Of a stretch of 64,000 bases of DNA, positions 1 to 64,000 are shown piece after piece. This DNA is from Antarcticibacterium flavum (lineage in GTDB: Bacteria; Bacteroidota; Bacteroidia; Flavobacteriales; Flavobacteriaceae): NCBI RefSeq assembly GCF_006159205.1, contig NZ_CP040812.1, positions 4,092,001 through 4,156,000 of the forward strand, given 5' to 3'. The notes beneath the pieces were generated by a model. That model was not told the DNA's origin. It worked only from the letters and a program-made list of their open reading frames with translations, and did no database searches. Position 1 is the first letter of the stretch. Each line of letters begins with the position of its first letter. The position numbers and the translations under genes are program-made.

Positions 1-476
1 TTCTTAGCATTCAAACCCTGGATGAGAAGCAGCTCCTTGAGAAAGATATTACAGAGAACCCAGATTTTTACCTGGATTTACTCGCCAAGCTTCACGACAG
101 TGATCTTGACCCTGCGTCCTATACTTACCTGGAAAATAAAATTAGGGCTACGCACCAGGAATTGATCAATAGAAAGTACCACATAAGTTTGGCATTCAAT
201 TTCTTCAGTTTTACCGGAATCGTGGGCCTTCTGCTTGTAGTTTTCAGGATGCATAAAAGATCGGCTACTCTACCTTCTGTACAACTTAGTCCGCAGGAAG
301 AAAAGGTCAAAAACCTTATTTTAGAGGGAAAAACCAATAAGGAGATCGCGGCGGCTCTGTTTATTAGTATAAGCACCGTCAAAACCCATACCTCCAGCAT
401 TTACAGTAAATTGAATGTTACCAACCGCAGGGATCTTGTGCTAAAACATCAAAATCATACCGGTACTAGTACCTAA
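1..476 (+). CDS. LuxR-type HTH regulator, C-terminal part
   Basis: The reading frame is open from the window edge and stops at 474-476, so only the C-terminal part is present. A hydrophobic, membrane-spanning stretch (ISLAFNFFSFTGIVGLLLVV) precedes a LuxR/FixJ-type DNA-binding domain: LSPQEEKVKNLILEGKTNKE followed by IAAALFISISTVKTHTSSIY. The layout of an upstream sensory part, one membrane helix and a C-terminal GerE/LuxR domain is common among Bacteroidetes tetratricopeptide-LuxR regulators, but the N-terminus lies outside the window, so the sensory part is inference. The DNA-binding domain call is secure; target genes are unknown. Confidence 0.85.
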   Translation, partial: LSIQTLDEKQLLEKDITENPDFYLDLLAKLHDSDLDPASYTYLENKIRATHQELINRKYHISLAFNFFSFTGIVGLLLVVFRMHKRSATLPSVQLSPQEEKVKNLILEGKTNKEIAAALFISISTVKTHTSSIYSKLNVTNRRDLVLKHQNHTGTST

Positions 477-544
477 ATAGACCACAGGAACTCCCATTTT
501 CCAGGCAGATCTAAAGTTCTTTGTTTCAGAAAAATTTGAAACAA

Positions 545-3500
545 ATGAATTTCAGTTTTGCCAATTGGGGCAGGGGATTATCATGGGCTGTTTTTGGAAT
601 TTCCCTCGCCACATATACCCTTACCCTGGAACCTACCACCAGCTTCTGGGATGCCGGGGAATATATCGCTACGGCTGCAAACCTGGAAGTGGGCCATCCC
701 CCAGGCGCACCGCTGTATCAAATGATGGGTGCCCTTTTTGCTGCTTTTGCGCCAGGTGCAGATAAGGTGGCTCTGCTAGTGAACTTCATGTCTGCCCTGG
801 CGAGTGCTTTTACTGTAATGTTTTTGTTTAGATCTGTCCTGCTATTACTTCGGAAAGTCACCGGACCTAAAGAGGAATTAACTAATGCAACCAAAATTGC
901 AATTTTAGGCAGCGCCTTCACAGGTGCCACAGCTTTCATTTTTACTGATAGTTTTTGGTTCAATGCTGTAGAAGCAGAAGTATATGCCATGTCCACCTGT
1001 CTTATGGCCCTGCTTTTTTACCTGGGCCTTCTTTGGGAACGGGATATGTTTAAACCCCGTGGAAATCGCTGGTTGATCCTTATTTGTTTTATCGTGGGGC
1101 TTTCCTTTGGAGTCCACTTTCTTACGCTGCTCGCCATTCCTGCGGTGGGATTATTGTACTATTTTAAGAACTTTCGGAAAATAACCCCTAAAAATTTCAT
1201 CATCGCCAATCTTGTAGTGGTGGCGGTTTTAATGTTCATCTTTAAGTTTTTACTGCCTTATACCCTTAGTTTCCTGGCATTTTCAGAAGTGTTTTTTACA
1301 AATTCCGTTGGCCTGCCTTTTAATTCAGGAACCATAGTCGCTCTTATGTTTATTATTGGTCTCTTCATTTATGGATGGAGGTACACCAACCGGAAAGGCT
1401 ATGTACAGCTAAACACGCTGGTGTTATGCCTGCTTTTTATTCTGATAGGTTTCTCCGGCTGGACCATGTTGCCAATTCGTGCCAATGCAAAAACGGTGGT
1501 CAATGAGAACGATCCTGATAATGCCCGGGAATTGCTTGCCTATTATAACAGGGAACAATACGGGGAATCCTATCTCTTTTATGGCCCCCAGTATACTGAA
1601 ATGTATGGCGGACTGGATCCTGAAAACCCATATAAGGATGAGCCACCAAATTACGAGCGGGATGAGGCTTCGGGTAAATATGTGATCATCAATGACTACA
1701 GGAATGCCCGGCACAATTTTGACGATGCTCATAAAACCTTTCTTCCCAGGATGGGGAGCAGGCAACATGCGGCCAACTATATATGGTTTACAGAAGCGCC
1801 TGCTTTCAGTATAAAACAGGAATACCAGGGAGAAGAGCAATTGCTCCAGGCAGTAGCCAATCTAAGAAAGGGAATCGCTTCCGGTCGCATAGGAAGTGAA
1901 GAGTATCACAACTTCCTTAGTAGGTTTGGGGCATACTTTGATGTGGAAAAGCCTTCTTTCATTTCAAATATTAAGTTTATGCTGGAATATCAAATGAGCT
2001 ATATGTATTGGCGCTATTTCCTATGGAATTTTGCTGGGCGGCAAAATGATATCCAGGGAAAATATAACGATCTTAATGGCAACTGGCTGAGCGGAATTAA
2101 TTTTATAGATGAAGCCCGCCTGGGATCCCAGGAATATTTACCGTCTGATATCGCGAATAATAAAGCTCGAAACACTTATTTTTTCCTACCACTTTTGCTT
2201 GGCCTGGCAGGAATTGTTTTTCACTTTCTTAGAGACAAAAAGAGGTTTTGGGTGCTTACGGTATTCTTTCTCTTTACAGGAATTGCCCTTAAAGTGTATC
2301 TCAACGAAGCCCCATTCCAGGTTAGGGAACGGGATTACGCCCTGGTAGGATCATTTTATGTCTTTTCCATGTGGATGGGAATTGGGACCTATTCTTTTTT
2401 TAATATTCTTAAAAAGATTATTCAACCTAAATTCGCTGCCCCGTTAGTAATTATAGTATCGGTTTTAGCGGTACCTGTGCTCCTGGCGGTTCAAAACTGG
2501 GATGATCACGATAGATCCAACCGGTATTCTGCTCTTGCAATGGCCAAAATGTATCTGGATTCGCTGGATGAACATGCCATTCTATTCACTATTGGCGATA
2601 ATGACACGTTCCTGCTGTGGTATGCGCAGCAAATAGAAGGCTACAGGAGGGATGTGAGGATCGTTAATACGATGCTGCTGGGGACAGATTGGTATATAGA
2701 CCAGATGAAGCGGAAGGCCTGGGAGAGTGAGGCTGTGCCATCCCAGCTGGAGTATGATCATTATAAGGCAGGAACCAATGACTACATTATCCACCAGGAG
2801 GTCACAAAGGATACGATTAATATAGGATCTTGGATGAACTGGGTGGCCAGTGATAACCCCTCGACAAAAGCTACACTTCAAAGCGGACAGCAGGTAAAGA
2901 CTTTTCCTACCAAATCCCTTCGGGTGCCTGTAAATAAGGAAAACGTGCTTAAAAAAGGGATTGTAAATCAAGGGGATTCAAGTGAGATCGTGGAGGAGAT
3001 CTATATTGAACTTCAGGAAAACGCGGTTTATAAGAATGAGTTATTGATGCTGGATATTCTCGCTAATAATGACTGGGAACGGCCAATTTATTTTTCAGGT
3101 GGGAGCTTTGGGGATGAGGATTATCTATGGATGAAGGACTACATGCAACTGGACGGGATCGCTTATAAACTCGTGCCAATAAAAACGGCGGTTGATCCTG
3201 AAAGTCCGCTGGAAATGGGCAGGATAGATACAGAAAAAATGTATGATATCGTTACCGCCTGGGACTGGGGTAATATGGGAAACCCCGAGATCTACCACGA
3301 CCCCTTTACGCGCAGAAACAGCATAACCTACAGGGCTGCCCTGGGTAGACTGGTGGAGGAATTGATCAAAGAAGGAAAAAACTCCAGGGCAGAGGAGGTT
3401 ATTGAGCTGGCACTTCACAATATGCCATTTGAATTCTACGGTTATTATTTCTTACACGATGCATTTATATCGGGGTACTTTAAAATTGGGGAGGAGCAAA

Positions 3501-3733
3501 AGGCCATGGCACTATGGGAGAAAGTCGCCGCTAAATATCAGGAAAATCTCATCTATTATAGTTCCTGGGATCCGGAAAGGCAATATGACTATGTGGATGT
3601 TATCCTTCAGGAAATAGAGCAGTATAGATCGCTGGTGCAGCTACTGGCAGAAAATAACAGGGGGGAACCAGCAGAGGAGAAAGCGGCGGAATTCAATAGA
3701 TATCTGGAGTTATTCTCACATTTTTTTAAATAG
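545..3733 (+). CDS. DUF2723 family multi-pass membrane protein (TMEM260-like)
   Basis: About 1060 residues. The N-terminal half has many hydrophobic helices and the family hallmark near residues 35-65 (SFWDAGEYIATA, then VGHPPGAPLYQM). The C-terminal third is soluble and helical, with tetratricopeptide-like content. DUF2723 proteins are widespread in Bacteroidetes and are relatives of TMEM260, a protein O-mannosyltransferase, so a polyprenol-sugar-dependent glycosyltransferase role in the inner membrane is plausible but inferred. I chose ATG 545 (MNFSFANWG) over an in-frame TTG at 521 because 521 adds only an unremarkable octapeptide. Convergent or operonic partners are not evident. Confidence 0.85.
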   Translation: MNFSFANWGRGLSWAVFGISLATYTLTLEPTTSFWDAGEYIATAANLEVGHPPGAPLYQMMGALFAAFAPGADKVALLVNFMSALASAFTVMFLFRSVLLLLRKVTGPKEELTNATKIAILGSAFTGATAFIFTDSFWFNAVEAEVYAMSTCLMALLFYLGLLWERDMFKPRGNRWLILICFIVGLSFGVHFLTLLAIPAVGLLYYFKNFRKITPKNFIIANLVVVAVLMFIFKFLLPYTLSFLAFSEVFFTNSVGLPFNSGTIVALMFIIGLFIYGWRYTNRKGYVQLNTLVLCLLFILIGFSGWTMLPIRANAKTVVNENDPDNARELLAYYNREQYGESYLFYGPQYTEMYGGLDPENPYKDEPPNYERDEASGKYVIINDYRNARHNFDDAHKTFLPRMGSRQHAANYIWFTEAPAFSIKQEYQGEEQLLQAVANLRKGIASGRIGSEEYHNFLSRFGAYFDVEKPSFISNIKFMLEYQMSYMYWRYFLWNFAGRQNDIQGKYNDLNGNWLSGINFIDEARLGSQEYLPSDIANNKARNTYFFLPLLLGLAGIVFHFLRDKKRFWVLTVFFLFTGIALKVYLNEAPFQVRERDYALVGSFYVFSMWMGIGTYSFFNILKKIIQPKFAAPLVIIVSVLAVPVLLAVQNWDDHDRSNRYSALAMAKMYLDSLDEHAILFTIGDNDTFLLWYAQQIEGYRRDVRIVNTMLLGTDWYIDQMKRKAWESEAVPSQLEYDHYKAGTNDYIIHQEVTKDTINIGSWMNWVASDNPSTKATLQSGQQVKTFPTKSLRVPVNKENVLKKGIVNQGDSSEIVEEIYIELQENAVYKNELLMLDILANNDWERPIYFSGGSFGDEDYLWMKDYMQLDGIAYKLVPIKTAVDPESPLEMGRIDTEKMYDIVTAWDWGNMGNPEIYHDPFTRRNSITYRAALGRLVEELIKEGKNSRAEEVIELALHNMPFEFYGYYFLHDAFISGYFKIGEEQKAMALWEKVAAKYQENLIYYSSWDPERQYDYVDVILQEIEQYRSLVQLLAENNRGEPAEEKAAEFNRYLELFSHFFK

Positions 3734-3994
3734 AATATTCCTTGTATATCTGGATGTAGTATTGTTAATCTCTGTAGGGTCTTTTCATAAAATTTAGAAC
3801 CCCAGGTATTTTTAGTTGATCCCTCACCTCGTCGGCTTCTAATGTGAGGTGAGGCCCGACATAAAAACTGTTTTCATAGTTTTATTACTATTTTTATAGT
3901 TTAAAATTTGTTTAGAAAGAATTCTTTACTCATCTTGCGTTAAATAGTGGCCGGCAAACGGTTTTAATCATCAATCATTCTAAATCCTTCATCA

Positions 3995-4834
3995 ATGCAA
4001 ACAGCATTTTCTGTTATCTTTTTTTTTATCGTTTCCACTCTTTGCAGTCAAACGCAGATTGCCGAACCTCTTATTTACAGGGCTAGCTATGAACTCACCT
4101 ATAAACCGGACAGCACAAACCCGGAGGATGTAAAAAAGGAAGAATTCCTATTATACAGGGGAAACAATCTTTCCCTGTTCGCCAGTAAGGGAAGGATCTT
4201 ACGGGATTCCCTTGCTGCCAATATTAAGCTGAACGGTATGGGAACAATTGATATTTCTGAAAGAGCGGCAATGACCAAAACCAACTTTAATTATGTGATC
4301 TATAAAGGCTTTCCGGAAGATAGAATTTCCTATACCTATAAAATAATTAGAGATCATTTGAGATATGAAGAAGAACTGGACCTGTTCTCCTGGGAGATCT
4401 TACCGGAGACTAAGGAATTACAGGGTTTCTCTGCTCAAAAAGCTACCACTACTTATGCTGGCAGGGATTATGTCGCCTGGTTTACTTCAGAGATCCCTAT
4501 TCCGGACGGGCCATACAAGTTCAACGGCTTACCGGGACTCATCCTCGAGGTAGCCGATACGCAACAGCATTATGTTTTTACACTTACAGGGTTTGAAAAA
4601 TATAAGGATCCGTTATCGGTTGAGCTGAAGGCTTCAGATTTTATAAAAACAGATAAAAAGAAATTGCTGGCGCTTAAAAAGGAATATGCCCTTAACCCTT
4701 TTGCTGCCCTGGAGCGAAGCAATACTGCAGAAAAGACTGTAACCATAAATTTTAAGGAAGGACAGAAGGAAAAGCTTTTAAAAGAAGCAAAGGAGAAAGT
4801 TGCACGGGAGAATAATCCAATTGAATTAAATTAG
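3995..4834 (+). CDS. GLPGLI family protein, copy 1
   Basis: 279 residues with a signal peptide (ending near SQTQIAEP) and the family signature: WEILPETKELQGF, then YVAWFTSEIPI and PYKFNGLPGLILEV at about residues 165-190. It ends with the charged tail ENNPIELN shared by its neighbours. GLPGLI proteins (PF09697/TIGR01200) are exported Bacteroidetes proteins of unknown biochemical function, often next to TonB-receptor-like genes, as here. It is the first of four tandem paralogues and lies 8 bp upstream of copy 2. Its start ATG follows a 261-bp AT-rich intergenic stretch that presumably holds the operon promoter. Confidence 0.9.
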   Translation: MQTAFSVIFFFIVSTLCSQTQIAEPLIYRASYELTYKPDSTNPEDVKKEEFLLYRGNNLSLFASKGRILRDSLAANIKLNGMGTIDISERAAMTKTNFNYVIYKGFPEDRISYTYKIIRDHLRYEEELDLFSWEILPETKELQGFSAQKATTTYAGRDYVAWFTSEIPIPDGPYKFNGLPGLILEVADTQQHYVFTLTGFEKYKDPLSVELKASDFIKTDKKKLLALKKEYALNPFAALERSNTAEKTVTINFKEGQKEKLLKEAKEKVARENNPIELN

Positions 4835-4842
4835 GTCCTGGT

Positions 4843-5667
4843 ATGAAAAACTACGTTCTCACATCAATTTTTATTATACTTATTTCCCACACCGGGTTTT
4901 CTCAGAAATCGCTCACAGATGAGTTCAAATACAAAGCAACTTATCAAATTACCTGGCAAATTGATTCCACAAATGCGGAGTCTGTTCAAACTGAAGTTAT
5001 GGACCTATACCTGGGAGACAAGGTTTCCAGATTTTCCAGCCGGGAGCGATTGGCCGGGGATTCCTTATTACAGGCACGAAAAAAAAATCCTAAAGAATTC
5101 AGTGGAAAATTCAAGGGGGCACCTCAAACTGAATTTGATTATTATATCTACAAGGGAGTAGGCGATGGAAAGCTTGCCTTTACCCAAAAAATAGTCAAGG
5201 ATAACCTTATGTACATCCAGGACATGGATCAATTTGAATGGGAAATACTTCCGGAAACCAAAGAGTTTGCCGGCTATCAGGTTCAAAAAGCCACTACAAA
5301 TTTTGCCGGGAGAAATTATATCGCATGGTTCACTCCCGAAATCCCTATTTCAGATGGCCCATATAAATTCAACGGGTTGCCGGGATTGATAGTGGAGGTG
5401 AGCGACGATCAGGATCATTATTTCTTCCGCTTAACCGATTTTAAAATCTTGAAAGAACCTGTACCATTTGAATTTGATCCTGAAGAATATATTGCTACCA
5501 GCAGGGAGAAATTGCTATACGCCCTTGCTGAATATGATCGTGATCCATTTGCCGCACTGGGAAAGGTAGGTATTACCATGAAATTCAAACCCGGCCAAAA
5601 GGAGAAGATGATGAAGGAACATAAGGAAACACTGCAAAAGCGGAATAATCCTATAGAATTGGAATAA
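4843..5667 (+). CDS. GLPGLI family protein, copy 2
   Basis: 274 residues; signal peptide MKNYVLTSIFIILISHTGFS. Contains WEILPETKEFAGYQVQKATT, AWFTPEIPISDGPYKF and NGLPGLIVEV, and ends KRNNPIELE. It is close in length and motif order to copies 1, 3 and 4, so the group arose by tandem duplication. The 281-bp gap to copy 3 is not empty: it holds the 3' scrap of another GLPGLI gene. Function unknown; likely exported to the periplasm or outer membrane together with the downstream receptor-like protein. Confidence 0.9.
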   Translation: MKNYVLTSIFIILISHTGFSQKSLTDEFKYKATYQITWQIDSTNAESVQTEVMDLYLGDKVSRFSSRERLAGDSLLQARKKNPKEFSGKFKGAPQTEFDYYIYKGVGDGKLAFTQKIVKDNLMYIQDMDQFEWEILPETKEFAGYQVQKATTNFAGRNYIAWFTPEIPISDGPYKFNGLPGLIVEVSDDQDHYFFRLTDFKILKEPVPFEFDPEEYIATSREKLLYALAEYDRDPFAALGKVGITMKFKPGQKEKMMKEHKETLQKRNNPIELE

Positions 5668-5886
5668 AAGATTGAAATTCACCAATTAATTAGTTTAACT
5701 AATCATTTAGTTGTATGTTTAATTTATAAAAGACAATTGGAGTTTATTAATGAAACTTTCCACCCTAAAGAATAAGTCAGGTTTTATAACAACTGATAAA
5801 AGAAATTAGCTGAAATTATAAAAATTTGTCCTTAGGCCTTTTAGTGTTATAGCTTATTAGTACTGCAAAAAATACGAAGCATTTAA

Positions 5887-5940
5887 AGGAAAGCAAGGGA
5901 GAAAGTAGCACAGGAGAATAACCCTTTAGAACAAAATTAG
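5887..5940 (+). pseudogene. 3' remnant of a fifth GLPGLI gene
   Basis: Read from 5890, the sequence gives KAREKVAQENNPLEQN and a stop at 5938-5940. This is nearly the same as the tail of copy 1 (AKEKVARENNPIELN). A stop (TAA, 5884-5886) lies just upstream in the same frame and no GLPGLI core is present, so only the last 16-17 codons survive. The simplest reading is that a copy was deleted, perhaps by recombination between paralogues, leaving its 3' end directly before copy 3. Confidence 0.75.
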
Positions 5941-5948
5941 ACACCTTG

Positions 5949-6737
5949 ATGTATAAAAACAGACTTTCATTGATCTTATTGATAATTTTCCAGACTGCCT
6001 TTTCTCAAAATTCTGTCACAAATGCGTTTAAATATAAAGCTACTTATGAACTTACCTCGCAAATTGATTCTACAAACCCCGGGTCTATAGAGCGTGAAAC
6101 TATGGTTTTGTATATAGGTGACAGGATATCCAGGTTTTCCAGCAGGGATCGATTGGAAGGGGACGAGGTACTAAAAAAACAGCAAAAGGATCCTAACGCT
6201 TTTACCGGGAATAATCAGGGATCATCTAAAAGAAGTTTGGGCTATTATATCTATAAAGGTATACCTGAAGGAAAGCTTTCTTTTACGCAAAAGATCGTTC
6301 TGGATAATTACCAGTATGTTGAAGATCTTAAACAATTTGAATGGGAAATCCTGCCGGAAACTAAAGAGATCACAGGCTATAAGGTTCAAAAAGCGACAAC
6401 CAGATTTGCCGGAAGGGATTATATCGCCTGGTTCACCCCGGAAATTCCCATTAGCGATGGCCCCTATAAATTTAACGGATTGCCAGGTTTGATCCTTGAG
6501 ATACAGGATACCAGGGGCCATTATTCTTTCATTCTTGAAAACTTTGAAATCTTAAAAGAAAGGGCATTACTGGAATTTGATCCCAGAGATTACATCCAAA
6601 CCTCCCGGAAAAATTTTCTTAGGGTACTTGAGAAATTTAATAGAGATCCAGAGACAGCCCTGGAACAGGTGGGGTCTCCATTGCTTTTAGGCCCGGACAA
6701 AAAGAAAAAATGGAGAGAGAGCATAAGGAGGAACTAA
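5949..6737 (+). CDS. GLPGLI family protein, copy 3 (3' frameshift)
   Basis: 262 residues from ATG 5949 (an in-frame TTG at 5946 adds one residue). Signal peptide MYKNRLSLILLIIFQTAFSQ; signature WEILPETKEITGYKVQKATT and PYKFNGLPGLILEI. The C-terminus is out of frame: after LLLGPD the protein ends WRESIRRN. Reading another frame from 6695 gives GQKEKMEREHKEELKRKNNP then LEFKF and a stop at 6770-6772, which matches the tails of copies 1, 2 and 4. One extra base in the CCC run at 6692-6694 explains this. The core domain is untouched, so the protein may still work; a sequencing error is possible. Corrected, the gene would end 4 bp before copy 4. Confidence 0.85.
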   Translation: MYKNRLSLILLIIFQTAFSQNSVTNAFKYKATYELTSQIDSTNPGSIERETMVLYIGDRISRFSSRDRLEGDEVLKKQQKDPNAFTGNNQGSSKRSLGYYIYKGIPEGKLSFTQKIVLDNYQYVEDLKQFEWEILPETKEITGYKVQKATTRFAGRDYIAWFTPEIPISDGPYKFNGLPGLILEIQDTRGHYSFILENFEILKERALLEFDPRDYIQTSRKNFLRVLEKFNRDPETALEQVGSPLLLGPDKKKKWRESIRRN

Positions 6738-6776
6738 AGAGGAAAAATAACCCCCTTGAATTCAAATTTTAAGATA

Positions 6777-7577
6777 ATGAAAGAATTCTTCCTGTTTTTC
6801 TTAATGAGTGTGATTGCCTCCAATGGCTTAGCGCAAAAGTTGAATGATAAATTTGAGTATAAAGTTACATATAAACTCACTTATAAACTTGATTCCACCG
6901 ACCTGGAGGAACCAAAATCTGAGTACATGATCCTTTACACTGGTGAGAACCTGTCCAAATTTTCCAGCAGGGCGAAAACCCTGGAGAACCCGGTTGTGGT
7001 GAGAGGAAATCGCGGTCATACCTCAAGGGCTGCCCTAACTCAGTTCCACTACGAGCTTCTCAAGGAAAGAACTACAGGTAATATGTACTATACCTTGAAA
7101 ATCCCTAAAATGGATGACAGGTTATATTATCCTGAAGCTATGGATCAATTTGAATGGGAGATCCTGCCGGAAACTAAAAAGATCAAGGATTATGAAGTAC
7201 AAAAGGCCACCACTGCTTTTGCAGGTAGGAAGTATGTTGCGTGGTTTACTCCTGAAGTGCCAATTGCTGAAGGTCCTTATAAGTTCAACGGTTTACCGGG
7301 TTTGATACTGGAGATTGCCGATACCGGGGGGCATTGGGTTTTTGAACTTTTTGGCCTTGAAAAACTTTCTCCAAAACTTAAATATAATCTCAACTTAAAC
7401 CAATTTGTGAAAACCGACAGGGAACAGCTGGAAGCACTATGGTATCGCTATCGTAGGGATCCTATGGGATATGCTAAAAATCCTAACGTAAAAATTTCAC
7501 CAGAGAATCATAAAAAATATGTAGAAGCTTTCACGAAGATGCTGGAGAAGGAAAACAACCCTATAGAATTAGAATGA
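6777..7577 (+). CDS. GLPGLI family protein, copy 4
   Basis: 266 residues from ATG 6777; the in-frame TTG 6756 lies inside the restored tail of copy 3 and would spoil the signal peptide MKEFFLFFLMSVIASNGLAQ. Signature WEILPETKKIKDYEVQKATT, AWFTPEVPIAEGPYKF and NGLPGLILEI; tail ENNPIELE. It is followed after 1 bp by the receptor-like gene, so the cluster reads as a single transcription unit. Its middle part (about residues 70-110) diverges most from copies 1-3. Confidence 0.9.
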   Translation: MKEFFLFFLMSVIASNGLAQKLNDKFEYKVTYKLTYKLDSTDLEEPKSEYMILYTGENLSKFSSRAKTLENPVVVRGNRGHTSRAALTQFHYELLKERTTGNMYYTLKIPKMDDRLYYPEAMDQFEWEILPETKKIKDYEVQKATTAFAGRKYVAWFTPEVPIAEGPYKFNGLPGLILEIADTGGHWVFELFGLEKLSPKLKYNLNLNQFVKTDREQLEALWYRYRRDPMGYAKNPNVKISPENHKKYVEAFTKMLEKENNPIELE

Positions 7578-7578
7578 T

Positions 7579-10227
7579 TTGAAAAAAGGCCATTTTATCC
7601 TCCTCTTTATATTTTTCCTTCTTGCCTCAAGTGCTAAGGCGCAGTCTGTTCTTTCAGGAAAGGTGCTGGACGAAAATAGCCAGGGTCTTAGTGGCGCTAC
7701 CATTATGATAAGCAAAGATTCTACCAGCGCTATTTTAGCCTACGGAATTTCAGACGGAAACGGGAACTTCAGCATAAAGCTCAAGACGGAAATTGATCTC
7801 CTTTTTCTGAAGATCTCTTACATCGGTTATGCCACTTTAAAACAGGAAATTCAGAATAAAGATCAGGAGCTGGAAATACAACTTTCCCCTTCTTCCGAAG
7901 CATTAAAGGAGGTTTTGGTAGAAGCCAGGATCATTGAACAGCGGGGGGATACGCTTAGTTTTTCAGTTTCAGCCTTCAAAGATCAAAAGGATAGGGTCAT
8001 TGCAGATGTTCTTAAAAAAATGCCGGGGATAGAGATCCTCCCCGGCGGACAAATTGAATATCAGGGAAAACCAATTCAGAAATATTATATAGAGGGATTG
8101 GACCTGCTGGAAGGGAGGTACAGTCTTGCCAATAACAATATCGCGGCAGATGATGTTTCCAAAGTGCAGATCCTGGAAAACCACCAGCCGGTGAAATTGC
8201 TGGATAGCCTGGAATTTTCTGAAAGAGCTTCGATAAATATCAAACTAAAAAATGACGTTACCACCAGCGGGACCGCAGAACTGGGAACGGGCCTGTCGCC
8301 ATTGTTATGGAAGATAAAGGCGACTCCTATGATCTTTACAAGGAAGAACCAGGCAATTGTTACATATCAGTCGAATAACACCGGCCATGATGTTTCGCGG
8401 GAAATAAGGGATTTTTCCTTTTCAGATTTTGGCCGGGGGGATTATAACATTAACAAAAGGGACTGGCTCTCCATTCGTGGGTTGGCAGCACCTCCATTTT
8501 CACAACAACGCTGGCTGGATAATAATGTTCATTTGGGATCTGCCAATTACCTTATAAGATTAAAACAGGATGTTGATCTAAAGACCAATATTTCCTACCT
8601 CAATGATGCGCAACGGCAAATAGGAAACACTCAAACCCGCTTTTTCACTCCTACAGATACAATTGACCTTGTGGAGCGAACCAACAACGATCTTTTCTAT
8701 AATACGCTGCAGTCTAAATTCATCCTGGAGCGAAATACAAATGATAATTATCTTAAAAACGAACTTGAATTTAATGGCTATTGGGATTCCCAAAGAGGAT
8801 TTATAGATACCGGAAACAACGAGGTCCTGCAGCGGCTTTCCAATCCATTTGCAGTAGTGCGCAACAAACTGCGGATGCTAAAACCTATTGGGAAACAATT
8901 AATCACCTTTAGATCCAATACCGGCTATACAGAAGCGAACCAAAATCTGAATGTGCAGCCCGGCCAGTTTGAAGCTTTGCTCAATAACGGGGAGCCTTTT
9001 ACTGAAGTAGGGCAGGAGGTAAGCTCTACCGCCTTTTTTACCGATAATTCTGCAGGAATGACCAAAAAGGTAAGCGGGGTAACCCTTTCTCCTGAAGTTG
9101 GTTTCTCCATACAAAAGGAGCATCTAGAAAGCAGGCTCACCGTTTTTGATGGTGCCGAAACCGAGATCTTGAATGGAAATTTCAGAAATGATCTCGATTT
9201 TCTTTCCTCCCGCATTTATTTCACCAGCAGGTTTGTATATGAAAAGGACAACTGGAACCTCAGGCTAAATACCCCGGTTAACTATAGGTCTTTTAATATT
9301 AAAGATCCAACTTTGAACGAGGATCAGCAATTGAATAGATTGACCTTTGAACCCGATATTTATATAAGGAATAAATTTTCGGCTTTTTGGGAGACCAGTG
9401 TATCTGCCGCCTTGAGCAATGAATTTGGGGAGATCAACAGGATGTACTACGGTTTCATTCTAAACAATTACCGTAGCCTGCAGCGATACAATTCCCCGCT
9501 CCCGGAGGATCTCAGGCAGAATTACAGCTGGCGGCTTACTTACAGGAATCCGCTCACCTCTTTTTTTGCAAATACCTCTTATTCCCACAACAGGACCAGG
9601 AGGAATTTATTGTACAGCAACCTTATAGGGGAAAACGCCGCTACGGTTTTAGAGGCAATTGAGCAGGAGAATTATTCATATTCCCATAACTGGAGTGCAA
9701 AAGCGAGTAAATACTTCAGTAAACTCAATACCACACTTACTCTGGGGACCACTTTTTCCCTTTTTGAAAGGGAGCAACTTTTAAATCAAAATTTAGCTGA
9801 AGTCCACAATGAAAATCTCAGCTTTGATCTAGGATTGGAATCTGAAGTGACAGACTGGTTAAGTGCTTCCTACGCTGCAAATTTCAGCTTATTGCAAACC
9901 CGGATTGAAGAGCGGGATATTGATGCGATCGAAACCCAACAACACACCCTGGATTTGTTCTTTTATGTGGCAGAGAACCAGTATTTCAGCCTTAATTCAG
10001 AATATTACTTTAATAATATTTCAGACTTAAACCGGAACAGTTATTTTATGAATCTTAATTATCAATATACGTTTAAGGATTCCGGAATTGACCTGGAGGC
10101 GAGCTGGAATAATATTTTGAATACAGATGAGTTCGTGCGGGTTTCCAATAATGAATTTGCATACGTTCAAAGCACTTATCGCCTAAGGCCTTCGCAGGTT
10201 TTAGTGAGTTTAAAGTTTTCGTTTTGA
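7579..10227 (+). CDS. TonB-dependent-receptor-like outer membrane protein
   Basis: 882 residues, TTG start at 7579 one base after the copy 4 stop; no ATG is available before the signal peptide (KKGHFILLFIFFLLASSAKA). Residues ~24-115 form a carboxypeptidase-regulatory-like beta domain (VLSGKVLDENSQGLSGATIM ... ISYIGYATLKQEI). Residues ~130-230 resemble a plug (RVIADVLKKMPGIEILPGGQ, YYIEGLDLLEGRYS). The rest is rich in alternating aromatic/polar strands typical of a beta-barrel and ends in VSLKFSF with a terminal Phe. No SusD partner follows. Position suggests it works with the GLPGLI proteins, perhaps in outer-membrane uptake or peptide export; the substrate is unknown. Confidence 0.85.
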   Translation: MKKGHFILLFIFFLLASSAKAQSVLSGKVLDENSQGLSGATIMISKDSTSAILAYGISDGNGNFSIKLKTEIDLLFLKISYIGYATLKQEIQNKDQELEIQLSPSSEALKEVLVEARIIEQRGDTLSFSVSAFKDQKDRVIADVLKKMPGIEILPGGQIEYQGKPIQKYYIEGLDLLEGRYSLANNNIAADDVSKVQILENHQPVKLLDSLEFSERASINIKLKNDVTTSGTAELGTGLSPLLWKIKATPMIFTRKNQAIVTYQSNNTGHDVSREIRDFSFSDFGRGDYNINKRDWLSIRGLAAPPFSQQRWLDNNVHLGSANYLIRLKQDVDLKTNISYLNDAQRQIGNTQTRFFTPTDTIDLVERTNNDLFYNTLQSKFILERNTNDNYLKNELEFNGYWDSQRGFIDTGNNEVLQRLSNPFAVVRNKLRMLKPIGKQLITFRSNTGYTEANQNLNVQPGQFEALLNNGEPFTEVGQEVSSTAFFTDNSAGMTKKVSGVTLSPEVGFSIQKEHLESRLTVFDGAETEILNGNFRNDLDFLSSRIYFTSRFVYEKDNWNLRLNTPVNYRSFNIKDPTLNEDQQLNRLTFEPDIYIRNKFSAFWETSVSAALSNEFGEINRMYYGFILNNYRSLQRYNSPLPEDLRQNYSWRLTYRNPLTSFFANTSYSHNRTRRNLLYSNLIGENAATVLEAIEQENYSYSHNWSAKASKYFSKLNTTLTLGTTFSLFEREQLLNQNLAEVHNENLSFDLGLESEVTDWLSASYAANFSLLQTRIEERDIDAIETQQHTLDLFFYVAENQYFSLNSEYYFNNISDLNRNSYFMNLNYQYTFKDSGIDLEASWNNILNTDEFVRVSNNEFAYVQSTYRLRPSQVLVSLKFSF

Positions 10228-10372
10228 GGAGTGAACTTATTACTGTAATGGCAGCAAGAGCAGAAAAAATAGCTTAGTAAGTCCTATGGCCTTTACACCT
10301 GTTATGATTTCATAGCCTTGCAACATCTTAAATTTAAACTCGCCTATATATTAAAGGATAAAACATTCAGGA

Positions 10373-10975
10373 ATGAAAAGAACAATTATAGTCATTACCT
10401 CTGCAGTAATTACTGCAATTCTTTCTTACAAGATCCAGTCATTTGAATTTATATTGATCGTGATCATTTTACTTTCCCTTATCTTTTTGATCCTGGCGGG
10501 TATCAGGAATTATTTTAAAAGGATCCGGCTTGGGTACATTAAAGTTCCAGTAATTATAATAGGCATTGGAATCCTTGGGGTTGTTGTCTCACTCTTCCGT
10601 CCATATGAGAATGCAGTTCGGGACAACGGTACAGTGAGTGATAAACTGGAATACTCTTATTTCACAGATCAAACCGATAGGAAACAATTAAGATCTTACT
10701 TTCCGATCCTTAGTGAGCTTGATCAAAGAGATCAAGTAAGAATGGACCAGGTAATAGAACTTCATAAACAAAAGAACATGGTTGAACCCCTAGATAAATT
10801 TTATGCAGCCTTTATATATTATCACAGCGATAATAGTGATGATTATAAAACAGCTTCCAAATTGGCAGCAGCCGCTGCCAAGGCTCCCGAATTAAAGGAT
10901 CACTACCAGGTTCAATGGCTGGCCAGGGCATCTTATGACAGGTCCATGCTCTCGATTGGAAAAGAAGAGAAGTAA
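10373..10975 (+). CDS. Small membrane protein of unknown function
   Basis: 200 residues. Three hydrophobic segments lie in the first ~85 residues (around TIIVITSAVITAIL, ILIVIILLSLIFLILAGI and VPVIIIGIGILGVVVSLF), then a soluble tail of ~110 residues with helical, Ala-rich content (TASKLAAAAAKAPELKDH). No family recognised. It stands alone on the + strand after the receptor gene and before the minus-strand mobilisation genes, so it may mark the last gene left of the mobile island. Confidence 0.6.
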   Translation: MKRTIIVITSAVITAILSYKIQSFEFILIVIILLSLIFLILAGIRNYFKRIRLGYIKVPVIIIGIGILGVVVSLFRPYENAVRDNGTVSDKLEYSYFTDQTDRKQLRSYFPILSELDQRDQVRMDQVIELHKQKNMVEPLDKFYAAFIYYHSDNSDDYKTASKLAAAAAKAPELKDHYQVQWLARASYDRSMLSIGKEEK

Positions 10976-11229
10976 AATACACAGAATAAGTTTTTCATAG
11001 AATTGGAGTAATGTCCAAACTATACCTGAATCATAAATCCTTTCTTTGAAAAAGAACCCGGTAGGGCAGGTCCTTAAGAGTGGGGGTAAAACGTGAGTAT
11101 CATCCATTTAGGATCATAAGAATTCCTTCGTAGAAAAGGAATTTACAGAATTATTCAAATCTAATAATTTATTTCCAATTTAATTACGGAAAGCCGTAAG
11201 GTTAAATTTTTAAAGGAAAAATGGAGAAG
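10976..11229. other. Intergenic, probable left boundary zone of the island
   Basis: No credible gene. This AT-rich stretch separates + strand chromosomal genes from minus-strand mobilisation genes. I looked here for a copy of the tRNA-Pro 3' end that would mark the far attachment site of the integrase and did not find one. Confidence 0.4.
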
Positions 11230-11586
11230 TTAATTCACCATTCGCGAAAACTCCATAGTGCCATATGGAATAGCTTTTTCATTATCCACCTCAAAATCCC
11301 TCATCAACCTTCTGCAGAACATGTCATCCACTCCCATGTTTACAAGATGGGTTTTTATGTGTTTGGTAATAGCTTCAACGGCATCTATGCGGGGAAGAAA
11401 ATAAGTGGCCTTCCGGCTGTAAACCTTCCCCTGATGATCAATGACCCAGCTATGGATTAAAAGAGATACCATCTCCCCGGTCCTTTTACCGGCAAACTCA
11501 TAATCAAAATTGATGCCCATATGAGGATCATCGGGTGCCTCATTTAGGGGAAAGTCGATATTACCATTTAATGGATTAAAACTCAT
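11230..11586 (-). CDS. Hypothetical protein linked to mobilisation genes
   Basis: 118 residues, start ATG at 11586. No family recognised. The sequence is mixed alpha/beta without signal peptide or membrane segment (YEFAGKRTGEMVSLLIHSWV, then DAVEAITKHIKTHLVNMGVD). It is the most downstream gene of the minus-strand group BfmA-relaxase-coupling protein, 100 bp after the coupling ATPase stop. An accessory role in mobilisation or element maintenance is inference from position only. Confidence 0.55.
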   Translation of the reverse strand: MSFNPLNGNIDFPLNEAPDDPHMGINFDYEFAGKRTGEMVSLLIHSWVIDHQGKVYSRKATYFLPRIDAVEAITKHIKTHLVNMGVDDMFCRRLMRDFEVDNEKAIPYGTMEFSRMVN

Positions 11587-11686
11587 ATCTGGAATATTTC
11601 CAACAAATATAAATTATTATTTGGAAAAATTCCATAGCCTAAATTAAATTAAGATTCGGTTCTATAGGATCCCATATTGATTCAAT

Positions 11687-13285
11687 TCATTCCTTAGGTT
11701 CATGAGGCTTGTCGAAGATGGATTTTGCTTCTTCATAAATCCTGTCAAAATTCTCTTCAAGTTCCTTTGACGTAAAAGACCTGCTTTCCGGAAGTTCTTT
11801 TCTTATCTTCTGCAGGGAAAAATGAACCTTCTGGTCTTTTCCATCGGCATAGGTGATGAACTCTCCCTCCTTCAGCCTGAAAAAAGCATCGGCCCTTATT
11901 TTGGAAATTTCTTTCTCGCCGGTGGTGATCCTGGTATCGAAATCCAGGCTGTAACCGCGGTTCACGCTGGTGGTTTCTTTCTTCACGATTTCAAAAAAAC
12001 GCTCGTAGTACCTGGCAGTATCGGGATCGTTTACCTTCCCGAAGAATTGATAGGAAAGATTGCTCAGGATCGCCCTGCTGGCTTTTTCCCCGTACATCAT
12101 ATCATTCTGGATCTTATCTTGCAGCACATACACTGTTGCGATGTTATAGCTCCTTAGAGTGGCCGGGATGCGGTGCATATTGAGTAACCTAATTGTTGGT
12201 GCCTCTTCCATAAGAAGAAAAGAGGGTCGGGAATTGCGCACGCTCATTTGCTTTACCACTGTATGGATCACGGTTGCAATAGCGGGGGAGTAGGCAGTTT
12301 CATATTTGGGGTTATTGACGACGGAGATCACGGCAGGATTTTCAGGTGAATTAATATTTAGTGGAACTTCATCTGCAGAAAGAGCCATAAAGATCCTTTG
12401 GGTACAGATCTTCTTAAGCGCATTGGCCAGGGTACTCTTCACCCCGGCCGTCTGCCTGTCGGAATCTATTCCGCTAATAAAAGCATCGGCCATGGCCCAG
12501 GAGGTGTTATCAGATTTCAGGAATTCCACCAGGCTTTCAGTATCGAGGATCTGGTATACTGCGATAAGGTGGGGAAGGGTGCAGAATTGAGGGTATTCGG
12601 TTTTGAGTTTCCATATGAGTCCGCCAATGAGCCCTTCCGCAGCATCATTGAAGAATTTACTGGTACCTGTAGCCCCGCTTTCCTTTTGCTCGAGGAGGTT
12701 TTCCAGCAGCACCCGTGAAACTTCATTGACGCTTTCTTCATTCACCAGGTACCGGGGAGCAATGGGATTCACCCGGTGAAAGATCCTATCGAAAGAAATA
12801 ATGTAGAATTTGATATCGCTTTCCTGAAATAGGGGATAGGCCATTTCAGTTATTTCAAAATCCTTATAATCGTGGATCACCCCACAGAAGGAGTTATTCC
12901 TGAAATGCTGCAGAAAGCCATATACCACACTTTCAGTTTTTCCGCTTCCCGCAGCACCGATTACAGATGCCCCTCTTCGGATATTATTGATCTTAAACTT
13001 CCCGCTTTTCAGCTTAAAATTCACCTCATATTCAGATGGGATTATAGAACTTTTCCCCTCTTTCTGAAAAAATACAAACAGGATGGTGTTTATGAGAATA
13101 AGGGGACAGCCCAGGAGCAGAATAACCTTCAGATGTGGGAATGGGTAAGGATTTGGATCCTTCAGAAAAAATATAGAAGTAACGATAAGAATGCTGTTGA
13201 TTACATAGCCGTAGCGGGTGCTCCTGTGAATGCCGTAGAAGATACCGCCGCAGATGAAATAAGTAATTATTAAAAGTGTTGTCAT
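11687..13285 (-). CDS. Type IV secretion coupling ATPase (TraG/VirD4-like)
   Basis: About 532 residues from ATG 13285 (MTTLLIITYFICGG). An upstream GTG at 13339 would overlap the relaxase by 44 bp and is less likely. Two N-terminal membrane helices are followed by a Walker A motif (GAAGSGKTES, about residue 105) and a Walker B-like strand ending in acidic residues (SFLLMEEAP, about residue 355). Coupling proteins pump relaxase-bound single-stranded DNA into a conjugation channel. No other mating-pair genes (TraA-Q type) are present, so the element probably uses a helper's channel. Gap to the relaxase stop is 10 bp, so they are co-transcribed. Confidence 0.85.
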   Translation of the reverse strand: MTTLLIITYFICGGIFYGIHRSTRYGYVINSILIVTSIFFLKDPNPYPFPHLKVILLLGCPLILINTILFVFFQKEGKSSIIPSEYEVNFKLKSGKFKINNIRRGASVIGAAGSGKTESVVYGFLQHFRNNSFCGVIHDYKDFEITEMAYPLFQESDIKFYIISFDRIFHRVNPIAPRYLVNEESVNEVSRVLLENLLEQKESGATGTSKFFNDAAEGLIGGLIWKLKTEYPQFCTLPHLIAVYQILDTESLVEFLKSDNTSWAMADAFISGIDSDRQTAGVKSTLANALKKICTQRIFMALSADEVPLNINSPENPAVISVVNNPKYETAYSPAIATVIHTVVKQMSVRNSRPSFLLMEEAPTIRLLNMHRIPATLRSYNIATVYVLQDKIQNDMMYGEKASRAILSNLSYQFFGKVNDPDTARYYERFFEIVKKETTSVNRGYSLDFDTRITTGEKEISKIRADAFFRLKEGEFITYADGKDQKVHFSLQKIRKELPESRSFTSKELEENFDRIYEEAKSIFDKPHEPKE

Positions 13286-13295
13286 CACTAGTAGA

Positions 13296-14324
13296 TTAAA
13301 TCCCGATGGACCCGGAGCGAATAGCCGCCTTGATGCCACTTGTAAGGAGGTTAATAGATTTGCGCGCCAGCTGGAACTTATTGATAGGAATGTGAAGCAT
13401 TGGCACTCCCGCTTCCCGAAGCATCTTCAAGGCAATGGCTTTTTCACTTGCCGGTAAGCCAAGGATGGAGGTGAAATATAATTTATGGTCCCTAAGGAAT
13501 AATTTCCTTGACTGGTAGGTTTCCACAAAATTGCGTTTATAGGCGAAGTTGCTGTCAAAAGTCTTTTCTGCTTTCTGAAAAAATGCATCTCTGTCAAAAC
13601 CTCGTTTAACCAATTTACCGTTCATCATAACTTCTGAAGCTTTGTATTTACTGCCGGGGGAAAGGCTGTGGGTATTGGTGACATCCTTGCGGCTTACGAT
13701 AATATGAATATGGCTCTGATTCCCTTCTTTAGGCATTCCTTGTACAATTCGCTGCCCGTTTTGCTTATGTGGTGCAGCCTGTTGCAGTTTATTGATTTCC
13801 TTCTGAAGGCTTCGAATATTACCTCCCACTTCACCACGTTCTACTTGTCTTATTTCCGTTTTTAGCTGAAGGATCTGTGTGGCAAAAGGCTGATTTTCCT
13901 TCACCTGTTTATCTGTCCCCTTAAAAGTTCTTTGGTGCTCAATCTTCGCGAAATATTTTATGTCGCTAACAGTAACTGGCCTGTCATTAATTTCCCGATT
14001 AAAAGATGCAGCATAATCCTTCATTAGTTCCCGGGTGTATTTCTTAAGATCTTCTCTGCTATTTTGTAACCTGGCCAGTTCAAATTTGGAAGGGCTCACG
14101 GTAATGGAATAGAATTTAGGTTCAGTATTTTTAAGTTTAGCAGTGTTGGAATCGATTTCCCAAATCACTTCTTTAGCTGAAATCTGATCGCCATGCTGAT
14201 TAAAAAAATACTCCAGATCCTCCTTGTCCAGTCCCTGATTTTCCTTTTCCAGGTAAGAGACAAACTCGGCCGAACTCTTAGAAAATCCGGCTGAGAGGTT
14301 TTGCGGAGTGATAGTTATATACAT
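13296..14324 (-). CDS. Relaxase/mobilisation nuclease (DUF5712-like)
   Basis: 342 residues from ATG 14324 (MYITITPQNLSAG). It has a relaxase-type metal-binding motif, HIHIIVSRKD at about residue 205, preceded by a coiled-coil region rich in Lys/Gln. The start and this motif fit the DUF5712 (MobB-like) relaxases common on Bacteroidetes mobilisable elements; the subfamily label is from memory. A relaxase nicks oriT and stays bound to the 5' end. It lies between BfmA (upstream, 16 bp) and the coupling ATPase, the usual order of a mob operon. Confidence 0.75.
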   Translation of the reverse strand: MYITITPQNLSAGFSKSSAEFVSYLEKENQGLDKEDLEYFFNQHGDQISAKEVIWEIDSNTAKLKNTEPKFYSITVSPSKFELARLQNSREDLKKYTRELMKDYAASFNREINDRPVTVSDIKYFAKIEHQRTFKGTDKQVKENQPFATQILQLKTEIRQVERGEVGGNIRSLQKEINKLQQAAPHKQNGQRIVQGMPKEGNQSHIHIIVSRKDVTNTHSLSPGSKYKASEVMMNGKLVKRGFDRDAFFQKAEKTFDSNFAYKRNFVETYQSRKLFLRDHKLYFTSILGLPASEKAIALKMLREAGVPMLHIPINKFQLARKSINLLTSGIKAAIRSGSIGI

Positions 14325-14340
14325 AATCGTGTTGTTTATT

Positions 14341-14721
14341 TCATCTGTTGAATTCCCTGTAATTAGGCCTATCTCCTGAAGGTCGTTTCTTCTCCACCAG
14401 CAAAGGTTTCTTTTTAGGTTCTTCCTGTTCCAGGAGCGCCTGGAGAATTCCTATTGTAGGTTTGGTTTGATTCTTCTCGATATCCTTTATAATAGCTATT
14501 ACAGCGCTGAACCTTTTTTTGATAAAATTTTCCAGGGTCTGCGCATGAGGACCTAAAGATTCTTCCGGTGAGATCCCGTGTTTTTCAAAAAAATCCACCA
14601 TTAAAAAAAGTGTCATTGAATGGGATTTTGAAATTGCTTTGCAATAGCGCCTGAATTTTCTGTCTACAGAAGCTTTAATGCTTAATGTTTTAAATCTCTC
14701 TTTTTTAAATTTTTCATCCAT
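14341..14721 (-). CDS. bfmA: BfmA/BtgA-type mobilisation protein
   Basis: 126 residues from ATG 14721. An N-terminal basic region (KKERFKTLSIKASVDRKFRR) precedes a helical segment with SKSHSMTLFLMVDFFEKHGI and the hallmark FSAVIAIIKDIEKNQTKPT, characteristic of BfmA/BtgA accessory proteins. These bind at oriT and help the relaxase. The gene is first in the minus-strand mob operon, so the oriT is expected just upstream (14722-15084). Confidence 0.8.
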   Translation of the reverse strand: MDEKFKKERFKTLSIKASVDRKFRRYCKAISKSHSMTLFLMVDFFEKHGISPEESLGPHAQTLENFIKKRFSAVIAIIKDIEKNQTKPTIGILQALLEQEEPKKKPLLVEKKRPSGDRPNYREFNR

Positions 14722-15084
14722 TTTTGCGTGAATTTTTTACGGTTTTACTAAGGCTGTGGAGCTTTTTCAGTGAAAAATTCCTTTTTCTTCTTCTATGCTG
14801 ATTTTATAAACTTTGTAATACATTAAAAATCAATAAATTAAAACAGAAAAGGAATGCATAACATCGCTCTGCGTGTTACCCTCTTGCTATTCCTTTTCGT
14901 CCCGCAGGGCGGGACAAAAATTCTAGCTTAGGAAAGGTATTCAACCGAATCTTTATCGCTTTTGGAAGGAAAAACTTTAAGAGAGTTGGAAGCTCATTTT
15001 TACCAAAAATTCAGAAGAAAGCGAAAGTGGTAATGAATTCCATAAAAAAGGAACGGGTGACAATTGCCACCCGTTTTGGATTCT
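14722..15084. other. Candidate oriT region upstream of the mob operon
   Basis: No gene. It holds an inverted repeat with 10-bp arms GAAAAGGAAT (14846-14855) and ATTCCTTTTC (14889-14898), immediately followed by a second hairpin, GTCCCGC-AGG-GCGGGAC (14899-14915). Location directly upstream of bfmA and the relaxase and nested inverted repeats are what an oriT looks like, but no nic site is recognisable, and the second hairpin could instead be a terminator or operator. Confidence 0.35.
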
Positions 15085-15250
15085 TTAGAGTAAACCTTCA
15101 TCGGCAAAACTGAAATAATCTCCATCAGGGGTAAGGATCAGGTGATCCAGGACTTTGATATCCATATATTCTCCTCCTTTGGTGATCTTGCGGGTGAGCT
15201 GTTTATCGGCTTCACTGGGTCGGTTATTTCCGCTGGGGTGATTGTGGGCG
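15085..15250 (-). pseudogene. radC: radC-like gene, 3' fragment
   Basis: Read on the minus strand from the RIT junction, this encodes the C-terminal JAB/RadC part: AHNHPSGNNRPSEADKQLTR, then DHLILTPDGDYFSFADEGLL and a stop at 15085-15087. HNHPSG is the metal-binding motif of the RadC family. The matching 5' part is at 18768-19051. The gene is split by a 3511-bp RIT element, so the motif needed for the metal site is disconnected from the start codon. Confidence 0.85.
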
Positions 15251-15434
15251 TTATGTAAAGCTTTACATAATGCACATTATGTTAAGTGAATAGTTATGTA
15301 AAGTTGTTGTTTTATACTACTTATAACCAGCAGATTATAAGTGTTTTTCTTTACATAATATTATTCTTTTCTCGTTAAACTTCAGCAGACAATATTTTAT
15401 TTAGAGGAATTATTCACATCTAAATAATAGTCTT

Positions 15435-16705
15435 ATGAATGAACCAATTAGAGCTTTTAATGAATTGATAGCCCAAGTAGGGAATTATCTCCAAAACACA
15501 CATGCTTATTCCGGCAATACAGTTGGAGCCTATCGAAGGGGTGGCAACGACTTAAGGAATTTATGGTTTCCAATGGAATCCATCAATATGACCAGAAAGT
15601 AGAGGAGCAATTCCTTAATTTTGAGTTTGACGGCCGTAAGGGTCGTAAGCTCTTTAAGCAGGAACAATTTCTAGCTAATGGAACCAGGAAACTCACCGAA
15701 TTCCAGAATACTGGCCAGATCAAAGTACCAAACCTACCACTAAAAAAAGCTCCCTTTATCTTTAAGGGGGCTTTAGGTGAGGCAATAGTCAGTTTTTTAG
15801 ATTATAAACACGTAGAAGAAAGACTATCCACAATCCGCTTACACTGCTATAAACGTTGCCTTTTTCTTTTTCTGGAATATTGTAATGAAAATAAAATCCA
15901 TATTGTAAGAGATATTGATTTAGCCGTCCTTCTCCATTATATTAACACCATTAATTGTGGAAAAACCTTGATAGTTCCTGTTCTGTCAACACTCCGGTGT
16001 TTTCTGAAGTACTTATTTGAACAGAAGCTTTTAGCAATCGATTATTCCAGACGGATCCCAAGGTACAGGATCATTGATCAACCTAAATTACCTTCCACAT
16101 ATTCAAAAGAAGAAATAGAAAAATTGATTGTATCAATAGACCGATCGAGTCCAATAGGGAAACGGAATTATGCCATTATTCTTCTGGCTGCAAGACTGGG
16201 GCTCCGGGCTTCGGATATTTCCAGATTGAAGTTTGCGAACCTGCATTGGGACACCAGCACTATTGAAATAGAACAAGTAAAAACAGGGAAAGAATTAATA
16301 CTTCCCTTATTGCCCGATGTTGGAAATGCTATCATAGATTATTTGAAATACGGGCGAGCAAAATCCGAAGAGGCTTGTGTTTTTTTATCAGAAAGATCGC
16401 CATACAGTAATTTTGCTTCAAGTAATGTGGTTACTCATATTGTCCAAAGGGCTTATAAAAAAGCAGGGATCAATACTGAAGGTAGGCGGTTCGGCCCACA
16501 TTCCCTGCGCCATAGCCTTGGATTTAGGATGCTGGAAGAAAGTACAGTGCTTCCCGTTATATCGGAAGTCCTGGGACATAAAAGCACGGAGTCGACAAGA
16601 TATTATTTAAGGATTGATCTGAAGTCCATGCAACAGTGTATGCTGGAAGTACCTTCTGTATCCCCTGATTTTTACTTACAGAAAGGAGGGGTTTTTTATG
16701 ACTAA
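15435..16705 (+). pseudogene. RIT tyrosine recombinase A (frameshifted)
   Basis: The C-terminal catalytic domain is intact: LAARLGLRASDISRLK, GPHSLRHSLGF, SEVLGHKSTESTRYYLR, giving the R-HxxR-H-Y set. The frame from 15563 starts at an internal Met. An upstream ATG at 15435 encodes the missing N-terminal SAM-like part (YLQNTHAYSGNTVGAYRR), but a one-base deficit in the G run 15538-15541 puts it out of frame. One added G would give YRRGWQRLKEFMVSNG, continuous with the rest. So the gene is either mutated, mis-sequenced or read by frameshifting. It overlaps recombinase B by 8 bp. Confidence 0.8.
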
Positions 16706-17675
16706 TTATGATAGCGTATATGGCCCGGCGATAGAACAATTTATCCAGATGAAAAGAAAGCTCGGCTTCAAGTATAGAACAGGAAATCTCATCTTAATAC
16801 AGATTGACCAGTTGGCCTATGAATTTGAAGAAAAGACATCAGGAATAACAAAAAGCTTTGCTCAGAAATGGGGTGAAAAACGAAGTAATGAATCTCCACA
16901 AAATCGGTACGATAGAATAAGGCATCTTGCACAATTTTCTTCTTATCTGTGTGATCTTGGTATTCTTTCCTATATACCTAAACTTCCACGGAACCCAAAA
17001 AGCACCTTTGTCCCATATATTTATTCCTCAAAAGAAATCACTGCACTATTTGTAGCCGCTGATAAATTAAGGCTTGCTCAGAGGAATATGCACTCTTCTT
17101 TGATATGTATTCCGGCATTACTTAGGCTGTTATATGCTACCGGGTTGCGTATTGGAGAAGCCCTGGCCCTTAAAGATGAAGAGGTAAACCTAGAAGAAAA
17201 TTATTTACGGGTGAAAGATTCTAAGAACGGGAAGGAGCGTATTATTCCTATTTCAACTTCGCTAGTCGCTGTTTGTAAAGAATACAAATATTACAGGGAA
17301 CAACTCCCCATTAGGGATCGCTCGGAATATTTCTTTGTTAATACCAAGGGAACTAAATGTGGTAGTAGTGTAAGAAATTGGTTCAAAAGGTGCTTAAGCG
17401 ATGCGACTATATACCATACGGGAGAAAACCATGGCCCACGTGTCCACGATCTCCGTCATACATTTGCGGTTACCTCTATGGCCAGTATGGCTGAAGCGGG
17501 TGTAGACCTTTATGCCTCTCTACCAATCCTTTCCAATTATCTGGGTCACGGGTCAATAGGAGCTACCAACCATTATGTAAGGCTTACGGCCAATATGTAT
17601 CCGGACTTGATCGAGGACCTCGATATAACCTGTTTGAATGTATTCCCTAAATATAAAAACTATGAAGCCAACTGA
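16698..17675 (+). CDS. RIT tyrosine recombinase B
   Basis: 325 residues. An N-terminal core-binding domain (about residues 1-110) is followed by the catalytic domain: LYATGLRIGEALALKDE, HDLRHTFAVTS and SNYLGHGSIGATNHYVRL, with catalytic Arg, His-x-x-Arg, His and Tyr all present. It overlaps recombinase A by 8 bp and recombinase C by up to 38 bp, so translation of the three is likely coupled. Confidence 0.88.
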   Translation: MTNYDSVYGPAIEQFIQMKRKLGFKYRTGNLILIQIDQLAYEFEEKTSGITKSFAQKWGEKRSNESPQNRYDRIRHLAQFSSYLCDLGILSYIPKLPRNPKSTFVPYIYSSKEITALFVAADKLRLAQRNMHSSLICIPALLRLLYATGLRIGEALALKDEEVNLEENYLRVKDSKNGKERIIPISTSLVAVCKEYKYYREQLPIRDRSEYFFVNTKGTKCGSSVRNWFKRCLSDATIYHTGENHGPRVHDLRHTFAVTSMASMAEAGVDLYASLPILSNYLGHGSIGATNHYVRLTANMYPDLIEDLDITCLNVFPKYKNYEAN

Positions 17676-18675
17676 TTTTTCTAAGTATATCTCTGATTTT
17701 ATATCCAGGTACTTGCCCCTTGAAAAAGGAGTAAGCAATAATACGATTATAGCGTATCGGGATACCTTTGTTTTATTAATTGAATACCTTCAGAAAGAAA
17801 AACAATTAAAAGTTGAGAAACTAACATTAGATAAGGTGACCAAAAAAGTGATCCTGGATTACCTTGACTGGCTGCAAAATACAAGGAACTGTGGAAACAC
17901 TACCCGTAATGCTCGCCTGGCGGCCATCCATTCATTCTACAGGTTCCTACAACATGAAGACCTGGGGCATTTGTACAATTGCCAGAAAATTCTATCCATT
18001 AGGTTTAAAAAATCTCAGAATAAATCTATTATTTATCTGACCATTGAAGCAATGAAATTACTATTGCAGCAACCGGACTATTCTACCAACAGAGGCCGGA
18101 GAGATCTGGCGCTATTGTCATTAATGTACGATACGGGCGCGCGGGTACAGGAAATCATTGACCTGACCCCTTCGATGCTAAGGCTGGACACTCCGCCTGT
18201 AATCAAGATTATTGGAAAGGGAAATAGAGCCCGTGTGGTACCGATGTTGGATGCTCAAACCGGACACCTGAGAAACTATTTAAAGGAGAACCGATTAGAT
18301 GCGGCTTCTGCTAATATGAACCCGCTGTTCTTTAATAGCAGAAAGGAAAAACTCACCCGTGCAGGGATCCATTACATTGTCCAGAAATATTTTAAAATGG
18401 CAAGGAAAGAAAATATAATGCAGCTCCCGGAAAAAATTAGCTGTCATTCCCTGCGGCACTCTAAAGCAATGCATCTACTGCAGGCCGGAGTGAATCTGGT
18501 GTATATCCGTGACATACTTGGTCACGTATCCGTTCAAACTACAGAATTATATGCCAGGGCAGATTCCAAACAAAAACGAAAAGCCTTGGAAAAAGCATAC
18601 GTAAATATTAATCCTGATGAAACAGCCACGTGGGCAAAAAATGAAAATTTGATAATGTGGTTGAAAAAATTTTAA
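17638..18675 (+). CDS. RIT tyrosine recombinase C
   Basis: 345 residues if started at ATG 17638; ATG 17662 (MKPTDFSKYISDF) overlaps B by only 14 bp and is an equally good start. N-terminal SAM-like domain (FISRYLPLEKGVSNNTIIAY) and catalytic domain with YDTGARVQEIIDLTP, SCHSLRHSKAMHLLQ and RDILGHVSVQTTELYARAD. All catalytic residues are present. It is the most XerD-like of the three. Confidence 0.88.
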   Translation: MYSLNIKTMKPTDFSKYISDFISRYLPLEKGVSNNTIIAYRDTFVLLIEYLQKEKQLKVEKLTLDKVTKKVILDYLDWLQNTRNCGNTTRNARLAAIHSFYRFLQHEDLGHLYNCQKILSIRFKKSQNKSIIYLTIEAMKLLLQQPDYSTNRGRRDLALLSLMYDTGARVQEIIDLTPSMLRLDTPPVIKIIGKGNRARVVPMLDAQTGHLRNYLKENRLDAASANMNPLFFNSRKEKLTRAGIHYIVQKYFKMARKENIMQLPEKISCHSLRHSKAMHLLQAGVNLVYIRDILGHVSVQTTELYARADSKQKRKALEKAYVNINPDETATWAKNENLIMWLKKF

Positions 18676-18767
18676 AATGTTATGTAAAGTATTTTAGGAA
18701 ATGAATCCCAAAAATTAGGAGGTTCAGCTATTTACTTTACATAACTATTTTCTTCACATAATGGGCG

Positions 18768-19051
18768 AGGATCACTGCGGTGCTTAAACTTTTCAGCAGT
18801 ACAGCAAATAAGATCCTCACATCTACTAAAGTCCCGGTGATCCCTCCGGAAGAAAGCGTATAGATCCCTTTTACCTTATTGGAATTGTTCAGCAATAAGA
18901 TCTTAAAGGTTTCATGTAGGCCAATGCTACCGCTATCCCAGTTATTAAATAATAGGTTTACCGCATCATTGGAACAGGTAATTTTAGGAGAATCTTTCAT
19001 TTTAAAATTTCCGTTATACTTTATGGATATTTCATTAACTTTGGTATTCAT
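18768..19051 (-). pseudogene. radC: radC-like gene, 5' fragment
   Basis: Start ATG 19051. Encodes about 94 residues of the N-terminal part of a RadC/JAB-domain protein (FKILLLNNSNKVKGIYTLSS, LLKSLSTAVILAH) and then runs into RIT sequence, adding YVKKIVM before a stop at about 18737. In mobile elements of Bacteroidetes a short RadC lies beside ssb exactly like this. The full gene would have been roughly 150 residues, typical for the short element-borne type. Confidence 0.85.
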
Positions 19052-19132
19052 AGTGGTATGTTTTATAGATTAATAGAAGAGGGCGCAGCTTAGCAGAGCA
19101 CGCCCTCTCATTATTTAGTTCTCTGGAATCTC

Positions 19133-19465
19133 TTATTTACCGTTAAGAAGCAGGATCTCATTAATCAGCACCTCTGTGATGTACTGTTTTTCTCCCTGCT
19201 CGTTCTCATAATCGCGGGAGGTTAATTTTCCCTCTACGGCGATTTCACTTCCCTTTGTCACATACTTTTCGATAAGATCTGCCTGTTTACCCCACGCCAC
19301 CAGATTGTGCCACTGGGTTTGCTGAACTTTTTCCCCGTTGGAGAGGTAGAAATCGTTGGTAGCAAGTGAGAGGCGGGTAACTTTTTTTCCGCTCTCAAAC
19401 GTGTGGCTTTTCGGGTTCTCACCCACATTGCCAATTAACTGCACTTTGTTTCTAATTGTTTTCAT
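19133..19465 (-). CDS. ssb: Single-stranded DNA-binding protein
   Basis: 110 residues forming one OB fold: NKVQLIGNVGENPKSHTFES, WHNLVAWGKQADLIEKYVTK, GSEIAVEGKLTSRDYEN. The acidic C-terminal tail of housekeeping SSB is missing, as is usual for short plasmid or element-borne SSBs that coat incoming single-stranded DNA during transfer. It lies 81 bp upstream of radC on the same strand. Confidence 0.92.
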   Translation of the reverse strand: MKTIRNKVQLIGNVGENPKSHTFESGKKVTRLSLATNDFYLSNGEKVQQTQWHNLVAWGKQADLIEKYVTKGSEIAVEGKLTSRDYENEQGEKQYITEVLINEILLLNGK

Positions 19466-20082
19466 AACTGAAATATTTAATGGTTAATAAAAATTTTTAG
19501 CTGATTTACTTTTTGTATCCTGAACGTTTTCCTTTTTTTTGATTTTTAACTTTAATTCGGCTTCCTTTTTGAGGATTCTGTACGATTTCATTGATTCGGT
19601 TTTTGATTTACTTCCCGTAGAGCCTTCACTGTTACCTTTTTTTGATGCTCATACAACCTCAAAATTTGGAATTAGGGAGGACTTATAAAAAGGGAGCGCA
19701 GGGACCGGCTTTATGCAGTCCGTACTAACTTCTAAATTTTGGTATTTCGCATTATAAAAAAAGGTAATGGTGATGCCCGGGAGTACTTCAAATGGGAAAT
19801 GGAAGAGTAGGGAAGGAGCAGGAAGTGGAATTAAAACGTGAAATGAAATTCAATCAAAAGCGGACTTGAGTGAAAAAGAGAGGCAGGAGTGAAATGGAAT
19901 TTGCTCCTAAGTCAATAGAAACCGCAAATGGAATGAAACGGATAGCCGCACTTTTTCACTTATGTCCAAGACCTCCTCGACGAAGCTCTTTTCCCGCAGT
20001 GGAGTGCAACGGAGCGAAGGGGAATGTGCTGAGGGGATAGGAGTACCTATTATAATTAAGAAGATTTTTATGATATTTATTT
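19466..20082. other. Intergenic stretch without a convincing gene
   Basis: About 600 bp. On the minus strand near 19490-19645 a Lys/Glu-rich frame exists (SMKSYRILKKEAELKLKIKK), but a 7-A run would have to lose one base to join it to a start codon, so I do not call it. The remainder is AT-rich with no recognised motif. It separates the ssb-radC-mob block from the cargo genes. Confidence 0.4.
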
Positions 20083-20463
20083 ATGCGAAACCTGGTAGTA
20101 TTACTTTTTTTCTTCAGCTCAATTTCCTGGGGTCAAGAAAATTACAACAGTACCCATACCATTCACATTCCTTCTGAAATTCGAGAGAAAATATTTAAGA
20201 CTCTTACAAATAATCAGGGTTATATTTTAATTAAAAGCTATCAGGGCACGGAAAACGTAGATAATCAACTTTTAGTTATTCAATCAGAAACTGGAGATTT
20301 ATTTAATGATGGAAAGGTAATATCCTATCATTGTGAAAGCCCTGATGAGAAATATCAATTTATTGTGAGAATAAAAATTCTGATTCCTGATGTAATTGCG
20401 GTAATTGAACCGGCAACTGACTATAGCATAGCTAAAGTTTATAATTTAGTTTTAGAAAAATAA
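20083..20463 (+). CDS. Small exported protein of unknown function
   Basis: 126 residues with a clear signal peptide (MRNLVVLLFFFSSISWGQ) and a compact beta-rich body (IREKIFKTLTNNQGYILIKS ... YQFIVRIKILIPDVIAVI). No family recognised. Convergent with the TlpA-like gene that follows. Cargo of the island by position. Confidence 0.6.
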   Translation: MRNLVVLLFFFSSISWGQENYNSTHTIHIPSEIREKIFKTLTNNQGYILIKSYQGTENVDNQLLVIQSETGDLFNDGKVISYHCESPDEKYQFIVRIKILIPDVIAVIEPATDYSIAKVYNLVLEK

Positions 20464-20601
20464 TGCTTTAAATTTACTACGGGACAAGGAATTAAAACCT
20501 AAAACGGGAATTAGAAAGAGTGGTATTGAACGAAACAAGATGAAAGTGGAGTTTGGCCACAGAGGGTTATATTTTTAAAGTGAGTCTTTTTTTAATCTTA
20601 T

Positions 20602-21777
20602 CTAGTCCAACAACTCCTTTAGTTTATTTTCTAAATCGGATATACTTTTTCTTTTACTATCGGCGGCCATATATCTGTCTACTATCACCCCTTTTTTATC
20701 TATAAGGATGTAAGCTGGAATTGGCTGCACTCCATATAAACTGCTGATTGAGCCATCCATTCTTACTTTATCCAAACCAATATAAACATGTTGCCATATA
20801 TCCAGATTTTCCTCTTTTATACTTTCCCGCCATTTTTCTTCATTTCTATCAAATGATACCCCTAAGATCTTAAGCCCTTTATTGCTATACTGATTATAAA
20901 TATTTTTCAAGGCCGGATGATTCTTAAGGCAGGGTTTACACCATCCCGCCCAGAAATCCAAAAGGAGATAGTTTCCTTCAAAATCCTCCAGACTTATTTC
21001 TTTTCCATTGATGTCTTTGGTGGTGAAATTGATAGCCTTACTACCTGAACCTGGTACGGTTGATCCTAATTGTTTTCTCACAGCCTCGGCATATACCGTG
21101 TTTTTGACTTTAGGAGTTAAAGCAGAATACAAGTTGCTAAGAGAGTCATTTGATATATCCCGCTTATAAAAGTTAATTAGATAAGAGCTTAAATACGAAT
21201 CTGGATTATTGTACGAGTAATTCATTTCTTTAGCCCTTAACTTATCCAGAATATTAATCCATTGATCCTGTAACTTCCTTTGTTCTTGGTTTGAGGATCT
21301 CGTATTCGACTTTTGTAAAGCAGTTATTTTTTTGGAAATATCTTCAATTTCTTTTCGGAGGACTGCCTGGCCCTTATCTAATTCCTCAAATTCACTCTGG
21401 GTTGGTGAGCCCTTAACTTCAATTTTTTTAAAATTATCTTCAACAAGTGATATCATTATATCCCCTGGTTCCAAAAAGAAATATCCCAAATTAGGATCTT
21501 CCATGTCCCTGGATATAGTCTTACCTTTTATGAAAACTCTCTGAACCCCTCCAATAGTACCATTAGATTCAAATTTTCCATCTTGAATTTTAAGAGTGTC
21601 TACAACTGGATTATCCGATTCATTGTAGTAGGACAATATTAAATATTCAGTGTTTTTCCCCTGAAAATTTCCCTTGAGATTGAAAGTTTGACTAATTGTA
21701 GTATCTGGAATGAGAAAAGTAAATAATAGAAGAAGGGGTTTCAAATAATGCTTAGAAAATAGAGAGAAATTAGCCAT
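20602..21777 (-). CDS. TlpA-like thiol:disulfide oxidoreductase with DUF4369 domain
   Basis: 391 residues. Signal peptide at the N-terminus (LLLFTFLIPDTTISQ), a beta-rich DUF4369-type domain (FNLKGNFQGKNTEYLILSYY), a helical middle part, and a C-terminal thioredoxin fold (about 245-391) with the redox motif WAGWCKPCLKNHP near residue 277 and the cis-Pro region GVQPIPAYILID. Such periplasmic proteins reduce disulfides, for example during cytochrome maturation. The membrane-anchoring or secreted nature is inferred from the signal sequence. Not part of an obvious operon. Confidence 0.88.
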   Translation of the reverse strand: MANFSLFSKHYLKPLLLLFTFLIPDTTISQTFNLKGNFQGKNTEYLILSYYNESDNPVVDTLKIQDGKFESNGTIGGVQRVFIKGKTISRDMEDPNLGYFFLEPGDIMISLVEDNFKKIEVKGSPTQSEFEELDKGQAVLRKEIEDISKKITALQKSNTRSSNQEQRKLQDQWINILDKLRAKEMNYSYNNPDSYLSSYLINFYKRDISNDSLSNLYSALTPKVKNTVYAEAVRKQLGSTVPGSGSKAINFTTKDINGKEISLEDFEGNYLLLDFWAGWCKPCLKNHPALKNIYNQYSNKGLKILGVSFDRNEEKWRESIKEENLDIWQHVYIGLDKVRMDGSISSLYGVQPIPAYILIDKKGVIVDRYMAADSKRKSISDLENKLKELLD

Positions 21778-22280
21778 TATTTGATTTTTAAGGTTTGGAA
21801 GAGTTAAGTTAAAATTTTTTCCCCTTTTTTTATCTAAAAAAATTTGAAAATTTAACAGAAAATGAAATTAACGACCTCTCATTAATATAATTTATAATAT
21901 TTTAGCAAAATCCTCCCCAATGAGCTTGAAAATGATACCGATGGAAATGAAGAGGTAGATTGCAACTCTTTTCCAGTACTGTTTGGGACTTAGAGAGGCG
22001 GAGCCGTTATGGATTTTCTTTTTTTTAACTAGAGTTGCCGATTAAGATATTTAACTTTTTTAGAAAAATTTCTAAATAAAAGATATTAAAACTATTATCT
22101 TTAGGGAAGTGAAAGTCTTATATTTCACTAATACTCCAGAGAAAAAGGATTCATGAATATTTTTAAAACATTGAAGTTGGAGCAAATAGATGTCAAATCC
22201 AGACTTTCCTGGTTAACAGAAACACAAAAAACGAGTTACATCTTTGGAGGTGTGGCTAAACGTTTTTCCCTTTGAAAAAT
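21778..22280. other. Intergenic stretch with one possible tiny ORF
   Basis: No firm gene. A 40-codon frame at 22153-22275 (+) starts MNIFKTLKLEQIDVKSRLSW and ends GGVAKRFSL; it resembles the cut-off start of a larger gene rather than a complete protein. It lies directly left of the cassette array and could be the last gene before it or a truncated cassette. Confidence 0.35.
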
Positions 22281-22297
22281 CCTTTTAAAGACATAAA

Positions 22298-22387
22298 GTA
22301 TATAAATGTAATACTACATTTATTAAAAAATAAACTTAATTATTTTACATTGTAAAATGTAAAATTACATTTATACGTACGTTGGCA
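22298..22387 (+). other. Left boundary site of the cassette array (attC- or attI-like)
   Basis: 12-bp inverted arms TATAAATGTAAT (22301-22312) and ATTACATTTATA (22364-22375) lie before the first cassette start GTTGGCA (22381-22387). Spacing from the right arm to GTT resembles the other sites. I see no clear RYYYAAC box on the left, so it could be a degraded attC or an attI-type primary site. Confidence 0.45.
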
Positions 22388-22419
22388 GTAATTTCAAAAG
22401 ACAGACTAACAACAACAAA

Positions 22420-23121
22420 ATGATAACAATTGACAATTATTTAGACAGTCATTATATACACCGTAGTAATTGGTTAAGAGCAGCAGTGCTTGGAGCAAAT
22501 GACGGAATTATATCAATATCAAGTCTTGCAATCGGAGTTGCAACTGCAAGCACGACAAGAGACCCTATTCTTTTAGCGACTGTTGCAGGACTTGTGGCAG
22601 GAGCACTTTCTATGGCAGCAGGCGAATATGTTTCTGTTAGCTCTCAAACAGACATTGAAAAAGCAGATATTGAAAGAGAAAAAGACGAACTGAAAAAAAT
22701 GCCCGAAGCGGAATTGAAAATACTTGGAGAGATTTATGAAAAACGTGGACTGAAAAAGGAAACTGCTTTACAAGTAGCAAAAGAGTTAACAGAATCAGAT
22801 GCTTTGGGGACACACATTCGGGATGAATTAGGAATTAACGAAATTAGTCAAGCAAACCCAATTCAAGCCGCTTTTGCTTCGGGTGCAGCTTTTACGATTG
22901 GTGGTCTTCTGCCCCTATTGGTTACACTCTTTGCCCCTGTCGAAACAATGGAGTATTTTCTTTACGGGTTTACAATTTTATCTCTAATTATACTTGGTGC
23001 AGTTTCGGCAAAGACAGGTGGTTCAAGCATAGGCAAAGCAGTGATAAGAATTGTAATTTGGGGAACAATTGCAATGGGTTTATCCGCTTTAGTTGGATAC
23101 ATTTTTGGCGTTAATGTATAA
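22420..23121 (+). CDS. VIT1/CCC1-type iron/manganese transporter (cassette 1)
   Basis: 233 residues. Membrane protein with the family's first-helix signature (LRAAVLGANDGIISISSLAI), the second helix segment (LVAGALSMAAGEYVSVSSQT), a charged cytosolic metal-binding helical insert (residues ~75-145, rich in Glu/Lys), and three further helices. VIT family members export Fe2+ or Mn2+ from the cytosol, often to avoid toxicity. Start ATG 22420 lies 39 bp after the cassette start. The 19-bp gap to the next gene suggests a two-gene cassette. Confidence 0.9.
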   Translation: MITIDNYLDSHYIHRSNWLRAAVLGANDGIISISSLAIGVATASTTRDPILLATVAGLVAGALSMAAGEYVSVSSQTDIEKADIEREKDELKKMPEAELKILGEIYEKRGLKKETALQVAKELTESDALGTHIRDELGINEISQANPIQAAFASGAAFTIGGLLPLLVTLFAPVETMEYFLYGFTILSLIILGAVSAKTGGSSIGKAVIRIVIWGTIAMGLSALVGYIFGVNV

Positions 23122-23140
23122 TCTTAAAAAAATAAAAAAT

Positions 23141-23632
23141 ATGAACGAAGCACATTTTCATTTAGTGGTAAATCATTTACCCATCATTTTCCCAATTGTA
23201 GCAGTAATCATTATGATTACAGGTTTGATATACAAATCAGATGCAGTAAAGCGAACGGCATTTCTGATTTTTATAATTGGTTCTTTGACTTCAATTGCAG
23301 CTATGACAAGCGGAGAAGGAGCAGAAGAAATTGTTGAGAACATTAGCGGTGTGACAGAAAACTTCATTGAAAGACACGAAAAGTCGGCAGAACTTTTCTC
23401 AATTCTAACTTACATTTTAGGTGGACTTTCATTACTCGGACTTTGGGCAAGCATTAAACAAAAATCATTTTCAAACTTCTTAAATATTGGAATTTTGATT
23501 TTTGCCCTTGTAGTTATCTATTTCGGCAAAGAGACCGGAACAACAGGTGGTGAAATACAACACACGGAAATAAGACCGGATTATCAATATCCAGCGCCAA
23601 TCAAAAAGAATGATACCGAAGATGACTATTAA
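23141..23632 (+). CDS. DUF2231-like small membrane protein (cassette 1)
   Basis: 163 residues from ATG 23141; an earlier in-frame ATG at 23093 overlaps the VIT gene and is unlikely. Four hydrophobic helices and two conserved-looking histidines at the start (HFHLVVNHLPIIFPIVAVII), then TSGEGAEEIVEN between helices 2 and 3. This fits small DUF2231-like heme- or metal-linked membrane proteins; the family label is tentative. Second gene of cassette 1. Confidence 0.65.
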   Translation: MNEAHFHLVVNHLPIIFPIVAVIIMITGLIYKSDAVKRTAFLIFIIGSLTSIAAMTSGEGAEEIVENISGVTENFIERHEKSAELFSILTYILGGLSLLGLWASIKQKSFSNFLNIGILIFALVVIYFGKETGTTGGEIQHTEIRPDYQYPAPIKKNDTEDDY

Positions 23633-23641
23633 AAAAACTAC

Positions 23642-23776
23642 TGCCAACATCACCTATACGCAAGCAGGGGTTTTAGTGCTTCGTAGGACAGGAAAGTAGC
23701 AAATTTGAAGTTAAGTTATTCGTAGCCAGTTCAGTGGGTAAATTCCCTGCCTGCGTATAGCTGCAAACCGTTGTGT
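23642..23776 (+). repeat. attC-like site 1
   Basis: Left core TGCCAAC (23642-23648), right core GTTGTGT (23770-23776). Strong stem: CTATACGC-AAGCAGGG near 23654 pairs with CCCTGCCTGCGTATAG (about 23745-23760), 15 of 16 positions. Belongs to the sub-family with the internal word TTTAGTGCT. Confidence 0.85.
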
Positions 23777-23799
23777 GTAACCACAAAAAATAAATAAAT

Positions 23800-26082
23800 A
23801 TGAAATATGTAATAATATTTGCTATTCTATCTTTCTCTTCTGCTTCTTTTGCCCAAGTTGGTACAAATGGAGATGATAGAAAAGAAGAAGGGCGTCCCGT
23901 TAAAGAGTATAACCTTACTCTAGAACAAAAGGAGATGACCCTTGGAGGGGTAACAACCAAAGGTATGACCATAAATGGCAGTATTCCTGGTCCTACATTA
24001 GAATTTAATGAAGGTGACCTTGCCATAATCAATGTAACCAATAAAATGGATGTAGAAACGTCTGTACATTGGCACGGTTTAATACTTCCAAATTTCTATG
24101 ATGGTGTTCCTTATTTAACAACACCACCAATTGAGCCGGGTGAGACGTTTCAGTATAGAATTCCTATCAACCAATCGGGCACCTATTGGTACCATTCACA
24201 CACTTTATTGCAGGAGCAAAAGGGAGTTTATGGTTCCATTATCATTCAACCTAAAGAAAAGACATTGGATTATGACAAAGATTTGGTTGTGGTGCTTTCT
24301 GATTGGACCAATGAAAAACCAATGAATGTATTACGCAACCTTAAACGAAATAACGAATGGTATCAGGTTAAAAAGGGCACATCAGTGCCATTAAGCAGAG
24401 TCATTAAAGAAGGTGCATTGGGATCGCAATTTAAGTTTTGGCGTGATAGAATGGGAGGTGCCGATATTACAGATATTTACTACCCTGCTTTTTTAACTAA
24501 CGGAAAAAAACTCGCAGAATACCCAGAGTTTAAACCTGGTGAGAAAGTAAGGCTTCGTTTTATAAATGCATCGGCATCCACTTATTATTGGATGGATTTT
24601 GGTGGTGGTAATCCAATGATAGTTTCAAGTGACGGTATAGATGTAGAACCGGTACATAAAAGCCGATTTCTTTATGCAGTTGCGGAAACCTATGATGTTA
24701 TTGTTACTATTCCGGAAGGGACTTTAGAAATTACTGCCACGGCACAGGATGGTTCTGGCAATACCTCAATCCGCTTGGGAAGCGGAAAACTTTTCCCAGC
24801 AATGGTAATAGACAGACCAGACAAGGTGGCGATGATGAAGCAAATGGCAACAATGGATATGAAGATGGGAGCACCAGCAATGGTGGGCAACAAAAAGAAA
24901 AAAACACCAGAGTTTTTGATGCAGAAATATGGAATGAATAAGATGGATATGAAAGACGGCAAGATGAATGATAAAATGAAGATGAAGACGGACGATACGA
25001 TTGAAATGAAAAAGGACTCAATGCCAATGAAGCATAATATGTCTATGATGCAAAAAGACAGTACCACTTTTGATTACAGTACTCGTAAAACCTATTTCAA
25101 CTATGATTTTTTAAAAGCAAAGGAAGAAACCACTTATAAGAAAGACATACCGGTTAATGACATTCTGCTCAATCTAACTGGAAATATGCAGCGCTATGTT
25201 TGGAGTATGAATGGCGTACCATTGTCTGAAACAGATAAGATTAAAATTAAAGGTGGCGAGGTTACAAGAATCACACTAAATAATATAACAATGATGCATC
25301 ACCCAATGCATTTGCACGGGCATTTCTTTAGGGTAATCAATGAAAACGGGGAGCGTTCGCCATTAAAACACACCGTCAATGTACCACCAATGCAAAAAGT
25401 GGTCATCGAATTCTATAACGAAGAGTACGGCGATTGGTTCTTTCACTGTCACATATTGTACCATTTAATGGGTGGTATGAATCGTGTATTTAGTTATGAT
25501 ACACCAAGAGATGAACGGATGGCGGAATTTCCGGTTGAAAAACTTATACATGAAACTGACCTCTATTATTCGTGGGGATTGGCTCGTGCTGGTTCAAACT
25601 TTAATGAACTCTTTTTAACGTCAAGCAATATCAGAAATGAATTTAGTTTACGAGCCGAATTTGATTATAGCCAAAATGCCGAGATAGAAGTGAACTACAA
25701 TCGATACCTCAATGATTGGGTACGGGTGTATGCAGGAGTAAACACCGAAACTTCAACACCAGATTCTTATGATACGTTTAATACAGTAGGATTAGTTGGT
25801 GTTAAATATTTCACACCATATAGATTTAATGTAGATGTGAGTATGGACCATCAATTGCGTCCAAGAATCCGTTTGGATAGAGAGCTTTTACTTTTTCCAA
25901 GACTTTTTATAGAAGGCGAATATGAATACAGAGCCGACTTTGGTTGGGTCAATGATTTAGAAAATAATAAATCGTATCAAGGAGAGACCCAATGGCTGGT
26001 TGGTGTTTCTTATATCCTTTCTATAAATTTTTCCATCCAAGGAAATTATAATAATAGATATGGCTGGGGGGAGGATTATTAG
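23800..26082 (+). CDS. Multicopper oxidase (CopA-like) fused to a CopB-like barrel domain (cassette 2)
   Basis: 760 residues, signal peptide MKYVIIFAILSFSSASFAQ. Three cupredoxin domains with copper ligands HWHG (~90), YHSH (~130), HPMHLHGHFF (~500) and HCHILYHLMGGM (~550). Residues ~343-420 are Met-rich (MKMGAPAM, MNKMDMKDGKMNDKMKMK), typical of copper-resistance oxidases that bind Cu(I). From about residue 585 the protein continues into ~175 residues of aromatic-rich strands (FSLRAEFDYSQNAEIEVNYN) resembling the C-terminal barrel of CopB. CopA and CopB are usually separate proteins. Likely oxidises Cu(I) in the periplasm, and might be anchored at the outer membrane. Confidence 0.85.
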   Translation: MKYVIIFAILSFSSASFAQVGTNGDDRKEEGRPVKEYNLTLEQKEMTLGGVTTKGMTINGSIPGPTLEFNEGDLAIINVTNKMDVETSVHWHGLILPNFYDGVPYLTTPPIEPGETFQYRIPINQSGTYWYHSHTLLQEQKGVYGSIIIQPKEKTLDYDKDLVVVLSDWTNEKPMNVLRNLKRNNEWYQVKKGTSVPLSRVIKEGALGSQFKFWRDRMGGADITDIYYPAFLTNGKKLAEYPEFKPGEKVRLRFINASASTYYWMDFGGGNPMIVSSDGIDVEPVHKSRFLYAVAETYDVIVTIPEGTLEITATAQDGSGNTSIRLGSGKLFPAMVIDRPDKVAMMKQMATMDMKMGAPAMVGNKKKKTPEFLMQKYGMNKMDMKDGKMNDKMKMKTDDTIEMKKDSMPMKHNMSMMQKDSTTFDYSTRKTYFNYDFLKAKEETTYKKDIPVNDILLNLTGNMQRYVWSMNGVPLSETDKIKIKGGEVTRITLNNITMMHHPMHLHGHFFRVINENGERSPLKHTVNVPPMQKVVIEFYNEEYGDWFFHCHILYHLMGGMNRVFSYDTPRDERMAEFPVEKLIHETDLYYSWGLARAGSNFNELFLTSSNIRNEFSLRAEFDYSQNAEIEVNYNRYLNDWVRVYAGVNTETSTPDSYDTFNTVGLVGVKYFTPYRFNVDVSMDHQLRPRIRLDRELLLFPRLFIEGEYEYRADFGWVNDLENNKSYQGETQWLVGVSYILSINFSIQGNYNNRYGWGEDY

Positions 26083-26103
26083 TAAGATTCTAAAAAAGGC
26101 TAC

Positions 26104-26235
26104 ACACAACATTGTGTATGAGCAATAGCGGGTTTAGTGCTATTTTGAAACGTAAATCTATAAATCAAAGGTCGGTGCTATCTGACAGTTTAGTGGCTTA
26201 AAATCCGCTACTGCTCATACACGAGACCGTTACCC
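26104..26235 (+). repeat. attC-like site 2
   Basis: Left core ACACAAC (26104-26110), right core GTTACCC (26229-26235). GTGTATGAGCAATAGCGG next to the left core pairs with CCGCTACTGCTCATACAC before the right core at 17 of 18 positions. Contains TTTAGTGCT like sites 1 and 7. Confidence 0.88.
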
Positions 26236-26281
26236 TCAATTGCTCCAAAAAAATGATAACCCAATTTTTATACTCAAGCTA

Positions 26282-26767
26282 ATGATAAGTCTCTTTTTCA
26301 GTTTTTTATCTGTTTTTATCTCAAATCTATCAGCTGAGACCAATTTTATTGATTGTTGTAAACTTGATTTATCACCTTTTCAAATAGTTGAAGAAGTATA
26401 TATAGGTCAGGATAAGAAATTTTTAATAGAAGAACTTAAAAAGGCTAAAGATCATTATATCGATGATTTAAATTACGAAGTGTTCGAAATTAAGGAAAGA
26501 ACTGAGGTTTTTGGAGAAGAAAAAATTGTTAAAAAGACTTTTTCTTTGTTGGAAAACCAGCTTCATTATGTAGATGTTGAATTTCCAGTTGAGGTAAATG
26601 AATTTTTGGATATTGTGGAATCTTTAAAAAATCACAACGGATTTAATTTCATAAATTCTGACTTTAAATATTTCTTCCGCAAGGAACAAGAGAAATGTGA
26701 GATTTTTTTTAAAATCAATTCCACCGCGAATGGATATATTTTTATGTTAAGAATGTTTAGTAAGTAA
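26282..26767 (+). CDS. Exported hypothetical protein (cassette 3)
   Basis: 161 residues from ATG 26282; an in-frame TTG at 26240 adds a poor leader. Signal peptide MISLFFSFLSVFISNLSA. The mature part has a charged alpha/beta look with paired cysteines (FIDCCKLD). No family recognised. A 147-bp AT-rich tail without a gene follows before the attC-like site. Confidence 0.6.
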   Translation: MISLFFSFLSVFISNLSAETNFIDCCKLDLSPFQIVEEVYIGQDKKFLIEELKKAKDHYIDDLNYEVFEIKERTEVFGEEKIVKKTFSLLENQLHYVDVEFPVEVNEFLDIVESLKNHNGFNFINSDFKYFFRKEQEKCEIFFKINSTANGYIFMLRMFSK

Positions 26768-26914
26768 AAGGAGGATTTACTGATATGGTAAACGGTAAAT
26801 CAATGGATATCGGACTTTTTTGTTTGCCAAGGGTATTAACCAAAAATAATCTGACTCGGACTTTGATAAAAAACGTTCAATTTAAATGTGCTTACTCAGG
26901 TCTGTCGCAAAAGA

Positions 26915-27043
26915 GGGTAACAATATATAAAAACAATGCTTAATTTGTTCTTTAATCGAAAGTCTGTGTTTGCTTGCTTAGCGGATTGTCCTGCGGACAA
27001 TCCCGCACGCCAGCTCGCACAGTTTTTATACGAGACGTTGTAA
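26915..27043 (+). repeat. attC-like site 3
   Basis: Left core GGGTAAC (26915-26921), right core GTTGTAA (27037-27043). Main sub-family of the array: TATAAAAACAATGCT near the left pairs with CAGTTTTTATA near the right, and a central hairpin GATTGTCC-TGC-GGACAATC lies at about 26984-27002. Confidence 0.85.
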
Positions 27044-27091
27044 CACATTCTCCTTATGAATTAACCACAAAATTAAACTTTAGGCAGAATT

Positions 27092-27541
27092 ATGAAAAAA
27101 AATATCTTAAATCTAATTTTTATTTTATCATTAATTTTTGGTTGTCAATCAAAAAAAGAAAATGAAAATTCGGACTCCTATATACTTAAAATTAATGAAG
27201 ACACTGAGTATATAATTTTCGAATCAAGCGCACTATCAAGTGACGACAACGAAATAGCCTTTATTGTAGGATTCCAAATGGAAATTGTAAATGAAAATAA
27301 CAATCAAAACGCAATAGAGGTTTCTGATTTAGAATATTATACGAAAGCTGCGGTAACTTCTAATACAAGAAGCTTTATTGGTTCTAAACCGAAAGAAGAA
27401 CTGACTGAATTACGTAAGTTGAATTCTGATTTACCTGAGTCGGTTCATTATGAAGAGATGACTGAAATCATTAAGGATATAAACACTATGTTAAATGAGA
27501 TTGGCACAAGAGTTACATCTTTAGTTATCACAATCCAATAA
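27092..27541 (+). CDS. Lipoprotein of unknown function (cassette 4)
   Basis: 149 residues with a lipoprotein signal (LNLIFILSLIFGC, lipobox Cys at residue 18) and a mostly polar body (DEIAFIVGFQMEI-like strand region, then a helical end). No family recognised. Sole gene of a cassette of about 520 bp. Confidence 0.6.
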   Translation: MKKNILNLIFILSLIFGCQSKKENENSDSYILKINEDTEYIIFESSALSSDDNEIAFIVGFQMEIVNENNNQNAIEVSDLEYYTKAAVTSNTRSFIGSKPKEELTELRKLNSDLPESVHYEEMTEIIKDINTMLNEIGTRVTSLVITIQ

Positions 27542-27551
27542 AAAAAACGTG

Positions 27552-27680
27552 TTACAACAACATATAAAAACAATGCTTAAACCTGTCTTGATTCGAAATT
27601 CTTTGCTCGCTTGCTCAGCGGATTGTCCTGCGGACAATCACGCACGCCAGCTCGCACAGTTTTTATACGAGACGTTGTGG
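27552..27680 (+). repeat. attC-like site 4
   Basis: Left core TTACAAC (27552-27558), right core GTTGTGG (27674-27680). Main sub-family; uninterrupted, so it shows the native sequence AAC-AACA-TATAAAAAC into which the IS copies insert elsewhere. Confidence 0.88.
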
Positions 27681-27701
27681 TTAATTTAAAAAAAAGGAGG
27701 T

Positions 27702-28259
27702 ATGAAAATAATGTTAACTATTATTCTTTCACTTGTTTCGGTTTTCGGATACTCCTGTTCTTGTAAAGATTGGTTTGATACATCTGTCCTGGAAAGAATT
27801 AATCAAACTGACCAGATTTTTGAAGGAATAGTTAATGAGGTAACTACACTTGACGACAAAACTTTGACTATTGAATTTCTTTTAAAAAGAAAAATAAAAG
27901 GAGTTGACTCATTAGATGTAATTGTAATTCAAACCAGTTCAGGAATGTGTGGTTCGGAATTCAAGCAAGGAGAAAATTGGCTTATTTTTTCAAACTCAAA
28001 TTATACTGGAGTATGTTCTGGGAATTTTCAATTATTTCAAAATTCATTTAGTGAATTTCCCGTGTCAAAAGCTTCAGAGAAATACAAGTTTTACATTTCA
28101 AAACTTCAAAAATTCCTAAACGAATTATCGGACTTAAAAACTCAAAGGGAATTTGTGGAATTGGATAAAAATGATATGATCATAGCTAAAGGTGAAATTG
28201 GAGCTGATAAAAATCCGGTAAACGGTTGGTTCTATAAGAATTCTGTAATAAAAAACTAA
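27702..28259 (+). CDS. TIMP/NTR-like secreted protein (cassette 5)
   Basis: 185 residues. Signal peptide ends at SVFGYS and the mature N-terminus begins CSCKDW, followed by FEGIVNEVTTL, GMCGSEFKQGENWLIFSNS and a Cys-containing GVCSGNF. This pattern (N-terminal CxC, Cys pairs around GxxF-x-G-x-x-W/Y-L) is that of bacterial tissue-inhibitor-of-metalloproteinase/netrin-like domains. Target protease, if any, is unknown. An unusual AGGAGG ribosome site precedes ATG 27702. Confidence 0.65.
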   Translation: MKIMLTIILSLVSVFGYSCSCKDWFDTSVLERINQTDQIFEGIVNEVTTLDDKTLTIEFLLKRKIKGVDSLDVIVIQTSSGMCGSEFKQGENWLIFSNSNYTGVCSGNFQLFQNSFSEFPVSKASEKYKFYISKLQKFLNELSDLKTQREFVELDKNDMIIAKGEIGADKNPVNGWFYKNSVIKN

Positions 28260-28270
28260 CCACAACAACA

Positions 28271-29937
28271 GTAACCGTTGCACAAGCCTCTAATTCTGCA
28301 AAATCAATTTGAAATAAGCCTTTTTCAGGAACTTTAGGCTTCAATTCAGAATCTTAATAACTCAAATGAAGTTGTCTTACAGGTAAGTTTATAAGCTCCT
28401 GGAGGAGGTTTTTAAAAGGCGAAAGCGAAGCAAGCTGTCCTGCTCCCGATTTTACCCGTTTTGTTGTGAATTTCAGATATTTTTTGAGGTTATATGCAAT
28501 GGCGGCCAGGTGCATACATTTGTTTGCCTGGCGAATTCCGATGGTGTTTATTTTCCGTAGGCCCATAAATTCCTTGAGAGTTCCGAAGACAGGCTCCACC
28601 GTGCTTTGGCGTTTGCCTTTCATATAACGGCCGCGCCTGCTTTTTATTCGTTCAATATTCCTGTCATACTCCTCGCGATATGCGGTAATGTTGATCCTTT
28701 TTTCGTGGCTTTTCCCGATGCAGGCGGTTTTTATGGGACAGCCTTTACAATCTGCTCTTGTAGTAAAATAATTATCCTTTAGGTTTCCGTTTTCCATTTT
28801 CTGATTACGGTGAGTTACCTTTTTCCCATGGGGACATAGCCAGTAATTCCCTTCTTTGAAATATTGGAATCCTTCAGGCCCGCCCTTGTAGGTTCCGTGT
28901 GGAGGAATGTAAGTGGTGAGACCTTTGTTTTCGAAATATGCATAATTTTCACCGCTGCTGTAACCGGCATCTGCCAGTACATTTTCCCAGATGAGGCCTT
29001 CCCGGCGAAGACGTCTGTTTAATCTCCCGGCGGTGTCCTGAAGGTATTTAGTGTCTTTTTTATCTGCGTGGTAGGCTTGTACATCTGTTATCACATTTGT
29101 CCTGGTATCAACGGCGATGTTGCACAGATAATTCAGTTTCCTGGCCTTACCGGGTTTGACACTAATCCGCGCATCGGGATCTGTAGGGCTGTAATGGGTT
29201 TTGTTACTGGTGTATTTACTGCCTTTGTTTTTTGCGCCGGGTTTCATATCCTGGTCTTCGCTCCATCTTTTGTTTCGGCTCTTGATTTCCTGTAGTTCAG
29301 ATTTACTGGCCGTTATACTTTGTTGTTCTTTAGGAGCTTTGTTCCCTTTGGCCTTTCGGTCACTGCTGCTTTGCACACGCAGCTTAGAGAGATGCTCCTC
29401 GAGATCTTCTGCCGGGACTTTAAGCTCCAGGCTGTCCATAGAAGCATTGGCTTTTACGGGAGCTGAATCTATTGCCTGGGTATGGCCGCTTACCAGTCCT
29501 GCTTCAATACATAATTTTAATACCCGGGTGAAAACCTCTTCAAAAATATCATCAGGAAAAAGTTTACGGGTACGGCTTATGGTGCTGTGCCAGGGAAGTT
29601 CCTCATCGACATCATATCCCAAAAAATAAAGGATGTCCAGTCGCATGGCGCAGTGGTCCATCACGCCACGATCTGTAGTGATATTCTCAAGATATCCCAC
29701 CAGGCAGATCTTGAAATACACCACCGGGTCGATACTTTTTTGTCCGCTCCCGCCGTAGAATTTTTGAGTAAGCGGATAGAGGAAATCCAGGTTAAGGGCT
29801 TCCTTTAATCTGCGATAAAAATTTTCTTTGGGAATTCGGTCACTCAACCTAAACGAAGTGAAGAGTTTTTCCTGATAGTCTTTTTTGCCTTGCATTCCAT
29901 GAAATTACCTAATTTCAGTAACTTGTGCAACAGGCAC
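28271..29937 (-). mobile_element. IS1182-family element, copy 1
   Basis: 1667 bp. Ends GTAACCGTTGCACAAG and, inverted, GTGCCTGTTGCACAAG; the inner 10 bp match exactly. Flanked by AACA on both sides (28267-28270 and 29938-29941), a 4-bp duplication. Inserted 4 bp after the AAC of the attC left core, with its transposase opposing the cassettes. Confidence 0.88.
28354..29895 (-). CDS. IS1182-family transposase, copy 1
   Basis: 513 residues. N-terminal DUF772-type domain (FYRRLKEALNLDFLYPLTQK, KICLVGYLENITTDR) and a DDE domain (QAIDSAPVKANASM; NVLADAGYSSGENYAYFENK; STVEPVFGTLKEFMGLRKI with the catalytic Glu). A zinc-finger-like Cys cluster (CKGCPIKTACIG) lies between. Intact and nearly identical to copy 2, so it may be active. 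Confidence 0.92.
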   Translation of the reverse strand: MQGKKDYQEKLFTSFRLSDRIPKENFYRRLKEALNLDFLYPLTQKFYGGSGQKSIDPVVYFKICLVGYLENITTDRGVMDHCAMRLDILYFLGYDVDEELPWHSTISRTRKLFPDDIFEEVFTRVLKLCIEAGLVSGHTQAIDSAPVKANASMDSLELKVPAEDLEEHLSKLRVQSSSDRKAKGNKAPKEQQSITASKSELQEIKSRNKRWSEDQDMKPGAKNKGSKYTSNKTHYSPTDPDARISVKPGKARKLNYLCNIAVDTRTNVITDVQAYHADKKDTKYLQDTAGRLNRRLRREGLIWENVLADAGYSSGENYAYFENKGLTTYIPPHGTYKGGPEGFQYFKEGNYWLCPHGKKVTHRNQKMENGNLKDNYFTTRADCKGCPIKTACIGKSHEKRINITAYREEYDRNIERIKSRRGRYMKGKRQSTVEPVFGTLKEFMGLRKINTIGIRQANKCMHLAAIAYNLKKYLKFTTKRVKSGAGQLASLSPFKNLLQELINLPVRQLHLSY

Positions 29938-30102
29938 AACATATAAAAACAATGCTTAATTTGGTCTTGAATCGAAGCTCCGTGCTCGCTTGCTAAGCGG
30001 ATTGTCCTGCGGACAATCACTCTAGCCAGCTCGCACAGTTTTTATACGAGACGTTACATACAATGCCTCCGAAACGGAAAATTAAGTTAAAAGGACTGCG
30101 AT

Positions 30103-30204
30103 ATGGGAACATTTTTTAATAGAGAAAATAAAAGAATTACGGGGCTGGCTTTAGCAGTCATACTTATCAGTTTGTTAGCCTTAAAATTTATTTTTAACTG
30201 GTAA
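30103..30204 (+). CDS. 33-residue membrane peptide (cassette 6)
   Basis: ATG 30103, MGTFFNRENKR followed by one hydrophobic helix (GLALAVILISLLALKFIF) and NW. It is the only plausible gene in a 375-bp cassette. The helix and clean start 50 bp after the cassette start support it, but it is short enough to be chance. The rest of the cassette (30205-30418) has no gene. Confidence 0.45.
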   Translation: MGTFFNRENKRITGLALAVILISLLALKFIFNW

Positions 30205-30431
30205 ACTTTTGGACTGATAACCAGTACAGATAATTTCCAGATTTACTTACTCATACGAGGGAACCGGAAAATGCGAAGCGGACTGAAAACAGAACGGAGA
30301 AAATCGGACTTGCTTACTCCTGCTGATTATGACGTGATCATTAAAACCCAGTGGACTTTACTCGCTCGTGGAAAAGAAAGCGGCTCAAAAAACGTGTTTA
30401 CTCGGTCGTGTCGGCAAAGTATGTAACAACA

Positions 30432-32099
30432 GTAACCGTTGCACAACCCTCTAATTCTTCAAAATCCAATTTGAAATAAGCCATTTTCAGGAACTTTAGG
30501 TTTCAATTCAGAATCTCAATAGCTCAAATGAAGTTGCCTTGTAGGTAAGTTTCTTAGCTCCTGGAGGAGATTTTTAAAAGGAGGAACCGAAGGAAGCTGG
30601 CCTGCTCCGGATTTTACCCGTTTTGTGGTGAATTTCAAGTATTTTTTGAGGTTATATGCAATAGCAGCCAGGTGCATACATTTGTTTGCCTGTCGAATTC
30701 CGATGGTGTTTATTTTCCGGAGGCCCATAAATTCTTTGAGGGTTCCAAAAACAGGCTCCACCGTGCTTTGGCGTTTGCCTTTCATGTAACGGCCGCGCCT
30801 GCTTTTTACCCGTTCAATATTCCTGTCATACTCCTCGCGATATGCGGTGATATTGATTCGTTTTTCGTGGCTTTTGCCAATGCAGGCTGTTTTTATAGGG
30901 CAACCTTTACAATCTGCCCGGGTAGTGAAATAGTTGTCTTTTAGGTTTCCGTTTTCCATTTTCTGATTACGGTGAGTTACCTTTTTCCCCTGGGGACATA
31001 GCCAGTAATTCCCTTCTTTGAAATATTGGAAACCCTCCGGTCCACCTTTGTAAGTTCCATGTGGAGGAATGTAAGTGGTGAGACCTTTGTTTTCGAAATA
31101 AGCATAATTTTCACCACTGCTGTAACCGGCATCTGCCAGTACATTTTCCCAGATGAGGCCTTCCCGGCGAAGACGTCTGTTTAATCTCCCGGCGGTGTCC
31201 TGAAGGTATTTAGTGTCTTTTTTATCTGCGTGGTAGGCTTGTACATCTGTTATCACATTTGTCCTGGTATCAACAGCGATGTTGCATAGGTAATTCAGTT
31301 TCCTTGCCTTACCGGGTTTGACACTAATCCGCGCATCGGGATCGGTTGGGCTGTAATGGGTTTTGTTACTGGTATACCTGCTGCCTTTGTTTTTTGCACC
31401 GGGTTTCATATCCTGGTCCTTGCTCCATTTCTTGTTTCGGCTCTTGATCTCCTGTAGTTCAGATTTACTGGCCGTTAAACTTTGTTGTTCTTTAGGAGCT
31501 TTGTTCCCTTTGGCCTTTCGGTCACTGCTGCTTTGCACACGCAGCTTAGAGAGATGCTCCTCGAGATCTTCTGCCGGGACTTTAAGCTCCAGGCTGTCCA
31601 TAGAAGCATTGGCTTTTACGGGAGCTGAATCTATTGCCTGGGTATGGCCGCTTACCAGTCCTGCTTCAATACATAATTTTAATACCCGGGTGAAAACCTC
31701 TTCAAAAATATCATCAGGAAAAAGTTTACGGGTACGGCTTATGGTGCTGTGCCAGGGAAGTTCCTCATCGACATCATATCCCAAAAAATAAAGGATGTCC
31801 AGTCGCATGGCGCAGTGGTCCATCACGCCACGATCTGTAGTGATATTCTCAAGATATCCCACCAGGCAGATCTTGAAATACACCACCGGGTCGATACTTT
31901 TTTGTCCGCTCCCGCCGTAGAATTTTTGAGTAAGAGGATAGAGGAAATCCAGGTTAAGGGCTTCCTTTAATCTGCGATAAAAATTTTCTTTGGGAATTCG
32001 GTCACTCAACCTAAACGAAGTGAAGAGTTTTTCCTGATAGTCTTTTTTGCCTTGCATACCATGAAATTACCTAATTTCAGTAACTTGTGCAACAGGCAC
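30432..32099 (-). mobile_element. IS1182-family element, copy 2
   Basis: 1668 bp, same ends and orientation as copy 1, flanked by AACA (30428-30431, 32100-32103). Inserted 4 bp after the AAC of the left core. Confidence 0.88.
30516..32057 (-). CDS. IS1182-family transposase, copy 2
   Basis: 513 residues, same domains and catalytic segments as copy 1, with a handful of substitutions (for example KKWSKDQD for KRWSEDQD). Intact. Confidence 0.92.
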   Translation of the reverse strand: MQGKKDYQEKLFTSFRLSDRIPKENFYRRLKEALNLDFLYPLTQKFYGGSGQKSIDPVVYFKICLVGYLENITTDRGVMDHCAMRLDILYFLGYDVDEELPWHSTISRTRKLFPDDIFEEVFTRVLKLCIEAGLVSGHTQAIDSAPVKANASMDSLELKVPAEDLEEHLSKLRVQSSSDRKAKGNKAPKEQQSLTASKSELQEIKSRNKKWSKDQDMKPGAKNKGSRYTSNKTHYSPTDPDARISVKPGKARKLNYLCNIAVDTRTNVITDVQAYHADKKDTKYLQDTAGRLNRRLRREGLIWENVLADAGYSSGENYAYFENKGLTTYIPPHGTYKGGPEGFQYFKEGNYWLCPQGKKVTHRNQKMENGNLKDNYFTTRADCKGCPIKTACIGKSHEKRINITAYREEYDRNIERVKSRRGRYMKGKRQSTVEPVFGTLKEFMGLRKINTIGIRQANKCMHLAAIAYNLKKYLKFTTKRVKSGAGQLPSVPPFKNLLQELRNLPTRQLHLSY

Positions 32100-32284
32100 A
32101 ACATATAAAAACAATGCTTAATTTGTTCTTGAATCGAAACTCCTTGCTCGCTTGTTTTGCGGATTGTCCTGCAGACAATCACGCACGTCAGCTCGCACAG
32201 TTTTTATACGAGACGTTAGCGGTCAGGCAATAAAACGACCCGAGAAACAAATCGGGTTATTTTTAAAATATTGTATTTTAGCAT

Positions 32285-32314
32285 TTGCTTAAATAAACAA
32301 GTTGACTATCTTTG
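32285..32314 (+). promoter_or_regulatory. Bacteroidetes-type promoter of the mer cassette
   Basis: TTG at 32285-32287 and TATCTTTG at 32307-32314 with a 19-bp spacer fit the Bacteroidetes sigma consensus (TTG ... TAnnTTTG). It lies within cassette 7, only 6 bp before the ArsR start, so the message would be almost leaderless. The cassette carries its own promoter, unlike many classical cassettes. Confidence 0.7.
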
Positions 32315-32319
32315 TGTTT

Positions 32320-32694
32320 ATGGAAAACAATTCTTGCATAAGACAACAAGCGGACATTAAACAAATCAACCGTTGTAAAGACCGAGTTGCAGAACTCAAC
32401 GGCTCGTTTGACTACTTATCGAACGGACTTGAATTGGCGGGTAACAACGTCAGACTGAAAATCCTGTTCCTGCTTTATGAAGAGAAACAACTTTGCGTTT
32501 GCGACCTGAGTGATGTTCTTGGAATGACCATTTCGGCAGTTTCTCAACACCTGCGAAAACTCAAAGACCGAAAACTCATTGAAACAGAAAGGCAAGCACA
32601 GACCATTTTCTATTCGCTGACAAACGAATACAAAAACTTGCTTGAACCGTTTTTCATAATACTTGACGAAAACAAAATTTTGGAGACAATATGA
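32320..32694 (+). CDS. ArsR-family metal-responsive repressor (cassette 7)
   Basis: 124 residues from ATG 32320. Winged-helix repressor with RLKILFLLYEEKQLCVCDLS, VLGMTISAVSQHLRKLKDRK and a wing (IETERQAQTIFYSLT). The CVC pair in the helix before the recognition helix is the classical ArsR-type metal site. It overlaps the next gene by 4 bp (ATGA). Likely autoregulates the mercury genes from the promoter just upstream; Hg(II) as inducer is inferred from neighbours. Confidence 0.88.
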   Translation: MENNSCIRQQADIKQINRCKDRVAELNGSFDYLSNGLELAGNNVRLKILFLLYEEKQLCVCDLSDVLGMTISAVSQHLRKLKDRKLIETERQAQTIFYSLTNEYKNLLEPFFIILDENKILETI

Positions 32695-33290
32695 AAAAGG
32701 ACAATAAACTAATCGGAGCAGGAATTTTAACGGCATTCGCTGCTTCTCTATGCTGTATTACACCAGTTTTGGCACTAATTGCAGGAACAAGCGGACTTGC
32801 TGCCTCTTTTTCGTGGCTTGAACCTTTCCGACCGTATTTAATTGGTTTGACAATTTTGGTTCTTGGTTTTGCTTGGTATCAAAAACTAAAACCGAAAAAG
32901 GAAATAGACTGTGATTGTGAAACTGATGAAAAGCCAAAATTCATTCAGAGTAAAAAGTTTTTAGGAATTGTTACAGCATTCGCAATTGTAATGCTTGCCT
33001 TTCCTTACTATGCACATATTTTCTACCCTAAGACAGAAAAACAAGTAATAGTAGTTGACAAATCAAATTTACAGACCGTTGAGTTTACTATCAGCGGAAT
33101 GACTTGTGCAGGATGCGAAGAACACGTAAACCACGAAGTGAACAAACTTTCAGGAATAATCAAATCAACTGCTTCATACGAGAGTGGAAACGCAATTGTA
33201 GAGTTTGACAACTCAAAAACGAATATAGTCGAAATCGAAACAGCAATTAACGGAACAGGATATTCAGTAACAGACAAAAAGGAAAAATAA
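32691..33290 (+). CDS. Mercuric transporter MerTP fusion (cassette 7)
   Basis: 199 residues. MerT-like membrane part: helix 1 has the Cys pair LCCITPVLALIAG, helix 2 (YLIGLTILVLGFAWYQ), a Cys-containing loop (IDCDCETDE), and helix 3 (FLGIVTAFAIVMLAFPYYA). A C-terminal heavy-metal-associated domain (about 125-195) carries GMTCAGCEEHV. MerTP fusions bring Hg(II) into the cytosol for reduction; no merA is present in this cassette, so transport may feed a reductase elsewhere or serve another metal. Confidence 0.88.
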   Translation: MKKDNKLIGAGILTAFAASLCCITPVLALIAGTSGLAASFSWLEPFRPYLIGLTILVLGFAWYQKLKPKKEIDCDCETDEKPKFIQSKKFLGIVTAFAIVMLAFPYYAHIFYPKTEKQVIVVDKSNLQTVEFTISGMTCAGCEEHVNHEVNKLSGIIKSTASYESGNAIVEFDNSKTNIVEIETAINGTGYSVTDKKEK

Positions 33291-33291
33291 A

Positions 33292-33498
33292 ATGGAAATA
33301 AAATTGCAATCAACAATCACTTGCCCCAACTGCGGACACAAAAAAGAAGAAACAATGCCGACAGATGCTTGCCAATACTTTTACGAGTGCGAAAACTGCA
33401 AAACTGTATTGAAACCACAACAAGGAGACTGCTGTGTTTATTGCAGTTATGGGAGCGAGAAATGTCCACCAATTCAACAAGACGAGAAATGTTGCTGA
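33292..33498 (+). CDS. GDCCVxC-domain cysteine-rich protein (cassette 7)
   Basis: 68 residues with ITCPNCGHKKEETMP, FYECENCKTVLKPQQ and the signature GDCCVYC, ending in CC. GDCCVxC proteins are small thiol-rich proteins found next to mer genes. They probably bind or hand over mercury; biochemical role inferred. One base separates it from merTP, completing a three-gene cassette operon. Confidence 0.85.
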   Translation: MEIKLQSTITCPNCGHKKEETMPTDACQYFYECENCKTVLKPQQGDCCVYCSYGSEKCPPIQQDEKCC

Positions 33499-33519
33499 CC
33501 GAAGAAAAAAAGCCCGAAC

Positions 33520-33650
33520 CGCTAACAATGTATATACAAAATAGGCGAAATAGCAGTAAAATCAAGGCTTTTGGCTCGTATCAATCTTTGTGCTTAACCG
33601 AAAGTTTAGTGCTTCGAAATCGCCTACTTTTCATATACTAACCGTTACCA
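33520..33650 (+). repeat. attC-like site 7
   Basis: Left core CGCTAAC (33520-33526), right core GTTACCA (33644-33650). GTATATACAAAATAGGCGA pairs with TCGCCTACTTTTCATATAC. TTTAGTGCT sub-family. Confidence 0.85.
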
Positions 33651-33993
33651 AAAATGCCGCTGACAAACAGAACGCGAGAAAAATAAAAACTAACTCGGAT
33701 AAATAACTGACCTCTAAAATGTCATTTTTGGAAGGAAAGATAAATTGAATTTTAAAAGAAAAATTGCGACGGATCATTCACTCAAACGGATAAATAAAAG
33801 CAACTAAAAACATCATTTTTGAGAAGTAAGAAAATCAGAGTTTGGAAATAAAATGCAGCGGATTTTCTAACTCGAAGCGGACAAAAAAGCGGGCGCAATA
33901 CTTCCCTTTTTGAGAGGTAATACAATAAATTCTTTAGAAACAAAACGCAGCGGACTAAAAAGCAGAACGACTCACTCGGGTGGGCGGCACATT
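33651..33993 (+). repeat. Cassette 8: non-coding, three 91-bp tandem repeats
   Basis: Three diverged repeats begin GGATAAATAA (33697), GGATAAATAA (33788) and GGACAAAAAA (33879), spaced exactly 91 bp. Each carries a TTTTTGGA/GAG word and an AAA-TGC(A)GCGGA-like word. No reading frame longer than a few codons spans the cassette. It may encode an RNA, be a gene remnant, or be pure repeat. Confidence 0.65.
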
Positions 33994-34004
33994 TGGTAAC
34001 AATG

Positions 34005-35671
34005 GTAACCGTTGCACAACCCTCTAATTCTGCAAAATCAATTTGAAATAAGCCTTTTTCAGGAACTTTAGGCTTCAATTCAGAATCTTAATAACTCAAA
34101 TGAAGTTGTCTTACAGGTAAGTTTATAAGCTCCTGGAGGAGGTTTTTAAAAGGAGAAGGCGAAGCAAGCTGTCCTGCTCCCGATTTTACCCGTTTTGTGG
34201 TGAATTTCAGATATTTTTTGAGGTTATATGCAATGGCGGCCAGGTGCATACATTTATTTGCCTGGCGAATTCCGATGGTGTTTATTTTCCGGAGGCCCAT
34301 AAATTCCTTGAGAGTTCCGAAGACAGGCTCCACCGTGCTTTGGCGTTTCCCTTTCATATAACGACCACGCCTGCTATTTACTCGCTCAATATTTCTGTTA
34401 TATTCCTCGCGATAAGCTGTGATATTGATTCGTTTTTCGTGGCTTTTACCAATGCAGGCCGTTTTTATGGGACAGCCTTTACAATCGGCTCTTGTAGTAA
34501 AATAATTATCCTTTAGGTTTCCGTTTTCCATTTTCTGATTACGGTGAATTACCTTTTTCCCCTGGGGACATAGCCAGTAATTCCCTTCTTTGAAATATTG
34601 GAAACCCTCCGGTCCACCTTTGTAAGTTCCATGTGGGGGAATATAAGTAGTAAGACCTTTGTTTTCGAAATATGCATAATTTTCACCACTGCTGTAACCG
34701 GCATCTGCCAGTACATTTTCCCAGATGAGGCCTTCCCGGCGAAGACGTCTGTTTAATCTCCTGGCGGTGTCCTGAAGGTATTTAGTGTCTTTTTTATCTG
34801 TGTGGTAGGCTTGTACATCTGTTATCACATTTGTCCTGGTATCAACGGCGATGTTGCACAGATAATTCAGTTTCCTGGCCTTACCGGGTTTGACACTAAT
34901 CCGCGCATCGGGATCTGTAGGGCTGTAATGGGTTTTGTTGCTGGTGTATTTACTGCCTTTATTTTTTGCGCCGGGTTTCATATCCTGGTCCTTGCTCCAT
35001 TTCTTGTTTCGGCTCCTGATCTCCTGTAGTTCAGATTTACTGGCAGTTATACTTTGTTGTTCTTTAGGAGCTTTGTTCCCTTTGGCCTTTCGGTCGCTGC
35101 TGCTTTGCACACGCAGCTTTGAGAGATGCTCCTCGAGATCTTCTGCCGGGACTTTAAGCTCCAGGCTATCCATAGAAGCATTGGCTTTTACGGGAGCTGA
35201 ATCTATTGCCTGGGTGTGGCCGCTTACAAGTCCTGCTTCGATACATAATTTTAATACCCGGGTGAAGACCTCTTCAAAAATATCATCAGGAAAAAGTTTA
35301 CGGGTACGGCTTATGGTGCTGTGCCAGGGAAGTTCCTCATCGACATCTTAACCCAAAAAATAAAGGATGTCCAGTCGCATGGCGCAGTGGTCCATCACGC
35401 CACGATCTGTAGTGATATTCTCAAGATATCCCACCAGGCAGATCTTGAAATACACCACGGGGTCGATACTTTTTTGTCCGCTCCCGCCGTAGAATTTTTG
35501 AGTAAGAGGATAGAGAAAATCCAGGTTAAGGGCTTCCTTTAATCGACGATAAAAATTTTCTTTTGGAATTCGATCACTCAACCTAAAAGAAGTGAAGAGT
35601 TTTTCCTGATAATCTTTTTTGTCTTGCATTCCATGAAATTACCTAATTTCAGTAACTTGTGCAACAGGCAC
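34005..35671 (-). mobile_element. IS1182-family element, copy 3 (dead)
   Basis: 1667 bp, same ends as copies 1-2. Left flank AATG, right flank ACTA, so no direct duplication. The same two words flank copy 5 in the opposite arrangement. Confidence 0.88.
34088..35629 (-). pseudogene. IS1182-family transposase, copy 3 (nonsense mutation)
   Basis: Frame continuous with copies 1-2 except for a stop after residue 93 (DILYFLG-stop): the codon TAT of copies 1-2 is TAA here, with a neighbouring silent change (35347-35352). The 361-residue distal part is otherwise intact. Confidence 0.88.
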
Positions 35672-35807
35672 ACTATGTAAATGCCATGGCCCTAAATCAT
35701 TAGCCTGAAAAGGGGCCACAGCATTTACACGCAACGTTCTATGCAATTTCGACCGTAACTAAATTAAACTTTTGTTCGTCTTACCAATAATTTATTAAAC
35801 AATCAAA

Positions 35808-37187
35808 ATGAAAAATAAGAATTTAACTTTAATAATATTATTTATAATCTCAATTTCAGGATATTCTCAGGATTTTGAAAAAGAATTTGACCTTTTACTG
35901 AGTAAGGAATATCCAACTTCAGGTCCTGGTGCTACAGCTTTAGTTGGAGTTAATGGAAAAGTCATATACCAAAAAGCTTTCGGAAAAGCCAATTTAGAGT
36001 TAAGTGTAGATATGACAGTCAACAGTGTATTGGAAATTGGGTCAATAACAAAACAATTTACTGCCGTTTCCATATTGATGCTTGTTGATCAAGGAAAATT
36101 AAAATTAGACGATGAGATTACTAAATATATAAAAGACTACCCAACCGAGGGACATAAAATAACCATACACCATTTACTTTCACATACATCAGGTATTGGC
36201 AGTTTTACAGCTTTAGATGAATGGTATGATAATAGAAAAAAGGAGTACACCAAAGAAGAATTTATTGATTTGTTCAAAAAATCACCTATGCTTTATGCTC
36301 CCGGTGAGAAATATCACTACAGTAACACTGGTTATTTTTTGCTTAGTGCAGTAATTGAAAAAATTTCTAATAAAACATATGCAGAATTTATTGAAACATA
36401 CATTTTTAAGCCTTTAGAAATGAGAAATACCTATTATGAAAACAGATCAAGAATTATCCTAAACCGAGCATCAGGTTATGATAATATAAAAGATAGAACA
36501 GATGGGGATTTTAATGAAAGTGAGACTGTTAATGGAGAGATGATAAGCTATTCTCATTTCAATGGTGCAGGTGGAATTCTATCAACGGTCAATGATCTTT
36601 TTCTTTGGAATAGAGCAATAAGAAATAACAAACTGATTAGTGAAGAAAGTAAAAGAAAGGCTTTTACAAACCATCAATTAATAAACGGAAACAATACAAA
36701 TTATGGTTACGGCTGGGTTATAGAAGAAATCAATAGTACTTCATCCTTAGAACACAACGGAGGTACTTTTGGCTTCAGGAGCAATAGTATTTATTTGCCA
36801 AAAGATGATGTTTTTGTCGTTGTTTTATCTAATCGCACCTATAGCAATCCAGATTATGTTTCAACCAAAATGGCAGCCATTGCAATCAATAAGCCTTACA
36901 AAGAAATACATAATAGCACTCCGAATATCGAATCTGAATTACTGCAAAAAATTGTTGGGACTTATGAATTTGATGATGGTTCTATAAGAATAATTTCACA
37001 AGAAAATAATGAGTTATATAGTCAAAGACCTAATGGAAATAAAATTAAAATTTATTCGATTGAAACTAATAGGTTCTATTTTCTCAATAGTTTTTCCAAT
37101 TTAACTTTTAATTTAAATAAAAATAAGCAGCCATCTGTTATGTATGAAAATAGGATCTATAAAAGTAAAGGAGTTAAAGTGAAGTAA
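35808..37187 (+). CDS. Serine hydrolase, class C beta-lactamase fold (cassette 9)
   Basis: 459 residues with signal peptide (LTLIILFIISISGYS). Catalytic motifs of the penicillin-binding/class C family: SITKQF (SxxK, about residue 79), YSNTGYF (YxN) and HNGGTFGF (HxG variant of KTG). A C-terminal beta domain (about 370-459) follows. Such exported proteins are peptidases or esterases more often than antibiotic-degrading enzymes; the substrate cannot be told. It is the only gene of cassette 9. Confidence 0.87.
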   Translation: MKNKNLTLIILFIISISGYSQDFEKEFDLLLSKEYPTSGPGATALVGVNGKVIYQKAFGKANLELSVDMTVNSVLEIGSITKQFTAVSILMLVDQGKLKLDDEITKYIKDYPTEGHKITIHHLLSHTSGIGSFTALDEWYDNRKKEYTKEEFIDLFKKSPMLYAPGEKYHYSNTGYFLLSAVIEKISNKTYAEFIETYIFKPLEMRNTYYENRSRIILNRASGYDNIKDRTDGDFNESETVNGEMISYSHFNGAGGILSTVNDLFLWNRAIRNNKLISEESKRKAFTNHQLINGNNTNYGYGWVIEEINSTSSLEHNGGTFGFRSNSIYLPKDDVFVVVLSNRTYSNPDYVSTKMAAIAINKPYKEIHNSTPNIESELLQKIVGTYEFDDGSIRIISQENNELYSQRPNGNKIKIYSIETNRFYFLNSFSNLTFNLNKNKQPSVMYENRIYKSKGVKVK

Positions 37188-37193
37188 AACTGC

Positions 37194-37325
37194 ATAGAAC
37201 ACGGTATATAAAAAATAGCGGATTCAGTGCTAAATCAAAAGTATGTGCATATTAATAAACACCAGTAATTAACCGAAAATTTGTGCTTTTTAACCCGCTA
37301 CTTTTCATATACCAACACGTTGGCA
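37194..37325 (+). repeat. attC-like site 9
   Basis: Left core ATAGAAC (37194-37200), right core GTTGGCA (37319-37325). GGTATAT...AATAGCGG pairs with CCGCTACTTTTCATATACC. TTTAGTGCT-related sub-family (TTCAGTGCT). Confidence 0.83.
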
Positions 37326-37353
37326 TTAATATAAACCAAACTGAAAATTCATA

Positions 37354-37557
37354 ATGGAAGTTGTTCTTGAAGTTTTAATAATTATACTTTTTCGCTATCC
37401 AGGCGCCGGATTACGTTGGGCAGTTTCCCGACTTTGGAAATCGGATAAAACCTTCAAAGACTTTCTTATTGATGATGCTTATATTAATGGAACAATCGGA
37501 CTTTTATTCCTTGCGGCTATAGTCATTGTTGTACTGACTCTGTCTGGAACAGTCTGA
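37354..37557 (+). CDS. 67-residue membrane protein (cassette 10)
   Basis: Two hydrophobic helices (VVLEVLIIILF and GTIGLLFLAAIVIVVLTLSG) with a basic amphipathic linker (WAVSRLWKSDKTF). Only gene of a 258-bp cassette. No family recognised; small hydrophobic cassette proteins of this kind are common in integron arrays. Confidence 0.6.
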   Translation: MEVVLEVLIIILFRYPGAGLRWAVSRLWKSDKTFKDFLIDDAYINGTIGLLFLAAIVIVVLTLSGTV

Positions 37558-37580
37558 AAAAAATACTAATGCCAACAACG

Positions 37581-38568
37581 GTAACCGTTGCACAACCCTC
37601 TAATTCTTCAAAATCCAATTTGAAATAAGCCTTTTTCAGGAAATTTAGGTTCCAATTCAGAATCTCAATAGCTCAAATGAAGTTGTCTTACAGGTAAGTT
37701 TATAAGCTCCTGAAGGAGATTTTTAAAAGGAGAAACCGAAGCAAGCTGTCCTGCTCCGGATTTTACCCGCTTTGTGGTGAATTTCAAATATTTTTTGAGG
37801 TTATAGGCAATAGCGGCGAAGTGCATACATTTGTTTGCCTGTCGAATTCCGATGGTGTTTATTTTCCGGAGGCCCATAAATTCCTTGAGAGTTCCGAAGA
37901 CAGGCTCCACCGTGCTTTGGCGTTTCCCTTTCATATAACGGCCACGCCTGCTATTTACTCGCTCAATATTTCTGTTATATTCCTCGCGATAAGCTGTGAT
38001 ATTGATTCGTTTTTCGTGGCTTTTGCCAATGCAGGCCGTTTTTATGGGACAGCCTTTACAATCGGCTCTTGTAGTAAAATAATTATCCTTTAGGTTTCCG
38101 TTTTCCATTTTCTGATTACGGTGAATTACCTTTTTCCCCTGGGGACATAGCCAGTAATTCCCTTCTTTGAAATATTGGAAACCCTCCGGTCCACCTTTGT
38201 AAGTTCCATGTGGAGGAATGTAAGTGGTGAGACCTTTGTTTTCGAAATAAGCATAATTTTCACCACTGCTGTAACCGGCATCTGCCAGTATATTTTCCCA
38301 GATGAGGCCTTCCCGGCGAAGACGTCTGTTTAATCTCCTGGCGGTGTCCTGAAGATATTTAGTGTCTTTTTTATCTGCGTGGTAGGCTTGTACATCTGTT
38401 ATCACATTTGTCCTGGTATCAACGGCGATGTTGCACAGATAATTCAGTTTCCTTGCCTTACCGGGTTTGACACTTATTCGGGCATCGGGATCGGTTGGGC
38501 TGTAAATAGTCTTTTTTACCTCGCAAAGCAGGAAATTAACTTTTTTCGGTAACTTGTGCAGCAGGCAC
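37581..38568 (-). mobile_element. IS1182-family element, copy 4 (internally deleted)
   Basis: 988 bp. Left end intact to about 38505, then a direct jump to the last ~60 bp of the right end. About 680 bp, including the transposase N-terminus, is gone. Confidence 0.85.
37665..38505 (-). pseudogene. IS1182-family transposase, copy 4 (5' deleted)
   Basis: The C-terminal ~280 residues of the transposase remain (DDE half from about residue 233). The start codon and DUF772 domain are deleted. Confidence 0.85.
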
Positions 38569-38712
38569 TTTCTATAAAAACAATGCTAAAACCGGTTTTG
38601 AATTTAAACTTCTGGCAAGCTGGCACGAATGATTGGCCTCAGGATAATTACACTCGCCAGATCGCACTTTTTTTCATGGGACGTTATCATTATTAGCTCA
38701 AAAAAGAACTTA

Positions 38713-39306
38713 ATGGAAATAGAAGTAAATACCTGTTTTGACTTGTTTATGGAACAATTTCCCACCTTGAGTCCTGAAGCCAAAAAATTTACGCGTTCTT
38801 TTTTAACTATACAATCCTATAAAAAAAAGGAATTCCTATATCTAAATGGCGAAGTGCAAGAAGAAATTGCATATATATGCCAGGGACTACTACGGAAGTT
38901 TTACGTTAATGAAAAAGGAAATGAAATAATTACAGGTTTTTCTAGAGAAAAAGAATATGCAACCGACTACCCTTCTTTTTTAAGACAAAAACCTTCTAAA
39001 TACTCCCTACAGTTTCTGGAGCCATCTGTGGTCGTTAAAATGCCTTATAAAAAACTTCAAGAAGCCTACAATAAGCATAAGGCGAACGAAATGTACGGAA
39101 GATTAGCAGCTGAAAGAGTGCTCACAAGAGAAACAGACAGAGTTGAAAGCCTCTTATTTGCAAGTGCGGAAGAAAGATACTTGAACTTTTTAGACAAAAA
39201 CGAAGATATTATCAATAGAATCAGCTTAAGCCATTTAGCATCCTATTTAGGAATTGAAAGACAATCACTTAGTAGAATACGAAGTAAACTTGCAAAAAGA
39301 AAATGA
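38713..39306 (+). CDS. Crp/Fnr-family transcription regulator (cassette 11)
   Basis: 197 residues from ATG 38713; an earlier in-frame ATG (38629) lies inside the attC-like site. Cyclic-nucleotide-binding-type beta-roll (KKKEFLYLNGEVQEEIAYIC, EKEYATDYPSFL) and a C-terminal winged helix (ISLSHLASYLGIERQSLSRI). No Fnr cysteines are seen. It may control the M20 gene downstream in the same cassette. The effector is unknown. Confidence 0.85.
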   Translation: MEIEVNTCFDLFMEQFPTLSPEAKKFTRSFLTIQSYKKKEFLYLNGEVQEEIAYICQGLLRKFYVNEKGNEIITGFSREKEYATDYPSFLRQKPSKYSLQFLEPSVVVKMPYKKLQEAYNKHKANEMYGRLAAERVLTRETDRVESLLFASAEERYLNFLDKNEDIINRISLSHLASYLGIERQSLSRIRSKLAKRK

Positions 39307-39378
39307 TTATGTCACATATGTGACAGGTTTGGTGTAAGGTTTACAACTAAATTGCCTTATAATCAGAAAATAGAAAAA

Positions 39379-40695
39379 ATGATTTCAATTACTAAAAGAT
39401 TTAGAACAGCCCTTATTTTTCAATTTCTTATATATGGTTTATGTGCGTTTGGGCAGGTTGCTACAGCTCAATCTTCAATTCATCAATCAATTCAAGCCAG
39501 AACGGATGTAATTTTTGATTCTCTTGTCGAAATCCGAAGAGATCTTCACGAATATCCGGAAGTATCAGAAAATGAGGAAATGACTTCCAAAAAAATAGAA
39601 GATTACTTATTGTCCCTTGGATTGGAAGTCAAATCAAATATTGGTGGATATGGAGTAGTTGGTATTTTAAAAGGTACCAAAGAAGGCAAGCGAGTTGCTT
39701 GGAGAGCCGATATGGATGCCATGTCTACAGACCTTCCCGACGTTGTTGATTTTAAATCAAAAATTGAAGGTGTAAGACATATTTGTGGACACGATGTGCA
39801 TACAACAATAGGACTGGGAATAGCAAATGTTCTGTCCAGCCTGAAGGAAAATTTAGAAGGAACTGTATATTTTGTTTTTCAACCTGCAGAGGAAATGAAT
39901 AAGGGAGCGAGAGGGATGGTAGCCGATGGATTGTTTGAATTAATTAACCCTGATGAAATTTATGGCCTACATATGTCTCCATATCCAGTTGGTACAATAG
40001 CAACTAAATCGGCAAATGTATATGCTCATTTTACAATTATGGAAATAGAATATAAAGCTTCTAACGACCAGGATTCTTTAATAGATTATACAAAGGAAAT
40101 AATGAGGAGTGCTCAAACATATGGACCAAACGCTAAATTTTGGAATAATGAAAATCTATTTAGCCCAGAGTTTGGAGTAACCAGTCCCAATACAATTTAT
40201 AAAGATTACGTCGCATTGATGAGTAACTTTGCTATAGAGGAATCTAAGGGAAGGGTAATACTAAGAGTATTAGTTGATGCTAGTAATAAAGAAAAATTAA
40301 ATGAGTATTCGGCATTAATTAAAAATAAGATTGAAACTTCCAGATATTCAGAAGAATTAATTTCTGTAAAATTTAATTTTGAGAATGGAATGCCTGTTAT
40401 GGAAACACCAATGAATGACCCAGAACTGACAGATGCCACAATGAAAAGTATTTATGATATATACGGGAAACAAAGTATTATTCCGCTTTATGGAGTTCCC
40501 CCATTACAATTTAGTGATGATTTTGCCCGTTTTCAGAAATTTATTCCAGGTGTCTATTATTTCTTGGGGGGTTCAAATCCTGACAAAGGTATTGTTGCTA
40601 TGCCACACACGCCTAATTTTGCTGTAGATGAAGAAGCTATTAAATTTGGAGTTAACTATTTCTCTTCCATAATTGTTGAGAGATTAAAAAAATAA
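39379..40695 (+). CDS. M20-family amidohydrolase/peptidase, exported (cassette 11)
   Basis: 438 residues from ATG 39379 (TTG 39352 is in frame but weak). Signal peptide with LIYGLCAFGQVATAQ. Metal-site motifs of the M20/IAA-amino acid hydrolase group: IRRDLHEYPE, AWRADMDAM, RHICGHDVHTT, and FQPAEEMNKGARGM. It would cleave amide bonds of N-acyl amino acids or short peptides in the periplasm. A two-gene cassette of about 2.1 kb makes this the largest in cassettes 9-15. Confidence 0.87.
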   Translation: MISITKRFRTALIFQFLIYGLCAFGQVATAQSSIHQSIQARTDVIFDSLVEIRRDLHEYPEVSENEEMTSKKIEDYLLSLGLEVKSNIGGYGVVGILKGTKEGKRVAWRADMDAMSTDLPDVVDFKSKIEGVRHICGHDVHTTIGLGIANVLSSLKENLEGTVYFVFQPAEEMNKGARGMVADGLFELINPDEIYGLHMSPYPVGTIATKSANVYAHFTIMEIEYKASNDQDSLIDYTKEIMRSAQTYGPNAKFWNNENLFSPEFGVTSPNTIYKDYVALMSNFAIEESKGRVILRVLVDASNKEKLNEYSALIKNKIETSRYSEELISVKFNFENGMPVMETPMNDPELTDATMKSIYDIYGKQSIIPLYGVPPLQFSDDFARFQKFIPGVYYFLGGSNPDKGIVAMPHTPNFAVDEEAIKFGVNYFSSIIVERLKK

Positions 40696-40761
40696 GTCAG
40701 TCCGGATTAAATGTAAAGTAAAAGAAACTTACAACGAGTTCTCATTGGGGGGCGCTACTAA

Positions 40762-40897
40762 TGACAACAACATATGCTCTGAAAAGCAATGCTTAAATTA
40801 GTCACACATCGAAGCCCTCTTGCTCGCTTGGAGCGCTTGATTATCCTGCAGACAATCAAGCTTGCCAGCTCGCACTGTTTTATACGGGACTTTGTAG
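40762..40897 (+). repeat. attC-like site 11
   Basis: Left core TGACAAC (40762-40768). Right core TTTGTAG (40891-40897), with T where the conserved G of GTT is expected. Main sub-family. Confidence 0.8.
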
Positions 40898-40933
40898 CCA
40901 ATATAGACTGACACGAAAAAAAATTAAAAACTT

Positions 40934-41782
40934 ATGTATATGAAATTTAGACTCTTTCAGTTCTTAATATTTTTAATCCCAATCCTTACATACTCCCAAA
41001 AGGCACAATTTCCATCTCCTTCAGAATATTTTTCAGAGCCAAAATCAGGAGTTTTGGTATTAGGCACAATTCATTTTGATTATCCCAACTTAGATGCCAT
41101 AAAAACAGGAGAAGAAGACCAACTTGATGTATTGAGCGAGAAGAAACAGCGAGAAATTACAGAGCTTATAGATTACATAAAAAGATTTCAACCCAACAAA
41201 ATAGCCATAGAAGCGTGGGATAGTTTTAAAGCAACCGAAAAACTGAGAAAGTATAAAAAGGGTGATTTTAAAAAGGAGAAAAGCGAACGATATCAATTAG
41301 GAATGCGATTGGCAACAGAACTCGATTTAGATACTTTATATTCTATAGATACAGGACCAATGATAGCAGACCTGGCGAATATGGATTCTACCTATGTAGC
41401 TAAACTGACGGAGGATTATGATTTTCAAAGCAGTGATCCTTTTCATCAAATGTCAATAGAATACTTTAAAGTTGTAAATAAATTACCGGCGAAAATGAAT
41501 CTGCTCGAATATTTTAAAAAGTTGAATTCCCTGGAACATCATCAATATGTACTCGGTTCTTACTTAACTGGAGATTTTAAATTAGGTGACCAAAGAGGTG
41601 CAGATGTCACTTCCGTCTGGTGGTATAATAGAAATTTAAGGCTTTTTAGAAAAATTCAGGAAATGAATACAAACAATAATGACAGAATATTAGTTATTTT
41701 CGGTATTGATCACGCTGCAATTCTGAGACACCTTATTGAATACTCCCCAGAATTTGAATTCATAGAATTTGATAGTTTATAA
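40934..41782 (+). CDS. DUF5694-like (TraB/TIKI-related) exported protein (cassette 12)
   Basis: 282 residues. Signal peptide (FRLFQFLIFLIPILTYSQ), then VLVLGTIHFDYPNLDAI, PNKIAIEAWDSF, and near the C-terminus DRILVIFGIDHAAILRHLIE. GT-x-H, the E after AI and the GxxH near the end are the conserved metal-type positions of the TraB/EreA/TIKI-like superfamily to which DUF5694 belongs. Possible metallopeptidase; activity unproven. Confidence 0.75.
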   Translation: MYMKFRLFQFLIFLIPILTYSQKAQFPSPSEYFSEPKSGVLVLGTIHFDYPNLDAIKTGEEDQLDVLSEKKQREITELIDYIKRFQPNKIAIEAWDSFKATEKLRKYKKGDFKKEKSERYQLGMRLATELDLDTLYSIDTGPMIADLANMDSTYVAKLTEDYDFQSSDPFHQMSIEYFKVVNKLPAKMNLLEYFKKLNSLEHHQYVLGSYLTGDFKLGDQRGADVTSVWWYNRNLRLFRKIQEMNTNNNDRILVIFGIDHAAILRHLIEYSPEFEFIEFDSL

Positions 41783-41795
41783 ATAAAAAAGGTGG

Positions 41796-41940
41796 CTACA
41801 ACAACATATCCTATGAAAAGCAATGCTCAAACTTGTCTCGACTCGAAATTCCGTGCTCCCTTACGTAGCGGATTGTACTGCGGACAATTACGCGCGCCAG
41901 CTTGCACAGTTTTTATACGGAACATTGGCAACAATTAAAA
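41796..41940 (+). repeat. attC-like site 12
   Basis: Left core CTACAAC (41796-41802). Right core ATTGGCA (41934-41940), with A replacing the conserved G. Main sub-family, uninterrupted. Confidence 0.8.
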
Positions 41941-41951
41941 TCTATAATAAA

Positions 41952-42341
41952 ATGAAAACTAAAATATATTTATTTTTTCTTCTTGCAATTTTAGTTTCTT
42001 GTTCGGATGATGATTCTGAGGAATGTATTGGATACAGATCGGAAAATGTGACAGAGGTAAACTCACCATCCTCAGTAAGAATAAATGAATCGATAGAAAT
42101 TGAAGTTAAATTCGCGGTCTATAACGGGTGCGGAAAATTTGAAAAGTTTATTGAAAGTGGCAGTGAACAGTCAAAAATAATAGAGGTTCAGGCAAAGTAT
42201 GAAGGTTGTATCTGCACCGACAATATTCCGATAATAACGGCTATTTATGAATTTACTCCCTCGACAATAGGAGAGTACGAATTGAAATTCAAATCCGGAG
42301 AAACGGATTATATTACGGTAAATATAGCCGTGACAGATTAA
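41952..42341 (+). CDS. Lipoprotein of unknown function (cassette 13)
   Basis: 129 residues from ATG 41952; the longer frame would begin inside the attC-like site. Lipobox LVSCSDDDSEEC, then a beta-rich domain (INESIEIEVKFAVYNGCGKF, GEYELKFKSGETDYITVNIA) with four further cysteines. Immunoglobulin-like fold is likely. No function known. Confidence 0.65.
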   Translation: MKTKIYLFFLLAILVSCSDDDSEECIGYRSENVTEVNSPSSVRINESIEIEVKFAVYNGCGKFEKFIESGSEQSKIIEVQAKYEGCICTDNIPIITAIYEFTPSTIGEYELKFKSGETDYITVNIAVTD

Positions 42342-42347
42342 AACTGT

Positions 42348-42834
42348 TGCCAACACTAGTAACTGTTGAACAACCCTCTAATTCTTCAAAATCCACTTTG
42401 AAATAAGCCTTTTTCAGGAACTTTAGGCTTCAATTTAGAATCTCAATAGCTCAAATAAAGTTGTCGCGCAGTTAAGTTTCTAAGCTCCTGGGGGAGCTTT
42501 TTAAAAGGAGAAACCTAAGCAAGCTGTCCTGCTCCCGATTTTACCCGTTTTGTGGTGAATTTCAGATATTTTTTGAGGTTATAGGCAATGGCGGCCAGGT
42601 GCATACATTTGTTTGCCTGACGAAAGGTCAATGAAGAGTTTTTCCTGATAGTCTTTTTTGCCTTGCATAGCATGAAATTACCTATTTTCGATAACTTGTG
42701 CACCAGGCACAATGCATAAAAACAATGCTATTTTAGTGACGAATCGAAAGCCTGTGTTTACTTGCTGCGTCTGATTTTCCTGCGGAAAATCATCGCTGGC
42801 AATCATCGCACTGTTTTTATACAAGACGTTGTAG
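42348..42834 (+). repeat. Hybrid attC-like site 13, split by IS copy 5
   Basis: Left part TGCCAAC-ACTA (42348-42358) belongs to cassette 13. Right part AATGCATAAAAAC.. (42711 on) to core GTTGTAG (42828-42834). The reciprocal halves are at hybrid site 8. Confidence 0.82.
42359..42710 (-). mobile_element. IS1182-family remnant, copy 5
   Basis: 352 bp. Both ends survive (GTAACTGTTGAACAA on the left, TTGTGCACCAGGCAC on the right, each slightly mutated), but about 1.3 kb of the interior is deleted. Codes only for the last ~45 transposase residues fused to noise (42515-42712). MITE-like. Confidence 0.85.
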
Positions 42835-42879
42835 CAAATTGAAACCAATTCATATTTCTAACCTTTTAATACGAATAAA

Positions 42880-43320
42880 ATGAAACCAAAAATGGTTTTT
42901 CTTTTAAGCATCTTTCTATCCCTTTCAATAAGCTGTTCAAAAGCGGATTTGGGCGATCCTATTAATTACGAGTTGATTTTAGAAAATCATCTAAGCTATG
43001 ATAGTGAAGAAACTATTCCAGAACAAACTCTTGTCTTTAAAAATGAATCTGATCTCAATAATTTCTTACCTGTAATTGAGCAGGTTAATCCTTATCGTGT
43101 TGACAACCTAAAAAACCTGGATTTTGATTTCAGTCATAATGATCTGATCCTCATAATTGGGAAATACTACGCATATTGCTGTAGTAAGATCAATATAAAT
43201 GGCGTGTATAAAGAAAATAACAGTGTCGTGGTAAAATATAAAGAAAGTGGACCTGGAGAGGCCACGGCAGTAAGTCAAGCATATACTGTTCTGAAAATTT
43301 CCAAGGAGGACTCGGAATAA
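42880..43320 (+). CDS. Lipoprotein with PrcB-C-like domain (cassette 14)
   Basis: 146 residues. Lipobox SISCSKADLG. The C-terminal strand pattern NDLILIIGKYYAYCCSKINI, NSVVVKYKESGPGEATAVSQ, AYTVLKISK resembles PrcB_C-type domains found in bacterial lipoproteins; this label is tentative. Only gene of cassette 14. Confidence 0.6.
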   Translation: MKPKMVFLLSIFLSLSISCSKADLGDPINYELILENHLSYDSEETIPEQTLVFKNESDLNNFLPVIEQVNPYRVDNLKNLDFDFSHNDLILIIGKYYAYCCSKININGVYKENNSVVVKYKESGPGEATAVSQAYTVLKISKEDSE

Positions 43321-43326
43321 AACTTG

Positions 43327-43455
43327 CTGCAACAGCATATAAAAACAATGCTTAATTTGTTCTCGAATCGAAAGACCGTGCTCCCTTGCTCAGCGGATTG
43401 TCCTGCGGACAATCACGCCCGGCCGCTCGCACAGTTTTTATACGGGACGTTACCA
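43327..43455 (+). repeat. attC-like site 14
   Basis: Left core CTGCAAC (43327-43333), right core GTTACCA (43449-43455). Main sub-family; the cassette 14 ends match at 9 of 10 positions. Confidence 0.83.
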
Positions 43456-43484
43456 ACAAGCTAAAAAAAATCAAATAGCTGATA

Positions 43485-43961
43485 ATGCCATTAAAAGAGG
43501 TACAAAAAGAATTAAATGGAATGGACAAGCCCGAACTCGTTAAAATAATTTCGGAGATGTACAATAAAATTCCAGCTGTTAAAACTTACTTAGACTTTTT
43601 TGCTACTGGAGAAATAGAAAAACTTGCAGCGAAGTATAAAAAGGAAATTGAAAAGTATATTTATCCAAGTGGACGAAATTTGGAATTACGGGAAACTGAA
43701 GCTCGAAAAGTAATTCGATCTGTCCAAAAAATGAAGATTACGGAGCTTATTGTGGAATTGGAATTACACTATGTCTCCTGTTGCCTGGAAGTCATTGAAG
43801 ACTTTGACTATTGGGAGGAAAACTATTATAAAGCAATGGAGAAAATGTTTTATTCTGCATTAAGCGGAATAACTGCATTGGGGATGGAGGAAAAGTGTAA
43901 TGAACGGATAATAGAAATTGTTAGCAAAGCAAGTGATTCCGATATTGAACTTTCGTATTAG
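43485..43961 (+). CDS. DUF6155-like helical protein (cassette 15)
   Basis: 158 residues, all helical, no signal peptide. Pattern MPLKEVQKELNGMDKPELVK, MYNKIPAVKTYLDFFATGE, KKEIEKYIYPS fits the DUF6155 family of cytosolic proteins, often seen in mobile DNA. Role unknown. Last complete cassette; its left core TGGTAAC (43979-43985) is present but no hairpin follows, so its attC is truncated. Confidence 0.7.
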   Translation: MPLKEVQKELNGMDKPELVKIISEMYNKIPAVKTYLDFFATGEIEKLAAKYKKEIEKYIYPSGRNLELRETEARKVIRSVQKMKITELIVELELHYVSCCLEVIEDFDYWEENYYKAMEKMFYSALSGITALGMEEKCNERIIEIVSKASDSDIELSY

Positions 43962-44001
43962 TTCTCAAGAAAGCCAATTGGTAACAACAAAACGAAAAAG
44001 A

Positions 44002-44157
44002 ATGAATAAAATAAGGATAATTGGAATTGCTGTTTTATTATGTGGAATAGCAATTAGTCTAATTTTTGCTAATAAAGTTTCGGATATTAGCGGAGCAGTG
44101 CTGATCGGTCTAGGTATTGGAGTAGCTTTGACTGGTGGATTTGGGAGAAAGATATAA
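44002..44157 (+). CDS. 51-residue membrane protein after the array
   Basis: ATG 44002; two hydrophobic helices (IIGIAVLLCGIAISLIFAN, GAVLIGLGIGVALTGGFG) joined by a short polar loop. Lies right after the truncated end of cassette 15. It may be a leftover cassette gene or a backbone gene. Confidence 0.5.
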   Translation: MNKIRIIGIAVLLCGIAISLIFANKVSDISGAVLIGLGIGVALTGGFGRKI

Positions 44158-44375
44158 CCAGATTAAAGCGACTGGCTGAGGAAAAAGGAAATAAAACAAA
44201 AGAGTTTATCACGATAAATAAAACAACGCTATAGCAGTGTCATTTTGAAACTTCAGGCTGGTTTGCTGCGCATGATTGGGCTGTCCGCAATGCCTCTCGT
44301 AATGCTTTTGTACTTCAAGCTCTTGTTAGCCTATGGAAATTCCAAATTGTTCCTGGATTTGAACCTAAGCGAAGT

Positions 44376-45626
44376 TTATAATTGTTTTCTTTTGATTTTA
44401 ATTGAATCCAAATTCAGTGAATTTTGCAACTTATCCATATCTGCACTTATTTTCTGTTCCATCACACGGGCATATGTTTGCGTTGTAGATAATTTGGAGT
44501 GTCCAAGAAGTTTAGAGACTGTTTCAATAGGAACACCATTAGATAGGGTAACCGTAGTTGCGAAAGTGTGCCTGGCAGAATGGAATGAAAGTTTTTTATT
44601 AATACCCAAAAGAGACGCTACTTCTTTTAGATAGATATTGATCTTCTGATTGGAAAATACCGGAAGTAAATTATTTTCGTAGTTAAATTCCTCTGTCTGG
44701 TATCTTTCCAAAATAACCATAGCTTTCTCTAATAAAGGAATTTTTACTGGCTGGTCATTTTTAATTCTATGAGTATGTATCCAATATTTCCCGTCGATAC
44801 CTCGAACAATATTCTTTTCTTTCAGGGCTTTGACATCAGAATACGACAATCCAGTATAACAGGAAAAAATAAACAAATCCCGGGTTTTTCTGTGGCGGTC
44901 ATTTGAGAAATCAGCAACTTCAAGCTCGTGAAGTTCTGAAGAGGATAAAAATTCTCTATCATATTTTTGAAACTTCAAGGAAAAACGAGTAGATGGATCT
45001 TTCTCCAGCCATTCAAGGTTCACAGCAAGTTTAAGCAATTTTTTCAGCCTCTCTAGATGTTTCATAATCCCATTATTTTTAAGGGGCTGTGACCGGTTTA
45101 TAGAAGAAGTCTTTCGTAAGTATTGATCAAAATCAATTAGAAACCCATATGTAATCTCTTGAAGATAGATATCAGTGGTTTTATACCTGTCTCCCAAAAA
45201 ACGTTTTAAATATTTCTCAGTAGTATCATAATTTTTTAAAGTGCCCCACTTTAAGGTATCGGGCATTGTAGTTTTGTGATAATCAATAATATCAAGCAGT
45301 GATTTCTGTTGTTGGTCCTCTCCTAAAAAGCGGGCTTTGATAGCTTTTGGGGTGATAATCTTATTCTCTATGTGTAATTGAGTATGGCAATCCAGGAGAT
45401 CTGAGTACACCTGGTCCAGATATTTGTTTAATGCTTTTGCCTGCGGAGTACGGGAATTGGAGCGTTTAGCTCGGGTATCCCAATAGGTAACTTCTATATC
45501 TCTTTTTAAACTGATTTCTATGCGCTCCTTATTAACCGTAATTCTGGCATAAATAGGTGCTTTGTTCTTTTTAATTTTTGCTGAATTGATCCAAAAATGG
45601 ATACTAAAAGTTCTGGAAGTCTTCAT
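44376..45626 (-). CDS. Tyrosine integrase, Bacteroidetes SAM5 type
   Basis: 416 residues from ATG 45626 (TTG 45671 adds an odd leader). Arm-DNA-binding domain (SRTFSIHFWINSAKIKKNKA, PIYARITVNKERIEISLKRD), SAM-like core domain, and catalytic domain: FSCYTGLSYSDVKAL (Arg replaced by Ser region typical of this group), FHSARHTFATTVTLSNGV, SKLLGHSKLSTTQTYARV. It is the integrase of the element, not an integron IntI: the IntI-specific insert is absent. Lies 228 bp from the 3' end of tRNA-Pro. Confidence 0.88.
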   Translation of the reverse strand: MKTSRTFSIHFWINSAKIKKNKAPIYARITVNKERIEISLKRDIEVTYWDTRAKRSNSRTPQAKALNKYLDQVYSDLLDCHTQLHIENKIITPKAIKARFLGEDQQQKSLLDIIDYHKTTMPDTLKWGTLKNYDTTEKYLKRFLGDRYKTTDIYLQEITYGFLIDFDQYLRKTSSINRSQPLKNNGIMKHLERLKKLLKLAVNLEWLEKDPSTRFSLKFQKYDREFLSSSELHELEVADFSNDRHRKTRDLFIFSCYTGLSYSDVKALKEKNIVRGIDGKYWIHTHRIKNDQPVKIPLLEKAMVILERYQTEEFNYENNLLPVFSNQKINIYLKEVASLLGINKKLSFHSARHTFATTVTLSNGVPIETVSKLLGHSKLSTTQTYARVMEQKISADMDKLQNSLNLDSIKIKRKQL

Positions 45627-45853
45627 TGTGCCTAGCTTTAGAATTTTAATTTGATTTGTTGCGAAAGTCAAATCAATGCTAGATCACGTTGTTAATAAGA
45701 TCCAATTTATGAAAAAAATTGGTATCAAAACAGGTAACCGTATAGGTAACCTTTGGTTTGAAATTAAAGCCAATTTTATGATTTCAAGAAAAATGTAAAC
45801 TCTTGAAAATCATAAAATTAGCTATATTTTGGTGTTTATTGACACCCTAATTG

Positions 45854-45927
45854 TCGGGATGACAGGATTTGAACCTGCGACCCTACGCCCCCCAGACGTA
45901 TACGCTACCAGACTGCGCCACATCCCG
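45854..45927 (-). tRNA. tRNA-Pro (GGG)
   Basis: 74 nt on the minus strand. Acceptor stem CGGGATG pairs with CATCCCG, the T arm GGTTCGAATCC is present, and the anticodon loop CTGGGGG gives anticodon GGG. CCA is not encoded. The 3' end points at the integrase, the usual arrangement for a tRNA-targeting island. Confidence 0.9.
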
Positions 45928-46132
45928 ATTTCAGATAATTGAAGAGAATATCTCTTGAAAATCCTATCCTTTTAAAGGAAGTGCAAATTAAGCAGCTTAT
46001 TTAGAATTTTCAAAGAGATTGAGAGGTAATTTTCTTTCAATCTCAGGAATAATACAATGGGACTTTAACGCCTATGGATTGAAATTTTTAATAGGGATAG
46101 AGGTTTCATGCTAAAATACTGCAAATAAGGTG

Positions 46133-46837
46133 CTAATAGATCCCAAAGGTATCTACTCCCCGCAGCACTTTAATGAAATCCTTGGCTGCCTTTCCTGCCG
46201 AGGCCGGATTTTGGCCTGTCACTATTTTTCCTGAAACTATGATCTTCGACATAAAGGGGATCTTAGCTTTCTTATATTTTGCTCCCAGTTCCTTTAAGCG
46301 GTCTTCGAGTTTGAAAGGGATATCGGTATATAAGCCCACCAGCTTTTCTTCAGTATTGGAAAAGGCGGTGAGTTCATAACCGGGAAGGAAGTGCGGGTCT
46401 TTTTCAGCAGCCAGCAGGAAAGCAGCCGGGCCATGACATACTGCTCCTATAGCTTTATCCTGCTTATGAAATTCCAGGAGAAGATTCGCGTTAATTTCAT
46501 CCTGGGCAAGATCCCACATGGGGCCGTGACCTCCGGGATAAAAAATGCCATCAAAATCCTCAGCTTTTACTTCGCTTAATTTAACCGTATGACTAAATGC
46601 TGCCTGCGCCAGTTCATCCTTTTCAAAACGACGGTTGGAAGCGGAAAGCTCCTCTACCAGCCTGCTGCGAGGGTCTACCGGTGGCTCTCCTCCCTTAGGG
46701 CTTGCCAGGGTTACCAGGTAATCCATATCCAGGAATTCATAATATGGTTCTGTAAATTCCCCCAGCCATACCCCGGTGGTCGAATCGATTTTTGGAATTT
46801 CTTTATGTGAGGTAAGTACCATTAAGATCTTCTTCAT
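46133..46837 (-). CDS. DJ-1/PfpI (Hsp31-like) glutamine amidotransferase-fold protein
   Basis: 234 residues. Key segments: MVLTSHKEIP, YLVTLASPKGGEPPVDP, GIFYPGGHGPMWDLAQ and the nucleophile elbow GAVCHGPAAFLLA with the catalytic Cys. This matches the Hsp31/class I amidotransferase-like group, which act as glyoxalase-type deglycases or chaperones. First gene right of tRNA-Pro, so probably host backbone. Confidence 0.88.
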   Translation of the reverse strand: MKKILMVLTSHKEIPKIDSTTGVWLGEFTEPYYEFLDMDYLVTLASPKGGEPPVDPRSRLVEELSASNRRFEKDELAQAAFSHTVKLSEVKAEDFDGIFYPGGHGPMWDLAQDEINANLLLEFHKQDKAIGAVCHGPAAFLLAAEKDPHFLPGYELTAFSNTEEKLVGLYTDIPFKLEDRLKELGAKYKKAKIPFMSKIIVSGKIVTGQNPASAGKAAKDFIKVLRGVDTFGIY

Positions 46838-46922
46838 CGTCCAGTATTTTTGATTTCATTCAAATTATAATTTTTACAGCAGACCGGGATGGTTATTATC
46901 AAAGATTTAAGACCTTATCAAT

Positions 46923-46951
46923 AAAAAAGCCCGGGAAAAGCTCCCCGGGCG
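46923..46951 (-). terminator. Rho-independent terminator, minus strand
   Basis: GCCCGGG (46929-46935) and CCCGGGC (46944-46950) form a GC-rich hairpin, followed on the minus strand by a run of six T. It ends transcription coming from the right, where no minus-strand protein gene exists. Confidence 0.75.
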
Positions 46952-47239
46952 TTAAAGACAAACTGACCCCTCAATCCAATTTGCCTATTGGTTAGGTTGT
47001 TTTTATCTGCACAGTGGCAGAAAAAATTAGGTAGAGGAACCGTACCCCTACAGAATTCCTCTATTAATGATGAAATTAAGAAGAGAAAGGAGGAAATTAT
47101 AACATGAATAGATAATTAACTAGAATTTAACAGATGTTACCATTCTCTCTATTTAAAATATAATTATATGTAATAATTCTTGGAAATCCATTTTAAAAGG
47201 TCACCTTTAAGAAATGATGATATTGAAAATGATAAATGA
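46952..47239. other. Intergenic, possible small RNA on the minus strand
   Basis: No gene. Because the terminator at 46923-46951 faces left and lies between a minus gene and a divergent regulator gene, a leftward non-coding transcript could start around 47000-47200. I see no known RNA family. Confidence 0.25.
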
Positions 47240-47968
47240 ATGGAACTTTTAAATCAAATAAGTAATAGAATAGGAGGTTTAAGGAAAAGATATGCCTATA
47301 CCATAAATGAAGTAATTGAAGATCTAAACATTTCCCGTGCGGAATACAAGGAAATTGAAAATTCTGGGGCTGGATTACAGGTCGAACATTTGTTAAAATT
47401 GGCAAGCCTTTACCAGAAACCTCTTTCTTACTTTTTTCTGAAAGAACCCCTTGAGCAGATGGATGGCAGAATACCTTTTATACCTGTTAAGGCACATGCG
47501 GGATTTATAAAGTCATATTCCAATGACCTGATTGAAGATGAATATGATTTCTATAGAATACCGGGGTACTACAGCGGTATTGGATATAAGCTGTTTGAGA
47601 TCGAAGGGGACAGTATGGCTCCAACTCTGGAATCTGGTGATATTGTTATTTGCCAGGATATAGCTCTCAAAAAACTTAAAGCCAGGGATACTTTGGTTGT
47701 AATTACTAAGGAGAAGGTACTTGTGAAAAGATTCATGACACAAACCAGGGATAATATCGTGTTCACAAATGACAACCCATTTGAGGATGAAGAGCTGACT
47801 ATTCCAAATTCTAAACTTATATTGACATGTTTGATCCTGGGAAAAATAACTAATAAACTCGTGCCGTCACATCAAATGATCTCATCACGTAAAATTGATG
47901 AAATGACAGAAGCCCTTGAATTTTTAAAGCAGGAAGTTTCCAGGACAAAAACAGAACTGAAAAAGTAA
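47240..47968 (+). CDS. XRE/S24 LexA-like repressor
   Basis: 242 residues. N-terminal helix-turn-helix (LRKRYAYTINEVIEDLNISR, EIENSGAGLQVEHLLKLASL) and a C-terminal S24 peptidase-like domain: an Ala-Gly site in KAHAGFIKSY (~85), the nucleophile in GDSMAPTLESGD (~122) and the Lys in VLVKRF (~162). So it could self-cleave like LexA or phage repressors. A coiled-coil tail follows. The regulon is unknown. Confidence 0.85.
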   Translation: MELLNQISNRIGGLRKRYAYTINEVIEDLNISRAEYKEIENSGAGLQVEHLLKLASLYQKPLSYFFLKEPLEQMDGRIPFIPVKAHAGFIKSYSNDLIEDEYDFYRIPGYYSGIGYKLFEIEGDSMAPTLESGDIVICQDIALKKLKARDTLVVITKEKVLVKRFMTQTRDNIVFTNDNPFEDEELTIPNSKLILTCLILGKITNKLVPSHQMISSRKIDEMTEALEFLKQEVSRTKTELKK

Positions 47969-48096
47969 AGATGCCATAGAACAGGTTAAGTGAGTATGTG
48001 GTAGATTAAATGTCAAATTTACATTAAAAATTATGTTAAGATCTTTGCGAATTTTACTTACCTGTAATACTTTAGAGCCAGATTAAAATTACTGAA

Positions 48097-48195
48097 ATGC
48101 CACCTTTTAAAATAAATCGCACTGTACTCATGGCTGTGCTTATCTTTGGTATTATGGCTGTAATATTCTATTATTTCCTGACAGCCCAACTCTGA
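48097..48195 (+). CDS. 32-residue membrane peptide
   Basis: ATG 48097, MPPFKINRTV then one helix (LMAVLIFGIMAVIFYYFL) and TAQL. Small single-helix frames like this are frequent in Flavobacteria. Downstream of the S24 gene by 128 bp; function unknown. Confidence 0.4.
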   Translation: MPPFKINRTVLMAVLIFGIMAVIFYYFLTAQL

Positions 48196-48319
48196 TAATA
48201 TAGGCAGTTACCAAATATTTCTCCACAAGTCCTTCCCTGGATACTATTGACTTCATGCAAAAAAAATGGGCAGCTTATACAACCGCCCAATTATAATAAC
48301 ATATTTTAAAATGTTAGCT

Positions 48320-48838
48320 TTATCTCCTGCTTCTATTGATCATCAAAATTATTCCTGCCGTTGTAAGCGTGGCTGCAAGAACACTCTTTAACACAAAACT
48401 TTTTCGGTTATACCTCAATTCTGCCTTCCAGCCCCTTTCAGCAAATATGTTTGGAAAGGTTCCTTTGGAAATATCATCGAAATATCCTTCAAATACATTG
48501 ATCCTATCAGCAAGTACCAGTGGTAACCAACGGCCATAGCTGGACTCACTGTATTTAAAAGCATATCTTCTTATGGCACCGCTTAGTCCCGAGGGAGGAA
48601 CAGAAGTTCCAAAGACTGCAGTAATATTTGGCCTTTCTACAGATTTTAATACCTCGATATTAACCGGTTGTTGCTCTGGTCTTTCCCAGGTATATCCTCT
48701 TATTTCCTCATCTGTCCTGGATTTCATGGGGTAGGTGGGGTCATTCTTAGGATCCCTGTCGATTCCCCATCCCTTTATATGGCTATGTTCGCCGCCCCTC
48801 TTATTCTGAAATTCTGCCGGGTTGGTTTCATCTGTCAT
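48320..48838 (-). CDS. Hypothetical protein with C-terminal membrane anchor
   Basis: 172 residues. Polar N-terminus (GGEHSHIKGWGIDRDPKNDP) and a C-terminal hydrophobic helix (LKSVLAATLTTAGIILMI) with a basic end. The middle (VFGTSVPPSGLSGAIRRYAF ... WLPLVLADRINVFEGYFDD) resembles a conserved Bacteroidetes tail-anchored protein I cannot name. It is transcribed with or after the alcohol dehydrogenase gene (42-bp gap). Confidence 0.6.
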   Translation of the reverse strand: MTDETNPAEFQNKRGGEHSHIKGWGIDRDPKNDPTYPMKSRTDEEIRGYTWERPEQQPVNIEVLKSVERPNITAVFGTSVPPSGLSGAIRRYAFKYSESSYGRWLPLVLADRINVFEGYFDDISKGTFPNIFAERGWKAELRYNRKSFVLKSVLAATLTTAGIILMINRSRR

Positions 48839-48880
48839 GATTTCTATTTTTAATTAATAATCTTTTTTCACTGCTCATTT

Positions 48881-50032
48881 TTATGCTGAAGGTGGTATTA
48901 AAACCGGTTTTATACAATTATCCAGTTTTGTAGACATTAAATGATAACCTTCTGCCACTTCCTCCAGGGGGATCCTGTGGCTAATAATTTGCTTTGGATC
49001 TATGATCCCGTTTTTGACATGCTCTATCAATTTAGGCAAGTGTTTCTTTACCGATGCCTGGTTGGCTCGTATAGTAATTCCTTTATTGACTACATTCCCA
49101 ATGGGTACAAGAGCATCTATAGGACCGTATACACCCACGATTGAAACAATACCGCCTTTCTTTACCGAATTGATTGCCCAGTGGAGGGCAGTGGTAGAAC
49201 CTCCCTGCAGCAGTAATTTTCTTCCAAGAAGGGTATTCATTGTGTCACCTGCAGCCTCGCCTCCCACGGCATCTATACAAACATCGGCTCCCAGGGAATC
49301 TGTGGTCTTTTTAATGAAAACTACAGGGTCTTCAAGTTCTGTGAAATTATAGACTTCACATTGTGCATAATCCCTTACGAACTCCAGGCGGTAATCATAT
49401 TGATCTATTACGATCACTCTCCCGGCACCAAAAAGCCAGGAACACTTTGCTGCCATGATCCCTATTGGTCCCGCACCAAATACCACTACGGTATCTCCTT
49501 CCTGTATACCACCCATTTCTGCTGCCTGGTATCCTGTAGGTACGACATCTGTGAGCAATACCGCATCATCTGGATCCATCCACTCTGGGATTACTGTTGG
49601 GCCAACATCGGCATACGGTACCCTCACATATTCAGCCTGGCCCCCGTTATAGCCACCGGCAGTATGTGAATAACCAAATATTCCCCCTGCTGCTGTAGAC
49701 TGCGGATTTGCCTCATGACAGTTACCATAAAGCTCCTGTTTGCAGAAAGCACATTTTCCACAGGCTATATTAAAAGGGACCATCACTTTATCACCAACCT
49801 TTACTTTTTCTACTGAAGAGCCTACCTCTACGATCTCACCTATAAATTCATGACCAAATACTGAACCTACCCGGGTATCTGGTACAATTCCATGATAAAG
49901 ATGAAGATCACTGCCGCATATACATGTGCGCAGGACCCGTACTATGGCGTCTTCAGGATGTTCGATCTCTGGATACGGTTGGTCATAATCTGCCCGGACC
50001 CGAAAGGGCCCTCTAAAATTCATTGCTAACAT
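48881..50032 (-). CDS. Zinc-dependent alcohol dehydrogenase (MDR, formaldehyde-dehydrogenase-like)
   Basis: 383 residues. Catalytic zinc ligands CGSDLHLYHG and GHEFIGEIVEVG, structural zinc loop CGKCAFCKQELYGNC, and Rossmann motif VVVFGAGPIGIMAAK with an acidic residue after the second strand (VIVIDQYDYR), favouring NAD. The pattern fits the glutathione-independent formaldehyde/threonine dehydrogenase-like branch. Cytosolic. Substrate not predictable. Confidence 0.9.
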   Translation of the reverse strand: MLAMNFRGPFRVRADYDQPYPEIEHPEDAIVRVLRTCICGSDLHLYHGIVPDTRVGSVFGHEFIGEIVEVGSSVEKVKVGDKVMVPFNIACGKCAFCKQELYGNCHEANPQSTAAGGIFGYSHTAGGYNGGQAEYVRVPYADVGPTVIPEWMDPDDAVLLTDVVPTGYQAAEMGGIQEGDTVVVFGAGPIGIMAAKCSWLFGAGRVIVIDQYDYRLEFVRDYAQCEVYNFTELEDPVVFIKKTTDSLGADVCIDAVGGEAAGDTMNTLLGRKLLLQGGSTTALHWAINSVKKGGIVSIVGVYGPIDALVPIGNVVNKGITIRANQASVKKHLPKLIEHVKNGIIDPKQIISHRIPLEEVAEGYHLMSTKLDNCIKPVLIPPSA

Positions 50033-50594
50033 AATATTCCTTTTTTGGTTATTATTCTAAATCATCTTCTTCAAACATCTTAATTTCAGGCATTTAAGAG
50101 GGGTTCTGAAATTTGCCCCTTCAAATTACAAAATGAAGCTGCCTGTAAAAAGTATTTAACGTGACTTTAGAAATAAGTTAGGAGGAAGCGTTAAGGAAAA
50201 GGGGCTATGTTAGGAGTTAGGAGTTAATTCAGTTGTCGGTTGTCAGTTGTCGGTTGTAAAAGGTGGAGAGAGGAAAGTGGAGAATGGATAGTCAGGAGTT
50301 GTTATGTTGTAGGGGTTGGGCTTGCCCCTACCCGGAAGGTATCGGTTAAAAAGGTTGTAGGTTGTAGGTTGTAGGTTGTGGGTTGTCGGTTGTCGGTTGT
50401 CGGTTGTCGGTTGTGGGTTGTCGGTTGTGGGTTGTCGGTTGTCGGTTGTCGGTTGAAAAAGGTGGAGAGAGGAAAGTGGAGGGTGGATAGTCAGGAGTTG
50501 TTATGTTGTAGGGGTTGGGCTTGCCCCTACCCGGAAGTTGGCAGTTGCGGTTGTCGGTTGTCGGTTGAAAAAGGTGGAGAGAGGAAAGTGGAGA
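50033..50594. repeat. Minisatellite block left of the IS110-type element
   Basis: Stretches of GGTTGTCGGTTGTGG-type 7-bp (GGTTGTN) repeats occur at about 50232-50265 and 50352-50456. They alternate with a larger unit beginning TGGATAGTCAGGAG (50285 and 50484) that contains the hairpin GTAGGGG-TTGGGCTT-GCCCCTAC. No credible gene. Confidence 0.8.
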
Positions 50595-50677
50595 GGTCCT
50601 ATGTTTGTATAAAAAAGCACAAGTTTCAGAAAAGTAGAGTAATTTAAAAGTGATAACTAACTCTAAAACTGAAACTT

Positions 50678-51745
50678 ATGCAAAAGCAAGTTACAAAATT
50701 AGACTATACGGGCAAAGATATTTTTGTGGGCATTGACACTCATAAAAAGAGCTGGAATATTACGACAATGATGGGGCTATTTTCCAAAACCTTTAATGCA
50801 CCTGCAAGTCCAGAGACTCTCCGGCATTATTTGGACAAGAAATTTCCCGGAGGAAACTATTTTAGTGCCTATGAAGCTGGATTTGCTGGATTTTGGCCTC
50901 ATTATCAACTTCTTAAATTAGGGATTAATTCTATTGTGGTCAATGCAGCTGATATCCCTACGACCATTAAAGAGAAGGTTCAGAAGACAGATGTAAGGGA
51001 CAGTAGAAAAATTGCAAAATCCTTGCAGAATAGAGATCTTACTCCCATCTATGTTCCCTCCTAGGAGTGTTTAGATGACAGAAGTCTCTGCAGGTATAGA
51101 AATACTGTTGTAAAGGAATTATCCAGAACAAAAAACAGAATAAGATCGTTTATCAATTTAAATGGCCTCAAAGTACCAGAAGATATCCCAGAAGGGAGGT
51201 GGCCGAAAAGATTGATAAATTGGTTAAAAGAAATTGACTTGAGTTTGTCTCTACGGCTAACTTTAAATGGATTGCTGGAGGATTATGAGCGACTAGCTGA
51301 GAAAAAAAAATGCATTACAAAACAAATAACTGAACTCTCCAGAACCAGCAGATATGAACAAGATGTGAAACTGCTTCGGAGTGTACCAGGAATCGGACTG
51401 GTAATAGCTATGGCCTTTTTAACTGAATTAGAGAATATGAATCGGTTTAAAACTTTTGATCAACTTTGCAGTTTTATAGGCTTTGTTCCTTCCACAAAAT
51501 CCTCTGGAGAAAAAGAAAGTGTTGGCGAAATTACCTCACGAGCTCAGGTTATTTTAAGACCACTTTTAATAGAGGCTTCCTGGATAGCGGTTCAAAAGGA
51601 TCCTGCATTAGCTTGCAGATATGCCGAATTATGTCACAAAGGTCTAATGCCAAATAAAGCAATCATTAGAATTGCAAAAAAGCTATTAAGAAGAATACGA
51701 TTTGTTCTAAAGAACAAAGAACTATATAAATTAGAAGTTGTATAA
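50678..51745 (+). pseudogene. IS110-family transposase with amber stop
   Basis: About 355 codons. N-terminal DEDD-type domain (DIFVGIDTHKKSWNIT, YEAGFAGFWPHYQL, KTDVRDSRKIAKSL) and C-terminal Transposase_20 domain (LLRSVPGIGLVIAMAFLTEL, FIGFVPSTKSSGEK). TAG at 51062-51064 cuts the frame after residue 128, but the frame reads on without further stops to 51745, so one substitution has inactivated it (or it is read through). Confidence 0.88.
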
Positions 51746-52110
51746 TCTCTATAAAATTTCAATCCAATGAGACCGTTCACTTTCCACTGCAGCGATTTTG
51801 CGACTGTTATCGGAGAGACTACGGCTCATTATTCTTTAATGCTGAACAAGACACTGCAGCGATAAATCGACTGCTCATAGAAGGCTGTTTTATAGAATTA
51901 CAACATCCGGGCACCCCAGGTAAGCTATGAAGACCGTGAGTTTTCTTAGCCATACCCGACATTGAATAATTGTAAAACCCCTTAACAAGAAGGGGCTCTA
52001 CTTTTTTCATCGTCATAAACCCTATTGCTGTTGAGTTGCTCTCCAGCAGAGCTCAATTCCTCTTCGGATTTATGACTTAAATTTATGAAATTTTTAGCTT
52101 CTGGAACTTG
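51746..52110 (+). ncRNA. Candidate bridge RNA region of the IS110-type element
   Basis: 365 bp without a gene between the transposase and the right end. It holds several inverted repeats, for example CCCCTT-AACAAG-AAGGGG (about 51980-51996) and TTGCTC-TCCAG-CAGAGCTCAA nearby. Known IS1111-type elements encode their bridge RNA here. The role is inferred from position only. Confidence 0.35.
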
Positions 52111-52123
52111 GTTTACAACATAG

Positions 52124-52663
52124 AAGTGGATAGTCAGGAGGTGTTATGCTGTAGGGGTTGGGCTTGCCCCTACCCGGAAGGTATCGGTTAAAAAAGTTGT
52201 AGGTTGTAGGTTGTGGGTTGTCGGTTGTGGGTTGTCGGTTGTGGGTTGTCGGTTGTGGGTTGTCGGTTGTGGGTTGTCGGTTGTGGGTTGTCGGTTGTGG
52301 GTTGTCGGTTGAAAAAAGTGGAGAGAGGAAAGTGGAGAGTGGATAGTCAGGAGGTGTTATGCTGTAGGGGTTGGGCTTGCCCCTACCCGGAAGGTATCGG
52401 TTAAAAAGGTTGTAGGTTGTGGGTTGTCGGTTTGGGTTGTCGGTTGTGGGTTGTCGGTTGTGGGTTGTCGGTTTACCGTTTAGGGGTGATTTTTCTTGGA
52501 ATTTGGAATTTGGTGTTTGGAATTTGGAAATTTGGTGCCTGGAAATTTTTGCTCTGCCGTCTCTTCTCTCTATTCCTGTCTCTTGTTTCTTGACTCTTGT
52601 TTCTTGTTTCTTGTTTCTTATTTCTTGACTCTTGTTTCTTGACTCTTGCCTCCGGGCTTTATT
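52124..52663. repeat. Minisatellite block right of the IS110-type element and low-complexity tail
   Basis: Two more TGGATAGTCAGGAG units (52127, 52340) with the GTAGGGG/CCCCTAC hairpin and runs of GGTTGTGGGTTGTC (52198-52313, 52410-52474). It continues into TTTGGAATTTGG (about 52498-52545) and CTTGTTTCTTGACT-type repeats (about 52575-52650). No gene. Confidence 0.8.
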
Positions 52664-53770
52664 TTAAACCAGCGGCATTGCAAAGGTGAAAATAGTTTCA
52701 TCTTCTGCGGAGTGGACTTCAATGTTCCCCTTATGTGCGTGAGCGATCTCCAGGGAGATATATAGTCCCAGCCCAAGGCCTTTTTTTCCTGTTTTAGCCA
52801 CATCTCTGTAAAATGGTTTAAAGAGATCCTCTATAGCTTCAGTAGGAATCTGGGAGCCATTATTTCGCACCTCTAATTTAAATTCCCCATTTAAGGATTC
52901 GACGTTTACCGTAACTGGAGTCTTTTCATCTCCATGAAGATCGGCATTTGAAAGCAGGTTCGAGAACAATTGAGAGATCCTGTTGTGATCACAATTTACA
53001 GACTTCTCCAACTTATATTCTACCTGGATTTCCCTTTCAGGAGAAACGGCCTTTACTTCATTGACTACCTGCTTTAAGGATTTTTCCAGCAGTGCGTTAT
53101 CTTCTTTCTTTTGAAGGATAATTCCTTCCCCTAACTTACCTCTTGCAAAATCAAGAATATTATCGATCAATGCCTCCATCCTAAAAGAGGTGGATTTTAT
53201 CATTGCAGCATTACGTTTTACCATTTCTTCCTTGGAAAACTTCAGCATAATATCTGCACTCATCCGGGTGGTGGCGATAGGATTCTTAAGATCGTGGCCA
53301 AGAATGGCGATAAACTGCTCCCGTAGCTGGGTGTTCTCGAGTTCTTCTTTTAATTCTTCAGTAACCTTTGCTTTTTCATCTATTGCATCCAGGTGAAATG
53401 AAATAAGATCTGCAAACAAACTAAACATATCCTTCACCTCCTTAGTGGAAACACTGGCAGGCTTAGGATCCAGGGCACAAAGAGTTCCGAAAAAACTTTT
53501 GTCCTTACGGTAAATGGGTACAGAGACATAACTCTGAAACTTGTATAATACTGGCACGGGATGGTTGCAATACTTATCGTCCTTCTCAACATGGTCTATA
53601 TATACCGGAAGGTTTGCCGCTCTAACCTCATCGCAAATTGTGGTTTTGATGGGCAGTTCATCCCCGGGTGCCAGTCCAAAATCCAGGGAATCCTTAACAG
53701 AGCAGGTGATCCATCGATCCTCGGTCACCCGGGCAATGGCCGCAAACCCCAATCCTGTGGTGTGGCACAC
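52664..53770 (-). CDS. GAF-domain sensor histidine kinase
   Basis: 368 residues from GTG 53770. GAF domain (GLGFAAIARVTEDRWITCSV, TTICDEVRAANLPVYIDHVE, SYVSVPIYRKDKSFFGTLCA), HisKA with FIAILGHDLKNPIATTRMSA (phospho-acceptor His ~158), and HATPase with NLLSNADLHG and KGLGLGLYISLEIAHAHKGN. Soluble, so it senses a cytosolic signal. The GAF homology seems to continue upstream of 53770 (IPIISKLLDVVCHTTGLGF), and the frame stays open to about 53893 without an ATG, so the true start is uncertain and may be a rare codon. No response regulator is adjacent. Confidence 0.85.
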   Translation of the reverse strand: MCHTTGLGFAAIARVTEDRWITCSVKDSLDFGLAPGDELPIKTTICDEVRAANLPVYIDHVEKDDKYCNHPVPVLYKFQSYVSVPIYRKDKSFFGTLCALDPKPASVSTKEVKDMFSLFADLISFHLDAIDEKAKVTEELKEELENTQLREQFIAILGHDLKNPIATTRMSADIMLKFSKEEMVKRNAAMIKSTSFRMEALIDNILDFARGKLGEGIILQKKEDNALLEKSLKQVVNEVKAVSPEREIQVEYKLEKSVNCDHNRISQLFSNLLSNADLHGDEKTPVTVNVESLNGEFKLEVRNNGSQIPTEAIEDLFKPFYRDVAKTGKKGLGLGLYISLEIAHAHKGNIEVHSAEDETIFTFAMPLV

Positions 53771-53960
53771 AACATCAAGTAATTTTGAAATAATTGGAAT
53801 TTGATTTACGGCAGCAACATCTTTTGAAAGATTTGCATTGTTTGATGGTGATTTGATCGTTTTGTTGGTTTTAGATGCTAATTGGCTAAAATAATGTTAT
53901 TTTCTATAATCTGCAAAAGCTGTCCTGAAACCGGAAAGATAAATTCCAGGAGGGCACAAA

Positions 53961-54788
53961 TTAGAATTCCTCATCGAGGATCAACACTCTTTCCTTACGC
54001 CTTTCTATCCTTTTTCTATGAAAATCCAAATTGTGATAAATACTTAATCTGGGGATATGCCGGTGTTCAAAGCTGGTTGGCCCTTTATTATACCTAAAGG
54101 TCCACATATATCCTGCCTGTATCTGGATATTTTCATTTAAAATATATCCCAGTCCTAGGAACACCCGGTTATCCTCCATGTAATTATAAGTTATGGTTTC
54201 TCCTGCCTGTATAAAGATTTCCTCATAGAAGGAGGCGAATAGAGTTTTGTTTACCAGCTTATAATTATTCAGGGGATAATATCCCGAGATTTTATAACGA
54301 AACCTATAGGTAAGCTCAAATGGAGAATCTACAACATAATCCCTTCTCCAACGCTGCTCGAACCTAAATGTGTGATAGAGCTTTAGGCGGTCAAAAGGTT
54401 GTACCAATAAAACCTGCTGCCAAAGGCGATATTGCGGCACCACATTGTCCTGGTCTGGAAGATCCTGCTGCGGCGCCCAGTAAAAGGGTGTAACAACTCC
54501 CGCAGTAAGTTCCAGCCTGTTGTTCACCAGGTAAGTAAGTCCAAATCTTAAATAAACCTGGGCCATATCCTCAATAAAATTGTTCGTACGCCTGTAATGA
54601 TATTCCCCGTAATAGAACATCTTTTCATTAAGACGGTATTTGGTATAGGTTCCCAGCCATAATCCCCTTGTATGGGTATAATCTTTTTCAACAGAGGTTG
54701 TAGGTTCTTCTGTAACCTGAGAAAATTGTGCTTTTATATCTTCTGAAACTAAAAGAAGTAAGATAAATACAAATAGAGTTTTTTTCAT
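53961..54788 (-). CDS. DUF2490 outer-membrane-like protein
   Basis: 275 residues from ATG 54788 (MKKTLFVFILLLLVSEDIKA, a clear signal peptide). The body has many aromatic strands (YTKYRLNEKMFYYGEYHYRR, FRYKISGYYPLNNYKLVNKT, IQAGYMWTFRYNKGPTSFEH), as in DUF2490 proteins, predicted beta-barrels. Its ATG lies 1 bp after the stop of the gene upstream (TAG-C-ATG), so the pair is translationally coupled. Confidence 0.82.
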   Translation of the reverse strand: MKKTLFVFILLLLVSEDIKAQFSQVTEEPTTSVEKDYTHTRGLWLGTYTKYRLNEKMFYYGEYHYRRTNNFIEDMAQVYLRFGLTYLVNNRLELTAGVVTPFYWAPQQDLPDQDNVVPQYRLWQQVLLVQPFDRLKLYHTFRFEQRWRRDYVVDSPFELTYRFRYKISGYYPLNNYKLVNKTLFASFYEEIFIQAGETITYNYMEDNRVFLGLGYILNENIQIQAGYMWTFRYNKGPTSFEHRHIPRLSIYHNLDFHRKRIERRKERVLILDEEF

Positions 54789-54789
54789 G

Positions 54790-56729
54790 CTACAGGCTAT
54801 TGAGTAATTCCACACTTTCCTCTAAAGAATCACTCCTTTGAAGGCGACGTTCAAGTCGCCGGGTATTTTTATCTTCTAAAAACACCAGTCTTTCCTGCAT
54901 TTGCTGCACCAGTTGAAGCTCTTTCAGGATCTCTGTTGGTTGAGAAGATTTTTCGCCCGCCCGGGCAAGGATCTTTTCAATTATCTCCTCTGTCACATAA
55001 TTGTAAAGCCTTTTCTTTTTTCTTACCGGCACCTGGTCACTAAAGGTGAAAGGATCAAAGGTATATTCTGTGTAAAGCTCATCAATCTCTTCCCTGCGGG
55101 TAGCAATATTAATGGCCGTGGTATGTATTTCTTTCATGATTTCCAGGTTCACAATAAGATCCTGGCCAATGGAGATCTTCTCATTCAAATCCTCTTCCCT
55201 CACAAATCTTTCCAGCTCCTGCTTATAGATACTCTCTCCAAAGTCCCTCCTTGTTTTTCGTAAGAGATAATCTACCAGGCCGTAATTGGATGGGAATTGA
55301 TAAATACTGTCCATTTTTATCTTTTGCCGGGAGATATTTTCATTAAGTCCGGAGATCTCCCTGGATGTTTCCAGGGTCTCCAGTTTTCCAGCAAGTCTTT
55401 CTACCAGGGAATCTCCCACCAGGTTCCTGTCCCTGAAATTCTCTACTATATAATGAAGGAAATTTTCCGGTTTTTCTTCCGGTTTGTATGTAAATATCTT
55501 TGTTTCCTGTTCTGTTTTAACCGTATCACGGGCAAGCAAATTCCAGGCATAATCCTTAAGTAAACCTTCCCTATTGTAGTATTCTACCTGTTCCTTGCCC
55601 AAAATATTGTTCCAGGGACGTATATATTCATTGATCTCTTCCTGTTCCTCGATCCAACCTAATATAATTTTTGTTTCCCCGTCCTGGGCGAGATTAAGAC
55701 TTTCAATCCTAAGATTATTCAATTCCTGAAGGTTAGTGCGGTATTTTGCCTCAATTTTACTCCAGTCTGCCAGTAACCTGCGCTCCTCTGAAGACAATGG
55801 ATAAAATCCCCGGTTAGTGCCCAGGGGCAGCCGTTGTGAGAGATCAATATCCTGATCGAACCGAAAGATCTCCTCTAGAATTCCCATGAGAGCATCTTCC
55901 CCCATTTGTTGTTCTTTAATATATTTGGAAGTTCGGGGATAACCATCACTAAAATGTAAACTAAGGGGTTTACCTGCAAGTTCTACCTTTGATTCTTTTT
56001 TAGCAAGTGCAGCCTGTAATCCCTGGCTTAAAGGAAAATCCAGCTTTTTGGGCCCTTCACCATTGCTCCTGGTTAGGCTTAAAAGCACTCCCTGGTCATA
56101 TTGTCGGGTTTCCCTAAGATCTTTCTGGTGGTAATTGAAGCCCCATTCTCCTATCATTAAACCATCTTCCAGCCTTCCAAAAACACTTAAAATATCTTCT
56201 GTTTCATTTGCATGGAAGTATTCAAACTCTCCATGCATAAGGCCATTCCTCATTTCTGTATGAAAATATTTCAGCCGTTTTTCGGGTTTTTTATTGGCGT
56301 AAAGTGTACTTTCTAAAAGGATCTCACCTTCAGGGAAACCCTCGAGATAATTCATTTCCAGATACTCATCTATGGTGTAAATAGAATAATCCAGGGAAAC
56401 ATCAGAAATATTGTTAATGGAAACAAGATGCTTTCTGTTTTCATAGATCCATTCACCCACTTTTTTATTTTCATCATAACTGCCTTTCCAGGAGGAATAA
56501 GTGGCCGAATTCTGTGAATCTGGAGATCGTTCTTCTCGAATAAAGGAGAAATCACCGTGCTTTATTTTACGTCCTTCCTTATCTTCATAATACTCAAAAC
56601 GGGCCGTTCCCGTAAGACCGGGGCAGGGGTGTAGGTGCTGTCATATTGCCTGATTTGCTGACTATTGCCTTCAAATATTCCTGTGAAAAAAATACCAATA
56701 AAAAATATTTGGTGTAAATGTTTTACCAT
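54790..56729 (-). CDS. Exported MORN-repeat-like protein (N-terminal frameshift)
   Basis: A secreted protein of about 646 residues if corrected. ATG 56729 gives a signal peptide (MVKHLHQIFFIGIFFTGIFE) and leads into QQIRQYDSTYTPAP. The body is in another frame: LTGTARFEYYEDKEGRKIKH, GEWIYENRKHLVSI, then GEFEYFHANETEDI and IGEWGFNYHQKDLR, a MORN-type pattern of G-x-W/F-x-Y. One base is missing in the G runs 56620-56629 (CCCC on the coding strand). The C-terminal half is helical and charged. Uncorrected translation could only start at GTG 56460. Function unknown; coupled to the DUF2490 barrel. Confidence 0.7.
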
Positions 56730-57161
56730 ATAAATTAATTTGCGAGCATGTGGTAGAATTAATTACGCCCTTTAAATCGTCTGCTAAAAAGCAATCATCG
56801 TTCCAAGGCATGGGAAAATAGTGATGATACGTGCCAATTACGGGAATAAACAAGAAGGAAATTCTTTTTTAATTTCCTTTATTCCTATATTTTTTAATTA
56901 ACTGATGTTCTGTTAAGCTTTAACCAGTTCGTTTTAAATGAGTTGTCAAATATAATTTACGAAATTTTATTTTTTATATAGCTGAAAATTGATTTATTCG
57001 TTCTGGATTTATTTGTGTAATAAATTAGTACAGCTCAACAATCCTTTAGCTGCTCCCCATTATTTTGGGTAATATTTCTACAGGTGAGGAGATTAAGCCT
57101 GTTAAAATAAAAAGGGATATGTTCTTACACATACCCCTTCAGTTTTTATTTTTGAAATAAC
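56730..57161. other. Intergenic stretch between two minus-strand genes
   Basis: No credible gene. It holds the terminator at 57108-57142 and an AAGGAAATT/AATTTCCTT inverted repeat (about 56857-56880), plus AT-rich sequence that should include the promoter for the MORN-like/DUF2490 pair. Confidence 0.5.
57108..57142 (-). terminator. Terminator downstream of the sugar dehydrogenase
   Basis: On the minus strand AGGGGTATGT-GTAAGA-ACATATCCCT forms a stem-loop followed by TTTTATTTT. It lies 20 bp past the stop of the PQQ-type dehydrogenase gene. Confidence 0.7.
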
Positions 57162-58289
57162 TTATTCCATTTTATTTAATCGAAGCACTTTGCCTTTTTC
57201 ATGATCTGTTACCAGGAAAATTGAGCCATCCCGTGCCTGGGCAACATCTCTAACGCGCTCTGCCACCGGTACTCTTTCAATTTCCTCTGCCTGTTCCCCT
57301 GTAATTTTTACTACCACGATCCCGCTGCTGGTAAGTCCGCCAATTATGGCGTGATCCTGCCACTCAGGATACATTTCTCCATCATAGAATATCATTCCGG
57401 AAGGTGAGATTGTTGGAGTCCAAACAATCACGGCATCTTCAAACTCCGGCCTTGTATCGTGATCTGGTATTTGGGAGCCGTCATAGTTCCTGCCCCAGCT
57501 TACTACCGGCCAGCCATAATTTTTTCCTTCCTGCACCAGGTTAAATTCATCACCGCCCATAGGCCCCATTTCAGCAACCCACAAGTTTCCGGTATTTGGA
57601 TCAATAGCAGCACTTTCAATGTTTCGGTGACCAAAGGACCAGATCTCATCCCTGGCATTGGAATCATTCACAAAGGGATTATCATTTGGGACCGTACCAT
57701 CCTTGTTGATCCTCACTATTGTTCCCATATGGTTGGTGTTGTCCTGTGCAGGATCGAATTGAAACCTTTCAGCCAGGGTTAAAAGTATATGTCCGTCATC
57801 TGTGAAAACAATTCGTCCTCCAAAATGTTTATCTCCTTGAATGGCAGGTTCCATGCGAAAGATCACTTCAAAATTCTCTAGACGGTCATTTTGAAATACA
57901 CCCCTGCCTAATGCGGTGGTGGCAGTACTGTCGGCACCCATTTCGGCAAAAGTTAGATAGATGTAATTATTCTGCTCAAAATCCGGATCCAGTGCCACAT
58001 CCAGCATCCCTCCCTGTCCTTTGGCAAAAACCTCAGGTGCTCCCTGGATTGGAGCTGATACATTATTTGCAGTGTCCATTACACGAAGGGTACCGGCACG
58101 TTCTGTAATTAGCAGTCGGTCATCCGGTAAAAAGGCCAGTGCCCAGGGATGCTCCAAATCCTCTGCAATGGTTTCAATGGTGATGGCTCCCTGGTCTCTT
58201 TCCACTGTAGGCTTCTGCGCAAAGAATAGTCCCGTACAGAAGAAGCATAGAAGAAATGTCTTTAAATTCTTAGTCATAGTCTTTTTCAT
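57162..58289 (-). CDS. PQQ-dependent sugar dehydrogenase (soluble GDH/YliI-like)
   Basis: 375 residues with signal peptide (LKTFLLCFFCTGLFFAQ). Six-bladed propeller of the GSDH family: LEHPWALAFLPDDRLLITER, GQGGMLDVALDPDFEQNNYI, KHFGGRIVFTDDGHILLTLA, SFGHRNIESAAIDPNTGNLW, EMGPMGGDEFNLVQEGKNYG. The conserved GHRN, H in HFGGR and W-E-GP positions that bind PQQ and Ca are present. It oxidises aldose sugars in the periplasm with PQQ supplied from outside if the cell cannot make it. Confidence 0.88.
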   Translation of the reverse strand: MKKTMTKNLKTFLLCFFCTGLFFAQKPTVERDQGAITIETIAEDLEHPWALAFLPDDRLLITERAGTLRVMDTANNVSAPIQGAPEVFAKGQGGMLDVALDPDFEQNNYIYLTFAEMGADSTATTALGRGVFQNDRLENFEVIFRMEPAIQGDKHFGGRIVFTDDGHILLTLAERFQFDPAQDNTNHMGTIVRINKDGTVPNDNPFVNDSNARDEIWSFGHRNIESAAIDPNTGNLWVAEMGPMGGDEFNLVQEGKNYGWPVVSWGRNYDGSQIPDHDTRPEFEDAVIVWTPTISPSGMIFYDGEMYPEWQDHAIIGGLTSSGIVVVKITGEQAEEIERVPVAERVRDVAQARDGSIFLVTDHEKGKVLRLNKME

Positions 58290-58790
58290 AATATATTTTT
58301 GATGGTTAATAAGCTAAGTATCTAAGTTACCACTACTTAAAAAACCTGCCAAAGGGCTTAATAAACAGTTAACAACTTGAAGGGAGACCGCTGCGCTGCT
58401 AGATACTAGATTATAGACCGCTTCGCTGTTAGACAAGCTTTTCGTGTTTGTTGTTCGGTGTTTGGTGTTTGTTGTTGGTGGGGTTATTGTGTTGCGAGAA
58501 TATTTATCATTTTTTCGAGGATATGGGTTATTTAACCACAGAGTTTCACGGAGTTTTTCACGGAGGACGCGGAGTTAATTCACTAAAGAAAGTTTGATGA
58601 ACAGCTTTCTTTCTTACAGTATGTTACAATTAAAAAAACTCCGTGAAACTTGCTTTTTAACGGTATAACTCTGTGGTTAAACCCGGGCCATTTGATAGTA
58701 TGATATTAACCACGATTGCACCGAGTCCAGCCTCTAGCCTCTAGACTCCAGACTCTTTTTTTCTCAATTCTCAATACTAACTACTCAATA
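58290..58790. repeat. Intergenic region with a long inverted repeat
   Basis: TTAACCACAGAGT (58532-58544) pairs with ACTCTGTGGTTAA (58668-58680), and inside it GTTTCACGGAGTT (58543-58555) pairs with AACTCCGTGAAAC (58637-58649). A second short repeat GACCGCT-GCGCTG/GACCGCTTCGCTG lies at 58386-58435. No gene. Confidence 0.75.
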
Positions 58791-61700
58791 CTACCTAATC
58801 TCCAAACTACTATACCCCTGCCCATTCCTGGTGAGCTGGATTTGGGTTGCTATTCTCTCTTTAAGGGAATCCACGTGGCTTATAATTCCTATGGTCTTCG
58901 AGGATTCTGCCTGCAATTTTTCCAGGGTATCGAGGGTTTGATCCAGGGTTTCAGGATCCAGGGTTCCAAAGCCTTCGTCAATAAAAAGACTGTTGATCTC
59001 CACATTTCGTGAAGCAAGGTCGCTTAAGGCCAGGGCCATGGAGAGGCTTAGGAGAAAGGTTTCCCCGCCAGATAAAGTTTTCACAGACCTTCGTTGCCCT
59101 CCCATATGTTCATCTATAGCTACCAGCCCGTCATCTTCATCTTCTTCCGGCTTGTCCAGGCGGTACCTGTCACTAAGGTCCCGCAGGCGGATGTTCGCAA
59201 GGTGGAGTAACTGACTCAAACTTAGGTCCTGCGCAAAATCGTTGAATTTTTTACCCGTAGAATCCCCAATGAGTTCATTGAGAAGCCTCCATCGTTTGAT
59301 CTCCTTTTCCTTCCCGGAGATCTCTTTCTTAATTTTTTCGATCTTTTCCCTGTTCTCCCGGTCGTTAAGCAGGAGCCTGTTAAGATGTTGACATTCTGCT
59401 CGCAGGCTTTCAAGTTTCGATTTGCTCTCCTGCTGTCTCAAACTAAGTTCTTCCTTTGTGTCCTTTACATCTGCCTGGCGGGAGCGCTCTAATTGGGAAT
59501 TAAGCAAATCCAGAGACTGGGAGTTTTTGCTTATCTCCCTGCCAATATTCTCTCTGGCTTGATAAAGTTTATGATATTCAGGATCTGGTAAAAGAGCATT
59601 TCCTGCCAGGGTGACATTTTCAAATCCTTTCTCCCGCACCATGCCGCTGAGGTCTTTTTCAAGGGTAGTGAGTTGGCTTCCTGCAGTTTCGATCTTCTTT
59701 TCCAGTTCCCCAATTTCAGCAGTGATAGCTTTGTCGAGTTCTGTAAGCCGGGTCCACCTGGTTTGCAGCTTTTGCGTATCTGCATTAATATCCTTCCCGG
59801 TATAAATAGATTCCAGCTTCGCTCTCAACTCCTTTCCCTCTGCACTTATCTCCATCATTTTTTCAATAAGGGGGAGTCCCGTCTCCACACACTGCAGGCT
59901 GCGCTGTTGCTTTTCATATTTTTCAAGGCTTTCGAGGGTGTTGTCAAGGTTCTCACAAACTTTTTTCCAGTTGGTTCCCCCTTCCCGTTGCAGCTCCCTG
60001 TAATTTTCTGCCAAAGATCTTTGCTGTTCTTTCAGTTCCTGCTGCCTTGCTTCCTTTTGCCGGTTTATTTCTTTCAAAGAGTTGGAATGTAGGTTCAGGG
60101 TGGTTTTATGAGCAGTGAGTTTTCCTGACCAAATTTGATAATTCTCTTCAGCTTCTTTCAATTCCTCATCCAGCTTGTCGCCTTTGGCAGGAACGCCTTC
60201 AGCAAATGGATGATTCGTAGCGCCGCAAAGGGGACAGGGTTCCCCATCTATAAGGTGGGCGCGATGCTGTTCAAGATCTTTCAGCAATAATTCATTTTGC
60301 TTTTTAAGGCTTATGATCTCTATCCGGTCGCGGCAGGTCCTTACTTTCCCTTCAGCCACTTTGATCTCCTGCGGAAGTTCCTTTACCAGCGGTAGGAGTT
60401 TATTTTCTTCAGAATTCAACCTATTAATTTCATCCGCTATAGTATCTATCTTTTCTGAATGGCTTACAGCTTCCCGAGCCAGAAGGAGGTTCTTTTTGAT
60501 CCTGATCTTTTCCGATCCTGTTTCCTGCAAATTCACTTCCTGAAGTTTGGGAAGCAACGTGTTAATTTTTTCTTCTGAAGCTGCTTTGATCTCCTGCAGT
60601 TCCTTTCGTGTGGAGGCAGGTTCCCGTTCGTTCAGGTCGCAGGCCAGTTCCCTGGTCTCTGTTTTGAAGATTTGCTGAAGGTGCTTAAATTCTGAACCTT
60701 TATTTTTTAACTCCTCCTGAAGATTCCTTACTTTTTCTGAAAATTCCTCAAGCCTTGTTTCCACTTCTTCCTGTAAGGTTTCCAGTTTGGTGAAACCGCT
60801 TATGTCCCGCAGGCAATCCTGCAGCTGTTGCAATGTTTCATTTTTTCGCTGACTCCTGGATTTAAAATCCCTATCCAGGTTGGCACAATCCAGCGTAAGT
60901 CGTTTCCAGTCCCTTAGTTCTTCAGCAAAATCCCGTACCTTTTCGTGCTGCTGTAGCTGGAGTCCGTAGCCGTCAATGAATTCCTTTAGGCTGTCCTCAG
61001 CTCGTTTTTTTTCAGAAGAGATCTTATCGATCTCTTTTAATTGTTGTTCTATGGTATTCTTGAGTTCGACATTCTTCTCAAGGGATTTAATCTCTTCTTC
61101 CAGGGGAAGGCAGTTCTTTTCCTTTTCCTGGAACTTGGCGGTGATCTCCACCAACTGTTCCTCTTCCAGCAGGTCCTTATTAATGACCGCTATTTCATCC
61201 TGCTGTTTTTGTATCTCTGCATTTACCAGCTTGTGTTTTTCCCAGGCCATCTTTCCCAGCTGCCGGTAGATCCCGGTGCCGGTGATCTTTTCCAGCAGTT
61301 CCCCACGCTCATCCTTTTTTGCTTTAAGAAATTGCGCAAATTCCCCCTGCGCCAGTAAAACAGATTTTATGAACTGGTTATAATTAAGCCCAATCAACTC
61401 CTCGTTCTTGCCCGGGACATCAGATTTTTTAAGGTCCAGAACAGCGCCGGTACCCTCATTGATGATCTCCATGTCATATTCCCTAAGATTCCCCGTGCGG
61501 GCGGTGGAAATGTTCCAGTGGGAGGTGTAGATCCCGGTTTTGCTTTCATAAGTCACCTTTGCAAAGGCTTCTTTTTGATTGCGGGTAAGGATGGCTCCTT
61601 TGGAGAGGATCTCATTCCTGCTTATTTTTCCCAGGCGCGGCACGTGGTTGAACAGGGCAAGAGAGATTACATCAAGAATGGTGCTTTTCCCGCTGCCGGT

Positions 61701-61814
61701 TGGACCCGTAATGGCGAAGAGGGAACTATGGGTAAAAGGTGGAGCCGTAAAATCTATAAGGCTTGGACCTTTAAGGGAATTTATATTGGAGAATTCTATT
61801 TTAAGTATTTTCAT
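58791..61814 (-). CDS. sbcC: SbcC, ATPase subunit of the SbcCD nuclease
   Basis: 1007 residues. N-terminal Walker A (ITGPTGSGKSTILDVISLAL, ~33-52), Q-loop region (NQFIKSVLLAQGEFAQFLKA), two long coiled coils around a zinc hook (GEPCPLCGATNHPF, ~525), and C-terminal signature LSGGETFLLSLSMALALSDL, Walker B LFIDEGFGTLDPETLDQTLD and the H-loop IGIISHVDSLKERI. All Mre11/Rad50-type ATPase parts are present. With SbcD it cuts hairpins and protein-blocked DNA ends. It follows SbcD by 3 bp, an operon. Confidence 0.95.
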   Translation of the reverse strand: MKILKIEFSNINSLKGPSLIDFTAPPFTHSSLFAITGPTGSGKSTILDVISLALFNHVPRLGKISRNEILSKGAILTRNQKEAFAKVTYESKTGIYTSHWNISTARTGNLREYDMEIINEGTGAVLDLKKSDVPGKNEELIGLNYNQFIKSVLLAQGEFAQFLKAKKDERGELLEKITGTGIYRQLGKMAWEKHKLVNAEIQKQQDEIAVINKDLLEEEQLVEITAKFQEKEKNCLPLEEEIKSLEKNVELKNTIEQQLKEIDKISSEKKRAEDSLKEFIDGYGLQLQQHEKVRDFAEELRDWKRLTLDCANLDRDFKSRSQRKNETLQQLQDCLRDISGFTKLETLQEEVETRLEEFSEKVRNLQEELKNKGSEFKHLQQIFKTETRELACDLNEREPASTRKELQEIKAASEEKINTLLPKLQEVNLQETGSEKIRIKKNLLLAREAVSHSEKIDTIADEINRLNSEENKLLPLVKELPQEIKVAEGKVRTCRDRIEIISLKKQNELLLKDLEQHRAHLIDGEPCPLCGATNHPFAEGVPAKGDKLDEELKEAEENYQIWSGKLTAHKTTLNLHSNSLKEINRQKEARQQELKEQQRSLAENYRELQREGGTNWKKVCENLDNTLESLEKYEKQQRSLQCVETGLPLIEKMMEISAEGKELRAKLESIYTGKDINADTQKLQTRWTRLTELDKAITAEIGELEKKIETAGSQLTTLEKDLSGMVREKGFENVTLAGNALLPDPEYHKLYQARENIGREISKNSQSLDLLNSQLERSRQADVKDTKEELSLRQQESKSKLESLRAECQHLNRLLLNDRENREKIEKIKKEISGKEKEIKRWRLLNELIGDSTGKKFNDFAQDLSLSQLLHLANIRLRDLSDRYRLDKPEEDEDDGLVAIDEHMGGQRRSVKTLSGGETFLLSLSMALALSDLASRNVEINSLFIDEGFGTLDPETLDQTLDTLEKLQAESSKTIGIISHVDSLKERIATQIQLTRNGQGYSSLEIR

Positions 61815-61817
61815 TTT

Positions 61818-63035
61818 TTAACCTGCATTTTCTTTTTGCTGTAACTCTTCGAGCAGTTCATCAAACGCCCCCAGGATCTCCCGGTGTGTATTTTCATCAT
61901 ACGCATGCCGCTCAATAAGTTCTGTGAAAACTTCCCGGGGTTTTAGATCCTCCAGTTGCCTGTTGTTATAGATCTCGCCTGCACCGCTAATTTTATTCCT
62001 GAAAGAAGCCCTGTGTTTTACGATCTCAAAACCCGGCTGTTGAAATCCGGTCACCAGCTCATCGAGTAAAAAGATCTTATTGGCATCATAATCTTCTTCC
62101 TGCATCTCCACTTCAATAAGAGTATCTAGTTCCTTAACGCTTCCCGGCTCCCTTAATTTTTGCTGAAGCTCTTCCAGGCTGCCACTTATTTTCAAAAGGC
62201 TGCGGAAGACCGGAACCGGAATACTTTGAGGTTCTCCTAAAGCGGCCGTGTCCAGCAACAGAACTCTTTTTTCATCCCGCCTTTCACTGAAAGATAGTGG
62301 CAGGGGAGAGCCGCTGTAGTAAGTTGGTACGGCTGCATTGACCTTTTGGGGTTTATGGATATGCCCCAGGGCGATATATTCAAAATAGTCCCCGAACTGA
62401 AGCGCATTAAAGGCTGCCTGGTTCCCAATTTGAATATCCCGTTCACTCTCAGAAGTTTCGGCCCCGGCAGCAAAGAGGTGGCCCATAGCAATGGCCGGCA
62501 CCCCTGGAAATTGCTGTTCACAGATCTCTGCTGCTCTGGAAAAAGTAAGCTGAATGCCTTTTCGAAGGGCTTCCAGCCTATCCTCATACGTATGCCCATC
62601 CCCGGCACTTCGAAGATCTGAATCCCTTAGATAGGGTAGGGCGGCTATCACTACTTCTGTTTCGCCCTGCTCATTTTTTACCGGTATAATTACCTCCTCC
62701 AGGTCTTCCGGGAGTCCGCCAATTACGTGCATATCCAACTCCCGCAGGATCTCTGCAGGGGCATTGAGCATAGCAGGGGAATCGTGGTTCCCGCCTGTGA
62801 GGATGATCTTGCAGTTGAACTTACGCAGCTCCATTAGAGCGCGGTAATATTGCCGGCGGGCATCTGAAGAGGGATTGGCAAGATCAAATATATCCCCGGA
62901 CACCAACAGGACGTCTACTTTCTCTTTTTCAATGGTGTTTCCCAGCCATTTTATAAAAAGATCAAAGTCCCTGGCCAGGTCGTGTTTATGCAGTTTTTTA
63001 CCTATATGCCAGTCGGCAGTATGGAGGATCTTCAT
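61818..63035 (-). CDS. sbcD: SbcD, nuclease subunit of SbcCD
   Basis: 405 residues. Mre11-type metallophosphoesterase motifs in order: HTADWHIGKKL, LLVSGDIFDLANPSS, ILTGGNHDSP, AMGHLFAAG and ALGHIHKPQ, so both metal-ion sites look complete. The C-terminal capping part (FEIVKHRASFRNKISGAGEI) is shorter and family-typical. First gene of the sbcDC operon. Confidence 0.95.
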   Translation of the reverse strand: MKILHTADWHIGKKLHKHDLARDFDLFIKWLGNTIEKEKVDVLLVSGDIFDLANPSSDARRQYYRALMELRKFNCKIILTGGNHDSPAMLNAPAEILRELDMHVIGGLPEDLEEVIIPVKNEQGETEVVIAALPYLRDSDLRSAGDGHTYEDRLEALRKGIQLTFSRAAEICEQQFPGVPAIAMGHLFAAGAETSESERDIQIGNQAAFNALQFGDYFEYIALGHIHKPQKVNAAVPTYYSGSPLPLSFSERRDEKRVLLLDTAALGEPQSIPVPVFRSLLKISGSLEELQQKLREPGSVKELDTLIEVEMQEEDYDANKIFLLDELVTGFQQPGFEIVKHRASFRNKISGAGEIYNNRQLEDLKPREVFTELIERHAYDENTHREILGAFDELLEELQQKENAG

Positions 63036-63237
63036 GAATTCAGTTTTTATTTTTCAGCAGTTTCCGAAAATAAGAAAACTACCGGAAAAGATGAGTATGC
63101 TTTTAGAAATGTAAAAATAAGTTTGCAGGGCGACAAGAGGTGACGTTATTGGCTGCAATTACAATGAAATTAATCTTTCTCTTCAGCAGCCATTCAGAAT
63201 AAAACAGGAGATATATGGCTTCAGAAAAACAGAGAAC

Positions 63238-63690
63238 CTATTGGAGCAATTTTTGTTTTTGCTTCTCAAATTCTTCCGCAGTAATTACCCCCTGGTCCAG
63301 TAATGATTTAAGTTTGGTTAACTCATCTGCAATGCTAAATACTGGAGAGGAGCTGCCGGGTGTAGAGCGATTATTATATGCATTAATATATTTCGCGCAC
63401 AGGGCCTTTATCTCATTCGCCTCTTTTTTCCAGAACCCGTGAACGTGTATGGGATCATTGCCCGTACTTTTTATTGTAATAGTAGAACCAAATAGGTGGC
63501 TGTCCACAGTCACTCCTGTAATATTTTTAAAGTGAAGGGTTTCGGTATCTTCAGAGACCAGGTGAAAGTTCTTCCTTCGAAATTCTATATGCTCCTCGTC
63601 TATGACCAGTACATTGGGCGTAAAGGGATGAAGGTCCCGGGTCAGGGTTCTAAGGAAATAATTTGATTTAAAGATTACCGGCTCTGTCAT
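63238..63690 (-). CDS. bPH/SHOCT-domain protein
   Basis: 150 residues. N-terminal PH-like beta domain (about 1-105; VLVIDEEHIEFRRKNFHLVS, KNITGVTVDSHLFGSTITIK) and a C-terminal SHOCT motif (ADELTKLKSLLDQGVITAEE, FEKQKQKLLQ). SHOCT ends are short oligomerisation modules. No signal peptide. Role unknown. Confidence 0.8.
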   Translation of the reverse strand: MTEPVIFKSNYFLRTLTRDLHPFTPNVLVIDEEHIEFRRKNFHLVSEDTETLHFKNITGVTVDSHLFGSTITIKSTGNDPIHVHGFWKKEANEIKALCAKYINAYNNRSTPGSSSPVFSIADELTKLKSLLDQGVITAEEFEKQKQKLLQ

Positions 63691-63779
63691 ATTGCAAGGT
63701 TGATGTTACTGCACAATTTAAAGTTTTTAATCAAAGCCTGCAATAGCTGTAAGTAATGTAGATTTTGTTTGACCAGTCC

Positions 63780-63810
63780 TTAAGAATATTCTGTATTAAA
63801 ATATTCTTAA
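63780..63810. promoter_or_regulatory. Inverted repeat upstream of the trhA-like gene
   Basis: TTAAGAATATT (63780-63790) and AATATTCTTAA (63800-63810), perfect 11-bp arms with a 9-bp spacer. Located 45 bp before the start codon; it could be an operator or part of a weak terminator. Confidence 0.5.
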
Positions 63811-63854
63811 TGCCTTTCCATAGCTGCATCAATTCAATTATATTAAAAGAGACA

Positions 63855-64000
63855 ATGAAGGACCAAATGAAAACTGAACCATCCCCCGGTTACTATCCGC
63901 CTTATGAGGAAACGCTGAATGTTATCTCCCATGGCTTTGGATTTGTTTTAAGTATCCTTGGCCTGGTGTTGCTTATTGACCGGGCAGCTAATTTTGGAGA
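63855..64000 (+). CDS. trhA: Hemolysin III/TrhA-family membrane protein, N-terminal part
   Basis: Runs off the window end. MKDQMKTEPSPGYYPPYEET then LNVISHGFGFVLSILGLVLL, with the His of the first helix (E-x-LNxxSHGxG) that marks the PAQR/TrhA family. Start ATG 63855; ATG 63867 is an alternative. Only 48 residues are visible. Confidence 0.75.
   Translation, partial: MKDQMKTEPSPGYYPPYEETLNVISHGFGFVLSILGLVLLIDRAANFG

What the first reader, a model, noticed from the sequence alone, without database searches (positions are those of the whole stretch)
22381..43985. A 15-cassette integron-type array in a flavobacterial island, without an integron integrase
Each cassette's first 8-10 bases after the cut site are the exact or near-exact reverse complement of its last bases: C1 GTTGGCAG/CTGCCAAC, C2 GTTGTGTGTA/TACACACAAC, C3 GTTACCCTC/GAGGGTAAC, C4 GTTGTAACAC/GTGTTACAAC, C5 GTTGTGGTTA/TAACCACAAC, C6 GTTACATAC/GTATGTAAC, C7 GTTAGCGG/CCGCTAAC, C8 GTTACCAAA/TTTGGTAAC, C9 GTTCTATGCA/TGCATAGAAC, C10 GTTGGCATTA/TAATGCCAAC, C12 TTGTAGCCA/TGGCTACAA, C13 TTGGCAACA/TGTTGCCAA, C15 TTACCAA/TTGGTAA; C11 and C14 have one mismatch each. 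The pairing changes from cassette to cassette, which only makes sense if each cassette was once a circle. Known attC biology predicts this pattern. That it sits in Bacteroidetes with these site sequences appears unusual to me.
Basis: partly seen in the sequence, partly recalled or inferred. Interest (0 to 1): 0.95.

Follow-up and report, generated by a model that had tools for sequence, protein, structure and literature searches.

The report
A rival integron built without IntI
This stretch of a bacterial chromosome holds 15 gene cassettes whose two ends match each other as in integrons, but related arrays in the same genome and in other Bacteroidota sit beside a different recombinase gene that lacks the part integron enzymes need, so it is likely a second kind of gene-collecting system, one that likely also moved the tet(X) tetracycline-resistance gene.

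Summary
12 of 15 have perfect own-end complementarity over 6 nt beyond GTT (87 of 90 bases; 200,000 permutations reached at most 65). A second array in the same genome sits directly behind a 375-aa XerA-like tyrosine recombinase. The window keeps that recombinase's attI-like site and a short stretch resembling its 3' end. The recombinase lacks the IntI-specific insert. Its sites also differ: the long stems carry bottom-strand G·T wobbles at fixed places, not mainly the extrahelical bases IntI reads. Of 38 named loci with at least 1.5 kb downstream of a relative, 34 carry at least one same-strand site; 130 of 189 neighbouring-site pairs are perfect own-end matches (2.6 expected). A family profile matches 92 of 296 Bacteroidota-phylum genomes. 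Cassettes recur in new contexts with exact left edges. One tet(X)-like gene is a perfect cassette of this system, and the "xerD" before tet(X3) on plasmids falls inside this recombinase family. Recombination itself is inferred.

The parts
22235..22283 (+). short stretch resembling the 3' end of the recombinase gene (remnant)
   Evidence: MAFFT alignment with the end of the intact gene in L012, gappy; three-frame reading
22284..22383 (+). attI-like site with imperfect hairpin, ending at the cut G|TT of C1
   Evidence: nearly the same sequence between the intact recombinase and its first cassette in L012 16969-17062
21860..22020 (.). upstream flank shared with the recombinase-bearing array
   Evidence: alignment with L012 15200-15360
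22381..23648 (+). cassette C1: VIT1-family protein and a second ORF without a family
   Evidence: PF01988; ends
23642..23776 (-). site S1
23770..26110 (+). cassette C2: multicopper oxidase with a weak CopB-like tail
   Evidence: PF07732, PF07731; PF05275 under its cut-off
26104..26235 (-). site S2
26229..26921 (+). cassette C3: 175-aa ORF without a family
26915..27043 (-). site S3
   Evidence: one of the 5 sites R1 was built from; 151.6 bits
27037..27558 (+). cassette C4: 149-aa ORF without a family
27552..27680 (-). site S4
   Evidence: one of the 5 sites R1 was built from; 157.4 bits
27674..28266 (+). cassette C5: 185-aa ORF without a family
28260..30059 (-). site S5, split by an IS copy
   Evidence: right half R1 134 bits; 4-nt repeats aaca/aaca
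28271..29937 (-). IS1182-family copy in the 4-nt spacer behind R'' of S5
   Evidence: NF033551 341.6 bits over cut-off 270
30053..30427 (+). cassette C6, no + strand ORF of 70 aa; also present in the second array (92.8% end to end)
30421..32221 (-). site S6, split by an IS copy
   Evidence: right half R1 140.3 bits; aaca/aaca
30432..32099 (-). second copy of the same IS, in S6
   Evidence: DNA repeats with 28271-29937
32215..33526 (+). cassette C7: ArsR/SmtB regulator, MerTP, 68-aa Cys-rich ORF
   Evidence: NF033788 77.3 (cut-off 55) and NF033556 314.3 (cut-off 180)
33520..33650 (-). site S7
33644..34000 (+). cassette C8, no + strand ORF of 70 aa
33994..35742 (-). site S8, split by a broken IS copy; the 4-nt flanks do not match
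   Evidence: right half R1 23.8 bits
34005..35671 (-). copy of the same IS in S8 (ORF broken)
35736..37200 (+). cassette C9: serine beta-lactamase-fold hydrolase (PF00144)
   Evidence: no NCBIfam cut-off reached among the 25 shown
37194..37325 (-). site S9
37319..37576 (+). cassette C10: 67-aa ORF without a family
37570..38689 (-). site S10, split by a truncated IS copy
   Evidence: right half R1 43.8 bits
37581..38568 (-). truncated copy of the same IS in S10
38683..40768 (+). cassette C11: Crp-like regulator and M20 amidohydrolase
   Evidence: PF00027, PF01546
40762..40897 (-). site S11
   Evidence: one of the 5 sites R1 was built from; 114.1 bits
40891..41802 (+). cassette C12: DUF5694 protein
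   Evidence: PF18950
41796..41930 (-). site S12
   Evidence: one of the 5 sites R1 was built from; 132.4 bits
41924..42354 (+). cassette C13: 129-aa ORF without a family
42348..42834 (-). site S13, split by an IS remnant
   Evidence: right half R1 79.4 bits
42359..42710 (-). remnant of the same IS in S13
42828..43333 (+). cassette C14: 146-aa ORF, PrcB_C under its cut-off
43327..43455 (-). site S14
   Evidence: one of the 5 sites R1 was built from; 150.2 bits
43449..43985 (+). cassette C15: DUF6155 protein; site cut off after R''
   Evidence: PF19652; detector and R1 find no site between 43985 and the integrase gene

Best explanation
The window holds a 15-cassette array with a leading attI-like site and a stretch resembling the end of a recombinase gene, and it is likely a decayed copy of an integron-like gene-capture system of Bacteroidota that is predicted to be run by a XerA-like tyrosine recombinase without the IntI-specific insert. 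Shown by sequence: recombinase gene, then a palindromic attI-like site, then head-to-tail cassettes that point away from the recombinase; each cassette's start is the reverse complement of its own end; the sites between cassettes form long stems with G·T wobbles on the bottom strand; some cassettes recur with exact left edges beside different neighbours. Inferred: a cassette circle folds its bottom-strand site into one hairpin (a 14-bp R stem made of its own two ends, a spacer, and an L stem of about 16 bp); the recombinase finds that strand through the wobbles, perhaps with its N-terminal domain (a weak fold match to the XPB N-terminal and HARP domains) and not with the IntI helix; it joins the circle to attI at G|TT and excises cassettes by the reverse. 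In the window most of the recombinase gene was lost with its divergent companion gene, and IS copies filled 5 of 15 sites. The intact copy about 0.5 Mb away could still serve this array in trans.
For: Second array in the same genome behind the intact recombinase, same attI-like site. Named relatives, 65 loci: 146 sites downstream on the array strand against 8 on the other strand (280 kb) and 17 and 10 upstream (514 kb); one Markov shuffle of each downstream stretch gave 5 in all; 34 of the 38 loci L065-L116 with at least 1.5 kb downstream have a site. Phylum sample: best hit in each of the 40 top-scoring other genomes; 34 have at least 1.5 kb downstream, 32 of these at least one same-strand site, 21 at least two; 100 against 23 sites by strand; 44 perfect own-end pairs. 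Own ends: 130 of 189 neighbouring pairs perfect against 2.6 on average (maximum 9) in 2000 shuffles; in 167 cassettes position 11 is A in all and opposite C in 144, and positions 12-14 pair again in 89, 93 and 81%. L stem: A/C at 9 or 10 nt behind AAC in 110 and 35 of 149 sites, at 14 or 15 nt in 120 and 27; the reverse in 5 stems; bottom L stem more stable in 148 of 149. attI: palindrome arms median 10 bp against 4 shuffled in 39 loci. Insert absent: the match to VchIntIA 2a3v skips residues 181-237; K-loop-to-RH distance 68 in the 12 Bacteroidota rows measured, 110 in 24 of 29 IntI; 28 aligned relatives show no insert there. 17 IntI rows form their own branch. Cassettes with exact left edges in new contexts.
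Confidence: 0.87

Rival explanations
1. It is an ordinary IntI integron remnant (a CALIN): the cassettes were assembled by a true integron integrase since lost from this genome, and the XerA-like gene beside the other array is a bystander.
For: TIGR02249 over its cut-off is common in the phylum (84 of 296 genomes); head-to-tail cassettes with AAC/GTT sites are the integron plan; own-end pairing is known there.
Against: None of the 85 genomes that matched TIGR02249 in that sample is of the own family, while the XerA-like gene precedes a site in 34 of 38 named loci. Around 20 IntI genes my site detector finds 8 sites on both strands of 329 kb, near background. The site rules differ.
Confidence: 0.06
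2. The system is a lineage of true integrons whose integrase secondarily lost the additional domain, not an independent invention; the mechanism is the same single-strand one with another reader of the hairpin.
Confidence: 0.3
3. The hairpins are terminators or other RNA elements between genes and the end pairing is incidental; the units spread by homologous recombination or IS transposition.
For: Sites lie behind genes; IS copies sit in 5 sites and could drive rearrangement.
Against: 130 of 189 perfect own-end pairs against 2.6 expected. In L053, L071 and L107 duplicated cassettes lose similarity exactly at the GTT on the left while the start of the right-hand site is shared. No Rfam family reaches its gathering score at the window's sites.
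Confidence: 0.03

Closest known systems
Integrons (IntI, attI, attC), including sedentary chromosomal arrays and CALINs
   Same: tyrosine recombinase gene, attI, single-gene cassettes head to tail, R''/L''/L'/R' hairpin sites with AAC...GTT, better bottom-strand folding, own-end pairing of cassettes
   Different: recombinase lacks the IntI-specific insert and has about 100 extra N-terminal residues; sites follow G·T wobbles at set places and mostly lack bulges; attI is a palindrome behind the recombinase stop codon; gene and cassettes point the same way; divergent zinc-ribbon-like companion gene in 44 of 51 loci
XerA-type tyrosine recombinases (NF040815; solved 4a8e, 5hxy)
   Different: sits at cassette arrays with an attI-like site; carries about 100 extra N-terminal residues
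ISCR2-xerD-tet(X3) module of Acinetobacter plasmids (module name recalled; records)
   Same: its truncated recombinase ('TnpF') falls inside this family in the quick tree; a palindrome, seen by eye, lies before the tet(X3) unit, whose first 14 nt equal those of a true tet(X)-type cassette in L254
   Different: truncated recombinase; the start and end of the plasmid unit agree in only 4 of 7 tested positions; spread there by other elements
IS elements that target attC (IS1111-attC group, recalled, not from a call)
   Same: an IS family repeatedly inserted in cassette sites
   Different: IS1182 family, inserted in the 4-nt spacer behind R'' with 4-nt repeats (aaca/aaca twice; atta/atta read); three further copies have unlike flanks

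Membership tests
Integron | integrase with the IntI-specific additional domain | tested here: not met
   insert absent; TIGR02249 213 bits under cut-off 265
Integron | integrase gene beside attI and cassette array | tested here: met
   for a non-IntI recombinase; in the window only a remnant-like stretch
Integron | head-to-tail cassettes, each with one recombination site | tested here: met
Integron | R' GTTRRRY and R'' RYYYAAC | tested here: not met
   GTT/AAC yes, but the fifth letter is a purine in only 33% of 167 cassettes
Integron | extrahelical bases in the folded bottom strand | tested here: not met
   bulge in only 27 of 149 stems; wobbles at set places instead
Integron | bottom-strand hairpin preferred | tested here: met
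   L stem 148 of 149, whole site 137 of 149; window 7 of 9
Integron | recombination of attI and attC by the integrase | not testable with these tools
   needs an assay
XerA-like recombinase (NF040815) | score over the curated cut-off | tested here: met
   231.1 against 220
XerA-like recombinase (NF040815) | catalytic R, K, H-x-x-R, H, Y | tested here: met
   R234, K259, H323, R326, H349, Y358 invariant in 27 rows
HARP / XPB N-terminal (damage-recognition) domain | fold of the N-terminal 78 residues | tested here: inconclusive
IS1182 family | transposase over the curated cut-off | tested here: met
   first copy: NF033551 341.6 against 270

The most novel reading that the evidence does not exclude
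The Bacteroidota have their own, second integron: a cassette-capture platform built on a XerA-like recombinase with a structure-reading N-terminal domain and on hairpin sites coded by G·T wobbles in place of extrahelical bases. Its recombinase profile is found in about a third of sampled genomes of the phylum, the system has gone undescribed, and it is the native vehicle of tet(X) genes.
Probability: 0.7. Interest if true: 0.96.

Novelty: new variant of a known kind. Interest (0 to 1): 0.93.

Why it matters
The I2 helix of IntI is held to be what let a Xer-like enzyme recombine folded single-stranded attC (PMC7790495, passages), and the additional domain is used to define and find integrons (passages of PMC8352920 and PMC9668308). 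A platform with the same anatomy but without that domain, and with another code in its hairpins, would show that cassette capture can be built in a second way. It makes testable what a recombinase needs to read a folded strand. It would also mean that integron surveys that ask for the additional domain miss many arrays in Bacteroidota. It offers a concrete origin for a mobile resistance gene: a tet(X)-type gene in one genome is a perfect cassette of this system.

Tried and rejected
Rfam scan of the window at gathering scores: only a tRNA. RNAalifold on the MAFFT alignment of 9 sites gave no structure, I think because two site types are out of register; I set the register by hand and built model R1 from the 5 A-type sites only. 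R1 is narrow: on 22 of the 65 named loci it finds 20 sites at E<=0.001, all on the expected strand and downstream; in the genus 9 of 16 genomes, own included, with only 150 candidates scored per genome. A simple classical-attC detector around 20 IntI loci found 7 sites, all bulged, too few for a firm contrast. Sequence search of the N-terminal domain in the PDB: two chance-level rows (E 1.1). I considered the tyrosine recombinase at 44376-45671 as the array's enzyme and rejected it: it has an arm-binding domain (PF17293) and scores NF040815 at 69 bits, under the cut-off of 220.

Literature: ten searches of open-licence papers were made. Eight asked about integrons or integron-like arrays in Bacteroidota or without the IntI domain, one about xerD and tet(X), one about HARP and XPB. 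The listings showed nothing that describes this system; most subscription papers and all preprints are not held. I saw passages only, no whole paper: PMC9024848, PMC9668308, PMC8138268, PMC2426708, PMC8352920, PMC7790495, PMC2727003, PMC7473080, PMC11194056.

Corrections to my own work: I placed the end of C13 three bases too early; one search has the right place. An earlier count said 26 of 29 IntI with distance 110; the count is 24 of 29 (one 112, one 74, three not measured; for a thirtieth locus, L140, no ORF was found). The same motif could be measured in only 12 Bacteroidota relatives (all 68); L030 gave an artefact of 290, and six distant rows gave 45-77. In one search the script took an earlier GTT than for L067, L081 and L100, so those three attI rows are wrong. 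Of the 167 walked cassettes, 157 were scored for structure (10 were left out, among them the IS-split ones) and 8 of these fell under the stem score of 8. In one search the L074 pair overlaps itself and is not counted as a duplicate.
Full report
OBSERVATION. The window is bases 4,092,001-4,156,000 of a one-contig 4.35-Mb genome. For the 15 cassettes, 87 of 90 bases beyond GTT match their own end, 12 of 15 perfectly; 200,000 permutations give a mean of 32.5 and a maximum of 65. The pairing is of a cassette with itself, not with its neighbour (1.3 of 6 on average). Nine sites are whole, five are split by copies of one IS1182-family element, and the last is cut off after its R''. The cargo: metal-related proteins (VIT1 family, multicopper oxidase, ArsR with MerTP), hydrolases, and several small ORFs without a family.

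WHERE THE ENZYME WENT. No IntI is over its cut-off in the genome. The best weak hit lies at 3.62 Mb, and a DNA search with site S9 led to the same region, 22 kb further on. There, a 375-aa tyrosine recombinase (P0001) is followed about 90 bp later by the first cassette of a second array. The roughly 100 bp between gene and cassette are nearly the same as the bases before C1 in the window, the flank further up is shared too, and about 45 bp in the window resemble the end of the recombinase gene. So the window array most simply is a copy that lost its recombinase by deletion and kept its attI-like site.

IT IS A FAMILY. A scan of named genomes gave 65 loci, mostly Flavobacteriaceae (Arenibacter, Tamlana, Winogradskyella, Aquimarina, Maribacter, Formosa, Cellulophaga and others), also Prolixibacteraceae and other Bacteroidota, plus distant hits in archaeal, desulfobacterial and other bins (L117-L129) where no same-strand site followed, on short flanks. 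My detector asks for AAC, a near-perfect 16-bp stem without gaps, and GTT. On the 65 loci it finds 146 sites downstream on the array strand, 8 downstream on the other strand, 17 and 10 upstream in almost twice the sequence, and 5 in one Markov shuffle of each downstream stretch; 34 of the 38 loci L065-L116 with at least 1.5 kb downstream have one or more. In 189 neighbouring pairs (these loci plus 14 other array-bearing stretches, window and L013 included), 130 have perfect own-end matches; shuffling gives 2.6 on average and 9 at most. Many of the rest probably skip a missed site. A profile of 27 relatives (A6) at E<=1e-70 matches 92 of 296 Bacteroidota-phylum genomes, 62 of 140 genera. I fetched the best hit of each of the 40 top-scoring genomes other than the own; 34 have at least 1.5 kb downstream, 32 of these show a same-strand site and 21 two or more; over all 40, 100 sites against 23 on the other strand. 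The same detector around 20 true IntI genes of the phylum finds 8 sites on both strands of 329 kb.

ANATOMY OF THE SITE. To avoid the detector's bias against bulges, I walked from known starts to the 9-mer that is their reverse complement: 167 cassettes, 47 of whose ends the detector had missed. The own-end stem has 14 positions: 1-9 by choice of method, 10 paired in 74%, 11 always A in the start and opposite C in 144 of 167, 12-14 paired in 89, 93 and 81%. A second set, 144 hairpin-defined pairs chosen for at least 5 of 6 matches, shows the same (A/C at position 11 in 121). In the L stem of 149 sites, A on the L'' side faces C at 9 (110) or 10 (35) nt behind AAC and again at 14 (120) or 15 (27); C facing A occurs in 5 stems though it was scored alike. 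On the bottom strand these are G·T pairs, on the top strand A·C mismatches; the L stem is more stable on the bottom strand in 148 of 149 sites, the whole site in 137. 27 of 149 stems have a bulge. Classical attC are read through extrahelical bases (PMC2727003 and PMC7790495, passages), and their own-end pairing of 9-11 nt is also known. The new parts are the wobbles at set places and the scarcity of bulges. The attI-like site is a palindrome (arms median 10 bp, shuffled 4) ending 33-134 bp (median 63) behind the recombinase stop codon in 39 loci, three of which the script placed wrongly.

TRACES OF MOVEMENT. Of 8 cassette pairs that cover over 60% of the shorter one, 2 lie in different loci: C6, also in the second array at 93% end to end, and a cassette shared by two Winogradskyella loci at 97%. 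Duplicates lie within L053 (three copies), L071 and L107. For the duplicates in L053, L071 and L107 the 120 bp before GTT are unlike (0.57-0.62), the cassettes are 0.94-1.0 alike, and the first bases of the site on the right are shared, as expected if a cassette moves with its own site. For C6 and the Winogradskyella pair the site to the left is also alike (0.89 and 0.81), but the previous cassette is not.

LINK TO tet(X). In the plasmid collection 146 records match P0001 at E<=1e-40, 50 of them Acinetobacter. The best by coverage are Bacteroidota plasmids at about 40% identity; the highest identity among the 30 listed rows, 51.5% over the core, is a truncated recombinase in rows H10-H30 (20 Acinetobacter, one uncultured). 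I opened three of these 21 and all three have tet(X3) next to it. The protein falls inside this family in the tree. A palindrome, by eye, stands before the tet(X3) unit. On the plasmid the unit's two ends agree in only 4 of 7, so that copy has changed. PMC7473080 notes xerD beside tet(X) genes and leaves its role open; PMC11194056 names site-specific recombination as a possibility (passages). Of 247 genomes of the class only 2 had a tet(X)-type gene at the threshold; the other (62%) showed no such cassette ends.

MECHANISM. Shown: gene, attI-like site, array order and direction; own-end covariation; strand-coded stems; exact left edges. Inferred: circular intermediates, single-strand folding, recombination at G|TT by P0001-type enzymes, a role of the wobbles and of the N-terminal domain in strand choice, service in trans to the window array. 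The IS copies took the 4-nt spacer behind R'' as target: repeats aaca/aaca at S5 and S6 and atta/atta in L012 (read), while S8, S10 and S13 have unlike flanks and so were probably rearranged later.

VERDICT. Works like an integron (confidence 0.87); not a member of the IntI integrons, since the additional domain and the extrahelical-base rule were tested and not met. Whether it is an independent invention or a branch that lost the insert is open.

Noticed in passing
L161 6055-8100 (plasmid p80-1-2-tetX3) and L254 1483-2690: The truncated recombinase before tet(X3) belongs to this family, and a tet(X)-type gene in an unnamed relative is a perfect cassette of the system; likely origin of the tet(X) module.
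   Followed up: partly
window 28271-29937 and four further copies; by eye also in L012, L013, L102, L106: An IS1182-family element inserts in the 4-nt spacer behind R'' of the sites, with 4-nt repeats where the flanks are intact: an attC-targeting IS of a family other than IS1111.
   Followed up: partly
L012 15368-15757 and 44 of 51 named loci: A divergent protein of about 130 aa with zinc-ribbon-like cysteines lies before most recombinases of the core group; P0002 matches no Pfam or NCBIfam family at E 0.001.
   Followed up: partly
window 15563-18675: Three tandem ORFs (380, 325, 345 aa) with tyrosine recombinase matches, as in recombinase-in-trio elements (name recalled).
   Followed up: no
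window 44376-45927: Arm-domain integrase gene (CTnDOT type, name recalled) beside a tRNA at the broken end of the array: the array end probably meets an integrated island.
   Followed up: no
L163 11956-24990 (Chryseobacterium plasmid): A related recombinase with cassette sites on a plasmid, with an IS110-family gene and a group II intron in the array, both kinds that are known at classical attC (recalled).
   Followed up: no
G000:C1 at 588234, 590358, 634936, 3385780, 3725010: Sites away from both arrays, perhaps cassettes at secondary targets.
   Followed up: no
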